Assembly (NCBI RefSeq): GCF_002727185.1
Contig: NZ_NIZW01000002.1
Span: 434,001 to 498,000 of the forward strand
Direction of reading: 5' to 3'
Source: Rhodopirellula bahusiensis
Lineage (GTDB): Bacteria; Planctomycetota; Planctomycetia; Pirellulales; Pirellulaceae
DNA length: 64,000 bases
The notes under the pieces were generated by a model, which saw nothing but the letters and a program-made list of their open reading frames with translations, searched no databases and was not told the DNA's origin. Shown in pieces: positions 1-64,000 of the stretch; within the stretch, counting starts at the first letter, position 1, and the number at the start of each line of letters is the position of its first letter. The translations under genes and the position numbers were made by a program.

Positions 1-1333
1 CAACGGACATCGAAACGTTGGGACGGAACTGGTAAGCCAGCTTCACGTTTGCTTCGGGTGCGAAGGTGAACTTGTCTTCGTCCAGTGCCGTCGTGTTGAA
101 CGTGTCGCCCATAGCGAGCACACCGCCATTGGTCGAATCGGTTGGAACGCCACCGGTGGTGAACGTTCGCACGCCCGAGCCACGGTAGATTTGTTCCATG
201 TTGCCCAAGTGAACCTTGGTCAACGTTTTGAAAGACCACTTGCCACGGTTGATCTGACTTTCGAAACCGATTTGACCACCGAAGAATCGGTTCTCGGTTT
301 CGATCAAGTCACTGATGTCAGTTTGGTCGCCGATGAGGCCACCGATGGCAGCCGTTGTTTGGATGCTGGTGCTGTTGACACTCAACGTGTCGTCGATACC
401 GAAGTGCGAGAAACCACCGATCAGATCGGTGCGGAATCCTGAACCGCTGAGCATTTTCATGCGAGCGTAGGCTTCCGCAGCATAGATATCGAGCGAGCTC
501 TCGGCTGTGAACGAGCCTTCGAAGTCATCGCTACCGGCGACTCCGGTGTTCGCAATCAGAATACTGTTTTCCGACGGGATGTTGGTGTCGTAGAACGGGC
601 GACCAAACGAGTTGGCTGTACCGTCAACGATTCCACCCGAGCTGGCGTCTTCGCTGCTCTCACTGAGCCACCAGAAGCGGCCGCCGACGCCGAAGTCGTC
701 ACTCAGGTTTTTTCCGAAGTCGAGACGGAATCCGGCCGACAAGTCGCCACCGATCGCTTCGTCACCACCGAACACGCTGGTTGTTCCAGCGATATCACGT
801 TCAGGAGCCGCACCAGCCGCGTTTTGAGTGATCAACGGCGTGGTCGAGCGAGCTTGGGTGAACCAAAGCAAAGCTTCTGCCGTCATCCACATGTCGGTCT
901 TTTGCAGCATTTTGCGACGAGGTCGCTTGCTGCATTCGCCACAGCTTCCGCCGCAAGCCGATCCGCAACTGCTGGCCATTTCATAGCTGCTGTTGCCGCA
1001 ATCGCCAGTGCTGCATCCGCTGCCGGTGCTCATCGCATAGGGATCATTCATCATTGGGGCAGGCGTTGGAACGCTGCTTCCTTGATGATCGCCCACGAAG
1101 GCCACTGGCTGAAGCGATTGAGCTTCGTCGCCGTAGAACGATGCCGCCATGTTGTCCGCGGAATAGTCGACATCGTCATAAACGATCTCGCCTTCTTCTG
1201 CGGTCACAGGTGCAGCACCGGTGTAGTACTGATTGATGTTCGAGTTGCCTTGATCCGCCGCCGAGGCGGATCCTGCTGACAGCATGGCTGCCAAAGCGAG
1301 CAACTTCCATTTCGTCGTTTTTTTCGTTTCCAT
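1..1333 (-). CDS. BBP7-type outer membrane beta-barrel protein (3' end beyond the window)
   Basis: The gene reads leftward from the ATG at 1333 and stays open to base 1, so about 444 residues are visible and the C-terminus is missing. It starts with a typical signal peptide (METKKTTKWKLLALAAM, ending near SAGSASA). A Cys/Gly/Ser-rich stretch follows at about residues 100-130, then a long region of alternating aromatic and polar strands such as GFRLDFGKNL and GRFWWLSE, and near the cut KLAYQFRPNVSMSV. This arrangement matches the planctomycete BBP7 family of outer-membrane beta-barrel proteins. Location in the outer membrane is inferred from the family; no substrate can be named. It is divergent from the SecA-like gene, with a 265-bp gap holding both promoters. 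The family assignment comes from motif recognition, without a search. Confidence 0.75.
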   Translation of the reverse strand, partial: METKKTTKWKLLALAAMLSAGSASAADQGNSNINQYYTGAAPVTAEEGEIVYDDVDYSADNMAASFYGDEAQSLQPVAFVGDHQGSSVPTPAPMMNDPYAMSTGSGCSTGDCGNSSYEMASSCGSACGGSCGECSKRPRRKMLQKTDMWMTAEALLWFTQARSTTPLITQNAAGAAPERDIAGTTSVFGGDEAIGGDLSAGFRLDFGKNLSDDFGVGGRFWWLSESSEDASSGGIVDGTANSFGRPFYDTNIPSENSILIANTGVAGSDDFEGSFTAESSLDIYAAEAYARMKMLSGSGFRTDLIGGFSHFGIDDTLSVNSTSIQTTAAIGGLIGDQTDISDLIETENRFFGGQIGFESQINRGKWSFKTLTKVHLGNMEQIYRGSGVRTFTTGGVPTDSTNGGVLAMGDTFNTTALDEDKFTFAPEANVKLAYQFRPNVSMSV

Positions 1334-1598
1334 TGGTACTCTCGTGTAGTCCGGGAACACGGGATTCATCTGGTTAACTGTTTCGACCAGATTCAGCGGA
1401 CCATTCAGAACCAGCCCTACCCTAGGAACAGCCGACGCAGATTGCCTGTTTTGAACCCCACCTGTGGTACAAGTTCTCTATCTTTCCTCAAAGTCAGATA
1501 AAATGGTGTTTCACGGCGATTGGAGGTCGCTCTACGCGCGCTCTCGTGCGTAAAAATGGTAATTCTTTGCCTCGCTTTTCTTTCCGTTGGCCCGCTCG

Positions 1599-3788
1599 AT
1601 GTCCGAATCTTCCGCTCGCGAAACGACCAACCCAAACGAATCGGTTGAATCTGGTACCCAGGTAGGTGATTCCGCTTATCAGCAACCCGAACCGGATCCA
1701 AATTGGAGTCCGCCGGATCCCGTTCTTTCGGAAGCCACTCTGCTCGACCCATTGGCACCGAACGAGCCGTTGGAAGAGGCGGACGCTGATGCAGCCGCTA
1801 CAAAGCAGGCGGTTGCACGCCGATCCAGCGACCCTTCGGCCAACAAGAAGAAATGGACCAAGGCGTCGAATTGGCGACCGCGAATGGTCCGATGGCAGCG
1901 CCAGTTGGCTCGCGTCAACGCTTTCGAAGACACGCTGCAATCGGAAGACGACGTCACATTGCGAAAACGCAGTTTGGCTCTTCGTTACCGCGCGATGGCG
2001 GGCGAAAAACTCGGCGAGTTGCTACCGGAGGCCTACGCGCTGTGTCGCGAAGCTGGCCGGCGAAGTCTGTCGATGCGTCACTACGACGTTCAGATCCTCG
2101 GTGGCATCGCATTGTTCGAAGGCCACATCACCGAAATGCAAACCGGGGAAGGCAAAACGCTGACCGCGACGCTGCCGCTTTACCTGCACAGTTTGGTCGG
2201 CAAAGGAGCTCACCTGGCGACGGTCAATGATTACTTGGCCAAGCGGGATGCCGAGTGGATGATGCCGCTGTTTGAGATGCTGGGGGTTTCTGTCGGGATC
2301 ATTCAAACGGAAGACGACCAGGGCGGGCGTCGGAAGAGCTACGGTGCCGCGATCACCTATGGCACGGCGAAGGAATTTGGTTTCGACTTCTTGCGTGACC
2401 GTCTGCTGCTGCGAGCCCAGAACCGAATGCAAACAGAAATGCTGGGCAGCGGTGAGGGTGGCTTCAGCGATTCAGGCGACCAAGTCGTGATGCGAGGCAT
2501 GCACTTCTGTTTGGTCGATGAGGCGGACAGCATTCTGATTGACGAAGCTCGTACGCCGCTGATCATCGGCAGCATCGAAGACACTGTTCGCGATCAGATC
2601 ATCGAAACGTACAAATGGGCAGCGGACAACGCGCCGCTGTTCGAAATTGACGAACACTTCGAAATCGATGATGAAACCAAACGCTACGAATTGACCGCAC
2701 GAGGCCGCAGCAAGGTCCGCGCGTTGCCAAAGAGCGACTTGGTTCGCACGATGGGCTTGGTCGACATGTACGAATACATCGAACGGTCGATCAAAACGCA
2801 CCGCGAATTCTTATTGGATCGCCAGTACGTGATTCGTCCGAGCGAGAAGGATCCGAATGTGGACGAGATCGTCATCGTTGACGAGTTCACGGGCCGATTG
2901 GCCGAAGGCCGTAAGTGGCGTGATGGGATCCACCAGTCCATCGAAGCCAAGGAAGGTGTCGAAATCAGCGTGCCAACCGGTCAGGCGGCTCGAATCACCG
3001 TTCAAGATTTGTTTCTGCGTTACCCGCACCTGGCAGGGATGACCGGTACGGCGGCAACCAGTGCTGGCGAGCTACGCAAGATCTATCGCACCCCGGTCGT
3101 TCGCGTTCCGACCAACCGGCCTCCCCAACGAGTCCAGTTGCCATCCCGCGTGTTTGGAACGCTCAATTCCAAGTTCGAAGCGATCGCGAAGGAGGTCGAA
3201 GAGATTCACGCGACCGGGCGACCGGTTTTGGTGGGAACACGCTCGATCGACAAAAGCGTTTTGCTTTCGAAGTTGTTGGATGATCTCGGCATCGAACACG
3301 AAGTCTTGAACGCGAACAACGTCGAACGGGAAGCGGACATCGTCGCGGATGCGGGTGGCCAGGGCAAAGTGACCGTCGCGACCAATATGGCTGGTCGAGG
3401 TACTGACATCAAACTTTCCAATGACGTCGAACAGATCGGCGGGATGCACGTGATTTGCACCGAGTTGCATGATGCGGCACGGATTGACCGGCAGTTGATC
3501 GGGCGTTGCGGTCGCCAAGGTGACCGCGGTTCGTATCGCCAATATCTGTCGCTGGACGATGACATTCTGAAAGGTGGCTACGGGGCGATCAAATACGAGA
3601 AGCTGAAGAAACGCGGTGAAGCGACCAGCGGCAGCGTCGATCGCTTGGCGGCGATGTTCCACAAGGCTCAACGGAAAGTCGAGCGTCGTCACTTCCGTGA
3701 TCGAATGGTGTTGATGCACCACGAGAAAGAACGCAAGAAGATGCAGCGTGAAATCGGGCAGGATCCATACCTGGATACGCCGGACTGA
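1599..3788 (+). CDS. SecA-like preprotein translocase ATPase, short paralogue
   Basis: This 729-residue protein has the SecA motor: Walker A TGEGKT at residues 182-187, DEAD at 307-310, the SecA-specific LIDEARTPLI segment just after it, and the second RecA domain with GRGTDIKL and the arginine-finger block IGRCGRQGDRG. SecA drives secretory proteins through SecYEG by ATP hydrolysis. Bacterial SecA usually has 830-900 residues. This one stops soon after the helical scaffold and lacks the C-terminal Cys-rich zinc/SecB-binding tail. It carries a polar N-terminal extension of roughly 80 residues before the motor begins. The ATG at 1599 was preferred over an in-frame TTG at 1587. It is probably a second SecA serving a specialised export task, or a helicase-like derivative; the canonical SecA would lie elsewhere. 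It is divergent from the BBP7 gene. Confidence 0.85.
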   Translation: MSESSARETTNPNESVESGTQVGDSAYQQPEPDPNWSPPDPVLSEATLLDPLAPNEPLEEADADAAATKQAVARRSSDPSANKKKWTKASNWRPRMVRWQRQLARVNAFEDTLQSEDDVTLRKRSLALRYRAMAGEKLGELLPEAYALCREAGRRSLSMRHYDVQILGGIALFEGHITEMQTGEGKTLTATLPLYLHSLVGKGAHLATVNDYLAKRDAEWMMPLFEMLGVSVGIIQTEDDQGGRRKSYGAAITYGTAKEFGFDFLRDRLLLRAQNRMQTEMLGSGEGGFSDSGDQVVMRGMHFCLVDEADSILIDEARTPLIIGSIEDTVRDQIIETYKWAADNAPLFEIDEHFEIDDETKRYELTARGRSKVRALPKSDLVRTMGLVDMYEYIERSIKTHREFLLDRQYVIRPSEKDPNVDEIVIVDEFTGRLAEGRKWRDGIHQSIEAKEGVEISVPTGQAARITVQDLFLRYPHLAGMTGTAATSAGELRKIYRTPVVRVPTNRPPQRVQLPSRVFGTLNSKFEAIAKEVEEIHATGRPVLVGTRSIDKSVLLSKLLDDLGIEHEVLNANNVEREADIVADAGGQGKVTVATNMAGRGTDIKLSNDVEQIGGMHVICTELHDAARIDRQLIGRCGRQGDRGSYRQYLSLDDDILKGGYGAIKYEKLKKRGEATSGSVDRLAAMFHKAQRKVERRHFRDRMVLMHHEKERKKMQREIGQDPYLDTPD

Positions 3789-3818
3789 TTCAGGTCCCGG
3801 TTGGTTGTATCGTTTTGC

Positions 3819-4086
3819 GTAGCCGGATTCGCCAGAATTCGGAATTGGCGAGGGAGATCTGCGCGTCCGAATTCTTGGCGAATCCGGCTACTGCTTTCTC
3901 GCCTCGCTTTGTTCCAAAGCATCGGCTGGGTCGCCATGTGAGACATGGCCTACAACAACCTGTAGCTCGGTGGTCCCCCACCGAGACGAGACTGGATTCT
4001 GCTTCAGGAACTCACGGTGGGGGACCACCGTGCCACGGATCGCGTCGTCGCTCTGGCGTAGCTGGATTCGGCCGAATTCGGACGGC
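3819..4086. repeat. REP cluster 1 (families B, C, A)
   Basis: This is a tight array of palindromes. Family B (GTAG head, stem CCGGATTC / GAATTCGG) occurs at 3819-3850 (+), 3863-3891 (-) and, degenerate, 4058-4086 (+). A hairpin GCTTTG-TTC-CAAAGC lies at 3906-3920. Family C (GTAG, stem GCCATGT / ACATGGC) is at 3930-3953 (-). Family A (GTAG, stem CTCGGTGG / CCACCGAG, tail ACGAG) is at 3962-3990 (+), with an inverted GTGG-headed partner (stem CACGGTGG / CCACCGTG) at 4011-4036. The first element begins 30 nt after the SecA stop, head first. The block 3819-4036 recurs at 6005-6223. The rest of the 432-bp gap to the next gene shows nothing else recognisable. Confidence 0.9.
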
Positions 4087-4220
4087 GGCCGAGCGAATTG
4101 ACTTTGGATACGTTATCACCGCAACAATGAGGAACATTCGGTTAAACGAGATGGACCGCACAACCGATAAATTCGGCAGGGTCTTGGTCATTTAACTCCG
4201 CCTTCTACGGTCATTGGCTC

Positions 4221-5882
4221 ATGAATTTCGAACGCATGTGGGAAGTCGTTAAACGGAACGTCAACCCGTTCAAGGGAGCGAATAAACCGAAATTGGTTGC
4301 TTTGGATCAGTTGATCCAAAGAATCGGCACGAACCTCGGATCGAGTCTTATCCGTCTGTCTGAAGGCGACTGGGTACACGACCAATTCAATTTCACATGG
4401 GTCCAGTCGCTAACCGAGCCTGAGTTCCAGGAATTTCGGGGGATGTGGCTAAGCTGTTTTCAGTCACACAATCGTTCCGGACATCAACGGCCGCAGACTG
4501 CTGCGTCTCCAGATTTCCGCCGATTTGCCGAGGAAGAACCTGATGGTCCTGACTTAGGATTACCAATGGCTGCGTCTCCAAATTTTAACCGACTTGTTAA
4601 GCCGGAGGCTGAGCGTCCTACCATCGAATTTGCATTGGCTGCGGCTGGACATCGATTTGCCAATGTCGTCAGCGATGCCGACCGGAAACAAATGCTGTCG
4701 ACGCTGAGCAACGATGAATTCTGGAATGGCCTTCAGTTCGTGAAGGAGAAGTATCAGAAGATTGCTTCGGAGCGAAACATTGGCAACCTTCGCAGGGCAT
4801 TCCTCGCCGTTCAAAGCATCGGCAATTCCGTTTCGGACAAGCTGTTCCAAAACAAGTACTTTGGCGAGTACGCAGCCAAAGCCGACTTGATCAACAACAT
4901 CTACGATGACGCGGCAGCGAATGGACCGCAGAGCAGTTTGGAGAACAAACTGTTGGTAGCCGGTGGGCTTTGGCGGGTCGTCAAGACAACGCTTTCACTG
5001 GCCTTTGGTGGCATTGTCATGCATGCCAGTACCAGCCCAATGAAAGTGCTGAAGAAATCACTTGGTGCACTCAACGCACTGGCAGGGATGGTTGCCGGAC
5101 TTTCTGATTTGCTTCTCGGTAATAATCCAAATTTCCAACCACTAACGGGGCGTGCCGGTATCGACGCGAAAATCGAAGAGTACAAGAGGCAAGTCCTCGG
5201 CCCAGGATCGCATCAAGAAGGTGACACGATTCGGCGTCAGATGGAAGATGGTCCAGCGCGACTGATGAAGAGTTCTGATATCACGATCTATGACTTGGAC
5301 AAAGTTCGTGATCTGATCAAGCGTTCGCTCTGGTGGTGCAAAGTCTGGGAGGCGGATATCAAAGAGCTTCGTCGTGACTGCGCCAGCAATTTTGGAAATT
5401 CGAATTTGACGAGTGGATTGAAGGAAGCCGTTGGCGATAAATCAGCCAACGACGTCGTGAAGCTCAATGCTGCCATTGATGCAGAGAAGGTAAAGCAAAA
5501 CGAGAAGATTAAAACGTTGGAAGCCAACGTTGCTAGCTCGAAAGCTTTCTACGGGAATCGCCTAGCGATCATCAACGATTTGCTGGCTGCGTCGGAAACG
5601 CGATTGAGCATCGCACGCAAGCAAGCCAAGTCCGCAGCCGCCGGGCAATCGTATGACATCTTGAGGCAAATCGCCGTGGAGGCATCTGGGTTCGATCGGT
5701 CAAACCTGAAGCCAGTCAAACCGTCAGAGATTCAACGTAAGAAAACGGTTTGGAAAAAACCGGCGGGAATAACACGAAAGAGCGTGTTGGAAGAAATCGA
5801 TGCAGCGATCCAACATGGAGACCGCAACTTATCGATCGCGTCTTTCACGGATGACGACATTTCGTTGGAGGCCGCTGCTTAG
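4221..5882 (+). CDS. Orphan hypothetical protein, 553 residues, between REP arrays
   Basis: I do not recognise a family. The protein begins MNFERMWEVVKRNVNPFKG at the ATG 4221. A short internal duplication is visible at about residues 95-130 (AASPDFRRF and AASPNFNRL). A hydrophobic, possibly membrane-associating region spans roughly 245-302, and the last third (about 355-500) is rich in charged heptad-like helices suggesting coiled coil. There is no signal peptide and no catalytic motif I can point to. Its sequence looks AT-richer and its codon choice less GC-biased than its neighbours, by eye only. It is flanked by near-identical REP arrays in direct orientation, so acquisition or mobilisation is possible. 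Alternatives are a phage- or toxin-related structural protein or a lineage-specific orphan. Coding status is likely because of length and open frame; function is unknown. Confidence 0.65.
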   Translation: MNFERMWEVVKRNVNPFKGANKPKLVALDQLIQRIGTNLGSSLIRLSEGDWVHDQFNFTWVQSLTEPEFQEFRGMWLSCFQSHNRSGHQRPQTAASPDFRRFAEEEPDGPDLGLPMAASPNFNRLVKPEAERPTIEFALAAAGHRFANVVSDADRKQMLSTLSNDEFWNGLQFVKEKYQKIASERNIGNLRRAFLAVQSIGNSVSDKLFQNKYFGEYAAKADLINNIYDDAAANGPQSSLENKLLVAGGLWRVVKTTLSLAFGGIVMHASTSPMKVLKKSLGALNALAGMVAGLSDLLLGNNPNFQPLTGRAGIDAKIEEYKRQVLGPGSHQEGDTIRRQMEDGPARLMKSSDITIYDLDKVRDLIKRSLWWCKVWEADIKELRRDCASNFGNSNLTSGLKEAVGDKSANDVVKLNAAIDAEKVKQNEKIKTLEANVASSKAFYGNRLAIINDLLAASETRLSIARKQAKSAAAGQSYDILRQIAVEASGFDRSNLKPVKPSEIQRKKTVWKKPAGITRKSVLEEIDAAIQHGDRNLSIASFTDDDISLEAAA

Positions 5883-5911
5883 TCGGGAAGAGGGCATCGT
5901 CCGGTCGTTTT

Positions 5912-6223
5912 GTAGCTCGGTGGTCCTCCACCGCGACGAGCCTTGTTTGCTTCAGTAACTCACGGCGGGGGACCACCGTGCTACGGATTGTGTTGTCGCT
6001 CTCGTGTAGACGGATTCGACAGAATTCGGAGTTGGCGAGGGAGGCCTGTGCGTCCGAATTCTTGGCGAATCCGGCTACTGTTCTTCTCGCCTCGCTTTGT
6101 TCCAAAGCATCGGCTCGGGTGCCATGTGAGACATGGCCTACGACAACCTGTAGCTCGGTGGTCCTCCACCGAGACGAGCCTGGATTCAGTCTAGTGACTC
6201 ACAGTGGGGGACCACCGTGCTAC
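5912..6223. repeat. REP cluster 2 (families A, B, C)
   Basis: Elements in order: family A at 5912-5940 (+), its inverted partner at 5959-5984 (-), family B at 6005-6040 (+) and 6050-6077 (-), the GCTTTG-TTC-CAAAGC hairpin at 6094-6108, family C at 6119-6141 (-), family A at 6150-6178 (+) and its partner at 6198-6223 (-). The segment 6005-6223 repeats 3819-4036 in the same orientation with only scattered differences. The first element lies 29 nt after the stop of the orphan gene, head first. The last lies 4 nt after the stop of the oppositely oriented phosphodiesterase gene, also head first for that gene. The 345-bp gap is almost entirely REP sequence. Confidence 0.9.
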
Positions 6224-6227
6224 AGGT

Positions 6228-7013
6228 TCATTGCGTTTCGATGCGGTCTTCGAAGCGTTCGATTGAAATCGCTTTGCCGTCGGCGTCGGCTTCGATGATC
6301 GCGCCGCACAACCGGACGTCTCTCGTCGCCACGTGAAAGTGACTGGGCTCAAAGCTGATCGTTGCGTTGGTCACGCGTTTGATGTCACGTCCGATGATGC
6401 TGTCGTACGGACCGCTCATTCCGACGTCGCACTGAAACGCGGTTCCGCCCGGCAAAAGGCAGCTGTCGGCGGTCGGCACGTGTGTGTGCGTTCCAAGCAC
6501 CGCGGTCACCCGTCCGTCCAGATAGCGACCCAGGACTTGTTTGTCGCTCGTCGCTTCCGCGTGCACATCGACCAAGATGCAACGTGGGTTCTCAGCGGCC
6601 ATTTCATTGAGTGCCGTGTCGACCGCTGTAAACGGGCAATCGACCGGACGCATGAAGACTCGTCCGAGCAATGAAATCACACCAAGCCTGCCGCCGGGTG
6701 TCTGAACGACGGTCCAGGTTCGTCCGGAAGAACTCTCCGGGTAGTTGGCCGGACGGACAATCCGTTGGCTGGACTGAAGGATCGGGATGATCTCTTTGCG
6801 GCGATAGATGTGGTCGCCCATCGTCATCACGTCCACGCCCGCTTCGATCAGCCGTCGGTACTGGCGAGGCATCAACCCCGCGCCATCGGCTGCGTTCTCA
6901 GCGTTGATGACCACCGCATCGAGACGGTGTTTTTTGCGAAGTTCCTCGGTCCGCGCAAGCACGCCGGAGTAGCCGGGTTTGCCTACGACATCGCCGAGAA
7001 ACAAAAAACGCAC
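6228..7013 (-). CDS. YmdB/TIGR00282-family metallophosphoesterase
   Basis: This 261-residue protein opens with MRFLFLGDVVGKPG and continues with the metal-ligand blocks VVINAENAADGAG and TMGDHIYRRKE, then VHAEATSDK and GTHTHVPTAD. These are the conserved motifs of the YmdB family. Members are cytoplasmic dinuclear-metal phosphodiesterases acting on 2',3'-cyclic nucleotides, and in Bacillus they affect RNase Y-dependent RNA turnover and developmental behaviour. Length fits the family (about 260). The start is a GTG at 7013 with AAGGA at 7020-7024 about 6 nt upstream. It lies 81 bp downstream of, and in the same direction as, the S1-domain gene, so a two-gene RNA-related operon is plausible. 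The role of this homologue is inferred from the family only. Confidence 0.88.
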   Translation of the reverse strand: MRFLFLGDVVGKPGYSGVLARTEELRKKHRLDAVVINAENAADGAGLMPRQYRRLIEAGVDVMTMGDHIYRRKEIIPILQSSQRIVRPANYPESSSGRTWTVVQTPGGRLGVISLLGRVFMRPVDCPFTAVDTALNEMAAENPRCILVDVHAEATSDKQVLGRYLDGRVTAVLGTHTHVPTADSCLLPGGTAFQCDVGMSGPYDSIIGRDIKRVTNATISFEPSHFHVATRDVRLCGAIIEADADGKAISIERFEDRIETQ

Positions 7014-7094
7014 ACGGAGTCCTTGCGGAGAAGGTCGTTGCCAAGCTGCACGTCATTCCGAATGCCGTGCAGCAAAATCCTGCCAGCAGATTGC

Positions 7095-8771
7095 TTACCA
7101 GCGGAGGCCGAATTTCTCGCCGCCGCTCGGACGGTCATTGCCGCCCTTGAGAGGCCCGGAGTGCGACGCTTTGACCGCCAATTCGCGTGGTGGCTCGTCG
7201 ACTTCTTCGACCTTTTCACCCTCGGCAGCCGGTTTGGCGTGAGCGGCTTTGATCGACAAACCGACCTTTTGCGAGTCACGATCGAAGCTCATGATTTTCA
7301 CGTCGACTTCGTCACCAACGTTGACGACCGAGCTGACGCGCGAAACGCGGTGCGTTGCCAATTCGCTGATGTGGCAGAGTCCTTCGACACCCGCGGTCAA
7401 TCGCACGAACGCACCGAATTCAGCGGTCCGTGTGACTTCGCCCTTGTGCACCGAACCAACCGCGAACATGGACTCGGCGGTGTCCCATGGGTTTTCCAGC
7501 AAGTCACGATAGGTCAGCGACATCTTGCCAGATTGCTTGTCGATCTTGTCGACGCGAACCTTGACGTTCTGGCCTTCTTCGATGACTTCGCTCGGATGCT
7601 TGATTCGTTCCCAGCTGAGTTTGCTGACGTGGATCAGGCCATCGAGTCCACCGACGTCGACGAATGCACCAAAGTCGCGAACGCTGCGGACGACACCTTC
7701 GAGGATGTCGCCGGGTTCGATTTTTTCGAGTTGTTCTTGGCGTTTGACTTCGCGTTCTCGTTCCAGGATCGCACGACGCGAAAGAACCAGGTTGCCGCGG
7801 CGAGCGTTGGCTTCGGTGACCAAGCAAACCATTTTCTGGTCGACAAATTCGCTGCAGTCTTCAACTCGGTATTCCGAGATTTGGCTGATCGGCATGAACC
7901 CGCGAACGCTGCCGACTTTGCATTCCAAGCCGCCGTTGTTGTGGCCGGTGATCGTGGCTTCGACCACGCTGCCTTCGTCGATGTCGTCCCAATCCGAGAC
8001 TTCGGTCGCTTTGCCGGGCAGGCTGCACGAATACAAGCCGTCCTCGGAGTTGATGCCGCGAACGATGACTTCGATCGATTGACCGGGGGTTGGTTCTTCG
8101 TCGGTGAATTGTTCGAAAGCGACTGTGCCTTCGTCGGGGCCGCCCAAGCTAACGAACACGTTGTCTTGATGGATCTTCAGCACTTGAGCGTGAACGCGAG
8201 CACCTTCACCCAGCGGTTCGCGGCGGTCGGGCAGTCCGGCGTTGCCGCCAAGGATCGTGTCCAAATCGGCTTCCGCCAATGTGGCGTCGAGTTCCGCTTG
8301 TAGGTCGTCGCTCAGTTGATCGCGAACGTTGGGGACCGCCGTTTTCTTTTGTTGCGGCACGTAAGGCTTTTCGCTTTTGTCACGTTGCTTTTCACCCGCC
8401 AAACGTGGCAACGGAGCGTCTTTGCCGCCCGATTTGCCTTCGCCGGGTTTGCCGCCGCGTTTCCCTTTGTGCTTGACCTTGCCACCTTCGAGCTGGTCGG
8501 TCGAGACCGCTGCGGGAGAAACCGGTTTGGCAACTCCCAATCCGCGAGCCGCCAAGGGACCGCCGCCGATTCGCGGCAGGGGAGCCTTGTTTTTCTTTTG
8601 CCCGGCTGGTTTGGGGCTGCTCGGTTTGGCTGGTTCCGCGGGGGCCGGCGACGCCGATTCAGCCGGAGCCGATTCTTGCGAGGCAGGGGCCGCAGCCGAG
8701 GCTTCCGGGGTGGGGGCGTCCGAAGTTGGGGTTTCGGCCGTTGCGTCGGTGGATGGTTCGCCGCTGCTCAT
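7095..8771 (-). CDS. S1-domain RNA-binding protein (ribosomal protein S1-like)
   Basis: The 558-residue protein has four S1 OB-fold repeats at about residues 185-255, 260-330, 345-415 and 428-505. The third and fourth are the most canonical (RDFGAFVDVGGLDGLIHVS and AEFGAFVRL...GLCHISEL). S1 proteins bind mRNA leaders at the 30S subunit, and related multi-S1 proteins act in RNA metabolism. The first about 180 residues are unusual: an Ala/Pro/Ser/Glu-rich stretch followed by a Lys/Gly-rich basic segment, probably disordered. E. coli S1 has six repeats, so this is a shorter form with an added tail. The ATG at 8771 begins MSSGEPSTDATAE. A YmdB-type gene follows 81 bp downstream. It may be the main S1 of this organism or a paralogue; the window cannot decide. 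Confidence 0.85.
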   Translation of the reverse strand: MSSGEPSTDATAETPTSDAPTPEASAAAPASQESAPAESASPAPAEPAKPSSPKPAGQKKNKAPLPRIGGGPLAARGLGVAKPVSPAAVSTDQLEGGKVKHKGKRGGKPGEGKSGGKDAPLPRLAGEKQRDKSEKPYVPQQKKTAVPNVRDQLSDDLQAELDATLAEADLDTILGGNAGLPDRREPLGEGARVHAQVLKIHQDNVFVSLGGPDEGTVAFEQFTDEEPTPGQSIEVIVRGINSEDGLYSCSLPGKATEVSDWDDIDEGSVVEATITGHNNGGLECKVGSVRGFMPISQISEYRVEDCSEFVDQKMVCLVTEANARRGNLVLSRRAILEREREVKRQEQLEKIEPGDILEGVVRSVRDFGAFVDVGGLDGLIHVSKLSWERIKHPSEVIEEGQNVKVRVDKIDKQSGKMSLTYRDLLENPWDTAESMFAVGSVHKGEVTRTAEFGAFVRLTAGVEGLCHISELATHRVSRVSSVVNVGDEVDVKIMSFDRDSQKVGLSIKAAHAKPAAEGEKVEEVDEPPRELAVKASHSGPLKGGNDRPSGGEKFGLRW

Positions 8772-8908
8772 GGACAGTCAGGGGGGATCTGAGAAAGAGT
8801 GAAATGGCAATCGCGCCAAAGGCGTCCCGCAGTCTAGCAATCCGGAGGGCCACTCGGTAGCCTTCCCTCGTTCTGACTCAGCACAATCCACCGACAACCT
8901 TCGAGACC

Positions 8909-9436
8909 ATGCCTAACTTTGACGATTGCACGTCTTCTGCCGCATCGAATTCGGGCGACTTGCCGTCCTGGTTGACCGATTTGGACGCATCCGTCGCCCA
9001 GCCATGGATCGCCGCGATTTCTGCCGCGGAAATGCCAGGTTTGGGCGAAGGGCCCACCAACCGTGAATTGGCGGATTTGCTTCGAGGCGAGACGGCCAAA
9101 TCGTTCACGCCGCTTCAACGCAGCGGATTGTGGTTGTTGGCTGGGGACCTGGATCGGTCGCACACCATCAGCCAAGACGAAGGTTCGTCCGAGGGAAGTT
9201 TTTGGCACGGGATCATGCACCGCCGCGAAGGGGACTTTGGCAACGCAAAGTACTGGTTCCACCGAGTCGGCCGGCATTCGATCCTGAGCGATCTGTCGGG
9301 CATGTACCCGGAATTGCATGCCGATGCGGATGAGTTCGTCGATCGCGTCGCAAACGCCGTGCGAACTGGGGAGGACGTCGAGGAATGCCAGCAAGTCCAG
9401 TGGACCGAGTGGCAGTGGCTGATGAACGTCAGTTGA
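8909..9436 (+). CDS. Conserved hypothetical protein, 175 residues
   Basis: A soluble 175-residue protein starting MPNFDDCTSSAASNSG, divergent from the S1-domain gene across a 137-bp gap. There is no signal peptide or membrane segment. Its most characteristic part is about residues 95-125 (WHGIMHRREGDFGNAKYWF then HRVGRH), which I associate with uncharacterised bacterial proteins, including planctomycetes and acidobacteria, without a known function. The His/Trp/Tyr-rich block could be a ligand or metal site, but that is conjecture. An acidic tail ends in WTEWQWLMNVS. It is followed 14 nt after the stop by a family B REP in the inverted orientation. Coding potential is good because the frame is open and the composition is protein-like. 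Function is not assigned. Confidence 0.65.
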   Translation: MPNFDDCTSSAASNSGDLPSWLTDLDASVAQPWIAAISAAEMPGLGEGPTNRELADLLRGETAKSFTPLQRSGLWLLAGDLDRSHTISQDEGSSEGSFWHGIMHRREGDFGNAKYWFHRVGRHSILSDLSGMYPELHADADEFVDRVANAVRTGEDVEECQQVQWTEWQWLMNVS

Positions 9437-9450
9437 ATGGTTTGTCGCTG

Positions 9451-9689
9451 GGGAACCGAATTCTTGGCGAATCCGGCTACACCATTGCGAACCACAATCC
9501 AACCAACCTGTAGCTCGGTGGTCCCCCACCGAGACGAGCGCAACTCGAGCGATGTGGGCGTTCCTGCCTGCCAATGGCGAATGTTTGGGGATACGCCTCG
9601 CTTTGTTCCAAAGCATCGGCTGGGGTGCCATGTGAGACATGGCCTACGGCAAAACAACCTGTAGCTCGGTGGTCCCCCACCGAGACGAG
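9451..9689. repeat. REP cluster 3 (families B, A, C)
   Basis: Family B (-) at 9451-9480, family A (+) at 9510-9538, the GCTTTG-TTC-CAAAGC hairpin at about 9600-9614, family C (-) at 9625-9647, and a second family A (+) at 9661-9689. The two A copies are separated by about 122 bp of otherwise unique sequence. The cluster occupies almost the whole 301-bp gap between two convergent genes. Here the first element after each flanking stop codon is oriented tail first, unlike most other clusters in the window. Confidence 0.88.
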
Positions 9690-9737
9690 CGCAATCGAAG
9701 ACTGCGACTTGCTCCAGCCAGCCCTCCAAGCGTCTGA

Positions 9738-10793
9738 CTACTTCCCAGCGACGCTGGCTTTGGTGGGGCGTTGGACGTCGGTGATCAGTCCCATCATCTC
9801 CCAAACGCGGATGATGCCCCAGGACATATCGAACTCGTACCACTTGTGACCGTGGCGAGCCGAACGTGGAGTCGCGTGGTGATTGTTGTGCCAACCTTCG
9901 CCGTGACTAATCAATGCAACCAGCCAATTGTTGGTGCTGTGATCTCGCGTTTCGTAATTGCGATACCCGAACACATGGCTGAGCGAGTTCACTGACCATG
10001 TCCCGTGCAGGACGAAAACGGTTCGCATCGCGACTGCCCACACCGTCCAAGACAGCAAATAGCGGTAGGACACGGCCCAATCGCCACCGCTGACCGCGTA
10101 TCCGACCACTCCGCCGATCAACGAAATGACGATTGCGTGGAAGACGAAGACAAAGAACCATCCGTCCTTGCGTTCGAGTTTGAGGTAAAAGCGGTCTCTC
10201 AGCAAATCGCGAACATAGCGTTCGTAATGGCTGGTCTTGTCGAGATCTTTGTGTCGGCAAACGACCCAGCCCATGTGTCCCCAAAGGAAGTTGACCAGTG
10301 GCGAGTGCGGGTCGGGCTGGTGATCACTGTGTTGGTGATGCATCCGGTGAATCGCAACCCAGCGTGCGGGGCTGTCTTGCAGGTTGCACATGCCCAGAAT
10401 CGCGAGCGTGTGTTCCATCCACTTCGGGCATTTGAAGCCGCGGTGGGTCAGCAATCGGTGATAGCCGATCGTGATGCCGAACATGCCAAAGATAAAATGG
10501 CCGGCGATCCCGGCGATGAGGCCCGACCAAGTGAACAGGTACGAAAACCAAGCTGGAACGAAAGCCGCCAAAGCGACCAAATGGACCAGGGACAGCACGA
10601 TCACGTATTGCCACATGATTCGAAGTGGCTGGGTTTCTTCCGGGCGAGGCAATCGCTGCGGATCGATGCCAGATTCGCCGACGGCCATGGCTTCTGTCGG
10701 GACGGCGCCAGACCCGAAATCGTTGGATTCGTCGAAAACCAACTTGTCGCGTTTCGCGGCTTCAGTTGGAGCGGGGGCTTCGGATGTCGACAT
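9738..10793 (-). CDS. Fatty acyl-CoA/delta-9 desaturase
   Basis: This 351-residue integral membrane desaturase has the three diagnostic histidine boxes. They are HRLLTH at about residues 112-117, HRMHH at 149-153 and HNNHH at 302-306 (preceded by GEGW), which bind the di-iron centre. Hydrophobic pairs before box 1 and between boxes 2 and 3 give the usual four-helix topology. The reaction is oxygen-dependent introduction of a cis double bond into saturated acyl chains (stearoyl-CoA desaturase-like), so the gene likely sets membrane fluidity. The ATG at 10793 (MSTSEAPAP) was chosen over a TTG two codons upstream. About 50 polar residues precede the first membrane segment. It follows the small basic protein gene in the same direction but is separated from it by a probable terminator. 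Confidence 0.9.
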   Translation of the reverse strand: MSTSEAPAPTEAAKRDKLVFDESNDFGSGAVPTEAMAVGESGIDPQRLPRPEETQPLRIMWQYVIVLSLVHLVALAAFVPAWFSYLFTWSGLIAGIAGHFIFGMFGITIGYHRLLTHRGFKCPKWMEHTLAILGMCNLQDSPARWVAIHRMHHQHSDHQPDPHSPLVNFLWGHMGWVVCRHKDLDKTSHYERYVRDLLRDRFYLKLERKDGWFFVFVFHAIVISLIGGVVGYAVSGGDWAVSYRYLLSWTVWAVAMRTVFVLHGTWSVNSLSHVFGYRNYETRDHSTNNWLVALISHGEGWHNNHHATPRSARHGHKWYEFDMSWGIIRVWEMMGLITDVQRPTKASVAGK

Positions 10794-10950
10794 CGTCAAA
10801 ACCAGGGTGAATTGGAATTCATGGCCGAGCGGGAGCCGAGACTCCCAGAGTGGACAGTTCTTTGCGGGCCATGCTAGCTAGCTTTCGAACCGCTCGGGAG
10901 GGTGATTTGATAACAAATCCGCCACATGCGGCCCATCCTCGCAAAATCAA

Positions 10951-10996
10951 TGCAAAAAGGCGACGCATCGAGAGAGATGCACCGCCTTTTGCTGTT
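10951..10996 (-). terminator. Intrinsic terminator after the small basic protein gene
   Basis: Read on the minus strand, an 11-bp stem (GGCGGTGCATC pairing with GATGCGTCGCC, two G-T pairs) with loop TCTCTC is followed by TTTTT. It lies about 35 nt beyond the stop at 11031. The A-run on the other side means it could also act on plus-strand transcripts. Confidence 0.7.
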
Positions 10997-11030
10997 TTCG
11001 TTGAGAAGGAGCCAATTGCTCCGGCCGCGA

Positions 11031-11249
11031 CTACTTCTTTTTCTTGTCGTCGGCTTCGTCGGCCTTTTTGACCTTCTTCTTTTTCTTCAGCGAGACTTTG
11101 AGTACACGCGTCTTCGGCATGCCAATGATGCTCGACTCTTCGTTGAATTTGTCGAGATCCTTCATACGCTCGACACGTTCAGCACGCGTCAGGACGTTGC
11201 GACTCTTAATGGCCCCGGCTTGCACCTTGAGGCTGCGATCCATGGTCAT
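11031..11249 (-). CDS. Small basic protein (Chlamydiae-Verrucomicrobia-Planctomycetes family, TIGR04137-like)
   Basis: A 72-residue, strongly basic protein: MTMDRSLKVQAGAIKSRN, then VLTRAERVERMKDLDKF, then GMPKTRVLKVSLKKKKK and a Lys/Asp tail. The core with RNVLTRAER and the final PKTRV matches the small basic protein family shared by Chlamydiae, Verrucomicrobia and Planctomycetes. I know of no assigned function; nucleic-acid or ribosome association is suggested by composition only. The ATG at 11249 gives the family-like MTMDRSL N-terminus, and a TTG five codons upstream is less likely. The Lys-rich end (more than half Lys after residue 55) is longer than I expect for the core family. It is co-directional with the giant ATPase upstream (169-bp gap). 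Confidence 0.85.
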   Translation of the reverse strand: MTMDRSLKVQAGAIKSRNVLTRAERVERMKDLDKFNEESSIIGMPKTRVLKVSLKKKKKVKKADEADDKKKK

Positions 11250-11382
11250 GGCGAAATGTGTCAAAATCGAGGGGGAATTCGGATGGTCAAGTCGAACAGG
11301 TTATCGACAGTTCGATTTGCTGGCAAGTCGTAAGTCCAGCGGTTACCGGTTGTCCAGTCACAATCGGCCAGTTTAAGCGTCC

Positions 11383-11414
11383 GGCCCCCGAAATCGAGAC
11401 CGAAAACGGGGGCC
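11383..11414 (-). other. Hairpin between the giant ATPase and small basic protein genes
   Basis: A perfect 8-bp inverted repeat, GGCCCCCG at 11383-11390 and CGGGGGCC at 11407-11414, encloses a 16-nt loop about 20 nt past the ATPase stop. No T-run follows on the minus strand, so it is a weak terminator candidate or an mRNA-processing/stability hairpin. Confidence 0.4.
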
Positions 11415-11433
11415 AGTGAACATCGGGGCCGGT

Positions 11434-14400
11434 TTAGGCGGCTTGCAACGATCGGTGCTGGGCGGCGTAGGTCACCCATTCGGTGACTTCTTCCAGGTCA
11501 GGAAGCTTGCCACCACGAGCGATGCGTTTGCCTTCGCGGGAGTGCGAAATGGCGTCGACCTCTCCGAAAAGTGTCACCGGGTTCTGATCTGCCAATTCCT
11601 CGGCGGAGGTGACTCCGGCGGCGACCAAGAATTGAGCGTCGTGGCCTCGCATCATCGGCACGCGGCAAACCAACGTGGTTTGTTGCTGCCATGCGAGCAC
11701 GGTTTCGGCTTCGACTCGACGATGGTTGAGCTGTTCGGCGACCGTTTCCGGGGTTGATTTCAGCAAGTCATCGACGGTGTAGATTCCGATTTCGTTCAAG
11801 CGTTCGGCCATTCGAGGTCCGATCGATGGTGCATCGACAACGTCGCTGGCTCGTTCCAAGTAGAAACGCAGTTCAGTCGTGCTGCTAGATTCGCGGCTGC
11901 TGGAGCGTTCTCCGCGTTCACTTCGCTCGGAACGATTGCTTCGCGATTTCCGTTCGCCACGTGCTTCACGTTCTGCTCGAGGTTCACGTTCTCCGCGTGA
12001 GTCACGCTCGGTACGCGAGCTTCGTTGGCCGCGGCTAGATTCGTGATCTCGCATCGAGACGACGCCTTGCGAGCGGTTGGCTCGGCCGTTTCCGGAACCG
12101 TTGCCGTTTCCAGATCCATTTCCGGAGCCGTTTCCGGATCCGCTTCCGTTGCCCGAACCCTGCCCGTATCCGTTTCCGCTGCCGGAACCGTTTGCGGACG
12201 ATGATCCATTTCGAGTCCGGCTGCTGGAGGAGCTGCGAACCGAGCTGCGTGAGCGACTCGTTCGGCCGCCTTCACTGTCACGGCTTCGCAGCGTTCGCGA
12301 GCGGGTGCGTTCGCTCTCGCGGCGTTTGCTTTCACGAAGCGATTGCATTTCGTTGGCCAGTTGGCGACCGCGGCGGGCGGCTTCGACTTCGTAGCGTTCT
12401 TGATCGAAGGCATCGTCGTCGTAGTCGTTGCCGAGGTCCAAATCGCGATCGAGCACGTGGCGTCCGTTCGATGAACGATGGTTGAGCGAACGTGTGCTGC
12501 GAGAGCGACCGTTCAACGTGCGACCGTCCACGGTGCGAGTGCGGGTTCGGACTTGAGCGGTTTGGTTTGCCGATGCGATCCAGCTGGTGATTCGAGAGAG
12601 TTCGTAGCTCGAACCGCTGAGCAAAATGCGTTGGCCGCGTTCGGTGGCCAAAAACGTTTTGACTTGGTCCAGCAAATCGCTGGGGTGAATCGCTGCCAGT
12701 TGGGCTGGGTCGGTGACTCCGCAACCCACCAAAACGCGAGCGTCAAAGCCACGCAGTTGAGGAACGCGGCACATCAAGCGACATTCCGATTGCCAGCGAC
12801 GAATCGTGCGAGCGTCGACGCCAGCCAATCCGAGTGTGTCGGCCAATCGGTTGCTGTCTTGGCTCATCAAGTGAGTGATGTGCGAGATTCCAATCCGGCG
12901 AAGGCGTGCCGCGGCGACTCCATCGATCGACGGTGCCGAATCAATGGGGCTGTCGACGGTCAGGAAGAATGGAGTCTCGTTGACTTCCGATTCCGTCGCG
13001 TGACCATTTGCGAGAACACCATGTTCGTGGGTTCCGTTAGTTGCCGCGGGAAGTGTCGAAGTCGTTTGGTCGGCGTAGTAGTATCCGTCGCGATACATCG
13101 TTCCCGAAGGAGCGTGATCGGTTGCGGACGCCGGATGGCTGGGGACGAAACCGTTGTTTGAGGTTTGGTGTCCGTTGGTGTGAACCGAAGCGGCAGGGTA
13201 AACCGATGGCTGACCGTGCATGGGTTGCTGTCCGCCGACCCATTGGTCTTCGTCCAGTCCCGCGGTTTCGCGATAGGCAGCTTCGAACTCATGGTTCACG
13301 TCCGCCGATGCTCCGTTGAACCAACGTGAACGTTGGCCGGTTCCGAGTTCGGTTTGGCTGTCCAGTCCGTGTGGGCCGACGTAGCGATCTTGTCGACGAC
13401 CGTTTCGCCATGCTGGTTGGTGAGCGTGTACGACTCGTGAGGCGTGCAGGCGGAAGGTTCGAGCACCGCTCCGAGCGAGCGACGATGCCAGAGGATCGTG
13501 GCTGGTCAGCAACACGATTTGGCGACCGGGTGATGCGTAGTCGGAAAGTGCCGAGGCAATCGCGTCGCCGGTCACGCCTTCGGCGGTCCAAGGACGAAAG
13601 GCATCGTTCAGCCCATGATTGTCCAGCCCGTGCATGTCGGTACGACCATCCACCGCGGTGAATAATTCGCGATGTGTTTCGAGAATCAATGGCACTGAAC
13701 GTCCGGTTCGATCCATCAGTTCACCCGCTGCCATGCGAACGGCCATCGCAGCGACGGCACGTGTGACGCCCGGCAAGCTCATTTCGTCTTGATCATCGAT
13801 TCGCACGTGGACTTGGCGTCCCGCGGCGATCGATCGAGTGTTGGTGAACCGACCTTCCGCTTCGCTTCTTTCCAGCGTATGAGGATCAACGTTGACGGCG
13901 GAAGTGGTCCACGTCACGCGGCGATGGCGTCCACCGGACAAGCGAACCAGCCAGCGACTGGCCAGCTCAACCAACGAAGATTCGGCTCGGGTGGCGGGAC
14001 GGTAACGATTCAGCTCTGTGATCAATTCGTCTCGACGGCGGAGCAACTCAGTGCGGCGGGCGTTTCGAACCACTGGACGAACGGCTGGACGTGATGCTGT
14101 GATCTGTTCCAGTTCGTGTTGACGAGTGGCCAAGGCCTGCAGTTCTCGATCGAGTTGACGCAGGCGATCATCGACCGATGCCAAGTCAAATGCCGATTCA
14201 GGCATTCCGATTGGGTAGTCAGCGTCTACGATGGGCAAGGACCGAAGGCTGCGGCGAACGTGAGCGGTTTCATCCAGCACGCTTCGCAGTTGGGTTTCGG
14301 TTTGGTGCAGTTCGCTGATGCGAGCGTTGCGTTCGGCGACCCAGTCCGGGTGACGGCCGGTGATGGTTGCAAAGTCATGCAGTTCACTTCGCGATGCGGC

Positions 14401-16050
14401 AAGTTCTTCGACAATGCGAGCCCGGTCGTTGAGCAACTGATCAAGCGTGTCGGCGAGTTGACGCGTGACGTTGTCGACGTGATCGCCAACCACGTAAGGC
14501 GAACGCCGAAGTTCCGTTCGGATTTGACGCAGGGTCGATGCGAGCGAGCTTTGACGGCTCCAGGCACCTCGTAGTGGCTCGAACGTGAGCGGATCGACCG
14601 AACCCGTTGTTGCGGCAGCCGTTTCGCGTTCGATGCGACCGAGCAACCAATCGATTTGCTGTGTCGCTGAGTTGATTCGCAAATCAATGTCGTCGATCTG
14701 GTGCAGCGGACGATACGCGTCGCGATAGAAATCATCCCAAGCGTGATCGACCGAGTAACGATCGATCGCGTGGATAAAGTGATCGTAGCGGCGTCCACGA
14801 ATTCCATCGACATCGACGGAATAAGCATGTTGGCGAGCGGTCGCGATTGAATCTCGAAGACCGCGAATTTCGGCCAGTGTTCGACGCAGTTGAATGATTT
14901 CCGAATCTGCGTGACGCAGTTGGTCTCGCAGTTCCGTTGCCGACAACTTCGCTGCGTATCGCAGGTCGGTCGTCAAGTATCCGTTGCCGGTGTAGTGATC
15001 GCGATGAACAGCTTCGTAGGCCAGTGGATCGGTGCCGTGGGTGTAAGGCCCGACCGCCGAGGCAACCGAACCAGGCACCGAGTAGGCTTTGGCGTCAAGA
15101 TCGGCGATCCAGCGTTTTAGGCCAGCCGCACGGGCTCGCAACGAGTCGGCTTGTGTGTGCAGTTCGTGCAATCGCTGGGTGTGTTGACGATGGCGCTCGG
15201 TGTGAACGCTTTGGTATCGTGCCGCTCGCGAACGATGAGCCAAGATCACATTACGACGAGCCATGAGCGAGTCTCGAAGACGCACGCACTCTCCGCGTTG
15301 ACGTTGGAGGTCAGCGACTTCGTTGTCCCAGGTGCTGCCGTACCAATCTGATGCTTCGAGTTCTTGGTTTGGCAGTGCGGCCAATTGGGCTTCGACGTCG
15401 GCCAATTCCGAGCGCAAGGCCCGTCGGCGGCGATCGTCGGTTTCTGTGAACGAATGAACCGATTCGCCAGATTGAACCGAGTTGCTGTAGGCGGGGTGGC
15501 TGTGGGTGTAGCGTGCCGTTTCGGATTCGTAGGGCAGCGTTGCCAACCCTTCGCGATCCAGTCCCGATTGGATGCAAGCAGCGACGACTCGAGAAACGCT
15601 GGTGACAGTCGTGTCGACCATCACTCCGTCCACGATCGATTCAGGCATTTGCACGCTGCGAAGAGCGCGAGCCGCCAAGGTTGTGTTGGTTTTGGTTGGG
15701 GTGGCGCCATCTTGGTTGCCGAACCATCCGTCGTGATAGCCTTCCCATGCCGTGGTGGTTTCGCTGCGTGGTTCGAATTCGACCGTGCGGCGACCGTTGG
15801 AAGTGCCATCGGCTTCGCGGCGGCAGTGGACCCATCCGTTGTTGTCGACCCAGACGACTCGTCCGGTCGACCCGCTGAGCATTCCGTTGGGATACTGTCG
15901 CGAAACAAGTGAGTCGCGAATGAAGCGGCTGATCGCGGTTTTGCCGGATCCGATCGGGCCGAGCACCACATTCAAGTGATGAGACAGCGGTCCAAGTTCC
16001 ACCCGGTTCAACGGGCCATGATTGTCGATTTCGATTCGATCCAACAACAT
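11434..16050 (-). CDS. Giant SMC/Rad50-like ATPase with two DUF4332-like HhH modules
   Basis: This 1538-residue protein starts like an SbcC/RecF/SMC ATPase (MLLDRIEIDNHGPLNRVEL) with Walker A GPIGSGKT at residues 31-38. About 190-640 is predominantly long helical, arginine-rich coiled coil. An ABC signature LSGG at 704-707 and an H-loop TSHDP (His851) follow. At the expected Walker B the sequence is PLILET (787-792), so the Asp and catalytic Glu positions read Glu-Thr. Two similar helix-hairpin-helix modules resembling DUF4332 follow at about 1036-1165 and 1390-1538, each with a CRVPxxRGxDA block. Between them lies a Ser/Arg- then Ser/Gly/Asn-rich, probably disordered region. AAGGAG about 10 nt upstream supports the ATG at 16050. 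A DNA- or chromosome-associated structural ATPase is inferred; function is unknown. Confidence 0.7.
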   Translation of the reverse strand: MLLDRIEIDNHGPLNRVELGPLSHHLNVVLGPIGSGKTAISRFIRDSLVSRQYPNGMLSGSTGRVVWVDNNGWVHCRREADGTSNGRRTVEFEPRSETTTAWEGYHDGWFGNQDGATPTKTNTTLAARALRSVQMPESIVDGVMVDTTVTSVSRVVAACIQSGLDREGLATLPYESETARYTHSHPAYSNSVQSGESVHSFTETDDRRRRALRSELADVEAQLAALPNQELEASDWYGSTWDNEVADLQRQRGECVRLRDSLMARRNVILAHRSRAARYQSVHTERHRQHTQRLHELHTQADSLRARAAGLKRWIADLDAKAYSVPGSVASAVGPYTHGTDPLAYEAVHRDHYTGNGYLTTDLRYAAKLSATELRDQLRHADSEIIQLRRTLAEIRGLRDSIATARQHAYSVDVDGIRGRRYDHFIHAIDRYSVDHAWDDFYRDAYRPLHQIDDIDLRINSATQQIDWLLGRIERETAAATTGSVDPLTFEPLRGAWSRQSSLASTLRQIRTELRRSPYVVGDHVDNVTRQLADTLDQLLNDRARIVEELAASRSELHDFATITGRHPDWVAERNARISELHQTETQLRSVLDETAHVRRSLRSLPIVDADYPIGMPESAFDLASVDDRLRQLDRELQALATRQHELEQITASRPAVRPVVRNARRTELLRRRDELITELNRYRPATRAESSLVELASRWLVRLSGGRHRRVTWTTSAVNVDPHTLERSEAEGRFTNTRSIAAGRQVHVRIDDQDEMSLPGVTRAVAAMAVRMAAGELMDRTGRSVPLILETHRELFTAVDGRTDMHGLDNHGLNDAFRPWTAEGVTGDAIASALSDYASPGRQIVLLTSHDPLASSLARSGARTFRLHASRVVHAHQPAWRNGRRQDRYVGPHGLDSQTELGTGQRSRWFNGASADVNHEFEAAYRETAGLDEDQWVGGQQPMHGQPSVYPAASVHTNGHQTSNNGFVPSHPASATDHAPSGTMYRDGYYYADQTTSTLPAATNGTHEHGVLANGHATESEVNETPFFLTVDSPIDSAPSIDGVAAARLRRIGISHITHLMSQDSNRLADTLGLAGVDARTIRRWQSECRLMCRVPQLRGFDARVLVGCGVTDPAQLAAIHPSDLLDQVKTFLATERGQRILLSGSSYELSRITSWIASANQTAQVRTRTRTVDGRTLNGRSRSTRSLNHRSSNGRHVLDRDLDLGNDYDDDAFDQERYEVEAARRGRQLANEMQSLRESKRRESERTRSRTLRSRDSEGGRTSRSRSSVRSSSSSRTRNGSSSANGSGSGNGYGQGSGNGSGSGNGSGNGSGNGNGSGNGRANRSQGVVSMRDHESSRGQRSSRTERDSRGEREPRAEREARGERKSRSNRSERSERGERSSSRESSSTTELRFYLERASDVVDAPSIGPRMAERLNEIGIYTVDDLLKSTPETVAEQLNHRRVEAETVLAWQQQTTLVCRVPMMRGHDAQFLVAAGVTSAEELADQNPVTLFGEVDAISHSREGKRIARGGKLPDLEEVTEWVTYAAQHRSLQAA

Positions 16051-16328
16051 CGCAAAACGCTCCTTCCGTGGCTGCGCGTGATCACGCCCTGTAAGGGTCC
16101 AAGGTCCTTGGCAAAGAAAAGAGGGCCATCCTGCCCACTTGCGGGAACCTTTGCCGGGATCCTTTGTTCACCACTGGAATGGGTGAACTCGCGGAGACTT
16201 TAGACGAATCGGCAAATTCGTGGAAAGGCCGATTTCGTGAAACTGCGACAAGACCAAAAAATCATATTGTGGTCAGTCGACGTGGAAAGATTGCTCAAAG
16301 AGCACTTCGCTGCGATGGCATTTGCGGA

Positions 16329-17165
16329 TCACGCGGCACGTCGTTCACGCTGCTTCTTTTTCTTCTTTGCCGCCTTTTTGCCAGCCTTTTGACGAGACAG
16401 GCGAATCGCTTGCGGGACCCACATCTCTTGTTTGATGCGTCCTTGCAGTTTCATCCAATTGTCAAAATGGCCGACTTGTTCGGCCGACCAGGCCGCAATT
16501 TGATGGTGGTAGAAAATTCCGTGTTCCTGCAATTCTGTTTGCTGGACCACACCGATGCCCCAAATCTGTGTCAGGTCGTCCGGTGATTTCGGGCGAGCCA
16601 TGTAGAGCAGTCCAAGTTCTTCGTGCTCTCGGATGGGAATCCCGTTCTTGTCCTGGGTTTCGCCGTGTGACTCGGTTGGTTCTTCCGAAACAACAGCAAT
16701 GGTGGTTGGATTCGCGGATTGCTTTGGTGGCTTCGTTGCAGTTGCCTTGGGATCGATTCGCCTGATCGAGTCGATTTGGTTGTGGTCTTCGAAGTGACCG
16801 GCCAATTCATTTTCGAGTGCTTCGATTCGCATCCGCAAAGCAGCGACTTCCAGGTGCAGGTTTTGAGACTCGTTGGTGATCGAAGCGGATACCTTGATGA
16901 ATCTCGCAAGCTCCGCCCGGAGCAAACGAATCTCTTTGCTGTCGTCGATGTTTGTTGATGCCGTTTGTGGCGACGACTCGTTTCGATTGGCAGCCAGCTT
17001 GCTTTCTCGCTTTGCACGAAGTTCCTCCAGACGTTGCTCGCGGGCTTTGCCGTGGCTGGACAGCAACCCATACAAAACGATGCATCCCAAACAAGCGTAT
17101 CCGGCGGCCAGACCCAGTACTAAGTAGTGCATGGTGTTGGCGGATGCGGATTCGATTGGAGGCAT
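16329..17165 (-). CDS. Membrane-anchored coiled-coil protein with C-terminal HhH-like domain
   Basis: The 278-residue protein has one N-terminal membrane helix (HYLVLGLAAGYACLG onward, residues 13-36), then a charged coiled coil to about 135 (ELARFIKVSAS and LHLEVAALRMRIEALENEL). A polar linker follows, and a compact domain at about 205-262 reads LTQIWGIGVVQQTELQEHGI, then HHQIAAWSAEQVGHFD, GRIKQEMWVPQA. That last part is the helix-hairpin-helix domain seen at the C-terminus of various bacterial proteins (GIGP..L...GI..F.QIA.WT). A very Lys/Arg-rich tail ends the protein. It lies 278 bp upstream of the giant ATPase gene in the same direction and carries a related fold, so a partnership is possible. 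The ATG at 17132 is an alternative start. Function unknown. Confidence 0.65.
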   Translation of the reverse strand: MPPIESASANTMHYLVLGLAAGYACLGCIVLYGLLSSHGKAREQRLEELRAKRESKLAANRNESSPQTASTNIDDSKEIRLLRAELARFIKVSASITNESQNLHLEVAALRMRIEALENELAGHFEDHNQIDSIRRIDPKATATKPPKQSANPTTIAVVSEEPTESHGETQDKNGIPIREHEELGLLYMARPKSPDDLTQIWGIGVVQQTELQEHGIFYHHQIAAWSAEQVGHFDNWMKLQGRIKQEMWVPQAIRLSRQKAGKKAAKKKKKQRERRAA

Positions 17166-17689
17166 GACGAGCCAAATCTCTGGATGTTTGAAGGACGCAG
17201 ATATCTGGAGCGTTCGGCGTTTGCGCGCGTCCGCTCCGTTTCTTTTTTCGGAACAATCAGAATAGCGCGTTGAATCTTTCTTCGGTTTTCACACCTTTGA
17301 CTGAAGCACGCTCAAGCGTCGCCCACTCGGCGATGGCTGCAGCGAGTGTTTGGTTCCTTGATTCGAAAGTGTTTCACATGTTGATTGGTCCGGGCGTTTT
17401 GCCCGCGTTGATACAGAACTTCCGTTGCGATTGGTGGTGTTTCTTTGCTACCCCTCGGAACGTCGAGGAGATCCTCGACCGGTTTCATGTCGAAACCGCC
17501 CACCCTGACAACCCACCTCTCTACTCACAGATCGCTTGTCCGATGAATCGGAACCGGCTGCATTTCCGATTGGCCGCTCTCCCCACCGATCACCGCTGCG
17601 CTGCTGGCGAACGTCTGGTTGCATCTTTGCGAACGCCTTACGAACAAGTTGTACCTAAGACCGATCGCGGGCTCGTGAACCGTTCCGCG
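17166..17689. other. 524-bp divergent intergenic region
   Basis: The region separates the membrane coiled-coil gene (-) from the lipoprotein gene (+). The frame of the lipoprotein is open upstream to 17270, but that stretch encodes no signal peptide or conserved motif and would bury the lipobox in the middle of a protein, so I treat it as non-coding. No convincing promoter hexamers, repeats or RNA gene were seen. Confidence 0.5.
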
Positions 17690-18616
17690 ATGTCGATCCT
17701 TATAATTGGGATGATGTGTCTGTTTTCAGGTTGCGGCACGACTCAGGAACGCCAGGCGACCGAGCAATTGTTGTTGTCTGACGCCGTTGACCGCAGCGTT
17801 TCAACGATTGACTTCAGACCGCTGACGGGTGAGAAGGTTTACCTCGACACGAGCTACCTGCGATCCGCGAAAGTGCCCACGATCGTGAACGCTGACTACG
17901 TGACCAGTGCTTTGCGTCAACAGGTCATGGCTGCGGGGTGCTACTTGCAAGACAGTGCCTCCGAAGCTGACATTATCATCGAGGCTCGGATTGGCACGTT
18001 GGGGTACGACGACCACCGCGTGACACTCGGTGTTCCAGAGAACAACGCGATCAACTCGACAGTTTCGCTTCTGCCGAGTTCACCTTCGGTTCCGCAGATC
18101 CCGGAAATCGCCATCGCCCGTCGCGACGCTCGTGAAGGAGCCGCGAAAGTGGCTGCGTTTGCTTACGACCGGAAGACTCGCGAAGCCATCTGGCAATCAG
18201 GGATCAGTCGATCGCGATCGACTGCTCGAGATACTTGGGTGATGGGCGTTGGGCCGTTCCAAGGTGGGTCCATTCGTGAAGAGACCCGATTGGCTGGGAC
18301 CAAGCTCTTGCGATTCGGACGGCGATCCACTGGGTCACCGCCAAAAGTTTTTAGTCGTCCGCCAGTTGACTACACCGCGGAGACGCGATTCGACGGTGGT
18401 TACCCTGTTTTGGGTGACGAAAACCAGAGCATGATCGGCGGCGGGTTGTTGCCCGGCGAACCGTTACCGAGCGTGACTGCAACGGAAATGCTTGCCAAAG
18501 ATGAATCCGCGAGCGACTCAGAGGGCGACAAAGAGGCGTCCGGAGAGCCGACATCAAAAGAGGCACAGCCAGCTGAGAAGATCGCCGCACCACCGATCAA
18601 GAAAAAGTTGCGCTGA
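17690..18616 (+). CDS. Lipoprotein, DUF6655-like
   Basis: The mature start is set by a lipoprotein signal: MSILIIGMMCLFSGCG with Cys15 in the lipobox LFSGC. The next part (TTQERQATEQLLLSDAVDR, then FRPLTGEKVYLDTSYL) resembles the uncharacterised DUF6655 lipoproteins common in planctomycetes. A conserved middle (VNADYVTSALRQQVMAAGC, then IIEARIGTLGYD) suggests a small alpha/beta domain related to those that bind peptidoglycan or outer-membrane partners, but that is a guess. The C-terminal about 90 residues are acidic and Pro/Lys-rich, ending KKKLR. The protein has 308 residues and is probably anchored in the outer membrane facing the periplasm. A longer reading from 17270 was rejected because the lipobox would then be internal. 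Confidence 0.75.
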   Translation: MSILIIGMMCLFSGCGTTQERQATEQLLLSDAVDRSVSTIDFRPLTGEKVYLDTSYLRSAKVPTIVNADYVTSALRQQVMAAGCYLQDSASEADIIIEARIGTLGYDDHRVTLGVPENNAINSTVSLLPSSPSVPQIPEIAIARRDAREGAAKVAAFAYDRKTREAIWQSGISRSRSTARDTWVMGVGPFQGGSIREETRLAGTKLLRFGRRSTGSPPKVFSRPPVDYTAETRFDGGYPVLGDENQSMIGGGLLPGEPLPSVTATEMLAKDESASDSEGDKEASGEPTSKEAQPAEKIAAPPIKKKLR

Positions 18617-18622
18617 GAATAT

Positions 18623-18650
18623 TCCCTCTTTCACGAGGGACGCGGCTTTT
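18623..18650 (+). terminator. Possible terminator after the lipoprotein gene
   Basis: A 6-bp stem TCCCTC / GAGGGA with loop TTTCAC lies 6 nt after the stop and is followed, after CGCGGC, by TTTT. The stem is short and the T-run is displaced, so this is a weak candidate. Confidence 0.3.
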
Positions 18651-18791
18651 GTACACGCAGCTGAGAAGATTTGTTCAGTAGGTGTTTCGGACGTCGCAAA
18701 TTCATCAACCAAACCGAATATCCGATGCACCGCCGATTGGCATTCAGCATCCGGAGTTCTTTTGGATGAACTTGTCCCATAGATCAAAACC

Positions 18792-19898
18792 ATGAATCGA
18801 ATTCATTCCATCAACCCCTTTCTGTTCACGCTTGCCGGTTGGCTGGTGTTGTCCAGCGTGACTCACGCTCAGACAGTTCCCAGTTGGCAGTCCGGTCAAT
18901 CCGTGTTCAATGGCTCGGGATACGACCTGCCGTCATCACCGGCGGTGACAGCCTCAGCAATGCCATCGGTCCCGGTTCCAACCGCGGTTGATTCGATGGG
19001 TTTGCCAGCCGATGCGCCGGGAAGCGGTTCTTCGCTGAACATGAACGATCTTTCGTCTGGTTGGAACGAGGAGTTTGGTTTGTCTCCCGCCCAGTTGGAG
19101 TCACCGATCCTCGAGACGCCGCTGCCGGATGAAGTGATTCAATCGACCAGTTACGCGGACGTCGTCGAGTCGGGACATGTGGTTGAGTCGCCTCCGTTGG
19201 AGGAAGAAGTGGTGACTTGGTACCAGCGACCGTGGATCTGGATGACAAACGGATGGACAAACCATGCTGAGTTTGGATTGGACGGCAGTTCGGGCAACTC
19301 GGACACGCTGGCGCTCCAGACCGGTTTGGAAATGAAACGCAAAACGGACCGATACACTTTGGCGTTGGATTTCGACTATCGACAAGCCAGTGCGAACGAC
19401 GTCACGACCGAAGAAAATGGTCGGTTCAACTTGGACTACGATCGCTTGATCAACGATTCCAATTGGTCGCTGTTTGGAAAGTTCGGGATGGAGTTTGACG
19501 AGTTCAAAGCGTTTGATCTGCGTTTGAACTTGAACGCTGGTGTCGGGTACTACTGGATTCGCAACGACGATACGAACTTGGTCACTCGCTTCGGTGCTGG
19601 TGCGTCCAAGGAGATTGGTGCGCCTGATGATTCGTGGATCCCTGAAGCGGTGTTTGGGATTGAAGCCGACCACCAGTTGACTTCGCGTCAAAAGGTGAAG
19701 GCGAAGTTGGACTTCTTCCCAGCCTGGGACGACTTCAGCGACTATCGGTTGGTGACCGATTTGGCTTGGGAGACTCTGCTCAGTGATTCGGATAACTTTT
19801 CGCTTAGATTGTCAGTGACGGACCGCTACGACAGCACGCCGCAGGGTGCACTCAAGAACGACTTCTATTACTCAGCGTTGTTGCTCTACAAATTCTGA
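18792..19898 (+). CDS. DUF481 (YdiY-like) outer membrane protein
   Basis: The 368-residue protein has a signal peptide (LFTLAGWLVLSSVTHAQ). A Pro/Ser-rich region follows to about residue 140, then a C-terminal beta-rich domain of about 220 residues beginning WTNHAEFGLDGSSGNSDTLA. The pattern of Gly-Asn-Ser, alternating strands (YTLALDFDYRQ, WSLFGKFGMEFD, LNAGVGYYWI) and a terminal aromatic strand (NDFYYSALLLYKF, ending in Phe) is that of DUF481/YdiY, a family of predicted outer-membrane barrels. The terminal Phe fits the Bam recognition signal. Its role is unknown beyond envelope location. It is co-directional with the upstream lipoprotein gene at 175 bp, so a shared envelope function is possible. 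Confidence 0.82.
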   Translation: MNRIHSINPFLFTLAGWLVLSSVTHAQTVPSWQSGQSVFNGSGYDLPSSPAVTASAMPSVPVPTAVDSMGLPADAPGSGSSLNMNDLSSGWNEEFGLSPAQLESPILETPLPDEVIQSTSYADVVESGHVVESPPLEEEVVTWYQRPWIWMTNGWTNHAEFGLDGSSGNSDTLALQTGLEMKRKTDRYTLALDFDYRQASANDVTTEENGRFNLDYDRLINDSNWSLFGKFGMEFDEFKAFDLRLNLNAGVGYYWIRNDDTNLVTRFGAGASKEIGAPDDSWIPEAVFGIEADHQLTSRQKVKAKLDFFPAWDDFSDYRLVTDLAWETLLSDSDNFSLRLSVTDRYDSTPQGALKNDFYYSALLLYKF

Positions 19899-20161
19899 TC
19901 GCTGGTAACTTCTAAGTCCTGACAAGCTCGATCGCCGGTTGCGGACGTGACCGTGGCCGGTCGACCGTTCCGCGTGTTTCAGCCGGTGGGATCGTCTCAA
20001 TCCGAACATCCGGTTGAATCGCATGGCCGCGTGCCGTTCCGAGCTTTAAGAATGCTTGCTTCCACCCGATTGCTTACCGAGTGGTGGTTTTTTGTGACGT
20101 AGGATGCATTTGTTCGCCCAAGGTGCGGACGTTTGAACCTTCTTACGCGGGGTACCAATTC

Positions 20162-20563
20162 ATGGTCACTCGAAACAAAACACCACATCGCAGCGGGATC
20201 GCCGTCACGGAATTGGCCGTGGGGTTGCCGTTGTTGTTGGTGGTCATGATGGGCACCGTCGAAGCGTGCACCATGATTCGGTTGCAGCAAAAAATGAAGA
20301 TGGTCGCCTACGAAGGGGCTCGCGTTGGCGTGCTCCCGGAAGCTCACGCTGAAAACGTCGAGTGGCAGTGCGAAACTCTCAGCACCGACCAAAGACTGAA
20401 CAGCATCGTCGTTGTCATGGACCCCATGAACCCAGACACGCTTGAGTCGGGTGAGTGGTTCACGGTTGAGGTCCGGGCCCCTTTCTCCGAGAACACTTTG
20501 ATGGGTGGATGGGGATTTGGAAATTATGACTTGGCCGAGTCGGTCACCCTCCAGAAACCGTGA
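20162..20563 (+). CDS. TadE-like pseudopilin
   Basis: The 133-residue protein has the TadE N-terminus: a short basic lead (MVTRNKTPHRSG), then IAVTELAVGLPLLLVVMMGTVEA, where Glu follows the cleavage region and a hydrophobic helix comes next. QQKMKMVAYEGARVGV is the conserved TadE segment after the helix. TadE proteins are minor pseudopilins of tight-adherence (Flp) pili processed by TadV-type peptidases. A start at the ATG 20162 puts the basic lead directly before the helix; upstream sequence in the same frame is unlikely to be translated. It is the first of three co-directional Tad-type genes, ending 16 nt before the next. No Tad secretion ATPase or secretin is in the window, so whether a real pilus is built is unknown. 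Confidence 0.85.
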   Translation: MVTRNKTPHRSGIAVTELAVGLPLLLVVMMGTVEACTMIRLQQKMKMVAYEGARVGVLPEAHAENVEWQCETLSTDQRLNSIVVVMDPMNPDTLESGEWFTVEVRAPFSENTLMGGWGFGNYDLAESVTLQKP

Positions 20564-20579
20564 CAGCGGAATCATTCAG

Positions 20580-21713
20580 ATGCCCCACTTGAATAAGAAC
20601 TGTGAGAAACGTCGCGGCGCCGTGATCGTCTTGCTGGTGATCATGTTGCCGGTGCTGCTGATCCTGGCGGCTTACGTGATCAACGTCGCCTACGTCGAAG
20701 CGGTCACCGCCGACAGTCAAGTTGTCACCGATGCCGCGGTTTGCGCCGCCGGTCGTGTGTACATTCAAACCGGCGACAAAGACGCGGCGCTCGCTGCGGC
20801 TCGAGACGCTGCGGCACGAAACCCGGTCGCAGGACAAGTCGTCCCGATCAACATGGACGATCTCGAATTTGGGATCAGCGTCCGTGAGAGTCTCGAAGAA
20901 GGTTATGTCTTCGAACCATTGGCCGAAGGAGAAGAACTCGGCAATGCGGTTCGGCTGACCACCCTGTCACTCGCCAATTCGCCGCAACCGGTCTTTTCGC
21001 CGTTATTTCCGACGATGGGGACCAACTTGCAAATTCGGCCTCAACGAGTCGCCGTCAGCACGCAAAGCACGATGGACGTCGCATTGGTGATCGATCGCAG
21101 TGGTTCGATGGCTTACGCGAGTGACGAAACGCCCGACCCTTACGTCAATCCTGCGTCGGCACCTCCCGGGTGGACTTATGGCGAACCCGTCCCGCCGAAT
21201 TCACGATGGTTGGATTTGGTCGCATCTGTCAATTCGTTCAACGGTTTTCTGGATGACTCGCCTCAGTATGAAAAGCTTTGCTTGGCGACCTATTCCGACA
21301 ACGCCAGTCGGGATTGTGAGCTAACGCACACCTATTCAGCGATCTCCGATCAACTCGACGCCGTTTCGTACCAATTCAACGGTGGCGGAACCAGTGTCGG
21401 ATATGGGCTGGAACATGGTTTAGCAGCGCTGACGGACGCCACTCACGCTCGCAAGTTCGCGGTGCGAGTCATGGTGCTGATGACGGACGGTCATCACAAC
21501 ACCGGCAAGAGTCCTGAGAGCATGACGTATCATTTGCAGAACCACGGAGTGACGTTGTTCACGATCACGTTCAGCGACGACGCCGATCAATCAAGGATGT
21601 CCAATTTGGCAAAAGCGTGTGGGGGCGAGAATTTCCACGCCACCGATGCGAGCCAATTGCAAAACGCATTTCAGAAGATCGCGAAGAAGCTGCCGTCGTT
21701 GATGACGCAGTGA
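20580..21713 (+). CDS. TadG-like protein with von Willebrand A domain
   Basis: In 377 residues the protein has a short basic lead (MPHLNKNCEKRRG), a membrane helix (AVIVLLVIMLPVLLILAAYV) followed by NVAYVEAVTADSQVVTDAAV, the TadG signature, and a vWA domain from about 165. The metal-ion-dependent adhesion site DRSGS lies at residues 172-176, with the Thr (GGGTSVG) and Asp (LMTDGHHNTG) elements downstream. TadG-type proteins are assembled with Flp pili or anchored in the envelope; the vWA domain suggests adhesion or a protein-protein interaction that needs a divalent metal. The ATG at 20580 was chosen because it directly precedes the basic lead and helix. It is flanked by two TadE-like genes, giving a compact E-G-E set. 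Confidence 0.87.
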   Translation: MPHLNKNCEKRRGAVIVLLVIMLPVLLILAAYVINVAYVEAVTADSQVVTDAAVCAAGRVYIQTGDKDAALAAARDAAARNPVAGQVVPINMDDLEFGISVRESLEEGYVFEPLAEGEELGNAVRLTTLSLANSPQPVFSPLFPTMGTNLQIRPQRVAVSTQSTMDVALVIDRSGSMAYASDETPDPYVNPASAPPGWTYGEPVPPNSRWLDLVASVNSFNGFLDDSPQYEKLCLATYSDNASRDCELTHTYSAISDQLDAVSYQFNGGGTSVGYGLEHGLAALTDATHARKFAVRVMVLMTDGHHNTGKSPESMTYHLQNHGVTLFTITFSDDADQSRMSNLAKACGGENFHATDASQLQNAFQKIAKKLPSLMTQ

Positions 21714-21758
21714 CATCATTGCCCGACCTTGTTTGACTTTCTACTGTGACATCGCATC

Positions 21759-22364
21759 ATGCTTGAACTGCTGCATTCAAAATTTCGCTCGCGTGCGTCC
21801 GCACGTCACGGAGCGACCGTGGTGGAAATGGCGGTCGTTTCGACGGTCTTGTTCACCATCTTGGTTTCGGGCATCGAGTTGACGCGTGTCACGATGCTTC
21901 GACATTCCGCCGATCATGCTGCCTACATCGGTGCCCGCCGAGGAATTATCACCGGTGCGACCGCGGAAAACGTCGAGGAAGTGGTTCAAAGCCACATGGA
22001 TGCGATTGGTATTCGCGACGCGACCGTGAAAGTGACTCCTGAGAAGATCACTGAAGCGACGACGCAGGTCGAAGTCGAAGTGGGGGTTCCCTTGAAGATG
22101 AACACCTGGATCAGTCCGGAACTGTTCGGAAAGAACCTCAAAGGACGGGCTCGGTTGCTGACCGAACGCGCGGCGATGGTGATGAGCCAATCGATGCCGA
22201 CGCCTCCTCCACCACCTCCACCACCTCCACCGCCGCCAGAACCCGAGCCGGAACCAGATCCAAATCCTGAGCCGGAGCCTGAACCCAATCCGGATCCCGA
22301 ACCGGCTCCGGAACCTGAGCCAGAGCCTCAGGAGCCATCACCTCCGCCGCCACCATTGTTGTAG
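21759..22364 (+). CDS. TadE-like pseudopilin with Pro/Glu-rich tail
   Basis: The 201-residue protein begins with a basic lead (RSRASARHG) and the TadE helix ATVVEMAVVSTVLFTILVSG, with Glu at the expected place. LRHSADHAAYIGARRGII and a short globular part up to about residue 145 follow. From residue 148 the sequence is twelve consecutive Pro residues, then alternating Pro-Glu-Pro-Asp-Pro-Asn repeats, then another Pro run ending LL. Such a tail is not a normal part of TadE and probably forms an extended, acidic polyproline rod reaching into the periplasm or cell wall. It lies 45 nt downstream of the TadG-like gene. Slippage of the proline codons is possible, so tail length may vary between strains. 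Confidence 0.82.
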   Translation: MLELLHSKFRSRASARHGATVVEMAVVSTVLFTILVSGIELTRVTMLRHSADHAAYIGARRGIITGATAENVEEVVQSHMDAIGIRDATVKVTPEKITEATTQVEVEVGVPLKMNTWISPELFGKNLKGRARLLTERAAMVMSQSMPTPPPPPPPPPPPPEPEPEPDPNPEPEPEPNPDPEPAPEPEPEPQEPSPPPPPLL

Positions 22365-22417
22365 TCGGGCGTGGTGGAACATCCCGCCAGAGTGAGCGTT
22401 CCACGTCAGCGAATGAT

Positions 22418-23317
22418 TTACGTTCGCGGTACGCTTTGAAGAACATCGCGAAGACCTTCGCGATAGGTTGGGTATTGCATCTGCGGAAGTAAGTCGCGGC
22501 GAACGCGACGGTTCCAAATTCGTTTGTCCGTTTCACTACGGAAACGAACTCCGGAATCCACCATTGGATCCACGAATGTCGGTTCCGCCGACCGGGTCGC
22601 ACGTGCGATCTCTTGGTAGAACTCTCGTCGCACGACTGGTTCGTCGTCTGCCACCACGTAAAGCGGTGAGCGTGCGCGCGATGCAAACCGCTGGTTGTCG
22701 AAACTGTTCATGACCGCGGTCGCGGCATCATCGACGTGAATCAAATTCAGGTGACCGGTCGGCGGTGAAGCGATCGGACGCCCAGCGATCACATCGGCTG
22801 CACGGGGGACTCGTCCGGGGCCGTAGATTCCCGCCAGTCGCAGCGTCGTGGTTGGTCGACCGACTCGCAAAGAACGCAGCTTGGCTTCTGCGGCCAAATG
22901 AGCCTTGCCGCCCTCTCGAGTTGGATGAGTGGGTGACGATTCGTCGACCCAGACACCTCCGGTTTGGTGGTAGACCCCAGTCGTGCTGATGTAGCAAAGG
23001 TCGGCGGATTGTTCGGCGGGACGGCCATCGTCCAGGTACCGAATCACACGTGCCAGTCCATCAACCTGCGACGCGAATCGGTCCACTCGACTGTGGCGAT
23101 CATAGGCCACCGCGATCAACACATGGGTGGCAGATGGAAGGTGCCGCAAAGTCCGCGAATCGTTCCAATCAAACGCGATGGGGTCGAAACCTTCGGCCGC
23201 CAGGGTTCCGAATCGGCTTCGGGTGGTTGCGTGGACTTGCCAGCCTGATTGTTGGGCGATTCGCCCGACTCGCAGTCCCAAATATCCACAACCGATGATG
23301 AGCAACGAGTTCGACAT
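22418..23317 (-). CDS. SDR-family NAD(P)-dependent epimerase/dehydratase-like protein
   Basis: The 299-residue protein starts MSNSLLIIGCGYLGLRVG, a Rossmann GxGxxG-like nucleotide-binding loop, and includes YISTTGVYHQTGG with a Tyr at the SDR active-site region, KAHLAAEAKLRS, and LRLAGIYGPGR. The extended SDR fold (YeeZ-like NAD-dependent epimerase/dehydratase) is likely. The HxxxK motif with Lys is less clear than in sugar epimerases, so the substrate is not predicted. The ATG at 23317 is preferred because the in-frame upstream codons encode no conserved sequence. It is convergent with the TadE gene (53-bp gap) and divergent from the protease gene (344-bp gap). Confidence 0.8.
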   Translation of the reverse strand: MSNSLLIIGCGYLGLRVGRIAQQSGWQVHATTRSRFGTLAAEGFDPIAFDWNDSRTLRHLPSATHVLIAVAYDRHSRVDRFASQVDGLARVIRYLDDGRPAEQSADLCYISTTGVYHQTGGVWVDESSPTHPTREGGKAHLAAEAKLRSLRVGRPTTTLRLAGIYGPGRVPRAADVIAGRPIASPPTGHLNLIHVDDAATAVMNSFDNQRFASRARSPLYVVADDEPVVRREFYQEIARATRSAEPTFVDPMVDSGVRFRSETDKRIWNRRVRRDLLPQMQYPTYREGLRDVLQSVPRT

Positions 23318-23606
23318 GCTGATGATCTGGCGATTGGAAAAAAGAGAGGAACGGTGGAAGGTCACCAAACTGTCGCGATTAGCGGCGGATTCGCGGGAAA
23401 ACGGCAACTAAACTGAGTGAGTCGCGAACGATCCGCTTCGTGGCGGCATCCAACGACTTGGAGCACCGGCTTTCGTGGCCGATGGGCCGCCGTCAGGGCC
23501 GATCTGCCGCCCATGATCGTCCGCAACGATAGGGTGGTTTGGTTGGATTGCACGCGTTGCAACGGCACTTTATCTCCTGAACGACATTGCCGCGACCGCT
23601 GAGACC

Positions 23607-23637
23607 TTGAACCAAGACCTGGTTGGTGGGGTACAAT
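23607..23637 (+). promoter_or_regulatory. Candidate sigma-70-like promoter for the protease operon
   Basis: TTGAAC at 23607-23612 and TACAAT at 23632-23637 resemble -35 and -10 boxes, with a 19-nt spacer that is longer than the usual 17. The -10 lies about 24 nt before the ATG at 23662. The rest of the 344-bp divergent gap shows no repeats or RNA genes. Confidence 0.35.
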
Positions 23638-23661
23638 GAGGACCGCCCGTCTTTCCTTCTG

Positions 23662-24966
23662 ATGAATCACGCGATGCCATTTCACGACACGCTCGGACTG
23701 AGGCTGGTTGCCAGTTGTTTTCTATTCGCTCTGGCGATTTCTCCTTCGGTCAGTCCCGCGCAGATCGTCAATGGAGTTCCCTCGACAATTGGCGGTCCGC
23801 CACCGTTGCCACCCGGTGCGACTTTGGTGCCGCCACGCCAAAGCTTGCCCGGTACCGGACAAAGGTTCGGGCCAAGTTCAATTCAGGATCAAGGCGGCAA
23901 CGGAACGCAGTCCGGCCTCGGCTCGCAACGTTTGATCCCGCCCGGATCGATCAACCAGAACGCGTTCGTTCAAGAGTCGGCTGCGGACGCATTTGACGAT
24001 CGTTCCGGTGGCACGTTTATCGAACCGCCGACGGAACTGCAACGATTGGTTGAAGAGGGCGGAGTGCCAACTTCGTTGGACCAATTGCGTTCGCTGCAAC
24101 GTCAACAACAGCGGGTCGCTTCGTTAGCCGAAGCCTGCACCGTCAGCGTGCAAATTGGGCCCGCGCAAGGTTGCGGCGTCATCATCACTTCGACGGGTTA
24201 TGTTTTCACCGCAGCTCACGTGGCGATGCGTCCCGGCAAATCCGCGATGTTGACACTTAACGATGGGCGAACGGTTTCCGCGAAAACTTTGGGCATGAAT
24301 CGCAGCGTCGACGCGGGGTTGATGAAGATTGATCCGGGACAGAACATTCGCGATTCGGCCGGACGTGAACTCGGTTGGCCACACGCATCGCTTGGAACCA
24401 GCGAAAAACTCAAGTCCGGAATGTGGTGCATCGCAACGGGGCACCCCGGTGGTTACGAAGCCGATCGAGGCATGGTGACTCGGGTCGGCCGTATCTTGGC
24501 TGTGTACCCCGATCGTTTAGTGACGGATTGTGCTTTGATCGGCGGCGACTCCGGTGGTCCTTTGTTTGATTTGTCAGGCAAGCTGATCGCCGTGCACAGT
24601 CGCATCGGGAATGATGTCGCCGACAACTTGCATGTTCCCATCGATCACTACAATGAACATTGGGACAAGATGCAGGGCGGGAACGCTTGGGGGTATCTGC
24701 CTGGCTTCCGACCCGTTTTGGGTGTCCGAGGCAACAGCAAAGGCGGGATCGCGAATGTTGTCCGAGTCGGACCGGGTTCGCCTGCTGATCAAGGTGGCAT
24801 TCGGGCGGGTGACCAAGTCATCACGTTCGGCGAAGTGGATATCACCGATTTTGAATCATTGAAGGCCGCGGTTTCTGACACGATGCCCGGCGAACGAGTG
24901 AAAATTTGGCTGCGACGTGACGGCCAACCTGTGAAAGTGACTGTGGAGATTGGCCGTGGCGATTGA
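23662..24966 (+). CDS. Secreted trypsin-like serine protease with PDZ domain (HtrA/DegP-like)
   Basis: The 434-residue protein has a signal peptide (VASCFLFALAISPSVSPAQ), a Pro/Gly-rich linker, a trypsin-like domain and a C-terminal PDZ domain. The catalytic triad is complete: His186 in TAAHV, Asp217 in SVDAGLMKID and Ser297 in GGDSGGPL. The PDZ domain (about 340-430) shows VLGVRGNSKGG, VGPGSPADQGGIRAGDQVI and the end WLRRDGQPVKV. HtrA-type proteases degrade or refold damaged envelope proteins in the periplasm. It overlaps the possible GTG start of the next gene and ends 7 nt before that gene's preferred ATG, so the two are certainly co-transcribed and perhaps translationally coupled. The start was taken at ATG 23662; ATG 23674 is nearly as good. 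Confidence 0.9.
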   Translation: MNHAMPFHDTLGLRLVASCFLFALAISPSVSPAQIVNGVPSTIGGPPPLPPGATLVPPRQSLPGTGQRFGPSSIQDQGGNGTQSGLGSQRLIPPGSINQNAFVQESAADAFDDRSGGTFIEPPTELQRLVEEGGVPTSLDQLRSLQRQQQRVASLAEACTVSVQIGPAQGCGVIITSTGYVFTAAHVAMRPGKSAMLTLNDGRTVSAKTLGMNRSVDAGLMKIDPGQNIRDSAGRELGWPHASLGTSEKLKSGMWCIATGHPGGYEADRGMVTRVGRILAVYPDRLVTDCALIGGDSGGPLFDLSGKLIAVHSRIGNDVADNLHVPIDHYNEHWDKMQGGNAWGYLPGFRPVLGVRGNSKGGIANVVRVGPGSPADQGGIRAGDQVITFGEVDITDFESLKAAVSDTMPGERVKIWLRRDGQPVKVTVEIGRGD

Positions 24967-24973
24967 CGTTCAA

Positions 24974-26080
24974 ATGACTTCTTGGAAGCGATCGCTGAGC
25001 GGTGCGTTCACAGCCATGGCGACCGCCGTGTTGCTGTGCGTGTCTTTGACCGGTCCGGTGTCCGCGCAAGAAGAAACGTCCGTGCCGGCTTGGTTGCAAG
25101 AACGCTTGGTCGAACGCGTCATGCATCGCCGCGACAATGGCGAGATGATGCAGTTGGTGCGTCCGATTGCTGAGAGCGTCAACGACGGCGTGGTCGGCGT
25201 GATCTGTGGCGGCCGTCCCGTTTCATTGGGAACCGTGGTCGCCAGATCCAGCTTGCACGTGGGAGCGTCCGTGGCGACGACGGACGCTTACGTGATCACC
25301 AAGCGAAGCGAATTGTCCAACGATCCGATTCGCGTCCGCCTTCGTGATGGCCGGATGTTTCCCGCTCGAGTCGCCGCGGTTCGCCGACGTAGCGATCTCG
25401 CATTGCTGGTGATTGAACGAGACAGCACCGGAACGCTGCCGATGCTTCGCCCGGTGACGTTGACTTCGACCACTCCGGTTGTCGGCAGCTTTTTGATCAG
25501 TCCCGACCGAACCAATCGAGTCATCGGATTGGGAGTGATGGGGGCTGGGCCTCGCCGTGTTGAGTACCGCGGCATGTTGGGCGTTCAACTCAATCCGAAC
25601 GCATCCACCGCGGGAGCTCAAGTCGAACAAATCTTGCCCAACAGCAGTGCGTCGGAAGCCGGGTTGGAATCAGGTGACCGGATCATCGCGATCAATGGGC
25701 AAATGCAAAACAACAAGGACTCGGTGATGTCGACGCTGCGGATGGTTTTCCCCGGCGAGATCGTGCAGCTCACCATCGTTCGCGATGGCGATACCAAAGA
25801 GGTGTCAGCCAAAATGCGTGAGGCAGCGATTGTTCAAGAGTCTGAAAATGACGCGCGTGTGAACGGAGCTCGCAACATTCGGTTGTCTGGTTTCGAAGAA
25901 GCCCTGCAGCACGACACGGTTCTCAACCCCGATCAATGCGGCGGGCCTTTGCTCAACAGCGACGGGCAAGTCATCGGAATCAACATCGCTCGTGCCGGAC
26001 GAGTGGTCAGCTACGCGCTACCATCCTCGTTGGTGACGGTTGAAGTATCCAGCATGATCGCGGAAGCGGGTGGGAAGTGA
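24974..26080 (+). CDS. Trypsin-like pseudoprotease with an inserted PDZ domain
   Basis: This 368-residue paralogue-like partner has a signal peptide (FTAMATAVLLCVSLTGPVSAQ) and an HtrA-like beta-barrel, but the catalytic residues are changed. The His loop reads AYVITKRSELS in place of TAAH, Asp141 (RRRSDLALL) is kept, and the Ser loop reads NPDQCGGPLLN, with Cys322 where Ser is expected. A PDZ domain (LGVQLNP through RDGDTKEVSAKM, about 196-281) lies inside the protease fold, before the Ser loop, instead of at the C-terminus. It is therefore probably not a normal serine protease; Cys322 without His makes activity doubtful. A regulatory or substrate-binding partner of the adjacent active protease is the simplest inference. 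A GTG at 24950 is an alternative start. Confidence 0.82.
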   Translation: MTSWKRSLSGAFTAMATAVLLCVSLTGPVSAQEETSVPAWLQERLVERVMHRRDNGEMMQLVRPIAESVNDGVVGVICGGRPVSLGTVVARSSLHVGASVATTDAYVITKRSELSNDPIRVRLRDGRMFPARVAAVRRRSDLALLVIERDSTGTLPMLRPVTLTSTTPVVGSFLISPDRTNRVIGLGVMGAGPRRVEYRGMLGVQLNPNASTAGAQVEQILPNSSASEAGLESGDRIIAINGQMQNNKDSVMSTLRMVFPGEIVQLTIVRDGDTKEVSAKMREAAIVQESENDARVNGARNIRLSGFEEALQHDTVLNPDQCGGPLLNSDGQVIGINIARAGRVVSYALPSSLVTVEVSSMIAEAGGK

Positions 26081-26083
26081 TCG

Positions 26084-28183
26084 TTGGTTGACGAGGCATC
26101 CTCCGGTGGCGATTTCCGACCTTTCGCAGTTCAGTGCGTCAGTTGCCAGTCCCGATTGAAGGTCAGCAACCCGAGCTTGATCGGTACGATTGTGAATTGC
26201 CCCAAGTGCAATTCCTTCGTGCAAATTGATCCGCCGGAAAACACCGCCGGTGCGACCCAGCCGACCCCGCCAAGAGTTACGTTGGGTGATGAATCCATCG
26301 GCAGCGAGGCGATGACAGAAGCCGGTATGTCGGTTGGAAATTTGCCAAGCGATCTGCCCGGTGATTCAGCAGCTGATCCTGGCCCCTTGGTTGCTCCGCC
26401 GTTGGCCGATGGCTCTTCGTTCGCGGCAGATGACGAATATGCATCTGGCTCGAGCCTCGACTCGGATGCTGATCTAAACGCATCGTCATCCGGTGTCGAT
26501 CCGAATGAGTTGTACCAAGCCCGACGAAGCGGCACGTCCAAATCGGTAGCGATGTGGATCGTTGGATCGTTGTTAAGCGTCACGCTGTTGGCGGGGCTGT
26601 TCCTTTGGTTCCGCCAGCCCGATTCGACGGCGGGTTTGCCCGTCGCTGACCTTGGCCCAACCGCTGACACGTCCAACGAACCGACGGATCCGATCCAGGC
26701 CAACGATCCGGAAGTCGCCCCGATTGCTGATGGCAATGAGCCGACCGCGACCGAAGACAGCACATCGACTGATGACGAACCCAGTGACGATCCGGCTGAA
26801 ACGGCCGATGGCGATGCGGTCTCGGATGGAGTCACTGATCCAGTGGTTCCAAACCTGACCGGCGTACCGAACGACCTGATGCCGCGAAGCCCACTCGACG
26901 GTCCGCCCGCCGTTCTCGGTCGCGATCAACCGTCTGAGGGACCGGTTGCTCAGCCTCTCGCGAACGATCCGGCAACCGACGTCGTGACTGAACTGCCGCC
27001 TGAGTTCGCTCAGTTTCAAATACTGTTGGATATGCCCGGCCAGGCTCCTGATGCGACGCCAATGTCCGAGGCTCCGGTGTTGGAAGACGTCGTTTTAGAT
27101 ATCGCAGCGGAGGAATTTGTCGACCCGATGCTAATCGCAACACCTCCTGAAGAAGTCGATATCGAAACGGCTTTGAAGATGCGATTGGCGATCAGCACGA
27201 AGGGATACCCGCTGTCGGATTTGATCCTGTTTCTTGGCGAAGCCACTCTGATTCCCATTCAACTGGACTGGGTGTCGATGGATCTAGCGGGAACGGATCT
27301 GAGGCAACTCGTCGCGACGGATGCGAAGGGTTGGACGACGATGGGCCAGTTGCTCGGCAGTGCGGCGCGATCCGCAGGATTGAAGATTGAAACAGAAGAG
27401 GATCGACTGACGCTGACCCTGCCGATGGAAGTGTTGCAGTCCAAAACGGAAACACTCGTTGATCTGGATGACTTTGGTACTGAACGAGGTTCCGCGGAAA
27501 CGCTTTTGAATCAACTGAACGCGGCCATCGAGCTCGAACCTCGTGATGCGTTGCACCTTCGATGTCTGACCACGGAATCACTGCGGCGGATGAGACAACA
27601 CCCATCCACGCTCGACGACGACGTGATGACGCGCTGGACGGCTGCGTATTCTCACCAGCCCACCGAGGTTTTGGTGGATGATGGTTTGCCTCCCGCCTGG
27701 AAGGTGCTCAGCCGAGGCAAAACGGGGCCTCAGTTGGACACCGCGATCGCGATGGCTGGGTTGCTTCGACGAACGTCTCGCGCGAACGACGCAACGTGCA
27801 TCATCAACTGGACCGACGCTCAACGACGCCGTTTGTCGCCGGGGCAATTGGTGATGGCGTACGCGGGCGAAGCTGGCAACGAGGTCACCGCGGGCGACAT
27901 GCTAGGCCGAACGCTGGACCCGATCGGCTTGCAAATTCGCGAGGTTGATTCATCGCATTGGTGGGTTGGCACATCAGCGACCTATGACCGTTTGCCTGTC
28001 GTCGTGCGAAGCGAACCATTGGGCCCACGTCGCGACGACGTGTTGAACCGAATTCGCGAATCGGCGCGTTTGGTCGGCGGAGGCCTGGCGATCGAGCACG
28101 ATCCTGTTTCGGATGGTTTCTTGGCGGTGATGCCAAGGTTCCTCTACCGGCAATTGCCGAAGATCATCGGCCCAGAGCTCTAG
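26084..28183 (+). CDS. Zinc-ribbon, single-pass membrane protein, 699 residues
   Basis: The N-terminus has a zinc ribbon with Cys18, Cys21, Cys39 and Cys42 (CVSC...CPKC). A low-complexity acidic region follows, then one membrane helix at about 152-175 (SVAMWIVGSLLSVTLLAG), an Asp/Glu/Pro-rich linker to about 330, and a C-terminal domain of about 340 residues. The last contains repeated beta-type segments (IETALKMRLAISTKGYPLSD, LADVTLPMEVLQSK-like stretches, VNRIRESARLVGG) recalling secretin N-domain or STN-type folds, but this is uncertain. The start is a TTG at 26084, three nt after the previous stop; no in-frame ATG precedes the Cys motif, so it must be used for the ribbon to be translated. 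The spacing shows it is in the protease operon. Confidence 0.65.
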   Translation: MVDEASSGGDFRPFAVQCVSCQSRLKVSNPSLIGTIVNCPKCNSFVQIDPPENTAGATQPTPPRVTLGDESIGSEAMTEAGMSVGNLPSDLPGDSAADPGPLVAPPLADGSSFAADDEYASGSSLDSDADLNASSSGVDPNELYQARRSGTSKSVAMWIVGSLLSVTLLAGLFLWFRQPDSTAGLPVADLGPTADTSNEPTDPIQANDPEVAPIADGNEPTATEDSTSTDDEPSDDPAETADGDAVSDGVTDPVVPNLTGVPNDLMPRSPLDGPPAVLGRDQPSEGPVAQPLANDPATDVVTELPPEFAQFQILLDMPGQAPDATPMSEAPVLEDVVLDIAAEEFVDPMLIATPPEEVDIETALKMRLAISTKGYPLSDLILFLGEATLIPIQLDWVSMDLAGTDLRQLVATDAKGWTTMGQLLGSAARSAGLKIETEEDRLTLTLPMEVLQSKTETLVDLDDFGTERGSAETLLNQLNAAIELEPRDALHLRCLTTESLRRMRQHPSTLDDDVMTRWTAAYSHQPTEVLVDDGLPPAWKVLSRGKTGPQLDTAIAMAGLLRRTSRANDATCIINWTDAQRRRLSPGQLVMAYAGEAGNEVTAGDMLGRTLDPIGLQIREVDSSHWWVGTSATYDRLPVVVRSEPLGPRRDDVLNRIRESARLVGGGLAIEHDPVSDGFLAVMPRFLYRQLPKIIGPEL

Positions 28184-28257
28184 GCGACAAAGCCTGAACC
28201 GGCGATGCGTTTGGGGTGCCGATGGGTCCGGGAAATGAGACCGGAGAGAAGAAACGG

Positions 28258-28281
28258 GCGGTTGAGGTCAACCGCGCTTTT
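28258..28281 (+). terminator. Intrinsic terminator after the protease/zinc-ribbon operon
   Basis: A perfect 8-bp stem (GCGGTTGA pairing with TCAACCGC, loop GG) at 28258-28275 is followed by GC and TTTT, about 75 nt after the stop at 28183. Confidence 0.5.
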
Positions 28282-28411
28282 CATTTCGATGTGATTCACT
28301 CGAGCCAACCGAGGCAGAAGGTTGGCTGTGATTCGCCAGTTGGTTTTGGCGATTTGGGTAAGACGTGTTCCGCGTTGCTGTTTCAGGAAGGCAACGCTCG
28401 TCGTGGCCGAA

Positions 28412-28594
28412 TTACTTGGCGGCCAAAGTACGAAGTTCTTCCAATTCGACCGTCAGGCGGTGTCGAAGTGGGCTCTCGTCACGCAATTCGCGCTCGAGCA
28501 ACTCTTCTGCTTGGTCGAAGGTTTCTTCCGTGCATTTCTTGGGTTCGGCGACAAGTTCACGGAACATGCGTTCGATGGTGGCTTCAGTTAACAC
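28412..28594 (-). CDS. Small conserved-looking protein, 60 residues
   Basis: A 60-residue acidic, entirely helical-looking protein: MLTEATIERMFRELVAEPKK, CTEETFDQAEELLER, then SPLRHRLTVELEELRTLAAK. The start is a GTG at 28594 with AAGG about 9 nt upstream. There is no signal peptide. The spacing of Leu and charged residues suggests a helical bundle or coiled coil. I do not recognise a named family, though similar short proteins seem to occur in planctomycetes. It lies in a region where the other frames give no sensible protein, and it is divergent from the DUF3467 gene. Coding is probable but not certain. Confidence 0.5.
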   Translation of the reverse strand: MLTEATIERMFRELVAEPKKCTEETFDQAEELLERELRDESPLRHRLTVELEELRTLAAK

Positions 28595-28823
28595 GGCGGG
28601 GGACCTTAAACGGGGATGCGGGGGATGGTTAATCGTCTGTCCATCTTAAGATGGCGCATGGTGATCGCAAGTGCAAACGATCAGTCGACTTCCAACTTGA
28701 ATGGGAATCTTCGATCCCCCACCGAAGAGGAGAATGACGGGTCCAGGCCCGACGACAGATGATCGAATGCCCGATAGAATGGTGCCGGTTGTCTCATTTC
28801 ACTTCCCTGCAATTGCGGTCCCG

Positions 28824-29540
28824 ATGAATTCCGACACGCCTTCTGAGCCCCCTTTTGACGGTCCACCCAACGACGACGATGGATCCGGCGGCAACCCACC
28901 CGGCGATGGTCAACTCGGCGGCGGCCAATGGGGCGATGGCGTGCCGGAGGGTGGTCCACCCGCGGACGGACCGCCCGGACCTCCGGCGCCCGGCAACAAT
29001 CCTGCGGCCGACAACCCCGCCGTTCGAGCTCGGGTGCCCGATCATGTCGCGGGTGGTTGTTTCAGCACCGGCGCGATCGTGATGACCGGCCCCAGCGAGT
29101 TCATCGTCGACTTTCTACAAACCGTCGGCCGGCCTCACCGAGTCGCTGTGCGAGTGATCATTCCGCACGCGGTGATGCCTCAATTTGTTGACGCGTTGCA
29201 GAAGAATTTGGAGTTGTACAAAGGTCGCTTTGGCGAGCCGATGATGCCAACGCCGACACCCAATCCCAACGCCGAGCAACGTCGGCCATCGCCACAAGAA
29301 ATCTACGATGATTTGAAGTTGCCCGACGAAGTGCTCAGCGGAACCTATGCCAACGGAGTCATGATTGGTCACGGTGCGACGGAGTTTGGTTTGGACTTCT
29401 TGACCAGCTTCTTCCCACAGTCCGCCGTCAGTGCTCGAGTGTTCCTGGCGGCCGGCCAAGTCCCACGTTTGCTCGACTCACTTCGCGGGGCAACGAAGCA
29501 ACTGGAAGATCGCCGCAAAGGCAACGAAGGCAATCAGTGA
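28824..29540 (+). CDS. DUF3467 tandem-domain protein
   Basis: After a Gly/Pro/Asp-rich N-terminal 60 residues, the 238-residue protein contains two copies of a DUF3467-like domain. Copy 1 is about residues 66-136 (GGCFSTGAIVMTGPSEFIVDF, split in the text as GCFSTGAIVMTGPSEF then IVDFLQTVG, then RVIIPHAVMPQFVDALQ). Copy 2 is about 165-230 (GTYANGVMIGHGATEFGLDF then SAVSARVFLAAGQVPRLLDSL). DUF3467 proteins are small cytoplasmic proteins of unknown function, generally one domain of about 90 residues, so a duplication is unusual. The preferred start is the ATG at 28824 (MNSDTPSEPP). Longer in-frame starts add unconserved sequence. A REP lies 19 nt after the stop. Confidence 0.75.
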   Translation: MNSDTPSEPPFDGPPNDDDGSGGNPPGDGQLGGGQWGDGVPEGGPPADGPPGPPAPGNNPAADNPAVRARVPDHVAGGCFSTGAIVMTGPSEFIVDFLQTVGRPHRVAVRVIIPHAVMPQFVDALQKNLELYKGRFGEPMMPTPTPNPNAEQRRPSPQEIYDDLKLPDEVLSGTYANGVMIGHGATEFGLDFLTSFFPQSAVSARVFLAAGQVPRLLDSLRGATKQLEDRRKGNEGNQ

Positions 29541-29559
29541 CCAGGGTCGCTAGTCGTAC

Positions 29560-29741
29560 GTAGGGCTTCCAAGCCCGACGAAGTGGTCGGTTGACCAGGC
29601 TGTTGACTCAATACGGTTCGCAGATGGAGCAATCAGCCAATGGGCGATCGTCCACGGTTACCGAGACGAACCGAATGCGATCGCGTTCTGGCTGAGTCAA
29701 GCAACCGGTTGTAACTCGACGGGCTTGGAATCCCATCGTAC
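29560..29741. repeat. REP pair between DUF3467 and epimerase genes (families H, G)
   Basis: Family H at 29560-29583 (+): GTAG head, stem GGGCTT / AAGCCC, tail CGACGAAG. A G/H hybrid sits at 29715-29741 (-): GTAC head, stem GATGGG then ATTCC and AAGCCC. The two face each other (heads outward) and each begins 19-22 nt after the stop codon of its neighbouring gene, head first for that gene. About 130 bp of unrelated sequence separates them. Confidence 0.75.
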
Positions 29742-29763
29742 TGGCGTTGCTCACTGAACCCTT

Positions 29764-30699
29764 TTATCCACGCTCGAACAGCAAAGTTGTTTCGGCGATC
29801 ACTTCCGCTGATCCCGTCAGTCGAGGCAGCACCGCACCGGCATCGTCGATTCGATACGTGGCTTCAAAACAACTTCCGGTGATCGATTCTTGCCGGAACG
29901 TTTCGCCGGCTTCGAGCTTACCCGCGGCGGCCAAACAAGCGACCTTGGCACAGGTTCCCGTCCCGCAGGGTGAGCGGTCATAGGCGTTGCCGGGACACAG
30001 CACAAAGTTTTTTGCGTCCGCGTGCTGAGAAGGACCGACCATTTCGACATGGTCGATCTCCGCACCATCTCGGCCCATGATTCCTTGTTCACGCAGCGCG
30101 GCTTTAATCGTTAGTGTCGCTTCCATCAACTGATCGACGTTGCTGAGCTCGAGGTCCAATCCGTGGTCGTCGACCAAGTAGAACCAATTGCCTCCGTAGG
30201 CAATGTCGCCGGTGACAAATCCGTTCTTCAGCAGTGCCGAACCAGGTACCTCAACGCGGACGCCGGATTGATAGCGTTCGCTGACGACGTTTTCGAAGGA
30301 GACCGTTTCGCCATTGTCGTGTAGCTGGACTTCGATGATTCCAACCGGTGTTTCTAAACGGTGCACTCCTGGTGGCAATCTGCCTTGCCAAGCCAGCGTC
30401 GCGACGGCACCAATTGTTGCGTGGCCACACATTTGCAACACACCCACGTTGTTGAAGAACACCACACCAGCGAAGCAACTTGGATCGACTGGCTGGCACA
30501 TCCAAGCACCCACGATGATGTCGTTGCCGCGGGGCTCGTTGACGATTGGTGCTCCCAACGTCGCGAAGTGTTCGCGAAGGTACATCCGGCGTGCGGCCAT
30601 CGTGTCCCCAACCAGCACGTCTTCCAGTCCGATCACCATTCGCGTCGGTTCCCCACCGGTGTGAGAATCCAACACCCGTACACGTGCAGGCAGCATCAT
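29764..30699 (-). CDS. Proline racemase / 4-hydroxyproline 2-epimerase family protein
   Basis: The 311-residue protein begins MMLPARVRVLDSHTGGEPTR, and carries both catalytic Cys motifs of the racemase family: MCGHATIGA and, near the C-terminus, SPCGTGTCAK. GNDIIVGAWMCQPVD and the middle conserved blocks agree. In this superfamily, a Cys pair characterises proline racemase and 4-hydroxyproline 2-epimerase, while a Ser or Thr in one site indicates dehydratases. Two Cys are present here, so epimerase or racemase activity is predicted; the GGEPTR start and genomic context favour 4-hydroxyproline 2-epimerase. The ATG pair at 30696-30699 follows GGGA and was preferred over longer starts. It is divergent from the large peptidase fusion, 208 bp apart. 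Confidence 0.88.
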   Translation of the reverse strand: MMLPARVRVLDSHTGGEPTRMVIGLEDVLVGDTMAARRMYLREHFATLGAPIVNEPRGNDIIVGAWMCQPVDPSCFAGVVFFNNVGVLQMCGHATIGAVATLAWQGRLPPGVHRLETPVGIIEVQLHDNGETVSFENVVSERYQSGVRVEVPGSALLKNGFVTGDIAYGGNWFYLVDDHGLDLELSNVDQLMEATLTIKAALREQGIMGRDGAEIDHVEMVGPSQHADAKNFVLCPGNAYDRSPCGTGTCAKVACLAAAGKLEAGETFRQESITGSCFEATYRIDDAGAVLPRLTGSAEVIAETTLLFERG

Positions 30700-30907
30700 C
30701 GTTCCCGAATCAAAGAAGGTAGGTGCAGGATTTCGCCTTTGTGGAGCGAAACATTCATAGCGACGCATCGCCGTGTTCTGCTTGATTAAAGTGGTCTGAA
30801 CCCGCGAAATCGATGGACTTGGGACGCTCGTTAGGAGTGGGGGCCAACAAGATCGTTTTGCGGGGAAGCAGTCCACTGACACGCACGGTTCCACAGAACA
30901 TATAGAC

Positions 30908-33900
30908 ATGAAATTGCCGTTTCACAATTGGATGCCTCGAATTTTTGCCGGGCGATCGTCCGCGAACGTCGCCTCTCAAGTCGCGGGGTTGCTGTTCGGG
31001 TTTGCATTTTTCGCGTTCGGTGGCATCGCAAACGCACAGGGTCCATCATCGCCTCGCCCCAGGGTGATTCAGCAAACTCTCACGCCGCACTGGACGACTG
31101 ACGATTCGTTCTGGTTCCGTCGTCAGAACGCGGATGGTTCATTCACCGGCATTCGAGTGGATGCTGAAACCGGTGAGATGACGGAGGTGGATCCGGCTGA
31201 AAAAGACAGCACGCGTGAAGCGGCGCTCAAGGGAGGCCGCACGCCTCGATCCGGTCGGTCCGCAGAAAGTCACAGTGAGATCACGTTCGTCAACAAGACC
31301 GAACAAGCGTTGCAATTGTTCTGGGTCGACGGCGAAGGCAAACGGGTAAAATACGATTCGGTCTCCGCCGGAGACTCACTGGTCCGAACAACTTTTGCAG
31401 GACACGTTTGGGAACTGATCGGCGAAGACAAAACGAAGTTTGGTTACTTCGTTGCTGACATCGAACCGGCTCGAGTGGAAGTCACCGAACCGGCTCGCGT
31501 GACCCAGCCAGAACCGGAACGTCGTGGGCGCCGCCGACGGGGTGTTCGCCGTGGGGATGATTGGAACGCTGGCGTGCCCGCACCTGACAATGACAAGGTG
31601 GTTGCAAGATTGACCGAGGGCAGTTTGCAATTGCTTCGCTCGGAATCCGAAGACGAGTCGGACGAATGGAAAACGTTGATCGATGAATCGCAACTGGCCG
31701 TGTCCTTTGCTGATCACGCTGCAGAATCGGCTCAGCCCATGAAGTTGGAATCGCCGCAGTGGTCACCCGATGGAACCGTGTTGCTGACTCGAGCGGTCAT
31801 TCCCTACGAAACTCAACCAGTTCACTTGGTGGAATCATCGCCCAAATCCGGTGGTCGAGCGGAACTCAAATCACGCCCGTATTTGTTGCCCGGCGATCCG
31901 GTCGACGAGACTCAACAGCTCGCATTCAACGCGAAAACTGGCGAAGCGATCGAACTGGATTTGCCATGGATGTCTCAACGATTTTGGAACTTCCGGTGGG
32001 TTGGACCGCACCGCGCTTTGATCGCTGTCACCGACCGAGGCCATCAACGATTCCGCTTGTTCGATGTGGACGTGTTGTCCGGTGAAGTCACCACCGCGAT
32101 CGACGAAAAATCAGAAACGTTCGTTTGGACCACTCACAAAACGGACCTGCCGCGTTGGACTTATCTCGAAGACACGAACGAAGTGATTTGGGTCAGCGAG
32201 AAGGACGGTTATCAGCATCTCTACTTGGTCGATTTGGCTGGCGAAAATGAGATCCAACCCATCACGAGCGGTGAGTTCGTCGTTCGTGGAATCGACAACA
32301 TCGACGAAGAAAATCGCGTGCTCGATTTGGTGGTCAGCGGTGTGCACGAAGGCCAAGACCCGTATTTGAAGCATTACGCTCGGGTCGCGTTCTCGGGAGA
32401 AAGCTTCACGCTGATGACGGAGGGCGATGGCACGCACACTGCCACGTTTTCTCCTGATCGAAGCCAATTGGTTGTCACCCATTCTCGCGTCGATTCGTTG
32501 CCGGTTCATGAACTGCGTTCCGCGGATGGCAAGCTGATTCAAACACTCGCCAAAGCGACGGTCACGCCTGATGACGCCGAGTTGAATCTGCCGCAGGTCT
32601 TCTCAGCGAAGGGCCGTGACGGCGAAACCGACATCTGGGGATTGGCGTGTTTTCCCGAAGGCTATGACCCGACCGGAGACAAAAAGTATCCCGTCGTCGA
32701 ATACATCTACGCCGGGCCTCATGATTCGCACGTGCCCAAATCGTTTCGTTCGGCACCCTGGCATCGCGACTACTTAGATGCCGGTTTCATCGTCGTGCAG
32801 ATCGACGGCATGGGGACCGCCAACCGATCCAAAGCTTTCCATGATGTGTGCTGGCACAACCTGAAGGACGCTGGTTTCCCCGATCGTATCGCTTGGATGA
32901 AGGCTCTTGCGAAAGAACATCCCGCGATGGATTTGGAACGAGTGGGCATCTTCGGAACGTCGGCTGGTGGCCAAAACACCGGATCCGCGTTGTTGTTCCA
33001 CGGTGACTTCTATGACGCGGGCGTGGCGGCTTGCGGTTGCCACGACAATCGAATTGACAAAGCCTCTTGGAATGAACAGTGGATGGGCTATCCGGTCGGA
33101 GATCACTATTCCGCCTGCAGTAACATCGACAACGCTGGCAACCTGATCGGCGATTTGTTTTTGATCGTGGGTGAAGTCGACACGAACGTGCCACCTGAAT
33201 CCACGCTGCGTTTCGCGGATGCGTTGATCAATGCTGGCAAGGACTTTGATTTGCTGGTCATGCCGAACGTGGGGCACAGTGACGGCGGGAAGTACGGCAA
33301 GCGACGAACGTTGGACTTCTTTATCGAAAAGCTAGAACCCGGGAAGGAGATCGACAAATCGACCTCTGATTCCAGTGAGACATCCGAAGAAGTTGCCACC
33401 GTGTTGATCGACTCGGAAAAACTGCAACCACAGACGGCTTGGAAGGACATCCAGAATCACTATCAAACCGACCTGGAGACACTGAAGCGTCGTTTGCCGA
33501 TTCGTGTGGCGGACGAGCGTCTGTCACAGACCGCCGCGTTCTTGGCCGCATGGGAAAGCCAATTGCAGACGGCGATCGATGCCGAAGGCGATAACACTTT
33601 GAGCGACGCGGAAGCGGAAATCGCTAGCGAAATGTTGACTGCGGTGAGTGATGAAGAGGCGGAGCTGAAGACGCTCGTTGCGACGTCTGCGAAACTGAAA
33701 GAGATGTTTCCCTTCACCGAACAATTGATCTCGCTGACGGATCTTTCCAAACGTGTGAACGCACTGGATGGACAAGCGATGGCGGCTGAGGTGGAAACGC
33801 TGAACGGAAAGCTTCAGGAGTTCGTTGCAGACAAGGAGCCCAAGTCGGTGGCCGTCAGCCAATCCGTCATGGAAGCCGCGAAAGATTTGGTGGACGAGTA

Positions 33901-35404
33901 TGAATCTTGGCAAACGTTCTACGAGGGCTATCACCCCGATTTCAATTGGTGGGTGCTCGATCTGGCCAAGGAGACCGGCGAGAACCTGCGTGCTTGGAAA
34001 GCAACACTGAACGTCGGCGAATCGTTGACGGCGAAACAATCGGAATTGGTTGCTGGCGGTTCCGTCGAACTGCCCACACCGGCTGAAGCGTTTGCCTTTG
34101 ACGAGGCTTACCCACCGATTCAAACATGGTCCCAACGCGAAGCGACTTGGATGCCATCGATCGTCCGTCGATTCACTCGTCGTGGTCGCGATCGTGAAAA
34201 AAGAACGGCACAGTTGCCTCAGTGGAAAGAGGAGTTGGCCGCTTTGGAGTTGGACGGCAAACCGTTCGAAGAATGGTCGCTTGATGATCAAGTCGATTGG
34301 CACCTGCTGACCGCTGAGGTCGAAACACGAATCGAACGCAAACGGATCGAAGATTCGGGCGAAAAATTGCCGCCTGCGACCTCGTCGGTTGAAAAGGATC
34401 TGTCGGGCACGCCGGTCGGACGCGAACGAATCGAGTTGGAATTGCGTCGTCAATTCATCGATCATTCGCCAGAGGAATTGATCGAGTTGGCCGAACGAGA
34501 ATACGCGATTGTGCGATCTGAGATGGTTCGCGTTGCTCAAGACATGGGATTGGGCGAAGATTGGAAAGCCGCGGTCGAACGGATGAAGAATCACCACGTG
34601 GCACCGGGCCAACAGCCGGTGTTAATCGGCGAGATGGCTGACCAATCGGTCGAATGGTTGCGAAAACGCGATTGGATCACAGTCCCGCCGTTCGCCGATT
34701 ATTGCTGGCGGATGATCATGATGACTCCCGAGCGACAGAAGGTGAATCCTTTCTTCACCGGCGGCGAAGTGATCAGCGTTTCATTTCCAACGTCGGAGAT
34801 GTCGCCGAGTGACAAACGCCAAAGCTTGCGAGGAAACAACATCGGGTACGCCCGAGCAACGGTGCACCATGAACTGATCCCGGGTCACCACTTGCAGATG
34901 TACAGCAACGAGCGGTTCCAACCTCACCGTCGCACGATGAGCACGCCGTTCTGGTTGGAAGGATTGGCCGTCTATTGGGAACTGAAACTGTACGACGATG
35001 GGTTCGCTCGCACTCCCGAAGAACGCATGGGAATGCTGGTTTGGCGAGCCCACCGGTGTGCACGAATCATCTTTTCGTTGAACTTTCACCTGGGGCGTTT
35101 TTCACCGGATCAGTGCGTCGATTTCTTGGTCGACAACGTTGGGTTCGAACGACGCAACGCGACCGCGGAAGTTCGACGCAGCATCGGTCCGAGCTACCCG
35201 CCGTTGTACCAAGCTGCGTACATGCTCGGTGCGTTGCAGATCCGCCAATTGCACCGTGAGATGGTTTTGTCGGGCGAGATGACCGAACGCGAATTCCACG
35301 ATTCGATCATGGAAGCCGGAATGTTGCCCATCGCCATGTTGCGTCAGGTCTTGAAGCAAGAACCGCTTCAAAGAGACGAACCACCACGCTGGAAATTCAA
35401 CTGA
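30908..35404 (+). CDS. Secreted fusion: VHL-beta domain, S9 prolyl oligopeptidase-like peptidase, DUF885 domain
   Basis: A 1498-residue protein with a signal peptide (LLFGFAFFAFGGIANAQ, cleavage near 43). A segment at about 124-188 (ITFVNKTEQALQLFWVDGEG, then FAGHVWELI) resembles the VHL beta domain. A propeller-like region leads into an S9 alpha/beta hydrolase with Ser685 (GTSAGG), Asp758 (EVDTNVPP) and His790 (NVGHSDG). After a helical linker (about 825-970) comes a DUF885 domain to the end, with the metallopeptidase-like block HHELIPGHHLQ (His1320, His1321, Glu1322). Each half resembles a complete enzyme found separately elsewhere. The predicted role is degradation of extracellular or periplasmic peptides. 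It is divergent from the hydroxyproline-type epimerase, hinting at proline- or hydroxyproline-containing peptides as substrates. Tandem repeats begin 4 nt after the stop. Confidence 0.85.
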   Translation: MKLPFHNWMPRIFAGRSSANVASQVAGLLFGFAFFAFGGIANAQGPSSPRPRVIQQTLTPHWTTDDSFWFRRQNADGSFTGIRVDAETGEMTEVDPAEKDSTREAALKGGRTPRSGRSAESHSEITFVNKTEQALQLFWVDGEGKRVKYDSVSAGDSLVRTTFAGHVWELIGEDKTKFGYFVADIEPARVEVTEPARVTQPEPERRGRRRRGVRRGDDWNAGVPAPDNDKVVARLTEGSLQLLRSESEDESDEWKTLIDESQLAVSFADHAAESAQPMKLESPQWSPDGTVLLTRAVIPYETQPVHLVESSPKSGGRAELKSRPYLLPGDPVDETQQLAFNAKTGEAIELDLPWMSQRFWNFRWVGPHRALIAVTDRGHQRFRLFDVDVLSGEVTTAIDEKSETFVWTTHKTDLPRWTYLEDTNEVIWVSEKDGYQHLYLVDLAGENEIQPITSGEFVVRGIDNIDEENRVLDLVVSGVHEGQDPYLKHYARVAFSGESFTLMTEGDGTHTATFSPDRSQLVVTHSRVDSLPVHELRSADGKLIQTLAKATVTPDDAELNLPQVFSAKGRDGETDIWGLACFPEGYDPTGDKKYPVVEYIYAGPHDSHVPKSFRSAPWHRDYLDAGFIVVQIDGMGTANRSKAFHDVCWHNLKDAGFPDRIAWMKALAKEHPAMDLERVGIFGTSAGGQNTGSALLFHGDFYDAGVAACGCHDNRIDKASWNEQWMGYPVGDHYSACSNIDNAGNLIGDLFLIVGEVDTNVPPESTLRFADALINAGKDFDLLVMPNVGHSDGGKYGKRRTLDFFIEKLEPGKEIDKSTSDSSETSEEVATVLIDSEKLQPQTAWKDIQNHYQTDLETLKRRLPIRVADERLSQTAAFLAAWESQLQTAIDAEGDNTLSDAEAEIASEMLTAVSDEEAELKTLVATSAKLKEMFPFTEQLISLTDLSKRVNALDGQAMAAEVETLNGKLQEFVADKEPKSVAVSQSVMEAAKDLVDEYESWQTFYEGYHPDFNWWVLDLAKETGENLRAWKATLNVGESLTAKQSELVAGGSVELPTPAEAFAFDEAYPPIQTWSQREATWMPSIVRRFTRRGRDREKRTAQLPQWKEELAALELDGKPFEEWSLDDQVDWHLLTAEVETRIERKRIEDSGEKLPPATSSVEKDLSGTPVGRERIELELRRQFIDHSPEELIELAEREYAIVRSEMVRVAQDMGLGEDWKAAVERMKNHHVAPGQQPVLIGEMADQSVEWLRKRDWITVPPFADYCWRMIMMTPERQKVNPFFTGGEVISVSFPTSEMSPSDKRQSLRGNNIGYARATVHHELIPGHHLQMYSNERFQPHRRTMSTPFWLEGLAVYWELKLYDDGFARTPEERMGMLVWRAHRCARIIFSLNFHLGRFSPDQCVDFLVDNVGFERRNATAEVRRSIGPSYPPLYQAAYMLGALQIRQLHREMVLSGEMTEREFHDSIMEAGMLPIAMLRQVLKQEPLQRDEPPRWKFN

Positions 35405-35408
35405 CGGC

Positions 35409-35510
35409 GTACGATGGTCTTCCAAGACCGTCGAGGCAGCAATCTCCGTACGATGGTCTTCTAGACCGTCGAGACGGCTACCTACGTACGATGGTCTTCT
35501 AGACCGTCGA
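35409..35510 (+). repeat. Three tandem family G REPs
   Basis: Copies at 35409-35435, 35448-35473 and 35486-35510, repeat period 38-39 nt, all in the same orientation: GTAC head, stem GATGGTCT / AGACCGTC, loop TC or TTCCA, tail GAG. Copies 2 and 3 share a loop (TCTTCTAGA context) different from copy 1 (TTCCAAGA). The array starts 4 nt after the fusion-peptidase stop, head first, and its end lies 10 nt from the stop of the oppositely oriented thioesterase. Confidence 0.85.
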
Positions 35511-35519
35511 TCTTGGTTC

Positions 35520-36299
35520 TCAACCGCCGTCCCCGCTCAGCGTCTCCGCGGTCAGCAACACCTTGCTGAGATTTGCGACCGGAAAGAAATGATCCCCCGG
35601 CAACACTCGCAGAGAGAACCCGGTCGATGTGAGTGCTTGCCAACCTTGCATCTTCGCTCGGTTGGCAACATGGTCTTCTGCCCCGGCGAGAGCCCGAATG
35701 GGGACGGGGATGGTCGGGTGCTCTGCAGTCGCGACTCCTCGTGCCAGTTTTAAATCCGCACGCACGATTGGCAAGAACATCGCGAGCGCGTCGGGATGCT
35801 GCTTCAAACCGGCTGGCAATCCGCCATAGCGACGGTCGAGTTCTTCCGCGAACGCGTCGTCGTCCCAGTCCAACCAGTCGCGGTTTTGCGTCCATTGGTT
35901 GGGCGGCGAGGCTCCCATCACGATCAGCCCTTTCACGCGGGATGGACCGGAGGATTTTTCTAACAACCGAACCGCCAACCGGTACGCAATCAACGCACCC
36001 AGGCTGTGTCCCGCCAGCACCAACGTGTCGTCATCAGCAAAGGTTCGTTCCGTCTCGGTCGCGATCGATTCAACCAACGAGTCCATGTCGGTTTCAAGTG
36101 GATCCGAGAAACGGGACTCACGCCCAGCCATCCGAACGGCCCACAAGTTGATGGAACTCGGAGCATTTCGCGACGTTGTCAGACTACGAAATTGTTTGAA
36201 CAGCGGAGCGGTCGCACCGCCGGCATGCGGCACCCACAACAGGTGCGTCTTCGACTTCGATGCGGGACTGATTCGACAAAGGGCGTCATTCGACGTCAT
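35520..36299 (-). CDS. Type II thioesterase (GrsT/RifR-like)
   Basis: The 259-residue alpha/beta hydrolase starts MTSNDALCRIS and contains the type II thioesterase N-terminal block LLWVPHAGGATAPLFKQF, the nucleophile elbow GHSLGALIAYR and the C-terminal acid and His region (GAEDHV and LPGDHFFP). Type II thioesterases are editing enzymes that remove aberrant acyl groups from carrier domains of polyketide or nonribosomal peptide synthases. Length (about 240-260) and motifs fit well. No synthase is adjacent; a carrier-domain protein is found 11 kb away (47248-49590). It could also be a short-chain acyl thioesterase with another role. The ATG at 36299 was used, not the TTG one codon upstream. Confidence 0.85.
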   Translation of the reverse strand: MTSNDALCRISPASKSKTHLLWVPHAGGATAPLFKQFRSLTTSRNAPSSINLWAVRMAGRESRFSDPLETDMDSLVESIATETERTFADDDTLVLAGHSLGALIAYRLAVRLLEKSSGPSRVKGLIVMGASPPNQWTQNRDWLDWDDDAFAEELDRRYGGLPAGLKQHPDALAMFLPIVRADLKLARGVATAEHPTIPVPIRALAGAEDHVANRAKMQGWQALTSTGFSLRVLPGDHFFPVANLSKVLLTAETLSGDGG

Positions 36300-36353
36300 C
36301 AAGCAATCGTTTCAACGAGCGTGTCAAGTTTGCAGTCCAGGAGAGTCACCGCC

Positions 36354-36477
36354 AGGAACGCTTTGTAACAAAGCACCCGGCCAGGCGTCAGGTGAGACCA
36401 CCCAAGTGGCATAGGCTTCCAGCCTGTGAGTCCCTGCCCTTCATCCCTGCAAGGCGGCATCGCCTTCCAGCCTGTGT
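36354..36477. repeat. REP group upstream of the sulfatase (families F and I)
   Basis: A GCTTTG-TAA-CAAAGC hairpin near 36354-36375 is followed by a GTGG-headed family F element (stem CATAGGCT / AGCCTGTG) at 36406-36429 (+) and a degenerate relative (core GCATCGCCTTCCAGCCTGTG) at about 36454-36477 (+). These lie in the 256-bp divergent gap between the thioesterase and the sulfatase, so they are promoter-side copies, in contrast to the mostly 3'-end copies elsewhere. Confidence 0.75.
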
Positions 36478-36558
36478 ATCCCAATTCCCCACAATCCACC
36501 GAGGATTCAGCTATAACGGGAGCCCCCACAACGATTCCTCCCCATCCCAATTCCCACC

Positions 36559-38025
36559 ATGCCCGCCCTCCAACCCCGCCATCTGTTTCTTGGCTTGGTC
36601 AGCTTGGTTTGTTCGCTGCCGATGCCCGCGTCGGCACAAGAAACCTCGCCATCCAAACCGCTCAACGTGTTGATGATCGCCGTCGATGACTTGCGGCCTG
36701 AGCTTGGTTGCTACGGCAAATCTTTCATTCACTCGCCGAATATCGACCGTTTGGCGGCTTCTGGCATGCGGTTCGACCGCGCGTATTGCCAGGTCGCCGT
36801 TTGTGGTGCCTCGCGAGCCAGCTTGATGAGCGGTTGCCGTCCGGAGACGACCCAGTGCTGGAACTTCAAAACGCTGCTGCGGTCGAAGATGCCCGACGTG
36901 CTGACGCTGCCGCAACACCTGTCTCGCAACGGCTACGAAACGGGGTTTCTCGGCAAGGTCTACCACAGCGCCAGCGACGATGCGGCGGCCTGGACCGTCG
37001 ATGCCAACGAGTGGGCCCCGCGAGATCGCAGCAAGGGCAAAGGCTACGTCCAGGAACTGCCTCGCAAACGCAATCCGGCCAACTCGAGCGAGAAGCCGGG
37101 ACCATCGATCGAAAACGGCGGCGACGTTCCAGACAATGCCTACGCCGATGGCCACAACGCCGAGCGGGCGGTTGCGATGTTGGAGCGCTTTGCCACACAA
37201 GACAAACCGTTCTTCTTGGCCGTTGGATTCTTGAAGCCACACCTGCCGTTCAATGCACCGGGCAAGTACTGGGACCTCTACGACCGCGACGCCATTGAAA
37301 TTCCTTCTCGCGAAGATGTGATTGATGGTTTGCCGTACGCTCGATCGAGTTGGGGAGAGCTGAAGAACTACACCGACATTCCTGCGAAAACGAAGATGCT
37401 CGACGACGACAAAACTCGTGAGCTGATCCATGGTTACCGAGCCGCGGTGAGCTACATGGACGCACAAGTTGGCAAGGTGCTGGACGCTCTCGAAGCCAAC
37501 GGGCAACGCGAGAACACGATTGTCGTGTTGTGGGGCGACCATGGTTGGTACGTCGGCGACTTTGGCGATTGGTGCAAACACACCAACTATGAAATCGCAA
37601 CACGAGTCCCGTTGATCGTGTCCGCCCCGGGCGTTCCTGCGGGTGAAACGAAATCGTTGGTGGAATTGGTGGACGTGTTCCCAACCTTGTGCGAGCTGAC
37701 CGGAGTGCCGGTTCCGAAACATTGCCAAGGCAAGAGCATCGCGGGAGTGGTCCGTGATCCCGAACTGTCGGTTCGTCCGGCGGCGTTCAGCCAATACAAG
37801 AAATTCAAACCAGGCGTTGGGCCGGTGCTTGGAACCAGCATTCGCACGGAGCGGTTTCGTTACACGGAATATGTGTCGAGCAAGACAGGCAAACTCGAAG
37901 ACATCGTCTTGATCGATCTCGACAAGGATCCGGGAGCGATTCGGAACGTGGCTTCCGATCCTGCCTATCAATCGTTCTTGCCGCAATTGCACACTTGGTG
38001 TGAACAATCCGCTACCGGGCTATGA
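36559..38025 (+). CDS. Secreted sulfatase, iduronate-2-sulfatase-like
   Basis: The 488-residue protein has a signal peptide (LFLGLVSLVCSLPMPASAQ) and the sulfatase domain: NVLMIAVDDLRPELGCYG (metal Asp pair), the Cys-type formylglycine motif CGASR with Cys82 (VCGASRASLMSGCRPE) and ETGFLGKVYH. Metal/substrate regions PFFLAVGFLKPHLPF, VVLWGDHGWYVGD and FGDWCKHTNYE agree with the type I sulfatase family and the iduronate-2-sulfatase subgroup. The conserved Cys is converted to formylglycine by an FGE elsewhere in the genome. It hydrolyses sulfate esters on carbohydrates, a typical trait of marine planctomycetes feeding on algal polysaccharides. The stop overlaps the next start by 4 nt (ATGA), so translation is coupled. 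Confidence 0.9.
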   Translation: MPALQPRHLFLGLVSLVCSLPMPASAQETSPSKPLNVLMIAVDDLRPELGCYGKSFIHSPNIDRLAASGMRFDRAYCQVAVCGASRASLMSGCRPETTQCWNFKTLLRSKMPDVLTLPQHLSRNGYETGFLGKVYHSASDDAAAWTVDANEWAPRDRSKGKGYVQELPRKRNPANSSEKPGPSIENGGDVPDNAYADGHNAERAVAMLERFATQDKPFFLAVGFLKPHLPFNAPGKYWDLYDRDAIEIPSREDVIDGLPYARSSWGELKNYTDIPAKTKMLDDDKTRELIHGYRAAVSYMDAQVGKVLDALEANGQRENTIVVLWGDHGWYVGDFGDWCKHTNYEIATRVPLIVSAPGVPAGETKSLVELVDVFPTLCELTGVPVPKHCQGKSIAGVVRDPELSVRPAAFSQYKKFKPGVGPVLGTSIRTERFRYTEYVSSKTGKLEDIVLIDLDKDPGAIRNVASDPAYQSFLPQLHTWCEQSATGL

Positions 38026-40016
38026 CTGCGAAATCTAGTTCTGATTCCAAGGGTGTATCTCGGCGCACTCTTAGTCGTACCAAGAAGGCTTGTTTCGGTT
38101 TCGTGACCACCGCGTTTGGATTGTTGGCGATCGAGTTGTTTCTGACCGCAATTGGTGCCGGTCGGTCGAACGATCAAACCGACCCGTTGATGGGGTTTTC
38201 GAAGCAAGTTCCCCTGCTGGAACGCTTCACCGATGACGACGGCAAGACGTGGATGCGAACCGCGGAAAACAAGTTGGTCTGGTTCAACGACCAACGCTTT
38301 CCGCTGACAAAGCCAGCGAACACGCAGCGGATCTTTTGCCTCGGTGGATCCACGACGTTCGGTCGACCTTACGACGACAGCACGTCCTTCGCGGGCTGGT
38401 TGCGAGAATGGTTGCCGCACATCGATGCTGACACAAAGCATGAAGTCTTCAACGCGGGTGGTGTCAGCTACGCCAGCTACCGCGTCGCGGCGGTGATGGA
38501 AGAGTTGGCTGAGTACGAGCCTGATCTGTTCATTGTCTACACCGGTCAGAATGAGTTTCTCGAACGGCGAACGTACGCAGACTTCTTTGACCAGTCCCAG
38601 GCTCAACTTTGGTTGACGGGATGGTTGAACAAGACCCGAACGTATCGGGTGATCGATTCCCTCGTGCCTAAAAAGCGTCCACCGAAATCCGACTCGAACT
38701 CGATCGGTTTGGCCGCTGAAGTGGACGAACGTCTGAACCACACGGTTGGACCGTCGGACTATGTTCGCGATGAGGAATGGAGCGACAATGTTCGCAAGCA
38801 TTTTCGATTCAATGTTCGACGCATGATCTCCATCGCTCAATCCGCGAACGCGAAAATATTGTTCGTCGTTCCAGCTTCCAACGAAAAGGATTGCGGTCCC
38901 TTCAAGCCGGCCCCTGAAGAAGATTTCTTCGAACGAGGCCGGCAAGCATTTGAGGCTGGCGATTATGAGGTTGCTCGTTCAGCATTTCGATCTGCGATCG
39001 ACCGAGACATTTGCCCGCTACGTGCGCCCGGCGAGTTTGCTCAGTTCATTCGTGAACTTCCCGAGTCCGATGACGTTCGTGTGCTCGATTTTGAATCCGC
39101 ACTGCGCGACGTTTGTCAAAACGAATTTGGGCATGACATTCTGGGCGAAGAGTATTTCCTGGATCACGTTCACCCGACCGTTGAGGCCCATCGACAGTTA
39201 TCACGTTGGCTGATCGCTGAAATGCAAGACGCGGGATGGTTGGCGGATGGTTCCATTGCTTTGGAACAGTTGCCTCCCGAAGCAATTGCCGAAGTCGATC
39301 AATCGGTGTTCGACCGCATCGATCGCAGGGCCCAAGGAATCGCGATGCGAAACCTTGCGAAAGTCATGCATTGGGCCGGGAAGTTTGAGGTCGCTGCGCC
39401 GCGTGCTCGAGACGCAATCCGAATCTTGGATGGCGACGCGGAGAGCCAGTTCATTCTTGCTGACTGTTTACGCTGGATGGGACGTGTCGATGAATCGGTG
39501 GAGGAATTCGAGCGGGGCGTCAAGGCGTTCCCAGATTACTACCGCGGGTTGCAACGTTACGGACAATTGTTGCTCGAGTTGGAAGACTACGAGGCGGCTC
39601 GAGATCTGTTGGTTGTCGCCACCGTGGGGATCCCGGAATCGGACCCTCGGCATTGGTTGTCCCGCTTTCAACTTGCAATTGCCCATCTGGGTGCCAGCGA
39701 TTTCGAATCCGCTCACGAAGAGTTGCTGCGTTGCAATGAGCACGCGCCGGATGACTTGGATGTCGTGTTTGCGCTCGCGGAAGCCAGCGCGGGGATCGGA
39801 GACTCGGAGGCAGCGATCAAACTGTACGAGCGCATCTTGGATGATTTTCCTGACGACGTGACGACGCACCTCAATCTCGGGCACGTGTTCTTGAGTCTGA
39901 ACCAGACTCAGCGAGCGTCGTTGCACTTTGAGACGGCTCTGCTGTTAGCACCTGACAACCCGCGAGCACGAGCGGGCATGACTGTCGTCAGCCAATTGAA
40001 TCAATCATCGAAGTAG
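38022..40016 (+). CDS. Membrane-anchored SGNH/GDSL hydrolase with C-terminal TPR repeats
   Basis: The 664-residue protein has one N-terminal membrane helix (ACFGFVTTAFGLLAIELFLTAIG, about 24-46). An SGNH hydrolase domain follows with catalytic Ser110 in FCLGGSTTFG, the block YTGQNEF, and the acid-His pair Asp381 and His384 in DHVHP. From about residue 425 on there are helical TPR-like repeats (GDAESQFILADCLRWMGRVD, LELEDYEAARDLL, VFALAEASAGIGDSEAAIKL, TTHLNLGHVFLSLNQTQ). SGNH enzymes cleave or transfer acyl or acetyl groups, often on carbohydrates. The TPR part likely binds a partner. The ATGA overlap with the sulfatase gene strongly suggests joint function, for example deacylation and desulfation of the same polysaccharide, but that is inference. 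Confidence 0.85.
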   Translation: MTAKSSSDSKGVSRRTLSRTKKACFGFVTTAFGLLAIELFLTAIGAGRSNDQTDPLMGFSKQVPLLERFTDDDGKTWMRTAENKLVWFNDQRFPLTKPANTQRIFCLGGSTTFGRPYDDSTSFAGWLREWLPHIDADTKHEVFNAGGVSYASYRVAAVMEELAEYEPDLFIVYTGQNEFLERRTYADFFDQSQAQLWLTGWLNKTRTYRVIDSLVPKKRPPKSDSNSIGLAAEVDERLNHTVGPSDYVRDEEWSDNVRKHFRFNVRRMISIAQSANAKILFVVPASNEKDCGPFKPAPEEDFFERGRQAFEAGDYEVARSAFRSAIDRDICPLRAPGEFAQFIRELPESDDVRVLDFESALRDVCQNEFGHDILGEEYFLDHVHPTVEAHRQLSRWLIAEMQDAGWLADGSIALEQLPPEAIAEVDQSVFDRIDRRAQGIAMRNLAKVMHWAGKFEVAAPRARDAIRILDGDAESQFILADCLRWMGRVDESVEEFERGVKAFPDYYRGLQRYGQLLLELEDYEAARDLLVVATVGIPESDPRHWLSRFQLAIAHLGASDFESAHEELLRCNEHAPDDLDVVFALAEASAGIGDSEAAIKLYERILDDFPDDVTTHLNLGHVFLSLNQTQRASLHFETALLLAPDNPRARAGMTVVSQLNQSSK

Positions 40017-40148
40017 GTCAGCACGGCATGTGAACAGTGGATTGTTTACACTGCGACGACTTTGTTATTGGTTGCTCTTAAGATTCCCCTTATGAAACGT
40101 CGTTCCTTCTCACGATTTAGCAATCTGATTCAGCCGTAGGAATTGAGT

Positions 40149-41414
40149 ATGACACGCCTTCTTCTTATCTTCCTCACTGCCGTCGCGTCGACGCTGCCAT
40201 TGGGAGGCGTCTCGGCGTTTGATCCTACCGGCAATCGAGAAGTGGTTCGAAACACGCCTGGTTTGGTCGCGTTCTGGGACTTCACGCAGCGTGAATCGAC
40301 TGGGCAAGAACGTTTCATCGCGCACGTGCCTGCTGGGTCGACGAACGTGTACCCGTTGGATGCGGCGAACTATGTGCGCGACTACTGGGGCGAAGGCAGG
40401 CAAGCCACTTACGCGGATTTCCCGCTGTTGAACGATGGGCCGTTTGGGCAAGCGATTCGTATCCGCCAGGAGTCGGATCCGAACTTCCGCCCGTTTCTGT
40501 TCATTCCCCGGTCGCGTCTGCATGACACACCGTTGGATATTAAAGGCGACGGCAAATCGGTGACCGTTGTTGTGTGGGCGATTCGAGAAAGTGGCAATCA
40601 TGCGTTGGCAGGAATCTGGCACGAAGGCACGGACCTCAAGCAATCGTCCACCGCTTCGATCAAGAAGGTCGAACGTGGGCAGCGGCAATACGCATTGTTC
40701 GCCGGGCTGAATAAAGCCGGCAGCGCGTGTGGTCATGTGTCGGAGAACGGAGCCAGTTCGTTCCTCAACAAGTACGCCCTTCACAAATGCAATTCGCTGG
40801 GCCAGTCACCTGCCGTCTCCGCTGATTCGCCGCCAGAAAAGCTCGCTGCGTCCTGGCAGTGCTTTGCGATGACGTTTGCCGACGAGAAAAACGAGATCAC
40901 TGGTTGGCTAAATGGAGAGTCCGGTGAACGCTGGCTCAAGAACCCCAAGTCGAACAATTTGCTGTCGTATGCCCACAACGCCTACATGCAAGCACATTAC
41001 GCTCGGACGCCTGGAATGCAGGACGGTGAAGACAGCGAGTTCCCCGAGGCTCAGTACTACAGCCCGCCGGAAGGTGATGAGTCTGAGACGGAAGTCTTGC
41101 GTGAGGACGAGAACCAACGTGTTGAACGTCGCCGCTACCGCTACACCGAAGTGGTTGTGACGCTAGAGAAAGATGAAAACGGAGTATGGGTTGAGACCGA
41201 CCGAAACCTCGTTGGCTTGCGGTTGAACCCTTGGTGGTACCCGCACGGCATCTATTCGCCACCCGATGCAGAACAAGGCGGGCCGTTCACGATTGGGCGG
41301 GTGATTCACAGCAGTCGCAGTGTCGGCTTCACCGGATGGATTGGAGGCGTCAGCGTGTTTGATCGGGCCCTCTCGGCAGCCGAGTTGAAAGAGCTTGCCG
41401 ACCTTCGGAACTGA
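40149..41414 (+). CDS. Secreted LamG/concanavalin-like domain protein
   Basis: The 421-residue protein has a signal peptide (LLLIFLTAVASTLPLGGVSA). It then reads GLVAFWDFTQRESTGQERF, a typical opening of LamG/concanavalin A-like jelly-roll domains in planctomycetes. Further markers are DGKSVTVVVWAIRES, WQCFAMTFADEKNEITGWLNG, and near the end FTIGRVIHSSRSVGFTGWIG, then VSVFDRALSAAELKELADL. The last block is characteristic of LamG-type modules. No enzymatic motif is visible. It is likely a secreted or cell-surface carbohydrate-binding or adhesion protein. It follows the sulfatase-SGNH pair by 132 bp in the same direction, so a shared polysaccharide-related role is possible. The ATG at 40149 was used, not the TTG at 40143. 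Confidence 0.75.
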   Translation: MTRLLLIFLTAVASTLPLGGVSAFDPTGNREVVRNTPGLVAFWDFTQRESTGQERFIAHVPAGSTNVYPLDAANYVRDYWGEGRQATYADFPLLNDGPFGQAIRIRQESDPNFRPFLFIPRSRLHDTPLDIKGDGKSVTVVVWAIRESGNHALAGIWHEGTDLKQSSTASIKKVERGQRQYALFAGLNKAGSACGHVSENGASSFLNKYALHKCNSLGQSPAVSADSPPEKLAASWQCFAMTFADEKNEITGWLNGESGERWLKNPKSNNLLSYAHNAYMQAHYARTPGMQDGEDSEFPEAQYYSPPEGDESETEVLREDENQRVERRRYRYTEVVVTLEKDENGVWVETDRNLVGLRLNPWWYPHGIYSPPDAEQGGPFTIGRVIHSSRSVGFTGWIGGVSVFDRALSAAELKELADLRN

Positions 41415-41530
41415 TCGGCTGGGATCGGAGTGATCCAGTTGAATGCCGATGTCGGTTGCGACCGAGGAATCCGACCTGCGATAAACGAAATCTCACCGCT
41501 TCTCAAACAACTTCTCACAGGACGAACGTG

Positions 41531-41794
41531 ATGGCAGAGCTTCTCCAAGAAACAATGGATCAAATCCGGGCTCATCTCTTGGAAGGGAAAAAGCTCAAGG
41601 CAATCAAGCTGTACCGAGAAGCGACGGATTCATCACTTATTGAGTCCAAGGAACAAATCGAGAAGCTCAGCGAAGAGCTTGAGAAATCACACCCTCGACA
41701 AATGGCCGACAACAAACCCATCGGCTGCGCCGGAATCCTCTTGCTCGCCGTGGCCGGCGCAGGTTTGGTGGCCAAAAGTGGCATAGGCTTCTAG
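41531..41794 (+). CDS. L7/L12 C-terminal-like small membrane protein
   Basis: The 87-residue protein begins MAELLQETMDQIRAHLLEGK, then KLKAIKLYREATDSSLIESKEQIEKL, which resembles the ribosomal protein L7/L12 C-terminal fold (KxxAIKxxRExTxxxLxEAKxxVE) used outside the ribosome in several bacterial proteins. A C-terminal hydrophobic stretch (IGCAGILLLAVAGAGLVA) should act as a membrane anchor. The last codons GIGF and the stop TAG come from a family F REP element that starts at 41778, so the native C-terminus was probably different before the element arrived. The ATG at 41531 gives the shortest family-like N-terminus. Function unknown; a protein-protein interaction module is inferred. Confidence 0.7.
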   Translation: MAELLQETMDQIRAHLLEGKKLKAIKLYREATDSSLIESKEQIEKLSEELEKSHPRQMADNKPIGCAGILLLAVAGAGLVAKSGIGF

Positions 41795-41850
41795 CCTGTG
41801 AATAAGAGGGGCAACGAAGGTATAAATCACAGGCTGGAAGCCTATGCCAC
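41778..41850. repeat. Inverted REP pair shared by the L7/L12-like and RAYT genes
   Basis: Two family F elements (GTGG head, stem CATAGGCT / AGCCTGTG, loop TCC or TCT) at 41778-41801 (+) and 41827-41850 (-). The heads point outward. The plus copy ends the upstream gene: its TAG at 41792-41794 is the stop. The minus copy ends the transposase gene: its codons GTG GCA TAG are the last two residues and stop. The arrangement is a typical BIME-like pair. Confidence 0.92.
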
Positions 41851-42546
41851 TTTGGGGACCGGTTCGCCGGCTTGGATTCCGAGTTTCGAACGAATCCGAG
41901 CTGATGACCATTGGAAATCTTCCGCACGGTCCACTAATCCAGCCACGACAGGATTCTGCTCGATGTAGTGGATGATTCGAAGCAACTCCTCTTGATCGCG
42001 GGCGTAGTGATCGAAAGTCTCCGCTTGCCAAAATGCACCTTCACCGCCACGTGCTCGATTGCACTGCGTCCCCGTGAAGCTTTGGATGCTGTGTGAAATG
42101 CCTTCACGTGGAGTGCGTTTCTTTTCCTTGTCCTGTTGTTGGGCTAAAAACTGTTCCGCCCAAGTTGGATCGGGCAGGAACACCCAATGGTGATGGCTTG
42201 GCATCACAACGAATGCGAACAGCGTGTAGCGTTCCCCCGCGAAATGAAGGAACGCGTCGGCGACGATCTTTGCAAGCCGATCATCGCGAAGATGTGTCAC
42301 TGGTGACTCACCATCCAGGATGGAATCCACCAGTTTGAAAAGCAACTTGTGCTTCTTCATTTCCCAATCGGCGTCACTTAGGTCGAGAGGCTTCTTGCGT
42401 TGATCGAATTCATCACGATGAGCACGGATGCGTTTCAAACCAGCGGCTGGCAAACTGCCATCCAAGCAGGCCGTGATGAACGATGCTTTGCCCTCGACAT
42501 CGATGTGAGGCAGATTGCGACGTCGGAAAACTTTACCCTCATTCAT
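41842..42546 (-). CDS. REP-associated tyrosine transposase (RAYT, Y1/HUH superfamily)
   Basis: The 234-residue protein has the HUH motif in AFVVMPSHHHWVF (His118-His120; canonical pattern MPNHxH) and the RAYT C-terminal block FWQAETFDHYARDQEELLRI then HYIEQNPVVAGLV, with candidate catalytic Tyr181 or Tyr194. RAYTs are single-copy, domesticated-looking relatives of IS200/IS605 transposases that nick and move REP elements with GTAG or GTGG heads. A Shine-Dalgarno AGGAGG at 42553-42558 supports the ATG at 42546. The gene sits between two REP groups of family F, two copies on the 3' side and three on the 5' side, which should be its substrates. There is an insertion of about 35 residues (EQFLAQQQDKEKKRTPREG region) before the Trp motif. 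No second transposase gene occurs in the window. Confidence 0.92.
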   Translation of the reverse strand: MNEGKVFRRRNLPHIDVEGKASFITACLDGSLPAAGLKRIRAHRDEFDQRKKPLDLSDADWEMKKHKLLFKLVDSILDGESPVTHLRDDRLAKIVADAFLHFAGERYTLFAFVVMPSHHHWVFLPDPTWAEQFLAQQQDKEKKRTPREGISHSIQSFTGTQCNRARGGEGAFWQAETFDHYARDQEELLRIIHYIEQNPVVAGLVDRAEDFQWSSARIRSKLGIQAGEPVPKVA

Positions 42547-42558
42547 ACGCTACCTCCT

Positions 42559-42669
42559 GTGGCATAGGCTTCCAGCCTATGATTGAGACTGCGTTTGCTC
42601 TTTGTGAATCACAGGCTGGAAGCCTGTGCCACTGTGCAGGTTTGATCACAGGCTGGAAGCCTATGCCAC
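42559..42669. repeat. Three family F REPs upstream of the RAYT gene
   Basis: Elements at 42559-42582 (+), 42609-42632 (-) and 42646-42669 (-): GTGG head, stem CATAGGCT or CACAGGCT, loop TCC, stem AGCCTATG or AGCCTGTG. The first borders the RAYT Shine-Dalgarno by one base, so the transposase is translated from an mRNA with REP hairpins in its leader. The last ends 3 nt from the stop of the DUF3500 gene, head first for that gene. Confidence 0.9.
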
Positions 42670-42672
42670 CGC

Positions 42673-43656
42673 TTAGGACTTGATGCCGATGTTGAGGTAG
42701 GCGTGGACGTGGGGGGCGCCGCGGAAGTGCCAGACCATTGATGGGCCTTCGACTCGCCAGATGTCCCAGACGCGATCGTTGTCGATGTCTTCTTGTTGAT
42801 AGAAAGCCATGTGCAGTTGGTCGAGTCCTCCGCTGCTGTTCAGGATCTCCATCACTTCCTTCGAATCGTTCTCACGATAAGGAGCCAGCAACATCTTGAG
42901 GGTCGATTCGACGAGCTCCTTTTGATCGCTGGAAAGTTGGTCGACGCCAATCCCCGGAAAGTGCCCGCTCTCGCCCTTCAACTGCACCGCGGTTTCATTG
43001 GGAGCCTTCTTTTGTAACGCCAGTTTGGCTTGGTCCGCGTCCAAGGCTTGGAAGACCTTGTTGGCTTGCAAGGTCTGCTGAAAGAACGGGCTGTCGGGGA
43101 GGTATTCCTCGCCGTGCCCATAAACAACGGGGCCGCCAAAGCCTATTTTGTCGAGTCGATTTCCGTCGGCTCGCATCGTCACGTGACGACCGGTCAATTC
43201 GAATTGGAACTGGTCCGAGCCTGGTTCTCCGAACAACGCGAAACTGTAGCTTTCTAGTCCGCCGTCATCGTATTCCATTTGTTCGAGCAGACGATCGTAT
43301 CCGTCTTTGGAGGTGATGTTGCGAACGATTTGCTCGACCAGCGTCTTCTGCTTCTTCGAGAATAGATCGTCGCCGATGGTCGTTTTGCTGACGTGCCAGT
43401 TCGGGTTGATCTTCAGGCGATCGGCGTGATCGAACGGTCGCCAGACAGCGGTCTTCTGTTTGTCGGACAAGGAGGTGTACAGTTCCCCCACGTAGGTTTC
43501 CGCGGAAGCGGTGGGGGCTCCCGCCGCATGAGCAAAACGGGCGTCGAAGAGGTTGGTCGTCGCAACACCAGCGGCGATAGCTCCTCCAAGTTTGACGAAG
43601 TCTCGGCGGGCAACGCGTTGGCCATCGGGGCGATTGACGTTCATCGGAAAGCTCAT
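42673..43656 (-). CDS. DUF3500 family protein with Tat-type signal
   Basis: The 327-residue protein starts with a twin-arginine signal (ARRDFVKLGGAIAAGVATT, ending near FAHA). The mature part contains QKTAVWRPFDHADRLKINPN then WHVSKTTIGDDLFSKKQ, and LESYSFALFGEPGSDQFQ then FELTGRHVTMR, FGGPVVYGHG, and the C-terminal WRVEGPSMVWHFRGAPHVHA. These are features of DUF3500, an uncharacterised family exported by many bacteria. The many His residues, especially toward the end (MVWHFRGAPHVHAYLN), could bind metal. Function is unknown. The ATG at 43644, four codons downstream, is an equally good start. It is transcribed in the same direction as the aminoacylase fusion upstream (125-bp gap) and the RAYT gene downstream. 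Confidence 0.78.
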   Translation of the reverse strand: MSFPMNVNRPDGQRVARRDFVKLGGAIAAGVATTNLFDARFAHAAGAPTASAETYVGELYTSLSDKQKTAVWRPFDHADRLKINPNWHVSKTTIGDDLFSKKQKTLVEQIVRNITSKDGYDRLLEQMEYDDGGLESYSFALFGEPGSDQFQFELTGRHVTMRADGNRLDKIGFGGPVVYGHGEEYLPDSPFFQQTLQANKVFQALDADQAKLALQKKAPNETAVQLKGESGHFPGIGVDQLSSDQKELVESTLKMLLAPYRENDSKEVMEILNSSGGLDQLHMAFYQQEDIDNDRVWDIWRVEGPSMVWHFRGAPHVHAYLNIGIKS

Positions 43657-43780
43657 GAGGGTTGGAGGGAATACAGGCGGGAACCGTTTGCTTCAAACGG
43701 CCGATTTTGATTCTACCAAATTCAACCCCAGCGAACAAAAATTGGATCGTTTCGAAGACAACGTTGCCCAGACGAGAACG

Positions 43781-46672
43781 TTACCGAGTTCCGTCCTCGC
43801 TTGGTTCCGGCCAATCTTTGATCTGGTCGATCGCCTTCATGACTTGAGGAAGGATGGTCCCGGTCACTCGTGAAAGACGAGCGGTGACTCGCGTATTGAA
43901 CAACAACGCGACGTTCTTTCCATCGGAACGACGAACCAGAATCGTGTTGGTGCCGGGAAGCGAACCGCCATGGGAAGCGGTCAATTCGCCAGAGTCATCG
44001 GTAACCACTGACCAACCTTGGCCGTAGTACCTGGGCTTGAGGTCACCGTTCTTCTTGTGTCCCGCCAAACCTTCCGGCCGAGCAAACATGTCGTTGATTC
44101 TGGCGGACGACAACAGTGGGCTGTTCTCGGGGTGATCGAATGCGCTAGCGAACCGAGCCAGGTCGCTGGCCGATGCAATCCACGCTCCGTGGGAATCCAT
44201 CGCCTCCAAGTGCCAAGCCCCATAGGTTTGCGGCACGCGCGAATTCAAGTCCTTGGCGAAGACGGAGTCGCCTTGGTGCGGATCGTAGTAGCGGACCTCG
44301 TTTGGTTTGCGGCCTTTCAAACGAGTCGCGCCGACTGACATCGATGTCACGCCGATCGGTTGCAGGACATCTTGTTGGACATAGTCTTCGTAAGTGTCGC
44401 CGGTGATCTTCTCGATGACTCGCCCAAGCAAGCAATATCCGTAGTTGGAATACGCGTACCGCTCACCCGGATCGAAGTCGAGCGGTTTGCCTCGCATGAC
44501 ACGGATGATGGTGTCGGGCGTCGCGGGGTGGGATGCACCGAGAGCGTTTGCAAATTGAGTTGAGCGGAACATCGCGTCGAACGATTGGTCTCGATCCCAA
44601 CCACCACGATGTTGCAACAAGTGCTGGATCGTGATTTCGTTTTGTCGCTCGTCGATCTTGGAACCTTCTTCCACATGAGGCTCATGGTCGAGGATTTCGA
44701 AGACTTTGTCGTCGAGCGAGAGTTTGCCTTGATCGATCAACTGCAAGATCGCGACAGCGGTGATCGGTTTGGAAATGCTGGCGATCCGAAACAGGCTCTC
44801 GGGAGTGACCGGCTCTCGCTGGCCGACGTCGGCGTAGCCAAACCCTCTCGCGTAGACGACGTTGCTTTGGTCCGTGATCGCCAGCGATGCACCCGGGATA
44901 CGGTGCTCGCGAAGGAATGTTTGCATCACCCTATCGACTTCGCGAAACGCTGGTTGGTCGTCTCCGGTGACGATCGCGTGCGACGCGGTTGTGGGATCAA
45001 AGCCGGGGCCGCGGAGGACTTTGCCGGGGCGTTTGCCGGTGAACTTGCCATCGGCGAGCACGGGAATTCCGTTGACGATCACGTGCTTCATGCCAACCGA
45101 TTCTGCGTGCGGGTTTTCGAAGTCCGCTCGATCGGCGAGTTCATCAAAGTCGAACACGATCACGTCGGCGGCTAGGCCCTCGGCGATTCGGCCGCGGTCA
45201 TAGACCATCACGGCGTTGGCCGCGGCGGCACTGGCTTGCGAGATCGCTTGTTCCATTGAGATCGCCCCCAGGTCTCGGACGTAACGCGACAACATCCGTG
45301 GGAACGCGCCGTAGGAACGTGGATGCGAGGCGCCTCGATTGCCACCGGCTGGGCCGACATCGGTGCAGAAAGAAACAAACTCTTGTTGCATCGCCAAAAT
45401 CTTGTTCGCGTCGCTCATCGTTTCGGGCAGTGCGAACGTGGACGCATTGCACAGTCCAAAGAAGGTGTCCCAATCGTCTTCACCAGTTGCTTTGGCGATC
45501 GCGGCGACGGATTGGCCAGCGTACTCGCGATAACGAGGTTCAGTGGTTTGGCCGACGATGATGCGGTCCCAATCCGAGCCCGCATGGCGATACCAGTTTT
45601 CCCAACCGCTGGTGGATTCGATTTCCTCGCGAACTTCAGCTCGAAGTTCTTCGTTGTCGGCCAACCGGTTGAGGAACTTGGCTCGTCCTTCGCCAAAGTG
45701 CCGCGGGTGAATCAGGGCATCGATTCCCAACCCGTTGTTGATGTAGGGATAGATGTCGGCGGTGACTTGGTGACCTTCGCTGCGAGCGGCTTTGATCCGC
45801 GCGATTGCCAATTGCATCTTGCCCCAGTTTTGACGACCGGCGGCTTTCAAGTGAAAGATGTGAACGGGAGTGTTGCCAATGCGGCCAATTTCCAGGGCTT
45901 CATCGATCGCTTCGAGAAGCTGGTCACCTTCGTTTCGCATGTGCGTGTAGTAGCGTCCGCCGTGTTCGCCCGCGACTCCGGCCAAGGCACCGATTTCTTC
46001 GGTCGATGCATAAACGGCGGGAGGGTAGATCAACGCGGTGGAAACTCCGATCGCACCCGCACGCATGGCTTCGCGAACGTGTTCCTTCATCGCCTTTAGT
46101 TCATCGTCGCTGGGACGCCGGTCGTCTTCGCCCATCACCAACCGGCGGACTTGGGTGTGCCCGATCGTTTGCACGGTGTTGACGGGCATGCCTTTCAGGT
46201 CCAGCAACTGAAAGTACTCCGCCATGTTTTGCCAACCGACTGTTTTCGCGTCATGTTCTGAAACCGGCGCGGCCGACGATCCCTCGCCCGCGTTGATGGT
46301 CGTGATGCCTTGTGTCAGTAAGTTCATTGCCGACGAAGGATTCCGAAGCATCGGAGTCGCGGTTTGCCCCATCATGTCGATGAAACCGGGAGCGACGATC
46401 AATCCCTCGGCATCGATCGTGTCTTTGGCGGACGCCGGATCGATGCGGCCGATGTGGGTGATCTTGCCGTTCGTGATTCCGACATCGGCTTCGTACCAAG
46501 GGGCACCCGTGCCATCGACCACGTGCCCGTTCAGGATCGCGAGATCGAAGGTTGGCTCTTTTGAATTGGGCTCGTCGTCCGCAGCGAAGGTCGCCGGTGA
46601 AATCAGCCAAACAACCAAGAAACAAAGGGCCATGGATCGACGCGGCGCAATGTCAGAGGGCTTCTTCCACAC
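43781..46672 (-). CDS. Secreted fusion: D-aminoacylase-like amidohydrolase and beta-lactamase-like serine hydrolase
   Basis: The 963-residue protein has a signal peptide (MALCFLVVWLISPATFAA). The N-terminal about 560 residues are an N-acyl-D-amino-acid deacylase-like amidohydrolase (DLAILNGHVVDGTGAPWYEA, then APGFIDMMG, THMRNEG, HIFHLKAAG, GASHPRSYGAFPR, and DVIVFDFDELAD). The C-terminal about 390 residues are a class C beta-lactamase/penicillin-binding-like hydrolase: SxxK motif SISK with Ser632 and Lys635, YSN in YAYSNYGYCLLG, and a late HGGSLPG. The amidohydrolase start lacks the usual HxH (it reads MMGQTA). Together they could process D-amino-acid-containing substrates or peptidoglycan fragments. 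The start is GTG at 46672; ATG 46633 (residue 14) is an alternative. Zinc ligands were not tested. Confidence 0.85.
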   Translation of the reverse strand: MWKKPSDIAPRRSMALCFLVVWLISPATFAADDEPNSKEPTFDLAILNGHVVDGTGAPWYEADVGITNGKITHIGRIDPASAKDTIDAEGLIVAPGFIDMMGQTATPMLRNPSSAMNLLTQGITTINAGEGSSAAPVSEHDAKTVGWQNMAEYFQLLDLKGMPVNTVQTIGHTQVRRLVMGEDDRRPSDDELKAMKEHVREAMRAGAIGVSTALIYPPAVYASTEEIGALAGVAGEHGGRYYTHMRNEGDQLLEAIDEALEIGRIGNTPVHIFHLKAAGRQNWGKMQLAIARIKAARSEGHQVTADIYPYINNGLGIDALIHPRHFGEGRAKFLNRLADNEELRAEVREEIESTSGWENWYRHAGSDWDRIIVGQTTEPRYREYAGQSVAAIAKATGEDDWDTFFGLCNASTFALPETMSDANKILAMQQEFVSFCTDVGPAGGNRGASHPRSYGAFPRMLSRYVRDLGAISMEQAISQASAAAANAVMVYDRGRIAEGLAADVIVFDFDELADRADFENPHAESVGMKHVIVNGIPVLADGKFTGKRPGKVLRGPGFDPTTASHAIVTGDDQPAFREVDRVMQTFLREHRIPGASLAITDQSNVVYARGFGYADVGQREPVTPESLFRIASISKPITAVAILQLIDQGKLSLDDKVFEILDHEPHVEEGSKIDERQNEITIQHLLQHRGGWDRDQSFDAMFRSTQFANALGASHPATPDTIIRVMRGKPLDFDPGERYAYSNYGYCLLGRVIEKITGDTYEDYVQQDVLQPIGVTSMSVGATRLKGRKPNEVRYYDPHQGDSVFAKDLNSRVPQTYGAWHLEAMDSHGAWIASASDLARFASAFDHPENSPLLSSARINDMFARPEGLAGHKKNGDLKPRYYGQGWSVVTDDSGELTASHGGSLPGTNTILVRRSDGKNVALLFNTRVTARLSRVTGTILPQVMKAIDQIKDWPEPSEDGTR

Positions 46673-47247
46673 AGGATTGACTCGGCAGGCGGGGAGGGGC
46701 AGGCGGGACAGTGACCCGAGCCGACAGCGCGGAACAGATCAAATTGCAGCCAACAGCTTAACTGATCCGAGAGGGGGGCTTGGTCGTCCGCCTATGCCGC
46801 CGGACTGGTGCGAGTGAGAAGTCATTTCCGCGACGGTGGGCTTGTTCGCGTCAAGCCGATGGGATCAAAGCGAGTGCAGCGTTTCCTTTTTCTTGCCTAA
46901 GTTCCCGAGATGGCCAGGTTTGACACCGGATTTGCTAGTAATCGCAATCCAGATCACGAATCATTTTCGCGGCAACCGTGGAAGGGGGGTTCGATCTCTC
47001 TTGGCAACCTGTAACGATAGGGCATCTTGAGAAGTTTTGGAGTCCCGCCATCCATGACGGTTGTGCGGTAAGCAAGGATGCCCCCCTGACGAATTTTGAC
47101 CTGTCGTCAAAGAAACGCCATCATGCTTTCCATCCACCTAGCAGAGTTATATGCTAGGACGAAAGACGACCCAAACTCACTATCCTGCCCCGGCGAGCCA
47201 AACAGTTTTCGAGTTGCCCACCTGATCGGCCCACCGCCTGAGACCGT
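46673..47247. other. 575-bp divergent intergenic region before the FAAL-ACP gene
   Basis: The gap separates the aminoacylase/beta-lactamase gene (-) from the fatty acyl-AMP ligase gene (+). I found no RNA gene, repeat family or additional protein. It contains an AT-rich stretch and the inverted repeat CCTAGCA / TGCTAGG (47137-47158), listed separately. The size is generous for a promoter region, so an unrecognised short RNA remains possible. Confidence 0.45.
47137..47158. promoter_or_regulatory. Inverted repeat, possible operator of the FAAL-ACP gene
   Basis: A perfect 7-bp inverted repeat, CCTAGCA at 47137-47143 and TGCTAGG at 47152-47158, with an 8-nt AT-rich spacer (GAGTTATA), lies about 90 nt before the start codon. 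The spacing suits a helix-turn-helix dimer such as TetR family. No such regulator is encoded nearby, so this is a weak candidate. Confidence 0.3.
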
Positions 47248-49590
47248 ATGTTACGCAAATCAGATATCGCTGATTCAACGACGCGCGAGCCCAATGAGAC
47301 GCGATGGAAATCGCTCGCTCATTTGCTCGTTGATCGTGCCGCGCGGAATCCCGATCGTCCGGCGCTGACGTTTCTGACTGACGAATCGCTGGATGGGACG
47401 GACGAAGGCCAAACTTTGAGTTACGCCGAATTGCACCGGCGTGTCCGTGCGGTCGCAACGCGATTGCTGCGAGAGACGGGAGTGAAGGCTGGCGATCGAG
47501 CGATGTTGCTGTTCCCGCCCGGCTTGGAATTCATGATCGGATTCATGGCCTGCGAGATGGCTCGTTTGATTCCGGTCCCGACCAGCTATCCAAAACCTGG
47601 TCGCGCGATGCCACGGTTGGACACCTCGGTGGCGGATTGCGGACCATCGGTTCTGATCAGCGACCAAGAAACCATTGCCGGGATTGATCCGCACCGAGTG
47701 TCGCCAGAGACGGCCGCTTTGCCGAAGGTTGCGACTGATGCATCGATTCAAGACGACTTGTCCACACCAGAGTCCTTTGATGACTTGCCGCTCGACGAGA
47801 TCGAAGCCTCTGATTTAGCTCTGTTGCAATACACCAGTGGGTCGACGAGTGATCCGAAGGGCGTGATGGTTTCGCACGCGAATTTGCTGAGCAATTTGGA
47901 GTCGATTCGGCACGCATTCGGGATCGAGTGGTCGGACGATGACGGTGACGATTTTGAACGCGGTCTGTTTTGGTTGCCTCCGTTCCACGACATGGGATTG
48001 ATCGGCGGAATTTTGGAACCGTTGTACGTCGGCGGTCATGCGATCTTGATGTCGCCGCGATCGTTCTTGGCTCGGCCGATGCGTTGGTTGCGAGCGATCT
48101 CGGATTACAAAGCGACGATCAGCGGCGCTCCAAACTTTGCGTATCAATTGTGCGTGGACCGAGTGGATGCCGCGCAGGCGGAGTCGCTTGAGCTGAGTGG
48201 TTGGAAACTTGCGTTTTGTGGTGCTGAACCGATCATCGCTGACACGCTGCAGCAGTTCACGGATCGATTCTCCGACGCTGGGTTTGGTGGCGAAACGTTC
48301 TGCCCTTGTTACGGATTGGCCGAAGCAACGTTGATGGCAGCCAGTTGCCGGTCCGGGCATGCACCCAGCCTGTTGGACGTCGACAGAGATGAATTGACTC
48401 ACGGCCGGGCAAGTGTCATTCGGCACACGTCGCTCAATCGTACGTCAGCCGAAGACGTGGCTGATCCGATGTCAGAAGATGCCAATGTTCGTCAATTGGT
48501 GAGTTCAGGAAACGCCGCTCACGCGATGACCGTGTTGGTGGTGGACGAGGCAACGAAACAAGAACAACCAGACGGCGAGATCGGCGAAATCTGGTTGGCC
48601 GGTCCTTCCATCGCGTCGGGATACTGGAAACGCGAAGAAGTCAACGCGGAAGTGTTTGGTGCAACGTTAGCCGACGGGGATTCGTCAGAGAAGTTCTTGC
48701 GAACTGGCGACCTTGGCTTCGTTCACGACGGCGAAATCTACGTCACCGGACGCAGCAAAGATGTCGTGATTTTGCGTGGTCGAAACTTGTTCCCGCAAGA
48801 CATCGAAGCGACGGTCAAAGGTTTGTTGCAAGCCAACGTGTTGCAATGCGCGGCCGTTGCCACGACCGGGCGAACCGGCGATGCGTTGACGGTTGCCGCC
48901 GAAGTTTCGCGGCACGTTGATTCAGAAGAATTGCCCGACATTGTGCGTCACATTCGACGTGCGATCATCGATGATCACGAAGTCGACGCCCGTCAAGTGT
49001 TGATCACACGTCCCGGCGGGATCCCGCTGACGACCAGCGGCAAAGTCCAGCGTCAGCAGTGCCGGGCAATGATCGAAGGCGGCGAGCTAGCGGCCCGTTA
49101 CCAATGGTCTCGCAATCGGTTCATCGACGATTCGGAATCGGTGGCGCTGCCGGAGTTGCCGACCCGCGTGACTCGAGAAGAGATTCCCGAAGCAACCGAA
49201 CAAATCACGGCGTGGTTGCTGGCTTGGTTGTCAGGACACAGTGGCGAGCAGATCCATGAAGATGGTGAACGTCCCGTACGAAACACTTCGCTGACGCCAG
49301 AGACCCCATTCGCGGAAACTGGCATGGATTCGTTGACCGCAGTCGAACTGAGCAGCGAGCTGGAAGATTGGTTGGGGATTGAGTTGACACCTGTGTTGGC
49401 ATTCAACTACCCGACCTCATCGCGGTTGGCGGCTTACTTGGCGGAAACGTTGGCGGGTGGTCCCGAACACGACGCTGCCGTAGATGAATTCGATGGCACG
49501 GGCGGCGACATTCAATCGGACATCGAAGCGTCCGATTTATCGCCGGAAGAACTGGAAGCCTTGCTGAGCGAAATCGAAAACGATTCTTAA
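47248..49590 (+). CDS. Fatty acyl-AMP ligase fused to an acyl carrier domain
   Basis: The 780-residue protein combines an FAAL-type adenylating domain (about 15-610) and a carrier protein domain (about 645-735). The adenylation motifs are LQYTSGSTSDPKGVMVSH (TSGST at 196-200), FWLPPFHDMGLIGG, FCPCYGLAEATLMAAS, and LRTGDLGFVHDGEIYVTGRS. The carrier site is GMDSLTAVE with Ser695 as the phosphopantetheine attachment point. FAALs activate fatty acids as acyl-AMP and load them onto a carrier for lipid, lipopeptide or polyketide assembly. It lacks flanking synthase genes; the next such function, a type II thioesterase, is 11 kb away. The last 45 residues are acidic (DIQSDIEASDLSPEELEALL) and may be a docking tail. 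The start was taken as the ATG at 47248. Confidence 0.9.
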   Translation: MLRKSDIADSTTREPNETRWKSLAHLLVDRAARNPDRPALTFLTDESLDGTDEGQTLSYAELHRRVRAVATRLLRETGVKAGDRAMLLFPPGLEFMIGFMACEMARLIPVPTSYPKPGRAMPRLDTSVADCGPSVLISDQETIAGIDPHRVSPETAALPKVATDASIQDDLSTPESFDDLPLDEIEASDLALLQYTSGSTSDPKGVMVSHANLLSNLESIRHAFGIEWSDDDGDDFERGLFWLPPFHDMGLIGGILEPLYVGGHAILMSPRSFLARPMRWLRAISDYKATISGAPNFAYQLCVDRVDAAQAESLELSGWKLAFCGAEPIIADTLQQFTDRFSDAGFGGETFCPCYGLAEATLMAASCRSGHAPSLLDVDRDELTHGRASVIRHTSLNRTSAEDVADPMSEDANVRQLVSSGNAAHAMTVLVVDEATKQEQPDGEIGEIWLAGPSIASGYWKREEVNAEVFGATLADGDSSEKFLRTGDLGFVHDGEIYVTGRSKDVVILRGRNLFPQDIEATVKGLLQANVLQCAAVATTGRTGDALTVAAEVSRHVDSEELPDIVRHIRRAIIDDHEVDARQVLITRPGGIPLTTSGKVQRQQCRAMIEGGELAARYQWSRNRFIDDSESVALPELPTRVTREEIPEATEQITAWLLAWLSGHSGEQIHEDGERPVRNTSLTPETPFAETGMDSLTAVELSSELEDWLGIELTPVLAFNYPTSSRLAAYLAETLAGGPEHDAAVDEFDGTGGDIQSDIEASDLSPEELEALLSEIENDS

Positions 49591-49638
49591 AGTGAGACTC
49601 CGCCTCTCACCTTGTCTGTCCGCTAGATGCACCACCAT

Positions 49639-49897
49639 GTAGGCCATGTCCCACATGGCGACCGTGTTGGGGGCTCGTTCGCTGTTTGGAATGCTGTCGA
49701 TGTGGCGAATGATCCGGAACGCGACGATCGCCAGGTGGAACCTGGCCTACGGTGGGCATCGACAGAGTAGAACATTTGTCCCCAAATGTTTGCGTGCGTG
49801 GTGTCTGTTGTCGTGCCACATGACGCGGTCGTTGTTGAGCGTTCAGCGAGTCCGGTGTGATCCCGCGTTTCACCTTGCCAGGTGGAACCTGGCCTAC
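49639..49897. repeat. REP cluster after the FAAL-ACP gene (families C, D, E)
   Basis: Family C at 49639-49663 (+) (GTAG, stem GCCATGT / ACATGGC). Family D at 49721-49750 (-) and 49875-49897 (-) (GTAG, stem GCCAGGT / ACCTGGC, loop TCC). Family E at 49777-49804 (+) (GTAG, stem AACATTTG / CAAATGTT, loop TCCC). The last D copy contains the stop codon of the membrane protein gene that follows: its head GTAG supplies TAG at 49896-49894 on the minus strand. About 70 bp between 49804 and 49874 shows nothing recognisable. Confidence 0.88.
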
Positions 49898-51306
49898 GGG
49901 TTGGGGTGTGGTTTTTGGCGGATTTGACTGGCCAGCATGACGGCGATCCAAACGGGCAACCACATGGCGGCGGCGTCGGAGAAGCGTCCGATCGGCGGGC
50001 TGGTGAGCGACACAAACGCGATCTTGAACAGCCAGTAGCTGAGTGCCAACCAAGTCAATGTTGCCAGTCCGGCGCGGTTGGATGCATGCTCGCGAAGTGA
50101 ATCGGTCGTCTTCATTGGATTGAATCGGATCGATGCAACACAGGCGGCGACGGCCAGCCCCATGGTGACGACAAAAAAGATCGGATGCATCAGCATGTCG
50201 GCCACCGATCCCCACACGCCACGCCGGATCGCCAACGCAATCCAACGCAGATAGCGAAGGGGATAGCCCCGAACGATCGTGCTATCGAGTTCTGCAAGCA
50301 TTCGGTGTTGCTCGACTCGTTGCAATCCAGGTGACTTGTCGGAAACTTCCGGAGTCCGCTTCGCGACAGCTTCCGCGGCTGGGATCACAACCATGTAGGT
50401 CATCGCGTCCCAGCGATTTTCAATGGTCGTGTACGAGTCCGCTCGCGGGGCCGCATCGGCGATCCGACGGAGATCCAATCCATCAGCGGCGACGCGGTCA
50501 CCGGCTGCCATCTCGATGCGGCGATCGGCGATCTCTTTTCCGAGTTCGCCCAGTTGGTCGGGCAAGGCCTCGAGTTCTTCTGCGTCGAGCAACTGAGTCG
50601 TCACGGCGGCCATGTTCTGGTGACCAAAGGGAAGCACGCCGAAGTCATCGACTGTCACCCATCGAAACGTGCACCAACCAAGCAACGCGATCACGGGCAA
50701 CGCTCCAATTCCGATCGCTTCGACCCAACGTCGAGAAAACGTGACGCCCGGACGCACGAAAACGCTGAGCATCAACCAGGGGATCAGAAACAAATAGGCA
50801 GGACGGATTGCAATGACCAGCACCGTCATCGTGCCCAAGACGACGCACCGACGTGGCGTCAAACCAGTTCGCCAGACTCGCAGCAGCCCGATTCCGATCA
50901 TGGCGGCCAACGACATCGCGGGAGCGTCGGTTGCGATCGTGTTGACGTGATCCCAGAACGTGCAACCGATTGCGAAGGCACAGCACGCAACGACGACCGT
51001 TCGACGCGAGAAATTCCAGGCCGCCAGTTCGACTGCCGGCCAGCCGACCGCGATGGATTGCAGAGCGATGTGAAGAACGACCAACGCTTGCATCGCGTTC
51101 TCGTTCGCCAGCTTTTTTGTGAGCCGCACGATCACCGGGTAGCCCGGCGTTCGGATTTGAGTGGCGACGGCTTCGGCAGAGCTGAATGAGTATTCGGTGT
51201 AGCTGGGGGAGTCAGGAACCAAATGGGGTGCGAACCGATTGGTCGTCCAACATGTCCCCATCAAGATGACAAAGGCGGCCAGCGTTATCAGAGCGAAGTG
51301 TTTCAT
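49894..51306 (-). CDS. Polytopic membrane protein, GT-C glycosyltransferase-like
   Basis: The 470-residue protein has about nine to ten predicted membrane helices (for example LITLAAFVILMGTCW, AMSLAAMIGIGLL, LGTMTVLVIAIRPAYLFLI, FFVVTMGLAVAACV, WLPVWIAVMLASQI). A large extramembrane loop lies at about 230-320, and DSPSYTEY in the first loop has an acidic residue placed as the catalytic Asp of GT-C enzymes would be. That topology and the first loop suggest a lipid-linked-sugar-dependent glycosyltransferase, but no sequence family was recognised with confidence. The final residues KPHPNP and the stop TAG run directly into a family D REP, so the C-terminus may have been changed by insertion. Confidence 0.6.
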   Translation of the reverse strand: MKHFALITLAAFVILMGTCWTTNRFAPHLVPDSPSYTEYSFSSAEAVATQIRTPGYPVIVRLTKKLANENAMQALVVLHIALQSIAVGWPAVELAAWNFSRRTVVVACCAFAIGCTFWDHVNTIATDAPAMSLAAMIGIGLLRVWRTGLTPRRCVVLGTMTVLVIAIRPAYLFLIPWLMLSVFVRPGVTFSRRWVEAIGIGALPVIALLGWCTFRWVTVDDFGVLPFGHQNMAAVTTQLLDAEELEALPDQLGELGKEIADRRIEMAAGDRVAADGLDLRRIADAAPRADSYTTIENRWDAMTYMVVIPAAEAVAKRTPEVSDKSPGLQRVEQHRMLAELDSTIVRGYPLRYLRWIALAIRRGVWGSVADMLMHPIFFVVTMGLAVAACVASIRFNPMKTTDSLREHASNRAGLATLTWLALSYWLFKIAFVSLTSPPIGRFSDAAAMWLPVWIAVMLASQIRQKPHPNP

Positions 51307-51433
51307 GCGAATTAGCTTAACCTGACGGCGGTTGAACGCGATGAGTCCTCATTGCCTCATTCCAAGCGTTCGTGCTCTCATTCGCCCGGATTTGCAACTT
51401 CGCTCGACTGGGAACCGGACTTGGTGTCGCCTC

Positions 51434-51496
51434 TTTCGAATTCTTGGCGAATCCGGCACCATTTCTTCCCGGATCACTGAGCGACAACGGTTCTAC
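51434..51496 (-). repeat. Degenerate REP pair upstream of the MATE gene (families B, E)
   Basis: Family B-like (-) at about 51434-51459 and family E-like (-) at about 51476-51496 (GTAG head, stem part AACCGTTG, loop TCG). Both are in the 240-bp divergent gap between the membrane protein and the MATE transporter. Copies are eroded: the B head reads GTGC. The same B plus E combination recurs at 57307-57369 and 57910-57966. Confidence 0.65.
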
Positions 51497-51546
51497 TTTG
51501 CTGCCGCTTCCTGACGAAAATTCACTCCCACCGAATCATCCCCCTC

Positions 51547-52950
51547 ATGATCTCCGCGCTCAAGGAAGTTCTTCGCGTTGCGGTTCCGTTGATGGTCAGC
51601 ACCGGCATGTTTTCGCTGGTTTTGTTCGTCGATCGAACGCTGTTGCTGTGGCACGAGCCTTCTCAGATGGGTGCGGCGATGGCGGCCGGCAACCTGTTCT
51701 GGGTGTCCGTTTGTGTATTCGTTGGCATCGCGTCGATGACCAGTGCGATCATCAGCCAGTACATCGGTGCGGACCAACCCAAGCGAGTCGGCCAGCTGCT
51801 GTGGCAGTCGACTTGGTTCGCACTCGCGACGCTGCCGTTTTTCATTTTGGTGGGAAGTTTTGGTGAGTCTCTGTTTCAGTTCACGGACCAGCCCGAGCAT
51901 CTGATTCCGATGCAGGCCGCTTACTTCCGCATCTTGATGTGGGGGGGTGCGGGTGAAGTGTTGCAAACGGCTCTCTCAGGTTTCTACAGCGGAACGCACC
52001 GGACTCGCACGATCATGCTGGTGTCGCTCGCGTCCGGTGTGCTGAACTTGTTGTTGGACGTCTTGTTGATCTTTGGCGTTGGTTCGCCCGATCCCGAGAC
52101 TGGTTTGCGGTTCATGGAACTGGGCATCGCGGGAGCTGCGATCGCCAGCACGCTGTCGTTTTGGTTCAAAGCGGTTTGTTACGCGGTATTGCTGATGAAA
52201 CCCGTCGAGCGAGAACGCTATGGCATTTTGCGTGGCATTCGAATCAACCGTCGAATGATGAAGCGGTTGATCTACTTTGGTTTGCCGGCCGGGTTGATGT
52301 ACGTCACCGAAGCGGGAGGCTTCACCGTCATCGTTTTGCAAATTGGTCGACTCGGCGACGTCCCACTGCAAGCCACCACGATGGCGATCAACTTCAACAT
52401 GATCGCGTTCATCCCCTTGGTCGGAATGTCGATCGCTGCATCCGTTCTGGTCGGCCAACATCTCATTCGGACTGGGCCGGGGCCCGCGATCCGCTGTGTG
52501 ATTGCAGCCTTGATCGTTGGTTGGGCCTACTCGTTGGCCTGGGCGGTCGCGTATGTGTTCACGCCCGGCGGCTTGATCGCTCTGTATTCCTTGTCGCCAA
52601 CGGGAGTGGACAGCGAGGTTGCGTTTGAGATCGCCGAAAAACTTTTGGGCTTCGTTGCGATCTACGTGATTCTGGACGCGACACAATTGATTTTGGCGGG
52701 AGCACTTCGCGGGGCGGGCGATACCTGGTTCGTGTTGTTGGCTGGGCTGGCGGTGTCGTTTGGGGCAGTGATTGTGGGTGCGGTGTGGCAACCTGTCGCG
52801 GCCCGTTTCCAAGACCCGGACGGCCAAGCGGCGGCCTTAGCGGCGTTGGATTGGTGGTGGTGGGTGATTACGGGTTGGGTCTGCACCCTCGCAATCGTCA
52901 TGGCCGGACGTTTTTTGCAAGGCAGATGGCAACGGATGCGGATGGTTTGA
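51547..52950 (+). CDS. MATE family efflux transporter
   Basis: The 467-residue protein has twelve predicted membrane helices in two six-helix halves. Characteristic MATE segments are [19 protein letters not shown] at the start, [43 protein letters not shown], and in the second half [16 protein letters not shown] and [24 protein letters not shown] transporters expel cationic drugs, dyes or metabolites in exchange for Na+ or H+. Length is normal for the family (450-480). The ATG at 51547 follows a short leader. It is co-directional with aconitase downstream, but the two have separate probable promoters and their functions do not obviously belong together. Confidence 0.9.
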
Positions 52951-53035
52951 TTCCACCACTACGGTTTTCCGAGACGCATTGCTAAACTGTTGGCCGCTCA
53001 GCACTATTCGGCAATTCGACAACAGGAAACATGCA

Positions 53036-55741
53036 GTGACTGCGGATATCTTCGGCGCACGCGAACAATTTGAAACCGGATCCGGCTCTGCAGCGATGTA
53101 TCGCTTGGAGGCCCTCCAGAAACGAGGCTTGGGGCAGATCGACCGCTTGCCGTTTTCGATTCGCGTGCTGTTGGAAGCCGTGTTGCGAAATTGCGACGGT
53201 TTTCAAATCAGTGAAGACGACGTCAAGAATCTCGCCGGCTGGGACGCGAAAGCGGTGGCTCCTCACGAAGTGCCGTTCAAACCTTACCGCGTTGTACTGC
53301 AAGATTTCACGGGTGTTCCCGCCGTCGTCGACTTAGCTGCGATGCGTTCTGCCATGGAACGAATTGGTGGCGACCCGAACAAAATCAATCCGTTGATCCC
53401 CGTTGACCTGGTGATCGACCACTCCGTGCAAGTCGACTTCTTCGGCAGCGACGGAGCGCTCGTGCAAAACGTCGAGCGTGAATTCGAACGCAACAAAGAG
53501 CGTTACGAGTTCCTCCGCTGGGGACAACAAGCGTTTGATAACTTCGGCGTGGTTCCGCCCAACGTTGGGATTGTTCACCAAGTCAACTTGGAATACCTCG
53601 CTCGCGTCGTCGCGATGGGCAAAGACGAACAAGGCCCCGTGGCGATGCCCGACACCTTGGTCGGCACGGACTCGCACACGACCATGATCAACGGTTTGGG
53701 CGTGTTGGGCTGGGGAGTCGGCGGCATCGAAGCCGAAGCCAACATGCTTGGCCAACCGCTCTACATGTTGATGCCAGAAGTCATCGGTTTCGAGCTGACC
53801 GGCGAATTGCCTTCGGGTGCAACCGCGACCGACATGGTGTTGCGAGTCGTCGAGATCCTGCGTGCCGAAGGCGTTGTCGGGAAGTTTGTGGAGTTCTTTG
53901 GAACGGGCATGAACGCAATGAGCGTTGCTGACCGAGCCACGATCGCCAACATGGCGCCCGAGTACGGTGCCACGATGGGATTCTTCCCCGTCGATGATTT
54001 GACGCTGCATTACATGCGTCAAACCGGACGAAGCAAAGAGAACGTTGAACTGGTCGAACGTTACTGCAAAGAACAGGGACTGTTCCGTTTGGATGACGGC
54101 CCGACGCTGAACTACACCAAGACCGTTTCGCTTGATTTGTCGACGGTCGAACCCAGCTTGGCCGGTCCAAAACGTCCGCAAGACCGTGTGCCGCTCGCGA
54201 CGATGAAAAAGGCGTTCAACGAGTCGTTGACGGCTCCCGTTGGTGCATCCGGATTTGGACTTGCTCCTGAAGCACTCAGCCGTACCGGGCACGTTTCGAA
54301 CAACGGTGCCAGCTCCGATATCACACACGGTGCTGTCGTAATCGCCGCCATCACTTCGTGCACGAACACGTCCAACCCATCGGTGATGGTTGGTGCCGGA
54401 TTGTTGGCCAAGAAGGCTGCCGAGCGTGGTTTGACGGTCCCGTCACACGTGAAAACGTCGCTGGCTCCTGGTTCGCGAGTCGTGACGGATTACTTGAACA
54501 AAGCTGGTTTGTCCGAGTCGCTCGACAAGCTCGGTTTCAACACGGTTGGCTACGGCTGCACGACTTGCATCGGCAACTCGGGGCCTTTGCCGGAACCCGT
54601 TGCAGCGGCAATTCAAGAAGGCGACTTGATCGCTTCGGCGGTCCTCTCCGGCAACCGAAACTTCGAAGGCCGCGTCAATCCGCTGACGAAGGCCAACTAT
54701 TTGGCCAGCCCACCGTTGGTCGTCGCGTACGCTTTGGCCGGAACGACGGACATTGACCTGAACACTGAACCACTCGGCAAAGACACCAACGGCGATGAAG
54801 TGTTCTTGAAGGACGTGTGGCCATCGGCCGATGAAATTCGCGACACGATCGCGTCTTGCATCCAACCCGAAATGTTCACCAACGAATATGAAGCCGCCGT
54901 GTCGGGCAACGACATGTGGAACGCAATTGAAGCGGCCGGCGGAGCCCTCTACCCGTGGGACGAAAAGAGCACTTACATCCACCACCCACCATTCTTGGAC
55001 AGCGTCACCGCGGAAGCCGTGCCGGACATTGCTCCGATCAAGGGAGCCAAAGTGCTGGCACTTCTCGGCGATTCGGTCACGACTGACCACATTTCGCCTG
55101 CCGGAGCAATCGCGACCGACGGACCTGCCGGACGTTACCTGCAGGAAAACGAAGTGCCAATTCGCGAATTCAATTCGTTCGGTTCGCGTCGCGGGAACGA
55201 CCGAGTGATGGTGCGTGGAACGTTCGCCAACATTCGCATTCGCAACCAGTTGGCACCGGGCACCGAAGGCGGTGTGACACGTTACTTGCCAACCGGCGAA
55301 ACGATGAGCATCTACGACGCGTCCATGAAGTACCAAGCTGACAACGTGCCATTGGTCGTGTTGGCTGGCAAGGAATACGGAACCGGCAGCAGCCGTGACT
55401 GGGCTGCGAAGGGGACGATGATGTTGGGCGTCAAAGCCGTCATCTCGGCCAGCTTCGAACGTATTCACCGCAGCAACTTGGTCGGGATGGGGGTGTTGCC
55501 ACTGGAGTTTGCCGACGGCAATTCGTGGCAGTCGCTCGGTTTGACCGGCGAAGAAAGCTACGACTTCGATGGCTTGTCCAACGACCTGGAACCTCGTTCG
55601 TTGATCACCGTCGTCGCGACAGCGGCGGATGGCAAAAAGACCGAGTTCGAGTGCCGCGTTCGCATCGACACCCCGGTCGAATTGCAGTACTACCAGAACG
55701 GCGGCATCCTGCCGACGGTTCTACGAAACCTCCGCGGTTGA
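53036..55741 (+). CDS. acnA: Aconitate hydratase, AcnA type
   Basis: The 901-residue protein converts citrate to isocitrate through cis-aconitate in the TCA cycle, in the cytoplasm. The [4Fe-4S] ligands are Cys442 ([12 protein letters not shown]), Cys508 and Cys511 ([10 protein letters not shown]). Other marks are [22 protein letters not shown], the hinge [27 protein letters not shown] and [16 protein letters not shown] near the C-terminus. Length and motif order fit bacterial AcnA/IRP1-type aconitases (about 890-920). The start is a GTG at 53036 with AGGA at 53023-53026, which gives [16 protein letters not shown] 57 nt upstream would add 19 unconserved residues. It lies between the MATE gene and the spermidine-synthase-like gene (24-bp gap), so the latter may be co-transcribed. 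Confidence 0.95.
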
Positions 55742-55765
55742 TTCTGGCGTCGAGCTGAATAGCAA

Positions 55766-57310
55766 GTGATCCATCGCGCCCCGCTGCATCTGCTGTATCT
55801 CAACGTGCTCGTCATTGCGACGTGCGGGTTGATCTACGAGCTGCTGGCGGGGACGCTGGCGAGCTACCTGCTGGGAGATTCGGTCACTCAGTTCTCGTTG
55901 ATCATCGGTGTCTATCTCTCCGCGCTGGGATTTGGGGCTTGGTTGTCTCAGTACGTGACTTCCAAGCTCGCTCGAGTGTTTATCGAAGTCGAGTTGGCCC
56001 TCGCGTTGTTGGGTGGTTTTTCCACGCCACTTCTGTTTCTCGCCTTCCCGATGATCGAGTGGTTCCAGTGGCTGCTCTTTGGCAGCGTGATCGTGATCGG
56101 CACGCTGGTGGGTTTGGAACTTCCGCTGTTGATGCGGATTCTGAAAGAGCATCTCGAGTTCGAAGAACTCATCTCACGAGTCCTCGCATTTGACTATCTG
56201 GGTGCCCTTTTCGCCTCGCTGTTGTTCCCGATCTTTTTGGTGCCCAAGCTGGGGCTGAACCGGACCGCGATTGTATTTGGTTTGCTCAACGCATTGGTGG
56301 GGCTTTGGGGGACGTATTTGCTGCGTCCTTTGCTTGCGAAGAAGGGTTTGGATGGTCTTCGAGGGCGAGCGTTCTTGGTGATTGGATTGCTGATCGTCGG
56401 GTTCATCAAAGCCGATTCGATCACCAGCATCGCGGAAGAGAACACACTGGGCGGCCGCATTGTCTACGCCGACACCTCGCCTTATCAACGCATCGCGGTG
56501 ACTCGCAACGACAAAGGTTTCCAGCTCTACCTGAATGGTCACTTGCAGTTCAACAGCGTCGACGAATACCGCTACCACGAGGCTTTGGTGCATCCGGTCA
56601 TGTCCGTTTGCGAGGACGCACGTCGAGTCTTGGTGCTGGGTGGCGGTGACGGTTTAGCGGTTCGCGAGATTCTACGATACGACCATGTTGAGTCGGTCAC
56701 GCTGGTGGATTTGGACCCGGCGATGACGCGGTTGGCGACCCAGTTTGAACCGCTGGCGGAACTGAACGGACGATCCTTGGAGATGGCCCGGGTCACGGTG
56801 GTCCATCGGGACGCTTTTTTGTGGGTGGGAGAAGGCGACGAGCAATTCGACGCGGTCGTGATCGATTTTCCTGATCCAGGCAATTACTCGATCGGGAAGC
56901 TGTATTCGTCGCGTTTCTACAATTTGCTTCGAGAACGGATGACGGAAGACGCCGGATTGGCGATTCAGTGCACCTCGCCGCTGGTTGCCCCAAAGTCCTA
57001 CTGGTGCATCCTGCGGACGATGCAATCGTCTGGCTTTGACGTCACGCCCTACCATGCACCCGTGCCGACGTTTGGGATCTGGGGGTTTGCTTTGGCGCGG
57101 ATTGCTCAGGATCCGGACTCGGATTTGAATTGGCGTCTGCCACCCCAGCTTTCGCCGGAGATGACTGGTTTACGATATCTCACGCCTTCCACGATGGCGA
57201 GCCTCTTTGATCTGCCCGCGGATCAACAACCACAGGACGTCCCGCCCAATCGCCTGAACGATCAGATCCTCGTGCGTTTGTACGACGAAGAATGGGGCCA
57301 AAACCAGTAG
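55766..57310 (+). CDS. Membrane spermidine-synthase-like protein (polyamine aminopropyltransferase)
   Basis: The 514-residue protein joins an N-terminal membrane domain of about six to seven helices ([71 protein letters not shown]) to a C-terminal Rossmann methyltransferase-like domain. The latter has [29 protein letters not shown] and [18 protein letters not shown]. These match the spermidine synthase family with an extra membrane region. The membrane form is common in bacteria, and its substrate is often unproven. The start is a GTG at 55766, 24 nt after the aconitase stop. The stop TAG lies inside a family B REP head, so the REP has supplied the end of the gene. Confidence 0.85.
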
Positions 57311-57369
57311 CCGAATTCGCCAAGAATTCGGTCCCTACGAGAGTAGAACAATTGTCCCCAATTGTTCCC
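57307..57369 (+). repeat. REP pair at the spermidine-synthase-like gene's 3' end (families B, E)
   Basis: Family B at 57307-57334 (+): GTAG head, stem CCGAATTC / GAATTCGG, loop GCCAA. Family E variant at 57343-57369 (+): GTAG head, stem AACAATTG / CAATTGTT, loop TCCC. The first head contains the TAG stop codon (57308-57310) of the upstream gene. Confidence 0.9.
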
Positions 57370-57484
57370 TCGGGCATCGCTCTCGGTCGTGTCTGGTTGC
57401 TAGCCGAATTGACGTGTTGATTCAAGTTGAAGTTGCACCCCATTCGCGCTGAGCGTCTCGACTTCGCCAACCTCGCACGCAAAA

Positions 57485-57906
57485 AGGTCGTGCAGATCTA
57501 AATGCTGTGCCGGCAGCGTCTTGAGAACCCCGCCCGCGCAGGAGGTCGTGCAGTTTTTAAATTGTTGTATTGCCACGCGTTTATCATCACCCTCCCCTTG
57601 GGAGGGTCGAGCGAAGCGAGGGGAGGTCTCAGCATTGAATCCGGCGCGTAACCCTCCCCGGCCCGAAGCGGGCCGACCCTCCCAAAGGGAGGGTGAAATA
57701 AAACTGCACGACCTCCGAAGTTGGGAGGGGACGGAAAGCGAGCGTTCAGCGAGATTTCCTGGGGAGGGCAACCCGCGCCGTTTCCCATGCTCGGCCCTCA
57801 CCTCGCGTACGCCTGAACGGCGTCGCTCTCCCCAAACTGCGTTTCAGGAGAGGTGCGCCGCGTGAAAACCCGACAAAATGCCGCACCAGAAAACTGCTCG
57901 ACCTCC
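57485..57906. repeat. Nested palindromic, MITE-like non-coding element
   Basis: Perfect 17-nt inverted arms GGAGGTCGTGCAGTTTT at 57541-57557 and its complement at 57700-57716 enclose about 140 bp. Inside, a second near-perfect inverted pair (CACCCTCCCCTTGGGAGGGT at about 57588-57607, and its complement at about 57677-57696) brackets a third set of short palindromes (GGCCCGAAGCGGGCC at 57660-57674). Partial outer arms occur at 57485-57496 (+) and 57890-57906 (-, one mismatch), so an older, larger copy surrounds the inner one. It encodes no protein and could be a miniature inverted-repeat element or a folded RNA. It fills most of the 664-bp gap. Confidence 0.65.
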
Positions 57907-57909
57907 TAG

Positions 57910-57966
57910 CAGTTGGGGACAACGGTTCTGCTCTGGGGGAAGTCCGAATTCTGGCGAATCCGGCAA
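57910..57966 (-). repeat. Degenerate REP pair 3' of the DUF1501 gene (families E, B)
   Basis: Family E-like (-) at 57910-57931 (head GCAG, stem part AACCGTTG, loop TCCC) and family B (-) at 57942-57966. The B copy starts 8 nt after the DUF1501 stop, head first. The head of B is eroded to GTTG. Confidence 0.6.
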
Positions 57967-57974
57967 CCAACCGA

Positions 57975-59471
<1,497 letters not shown>

Positions 59472-59500
59472 TGTTTTCTCGAAGGTTGGTGGCGAACGAA

Positions 59501-62500
59501 TCAGTGGTTGAACAAGAAGGCGGGCGAATTGACGAGAGCCCAGACCAAGTCTTCCGCCGCGGTGAGGCGGATGCTGGCGAGTTGCGTCTTGGACCGTTCC
59601 ACGTTGGCTCGCAATTCAATCAGAGCAGGATCAACCGGCGTTTCGGTCTCAAAGCGTTTGCGCCGTTTCTCGAGTGAGGCAATCTGCTCGTCTTGCGGCA
59701 GCGGACGTTTGGCCGTGTTCACCGCGTCGCGAGTCGCCTTCAATTCAGGACTGATGGTCGAGATGTACTGATTGATCGTTTTCGCGAGTGCCTCGCCGCG
59801 TTGTTCGGCGGGCGTTCGCTCTGCGGCGGCAAAGGTTTCGGAGAGTCCCAGTGGGATTTCGCCTTCGGCCGTGGTCACGCTGATCCGGAAGCGACCCAGT
59901 TGATGTTCCTTCGCGTTGTGGTTCTGGGCCAATTCAAAACGCAGGCGGGTTTTGCCTTCGGATGCGATTGGTTTGGCGAATTGGAACGTGGCCCAGTGTT
60001 CGTGTCCGTTGGCACCGGAGACCGCCCACGCCGATTGGTTGCCAGCGTTTCCATCGAAGGTGTTTTCGATTTTGAAACCGTTCTGCAAGAAGTCCGCCGA
60101 GGCACGAGCAATTTTGACGGCTGGCAAATCTTTCGGCTTCGCTTCCAGGTCCGAACCCGCTTTGACAGTAATCTCGGTGACCACAAAGTTGCCCGCTCGG
60201 CCGGGGCCGTTTTGTGGCAGGCTTGGGTCGGTCAACGCTTCGACACGGAATCCCGTGATGCCGGTCAGATGAGTTTCAAACTCGACGATATAGGATCCAT
60301 TGCCCTGCTTTCCGCTGGCCAGAACGCTGCGGTCGGGTTGGACGGTCAACGTCGCTTGGTTGGAGGCGGACAGTGAGGTGGGAGTCAGTGGGTGCCATTC
60401 GGTATCGGCCTTCTTATCGGCCAAAAATTTATCAACCAGTTCAGGCAGACGGGCTTCTTGTTCGGCGAGCTTTTTCGCAGCGTCTTCGATCTTCTGTTGA
60501 CGCTCCGCTTCCATCTTCGCTCGTTCATCAGCAATCGCAGTTCGGCGAGCGGCGATGTCGTCGGCGAGCTTGGTCAGCATCTCCTTGCGGCTCGCTTCCA
60601 ATTTGGGAAAGCGTTCCGTCCAAGCGGCTTCTGCGTCGGCCAATCGTTTGACCAGCGTTTCATGATCCCCGCCGATTTGCGAATGAATCGATGCAAATGC
60701 GGCTCGTTCTTGTTCGGACGGATAACGGCCGAGTGCTCGCAAAAAGATCTCTTCGGTGACGGCTTCGTCGGTCGAGTTTTCGGCGACGATTTTTTCGAGT
60801 TCGTTCTTGGGGTCACTGATGGCGGTTCCGATCGTTGGGCCGCTAATCAACGCCATCACTGGTCCAAGTTGCAAGTCGGTGCCACGTTCGCATTCACAAG
60901 CGGTTTCGCGAACGGGGCGGCCGAGGTTGGCTAGGAAGCCATCGGTCAGTGCGACGCCGGAGTCGGTCGCGGCGGCGGCTCGTGTGCCCGCGGGCATGCC
61001 CGGGATTTGGCTGGTCGCACCCGTCAGCGAATGCACCGCGTCGTAGATGACTTCGGCGGGCAATCGTCGAGGAGTCGCGTGGGAGTAGTTCAGATGGTCA
61101 TCTTCGTTCCATTCGTTGGACTGGACCGACAACTGATAAGTTCGCGAACTGACGATCAACCGCATTAAGTGACGGGTGTCAAAATTGGAACCGATGAACT
61201 CGTCGGTGAGGTAGTCCAGCAATTGCGGGTTGGTCGGCGGGTTGCCGGCTCGAATGTCGTCGATTGGTTCGATCAGGCCGACGCCGGTCATGTATCCCCA
61301 AACGCGATTGACGTAGGAACGAGCAAAGTAGGGGTTGGTCGGATCTGTCATCCACTCGGCGAGTTCTTCCCGCCGCGTCGGTGAATCGCTGGAACTTGAA
61401 ACCAACGTTTGATCGTTGGGTTGAGCGACTTGTGTCTGATGTTGAGCAGGTTCAGGGACGGCATTGCCGGCCAATTCATAAGGGAACGAAGGCACAACAT
61501 CTTCACCGGTGCGAGCGTGCTGGACTTCCGAGTCAGCCGAGTCGGCGATGATCTCGAACAGCGGTGTCGCACCTTCGACCGCCGTGCCGCCGATCTTTTT
61601 GTTGCCCGATTTGGGATCCTTCTTCCGGTCGACTTTTGCGAAGTAGGCGGCAAGTTCGTAGTACTGGTCTTGGGTCCAGCGTTCGAACGGATGGTCGTGG
61701 CACTTGTTGCAATTGAAGCGGATTCCCAGGAACAAATGCGTCGTGTTTTCCATCGTGTCCTCGGGGGTCCGGAGGACTTTGTAGTACGACGCAGCGGGAT
61801 TGGTTTGGTTGGAACCGGATGCCGTCAGGATTTGATAGGCGAATTCGTCATAAGGGCGATTCTCTTCGACCGCCTTTCGAATCCAATCGCGATAAAGTTT
61901 GGTGCCTTCGACACCGAGGAACTTTCGGTTGACCTGCAGCAGATCGGCCCACTTGTTCGTCCAGTATTCGACAAAGTCTTCGTTGCCGATCAAGCGATCG
62001 ATGACGGCTTGGCGTTTGAGTTTGCTGGGCGTTTCATCCGCCAGGAATTCGCGAACGGTTTGGCTGGATGGGGGCAACCCGGTCAGGTCCAAGTGCAAGC
62101 GACGCAGGAAGGTCGCGTCGTCCGCGACTTCGCTGGGGACGATCTTCATTCGGTCCCATTTCTGAGCGACCATTTCGTCGATTCGGCCCCAGGTTTCCAC
62201 ATTCGCTTGTTCATACCCGGAACGATCGCCCATCACGGTCAGCGTCGTTGCAGCGTAGGCACCTTCGAATCGAGCCAGCACGGGAGCTTCCCCGCGGCGA
62301 ACGGCACTGAGCATGCCACCGGCTTCGGCGGTGGCGACTTCGGTGTTACCAGAGCTGACGAATGCCTCTTGCGTGACATCACGCGAATCGCCGTTGGCGT
62401 AGGTCGCGACGATGCGGACTTGTTGGTGAGCGTCGGTGGATTGAACCACCGGGTTCTTGGGAAACACTTCCAACGATGAGACGCGGGGAGTTTCCAAATC

Positions 62501-64000
62501 GAGTTTCGAACCGTCGGCGATCCAGCGATGCAGCACCGCGTGATAGGGATCGCCCTTCTTCATCAGCGTTCCGCCTTCGTGAGGCGTGATGCCCAGCGGT
62601 TTGCGGAGCATCATTGAGTCGTCGGGAGCGGACGGGTTGATGCGTCGCGCGGCCAAGTCATCCGTCAGGGCTCGGATGTCGAAGATCGGATCGTAACCGC
62701 GAAGCGACAGCCGGAATCCGTTCTTCCCCTTCTGGGCTCCGTGGCAGGTTCCTTGATTGCAACCCAAGCGAGAAAGGACCGGATTGACGTCGCGAATGAA
62801 GTCGACGGAGGCATCGCCTTGACCGGTGATCTCGATCGGCAGCGTGTGTTGGTGCGATCTGAGTTTGACCGTGACTTCTCCAGTCGCATCGTGTTGCGGT
62901 CGAATCAACCCGCTCGGTGACGCCACGTAGTCTTCGGATCCGGTGATCTCGATTTGCCGCGTGACGTCGACGGTGGAACCATCGGCGAGCGTCCCGATCG
63001 CGACCAGTTGCACGTAGTCGTAAGGTGACGTCAGCGAGATGGATTCGGGGACGACGGAAAGTTCGACCAGTTCCGACGAATTGACCGGCGATTCGGAAGG
63101 TAAATCGTCAGTTTTGGCGGTGGATGTGAAGTCCAGCTCGCGATCGGTCCCGCTAGGACCTTCGCCCTTGGCGGAGTGGCGCAAGCCGCCCGGTGCAGTG
63201 GAACCGGAGGGCTCGCGCCCTTCCGCTAAAGACTGCGGCACCGCGTGAAACGTTCGAACGAGTTTGCCGGTTGGATCAAGGTGACGGATCTGGCCATCGT
63301 TGGCGGAGACATACACACTTCCGTCGTCAGCAAGTTCGATTGCGTAGGCCGCGGCGTTGGGCAATTCAAAATGGAGCGTTTGTGTGACGGGGGCATTGAC
63401 TGCTTCGTCGACGACTTTCTTTCCGTTTCTGGATCGATTGGCGACTCGTTTGCCGAGGATCGTTTTCAGCAGATCAGTCAATTCGCCGGTGAAGTCGTAC
63501 TTCCAAACTCGCAGTTCCGAATGGCCATCGATCGTGGCAACGGCGGCGATGTGCGTTCCCGTGGAATTCACAACGACTTGGCGGATGCGACCGTTGAGAC
63601 GCGGCAGGTTTCGGATCAAATTCGCATCGTCACCGATTTGACGTTTCGTTTGTCGGAAGACTCGGTAGACCTTGGTCACGCCATCGGCACCACCGACAAC
63701 GATCTCATCGCGAGTCGGATGCATTGCGACGCTGGAAAGGCCGCCGGACAAGGCACCGGGGGTGATCGAAGTCACGTTGTCGATGAAGCGTTCCGTTTCG
63801 ACTTCGGTCAACTTGCAAGTCATGTCGCGAGCGACGGAAACCAGGTGCTTTCCATCGGGCGTGAACACCGTGTCACGAATCCAGTCCTCATGGGCACCTT
63901 GGAACAAGACTTGTTCGCCCGTCGATGCGTCGAGCGCTCGCACGGTGTTGTCGTTGGCTCCGATGGCGATCTTGGTTCCGTCGGGCGACCATGACAAACC
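59501..64000 (-). CDS. Planctomycete cytochrome-domain/DUF1549/DUF1553 protein with WD40 repeats (5' end beyond the window)
   Basis: The reading frame is open through base 64000, so the true start and signal peptide lie outside; 1499 codons are visible. In order: WD40-like propeller ([20 protein letters not shown]), two Ig-like domains at about 300-385 and 505-600, a cytochrome-type motif [12 protein letters not shown] between them, DUF1549 ([14 protein letters not shown], with the haem-type site [12 protein letters not shown]) and DUF1553 ([39 protein letters not shown]). A coiled coil and a beta-rich, carbohydrate-binding-like segment are inserted before the last DUF1553 block, which ends the protein at [13 protein letters not shown]. 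Such proteins are exported and partner with DUF1501 proteins; their substrate is unproven. Confidence 0.92.
63165..63240. repeat. Possible in-frame palindromic insertion within the cytochrome-domain gene
   Basis: On the minus strand a hairpin with stem GGAAGGGC / GCCCTCCGG and loop GCGA lies next to GC-rich stretches that encode a Gly/Pro/Ser-rich linker (about residues 255-280, [12 protein letters not shown] then [16 protein letters not shown]). This linker resembles no part of the neighbouring domains and sits between propeller and Ig-like domains. Resemblance to an intragenic repeat element is by eye. Confidence 0.35.

Follow-up and report, generated by a model that had tools for sequence, protein, structure and literature searches.

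The closest described relatives of the repeats analyzed here are the GTAG superfamily of REPs; in R. baltica, GTAG families had already been described side by side, together with many tyrosine transposases (Di Nocera et al. 2013, PMC3733652). The superfamily matches the Rhodopirellula bahusiensis repeats in its GTAG head, mostly 6-9 bp stems and short loops, as well as in its compensated stem subfamilies, head-to-head dimers and repeat-specific REPtrons. We liken our families A to I to it by such features, not one-to-one with GTAG-1 to GTAG-24, and the head changes listed there are confined to positions two and three, whereas our family G/H carries C in the fourth (GTAC). For Stenotrophomonas and Pseudomonas, coevolution is reported between RAYTs and the REPs at their flanks (Nunvar et al. 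2010, PMC2817692). These bacteria likewise have several RAYTs per genome, each with its own flanking REPs, and a GT(A/G)G head, but their stems and phylum differ, and families A, B and C/D of R. bahusiensis also occur in mixed clusters. Escherichia coli TnpA-REP resembles our system in two ways: its TnpArep 4er8 is clearly homologous to our C/D RAYT, and inverted REP pairs flank the gene. However, E. coli REPs have conserved mismatches that form a bulge (PMC8266576), and stems in the subclass to which E. coli TnpA-REP belongs are mostly longer and mispaired (PMC6006769), unlike the short, mostly perfect hairpins here. The group 3 TnpA-REP proteins of S. maltophilia and Marinomonas use a hairpin whose stem is short and in which one loop base is essential, stem changes being better tolerated by the S. 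maltophilia protein (PMC8266576), which agrees with the relatedness of the RAYTs of A and E, two families with one loop type; GTAC heads, made by mutation in that study, are natural in G/H. Within our partial coverage of the literature, we found no other paper plainly on these repeats and no biochemistry of a planctomycete RAYT. Coexisting GTAG families were already known from R. baltica; the fresh points are the GTAC head and the families lacking a RAYT.

We scanned a 64-kb stretch (the window) of the 7.78-Mb R. bahusiensis genome. The initial annotation had counted about 40 elements by eye between positions 3819 and about 57966, in eight or more families with one RAYT. Family scans came close, with 36 firm or slightly degenerate elements (A 8, B 8, C/D 6, E 3, F 7, G/H 4); the range was right and a single RAYT was found. 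The families were reduced to six, since the C and D stems, taken as separate, differ by one compensated pair and have a common RAYT (L053) that copies of both flank, and G and H are also one family. The elements are as follows.

3962..3985, plus strand: REP family A, GTAG CTCGGTGG TCCC CCACCGAG; 38 copies in the genome at ≤2 mismatches
4013-4036 (-), 5912-5935 (+), 5961-5984 (-), 6150-6173 (+), 6200-6223 (-), 9510-9533 (+), 9661-9684 (+): further copies of family A
3819..3842, plus strand: REP family B, GTAG CCGGATTC GCCA(A) GAATTCGG; 59 copies in the genome
3867-3891 (-), 6054-6078 (-), 9456-9480 (-), 57307-57331 (+): further copies of family B
4058-4081 (+), 6006-6029 (+): degenerate copies of family B
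57944-57967, minus strand: copy of family B headed GTTG
3933..3953, minus strand: REP family C/D, C variant, GTAG GCCATGT CTC ACATGGC
6121-6141 (-), 9627-9647 (-), 49639-49659 (+): further copies of the C variant
49730..49750 (-), 49877-49897 (-): REP family C/D, D variant, GTAG GCCAGGT TCC ACCTGGC
49767..49790, plus strand: REP family E, GTAG AACATTTG TCCC CAAATGTT; 23 copies in the genome
57343-57366 (+), 57908-57931 (-, degenerate): further copies of family E
42559..42581, plus strand: REP family F, GTGG CATAGGCT TCC AGCCTATG, flanking the RAYT; 70 copies in the genome at ≤2 mismatches
41778-41800 (+), 41828-41850 (-), 42610-42632 (-), 42647-42669 (-): further copies of family F around the RAYT
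36406-36428 (+), 36454-36476 (+, degenerate): copies of family F distant from the RAYT
35409..35432, plus strand: REP family G/H, G of the initial annotation, GTAC GATGGTCT TCCA AGACCGTC; 57 G/H copies in the genome
35448-35470 (+), 35486-35508 (+): tandem copies of G
29556..29579, plus strand: REP family G/H, H of the initial annotation, GTAC GTAGGGCT TCCA AGCCCGAC
41842..42546, minus strand: RAYT gene, cognate of family F; 234 aa, TnpA-REP-like HUH transposase

Excluded from the 36 were a B-like sequence at 51436-51460 (3 mismatches, head GGTG), C/D matches with 4 mismatches at 3647 and 34593, and a solitary GTGG hairpin at 46978. A Pfam DUF1582 match suspected to be a translated B element was rejected, as the sequence there is a different palindromic repeat.

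The shared layout also emerges from scans for hairpins as such. The window holds 41 perfect hairpins (stem of at least 7 bp, loop of 3-6), and their commonest tetranucleotide head, counting either side, is GTAG with 12 occurrences against 4 for the runner-up; 10 dinucleotide shuffles of the window gave no GTAG-headed hairpin. Elements are dense here, at 28 matches in 64 kb compared with 41 in a 400-kb genome sample. In an unbiased head scan of that sample GTAG (5, 7.1-fold) ranked after GAGG and CTTT (52 each), which stem from a single tandem array in L075 and are not REPs. When the scan was anchored on heads, GT[AG]G gave 8.86 hairpins per 1,000 heads and four control heads 3.3-4.7; the 12.16 of GA[TG]G is probably due to the L075 array.

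Pattern searches of the whole genome, the count that the initial annotation had called for, returned 370 copies in seven families, with 0 matches to the reversed pattern in every search. The seventh family, I, occurs elsewhere in the genome and not in the window. Of the three heads first described, GTAG is the usual one, F has GTGG and G/H mostly GTAC; heads are conserved in C/D (GTAG in 89 of 91 copies at ≤2 mismatches) and F (GTGG in 68 of 70), but less so in A, where only 27 of 38 copies carry GTAG and 2 GTGG, so degraded A copies are often headless. For B, E, G/H and I the search pattern had the head fixed and is uninformative on this point. The loops are not all of the proposed types TCC, TCCC or TTC: those of B are mostly GCCA or GCCAA, those of C/D mostly CCC, CTC or TCC and those of I mostly GCC. 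The palindromes are real, and the first description of them is partly confirmed. Stems vary with compensation, most clearly in G/H, I and E, whose variable positions were free in the search pattern. Among distinct sequences, G/H pair 7 occurs as GC (8), TA (5), AT (5) and CG (5) and is broken in 0 of 23; I pair 6 takes all four Watson-Crick types plus G-T (1 of 15 broken) and E pair 5 three types (2 of 13 broken).

Hairpins that keep their pairing could instead be intrinsic terminators or other RNA elements selected at gene ends. The placement of the elements suits this reading as it does mobile repeats: of 53 examined, 41 fall outside ORFs of at least 120 aa, which make up 85.8% of 464 kb, and 9 of the 12 ORF-internal elements sit in two doubtful window ORFs. 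In favor of RNA elements, G-T (in RNA, G-U) is the top pair type at F pair 3 and B pair 4, so that some copies could act as RNA. Against it, the head is fixed on one side, the copies form seven families of dispersed, near-identical sequences, matching families flank RAYTs, and no Rfam family reached its gathering score in the window. Neighboring same-family elements up to 150 bp apart are arranged head-out in 77 pairs, tail-out in 6 and in the same direction in 18, with characteristic start-to-start spacings of head-out pairs (30-51 in F, 91-109 in C/D); G/H breaks this pattern, its pairs being 4 head-out and 9 same-direction. We therefore consider an origin as terminators or RNA elements very improbable, though a secondary RNA role of the hairpins could exist. 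We hold with high confidence that the repeats are GTAG-superfamily REPs, with one RAYT clade per family; as such they would be mobile but non-autonomous hairpins that RAYT (TnpA-REP) HUH transposases copy.

Judging by published biochemistry from other species, a RAYT would bind the single-stranded hairpin, reading head and loop, and its catalytic tyrosine would cut near the hairpin; REPINs, the head-out inverted pairs, would spread into intergenic gaps. Stem changes would be tolerated if pairing is kept, a tolerance that would let stems drift by compensation while the family follows its RAYT. A search of the 5' flanks for a cleavage dinucleotide yielded no single one, although position -1 is C-rich in several families.

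The RAYT in the window, the only one that a search of its 64 kb returned, carries the motif MPSHHHW and, at Y194, a tyrosine followed by NP; H118, H120 and Y194 are invariant across six proteins. It scores against NF047646 at E 5.4e-18 (65.3 bits, under the curated cut-off of 80), had no Pfam match at E ≤ 0.001 and, searched alone, no solved relative at E ≤ 0.01. With the C/D RAYT as query, the solved E. coli TnpArep chain 4er8 is found at E 5.9e-43, and with the A1 profile it is found at E 6.8e-25. Five RAYTs of the genome are flanked by their own REP family, on both sides for F, C/D, I and B' (a B-like family with its own RAYT) and on one side for A; the A RAYT lies at the extreme end of contig C27, and the ≤2-mismatch genome search places a second-side A copy at C27:136.

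Across the genus, REP families track RAYT phylogeny. A survey of 13 genomes gave 81 RAYT-like places, 34 with recurrent hairpins and 47 with no recurrent GT[AG][GC] hairpin. Family labels, assigned by the analyst, were given to 32; L181 was dropped as one palindrome read from both strands, and L183 because its F-like hairpins lie 829 and 918 bases from a RAYT outside the F clade; an F label there would have made a mismatch. On the RAYT tree the 13 labels of these 32 rows require 12 changes, the minimum, while 300 shuffles gave at least 21, a test that overstates the number of independent cases because many labeled rows are close orthologues. A point against the match is family J, in which the same stem flanks two RAYTs far apart on the tree. 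The window RAYT is sister to an F-flanked RAYT from another genome, and in the genus every one of the seven families has a RAYT clade of its own. Reduced to 16 rows, one for each label, the tree test does not set loop class apart from the shuffles (3 changes; shuffled mean 5.9, minimum 3), and stem length is weaker (3 changes against 3.9, minimum 3).

An alternative without partner specificity is that one or two RAYTs mobilize all families in trans. A and E have a common 8-bp stem and TCC(C/T) loop, and the RAYTs of the two form sister clades; B and B' have a common 8-bp stem and GCCA(A) loop and their RAYTs are neighbors on the tree, in a weakly supported join (84/33). In addition, B, E and G/H survive in this genome, where the search found no RAYT for them. 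What makes shared mobilization improbable is that the family labels change as few times as possible on the RAYT tree and that F, G/H and I seldom lie near other families (7 pairs within 300 bp altogether). Mixed-family clusters, such as those of A, B and C/D, take in 107 of the 370 elements, compared with a mean of 6 and a maximum of 17 under random placement, an excess that is overstated because that placement was not confined to intergenic gaps; a better control is that the clusters contain almost no F, G/H or I.

The reading of several RAYT-specific families coexisting in one genome is thus supported, in that A, C/D, F and I each stand beside their own RAYT, but the 63 contigs yielded no RAYT for B, E or G/H. 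These may have been lost or never present, may lie in an assembly gap, or a sister's RAYT may be borrowed; multiple RAYT lineages have coexisted in the genus. Assembly gaps, with the REPtrons falling between contigs, are possible if doubtful, and compatible with the rest of the RAYT-specific explanation. The assembly is in 63 pieces, the A RAYT ends one of them, and several REPs sit no more than 300 bases from the start of a contig (C21:242, C43:206, C44:120, C27:136). However, the site that holds an E RAYT in two relatives has another ORF here, and the site of the relatives' B RAYT has a different Y1 transposase, both inside contigs, although B and E RAYTs could still be elsewhere in the genome. 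No counterpart of the relatives' G/H RAYT site was found in the part of the genome examined.

Family G/H departs from the GTRG rule, with heads of GTAC (10), GTAG (1) and ATAC (1) in the examined part of the genome. GTAC-headed copies are set against GTAG-headed ones at the family's RAYT loci in two relatives and in one pair in this genome. In another species, the head bases determine in vitro which dinucleotide is cut; we therefore suggest, tentatively and as a rather unlikely case, that G/H carries a natural guide-switched head and that its RAYTs may have shifted to another cleavage target, the two ends of a REPIN using different sites.

Seven REP families in one genome, together with 13 RAYT-REP labels matched in a set of 13 genomes from a single genus, make a natural test set in which the family follows the transposase and the stem letters drift under a pairing constraint. 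The families without a RAYT, along with the two sites checked and found to lack one, provide material for asking whether REPs outlive their transposase or borrow that of a sister.

A scan of the window (bases 434001-498000 of contig 2, in a 7.78-Mb genome of 63 contigs) that ignored the head, the 5' tetranucleotide at the hairpin foot, returned 41 perfect hairpins with stems of at least 7 bp. GTAG adjoins 12 of the 41, compared with none in 10 shuffles of the window. Anchored and family-specific scans resolved 36 REP elements, with four weaker hits excluded. The initial annotation proposed eight or more families; several do coexist, but six remain after merging. C and D are one family, as they lie one compensated pair apart and flank the same RAYT (REP-associated tyrosine transposase), and G and H are likewise one, being alignable over their full length, with a stem of 9 bp if the head C is taken as paired. 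A seventh family, I (GTAG CCGACNNAG GCC), adjoins a RAYT on contig 3. The exact A element is also present in other stretches, whose titles name Rhodopirellula europaea 6C, Rubripirellula obstinata, and a Pirellulaceae MAG.

Pattern searches of the genome found 38 copies of A, 59 of B, 91 of C/D, 23 of E, 70 of F, 57 of G/H, and 32 of I, counts that are not comparable with one another, because two mismatches were permitted for A, C/D, and F while B, E, G/H, and I were sought as exact patterns with some free positions, and that most likely miss degraded copies. Reversed patterns, used as a control, had no matches in the genome for any of the seven families. With mismatches free to fall anywhere, the expectation of conserved heads held for C/D (GTAG in 89/91) and F (GTGG in 68/70) but was weaker for A (27/38 GTAG, 2/38 GTGG). 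When the head was left unfixed, G/H copies in the stretches examined from this genome carried GTAC (10), GTAG (1), or ATAC (1), and those at RAYT loci of the genus carried GTAC (7) or GTAG (4); at one locus (L053), the two copies of a head-out (inverted) pair differ in head, one having GTAG and the other GTAC. We have low confidence in a reading in which the G/H RAYT lineage may have altered its cleavage target via a natural GTAC head. Among REP 5' flanks in the loci examined, position -1 was C rich in CCTAGGCT relatives (10/10), GTAC-headed G/H (14/17), B' (24/28), and C/D (26/36), and was A or T in E (19/20).

That stems vary with compensation was upheld by comparing each base pair of the stem across distinct sequences, most clearly at positions left free in the search pattern, where the test is fair. 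G/H pair 7 occurs as all four Watson-Crick pairs with 0/23 broken (pair 3, 1/23; pair 4, 3/23), I pair 6 as four Watson-Crick types plus G-T with 1/15 broken (pair 7, none), and E pair 5 as three types with 2/13 broken. C/D pair 5 appears as GC, TA, and CG with 0/29 broken, GC and TA being already permitted by the pattern. A and F, found by mismatch-tolerant searches, also have broken pairs at several positions.

In this genome, two family searches located 16 separate Y1/RAYT-like places, and recurrent hairpins flank five of them:

Window, 41842-42546, minus strand: RAYT flanked by F
C2:328: RAYT flanked by C/D
C3:116: RAYT flanked by I
C27: RAYT flanked by A, with a further A copy on the contig-end side
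C7:215: RAYT flanked by the B-like family B' (GTAG CGGAASTC GCCAA)

The window RAYT retains H118, H120, and Y194 and matches NF047646 at E 5.4e-18, under that model's cut-off; it had no Pfam match at E <= 0.001, and its own sequence retrieved no solved relative. The C/D RAYT resembles E. coli TnpArep (4er8), matching it at E 5.9e-43. A degenerate RAYT on contig 27 (L060 3786-4449) aligns colinearly, at 89% DNA identity, to an open RAYT from a relative (L164), and recurrent hairpins were seen at neither.

A six-RAYT profile had matches in all 13 genomes of the genus searched, this one counted. We examined 81 places. The other twelve genomes supplied 74 of them, chosen from 133 listed matches by a score of about 66 bits or higher and with second pieces of one gene excluded; this genome supplied seven of its eight. 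Recurrent hairpins occurred at 34 of the 81, and 32 of these received a family label by manual reading; L181 was dropped as a single palindrome read from both strands, and L183 because its F-like hairpins lie >800 bases from a RAYT that falls outside the F clade. On a tree of 79 RAYT proteins (two of <150 aa excluded), A, B, B', E, F, G/H, I, and C/D each group together. Mapped onto the 32 labelled rows, the 13 labels require 12 changes, against at least 21 in 300 shuffles, although many rows are close orthologues and represent fewer independent cases than their number implies. REP families thus follow RAYT clades, as the proposal of RAYT-specific families anticipated. A and E, which have stem length and loop in common, are well-supported sister clades, with a CACGTTGG relative beside A; F and its CCTAGGCT relative are also sisters. 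B and B' adjoin each other on the tree at low support (84/33). Of the two J RAYTs, one is placed among RAYTs without hairpins, which makes J untidy. When each label was reduced to a single row, neither loop class nor stem length stood out from shuffles, so the possibility that these RAYTs recognize the loop draws mainly on published work on other species, in the portions of PMC8266576 consulted.

No B-, E-, or G/H-clade RAYT emerged in this genome from profile searches, the second of which used a profile built from RAYTs of those clades and admitted E values as high as 10. DNA comparison of sequence stretches identified corresponding sites in relatives. For E, the RAYT site of two relatives (L170, L171) has its counterpart here at L076 9853-10745, which contains a 133-aa ORF and neither a RAYT nor an E repeat. 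The B RAYT site of two relatives (L158, L159) corresponds to L056 3469-4521 on contig 8, where a Y1 transposase of a different type (3849-4358, 169 aa), which may be a TIR-type tyrosine transposase, lies between repeats with AACCCGCCGCGT; two B copies (C8:317015, C8:317143) lie about 1.4 kb away. No corresponding G/H RAYT site was found among the stretches compared. Assembly gaps could possibly account for the RAYTs not found, since several contig ends are close to REPs; we hold true absence of the three with moderate confidence.

Neighbours of the same family lying within 150 bp of each other are head-out in 77 cases, tail-out in 6, and same-direction in 18, G/H alone being mostly same-direction (9/14). 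Start-to-start spacing is characteristic: 30-51 for F, 44-48 for B, 91-109 for C/D, and 83-121 for I. Another family lies within 300 bp of 107/370 elements. C/D is paired with B in 55 such cases and with A in 12, and A and B are paired in another 12; these combinations make up most of the mixed pairs, of which F, G/H, and I join only seven. Three window clusters (3819-4081, 5912-6223, 9456-9684) are similar A-B-C mosaics. In their C copies the inner spacer (CCTCGCTTTGTTCCAAAGCATCGG) matches that of the C/D pair adjoining the C/D RAYT, and no D half was seen beside them. Outside ORFs of at least 120 aa lie 41 of 53 elements, and nine of the 12 inside fall in two window ORFs, both of which may be spurious:

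3815-4195: ORF with a TTG start
8834-9640: ORF with no Pfam or NCBIfam match

Repeats of other kinds also occur. Palindromes at window 57590-57770 (CCCTCCC...GGGAGGG) overlap a minus-strand ORF (57400-57801) that matches Pfam DUF1582 over 29 positions; as this ORF sits in palindromic repeats, DUF1582 may be translated repeat DNA. On contig 3 (L075 ~2566-6300, ~282.5-286.3 kb), 52 repeats that contain hairpins (GAGGCCGCGCTTCGTTGAGCGCGGAAAG), with a spacing of 72 bp among the first of them, look like a CRISPR array or other tandem array.

The sections consulted of Di Nocera et al. 2013 (PMC3733652) give an account of the GTAG superfamily, report that species with several REP families possess repeat-specific REPtrons, and note for R. 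baltica both coexisting REP families and a great abundance of tyrosine transposase genes that have repeats on their flanks. Coexisting families and RAYTs with flanking repeats are likewise found here, and on that description we identify, with high confidence, a REP/RAYT system of an already described kind. Relative to the portions of the literature compared, the GTAC-headed family and the corresponding sites that lack a RAYT appear to be new.
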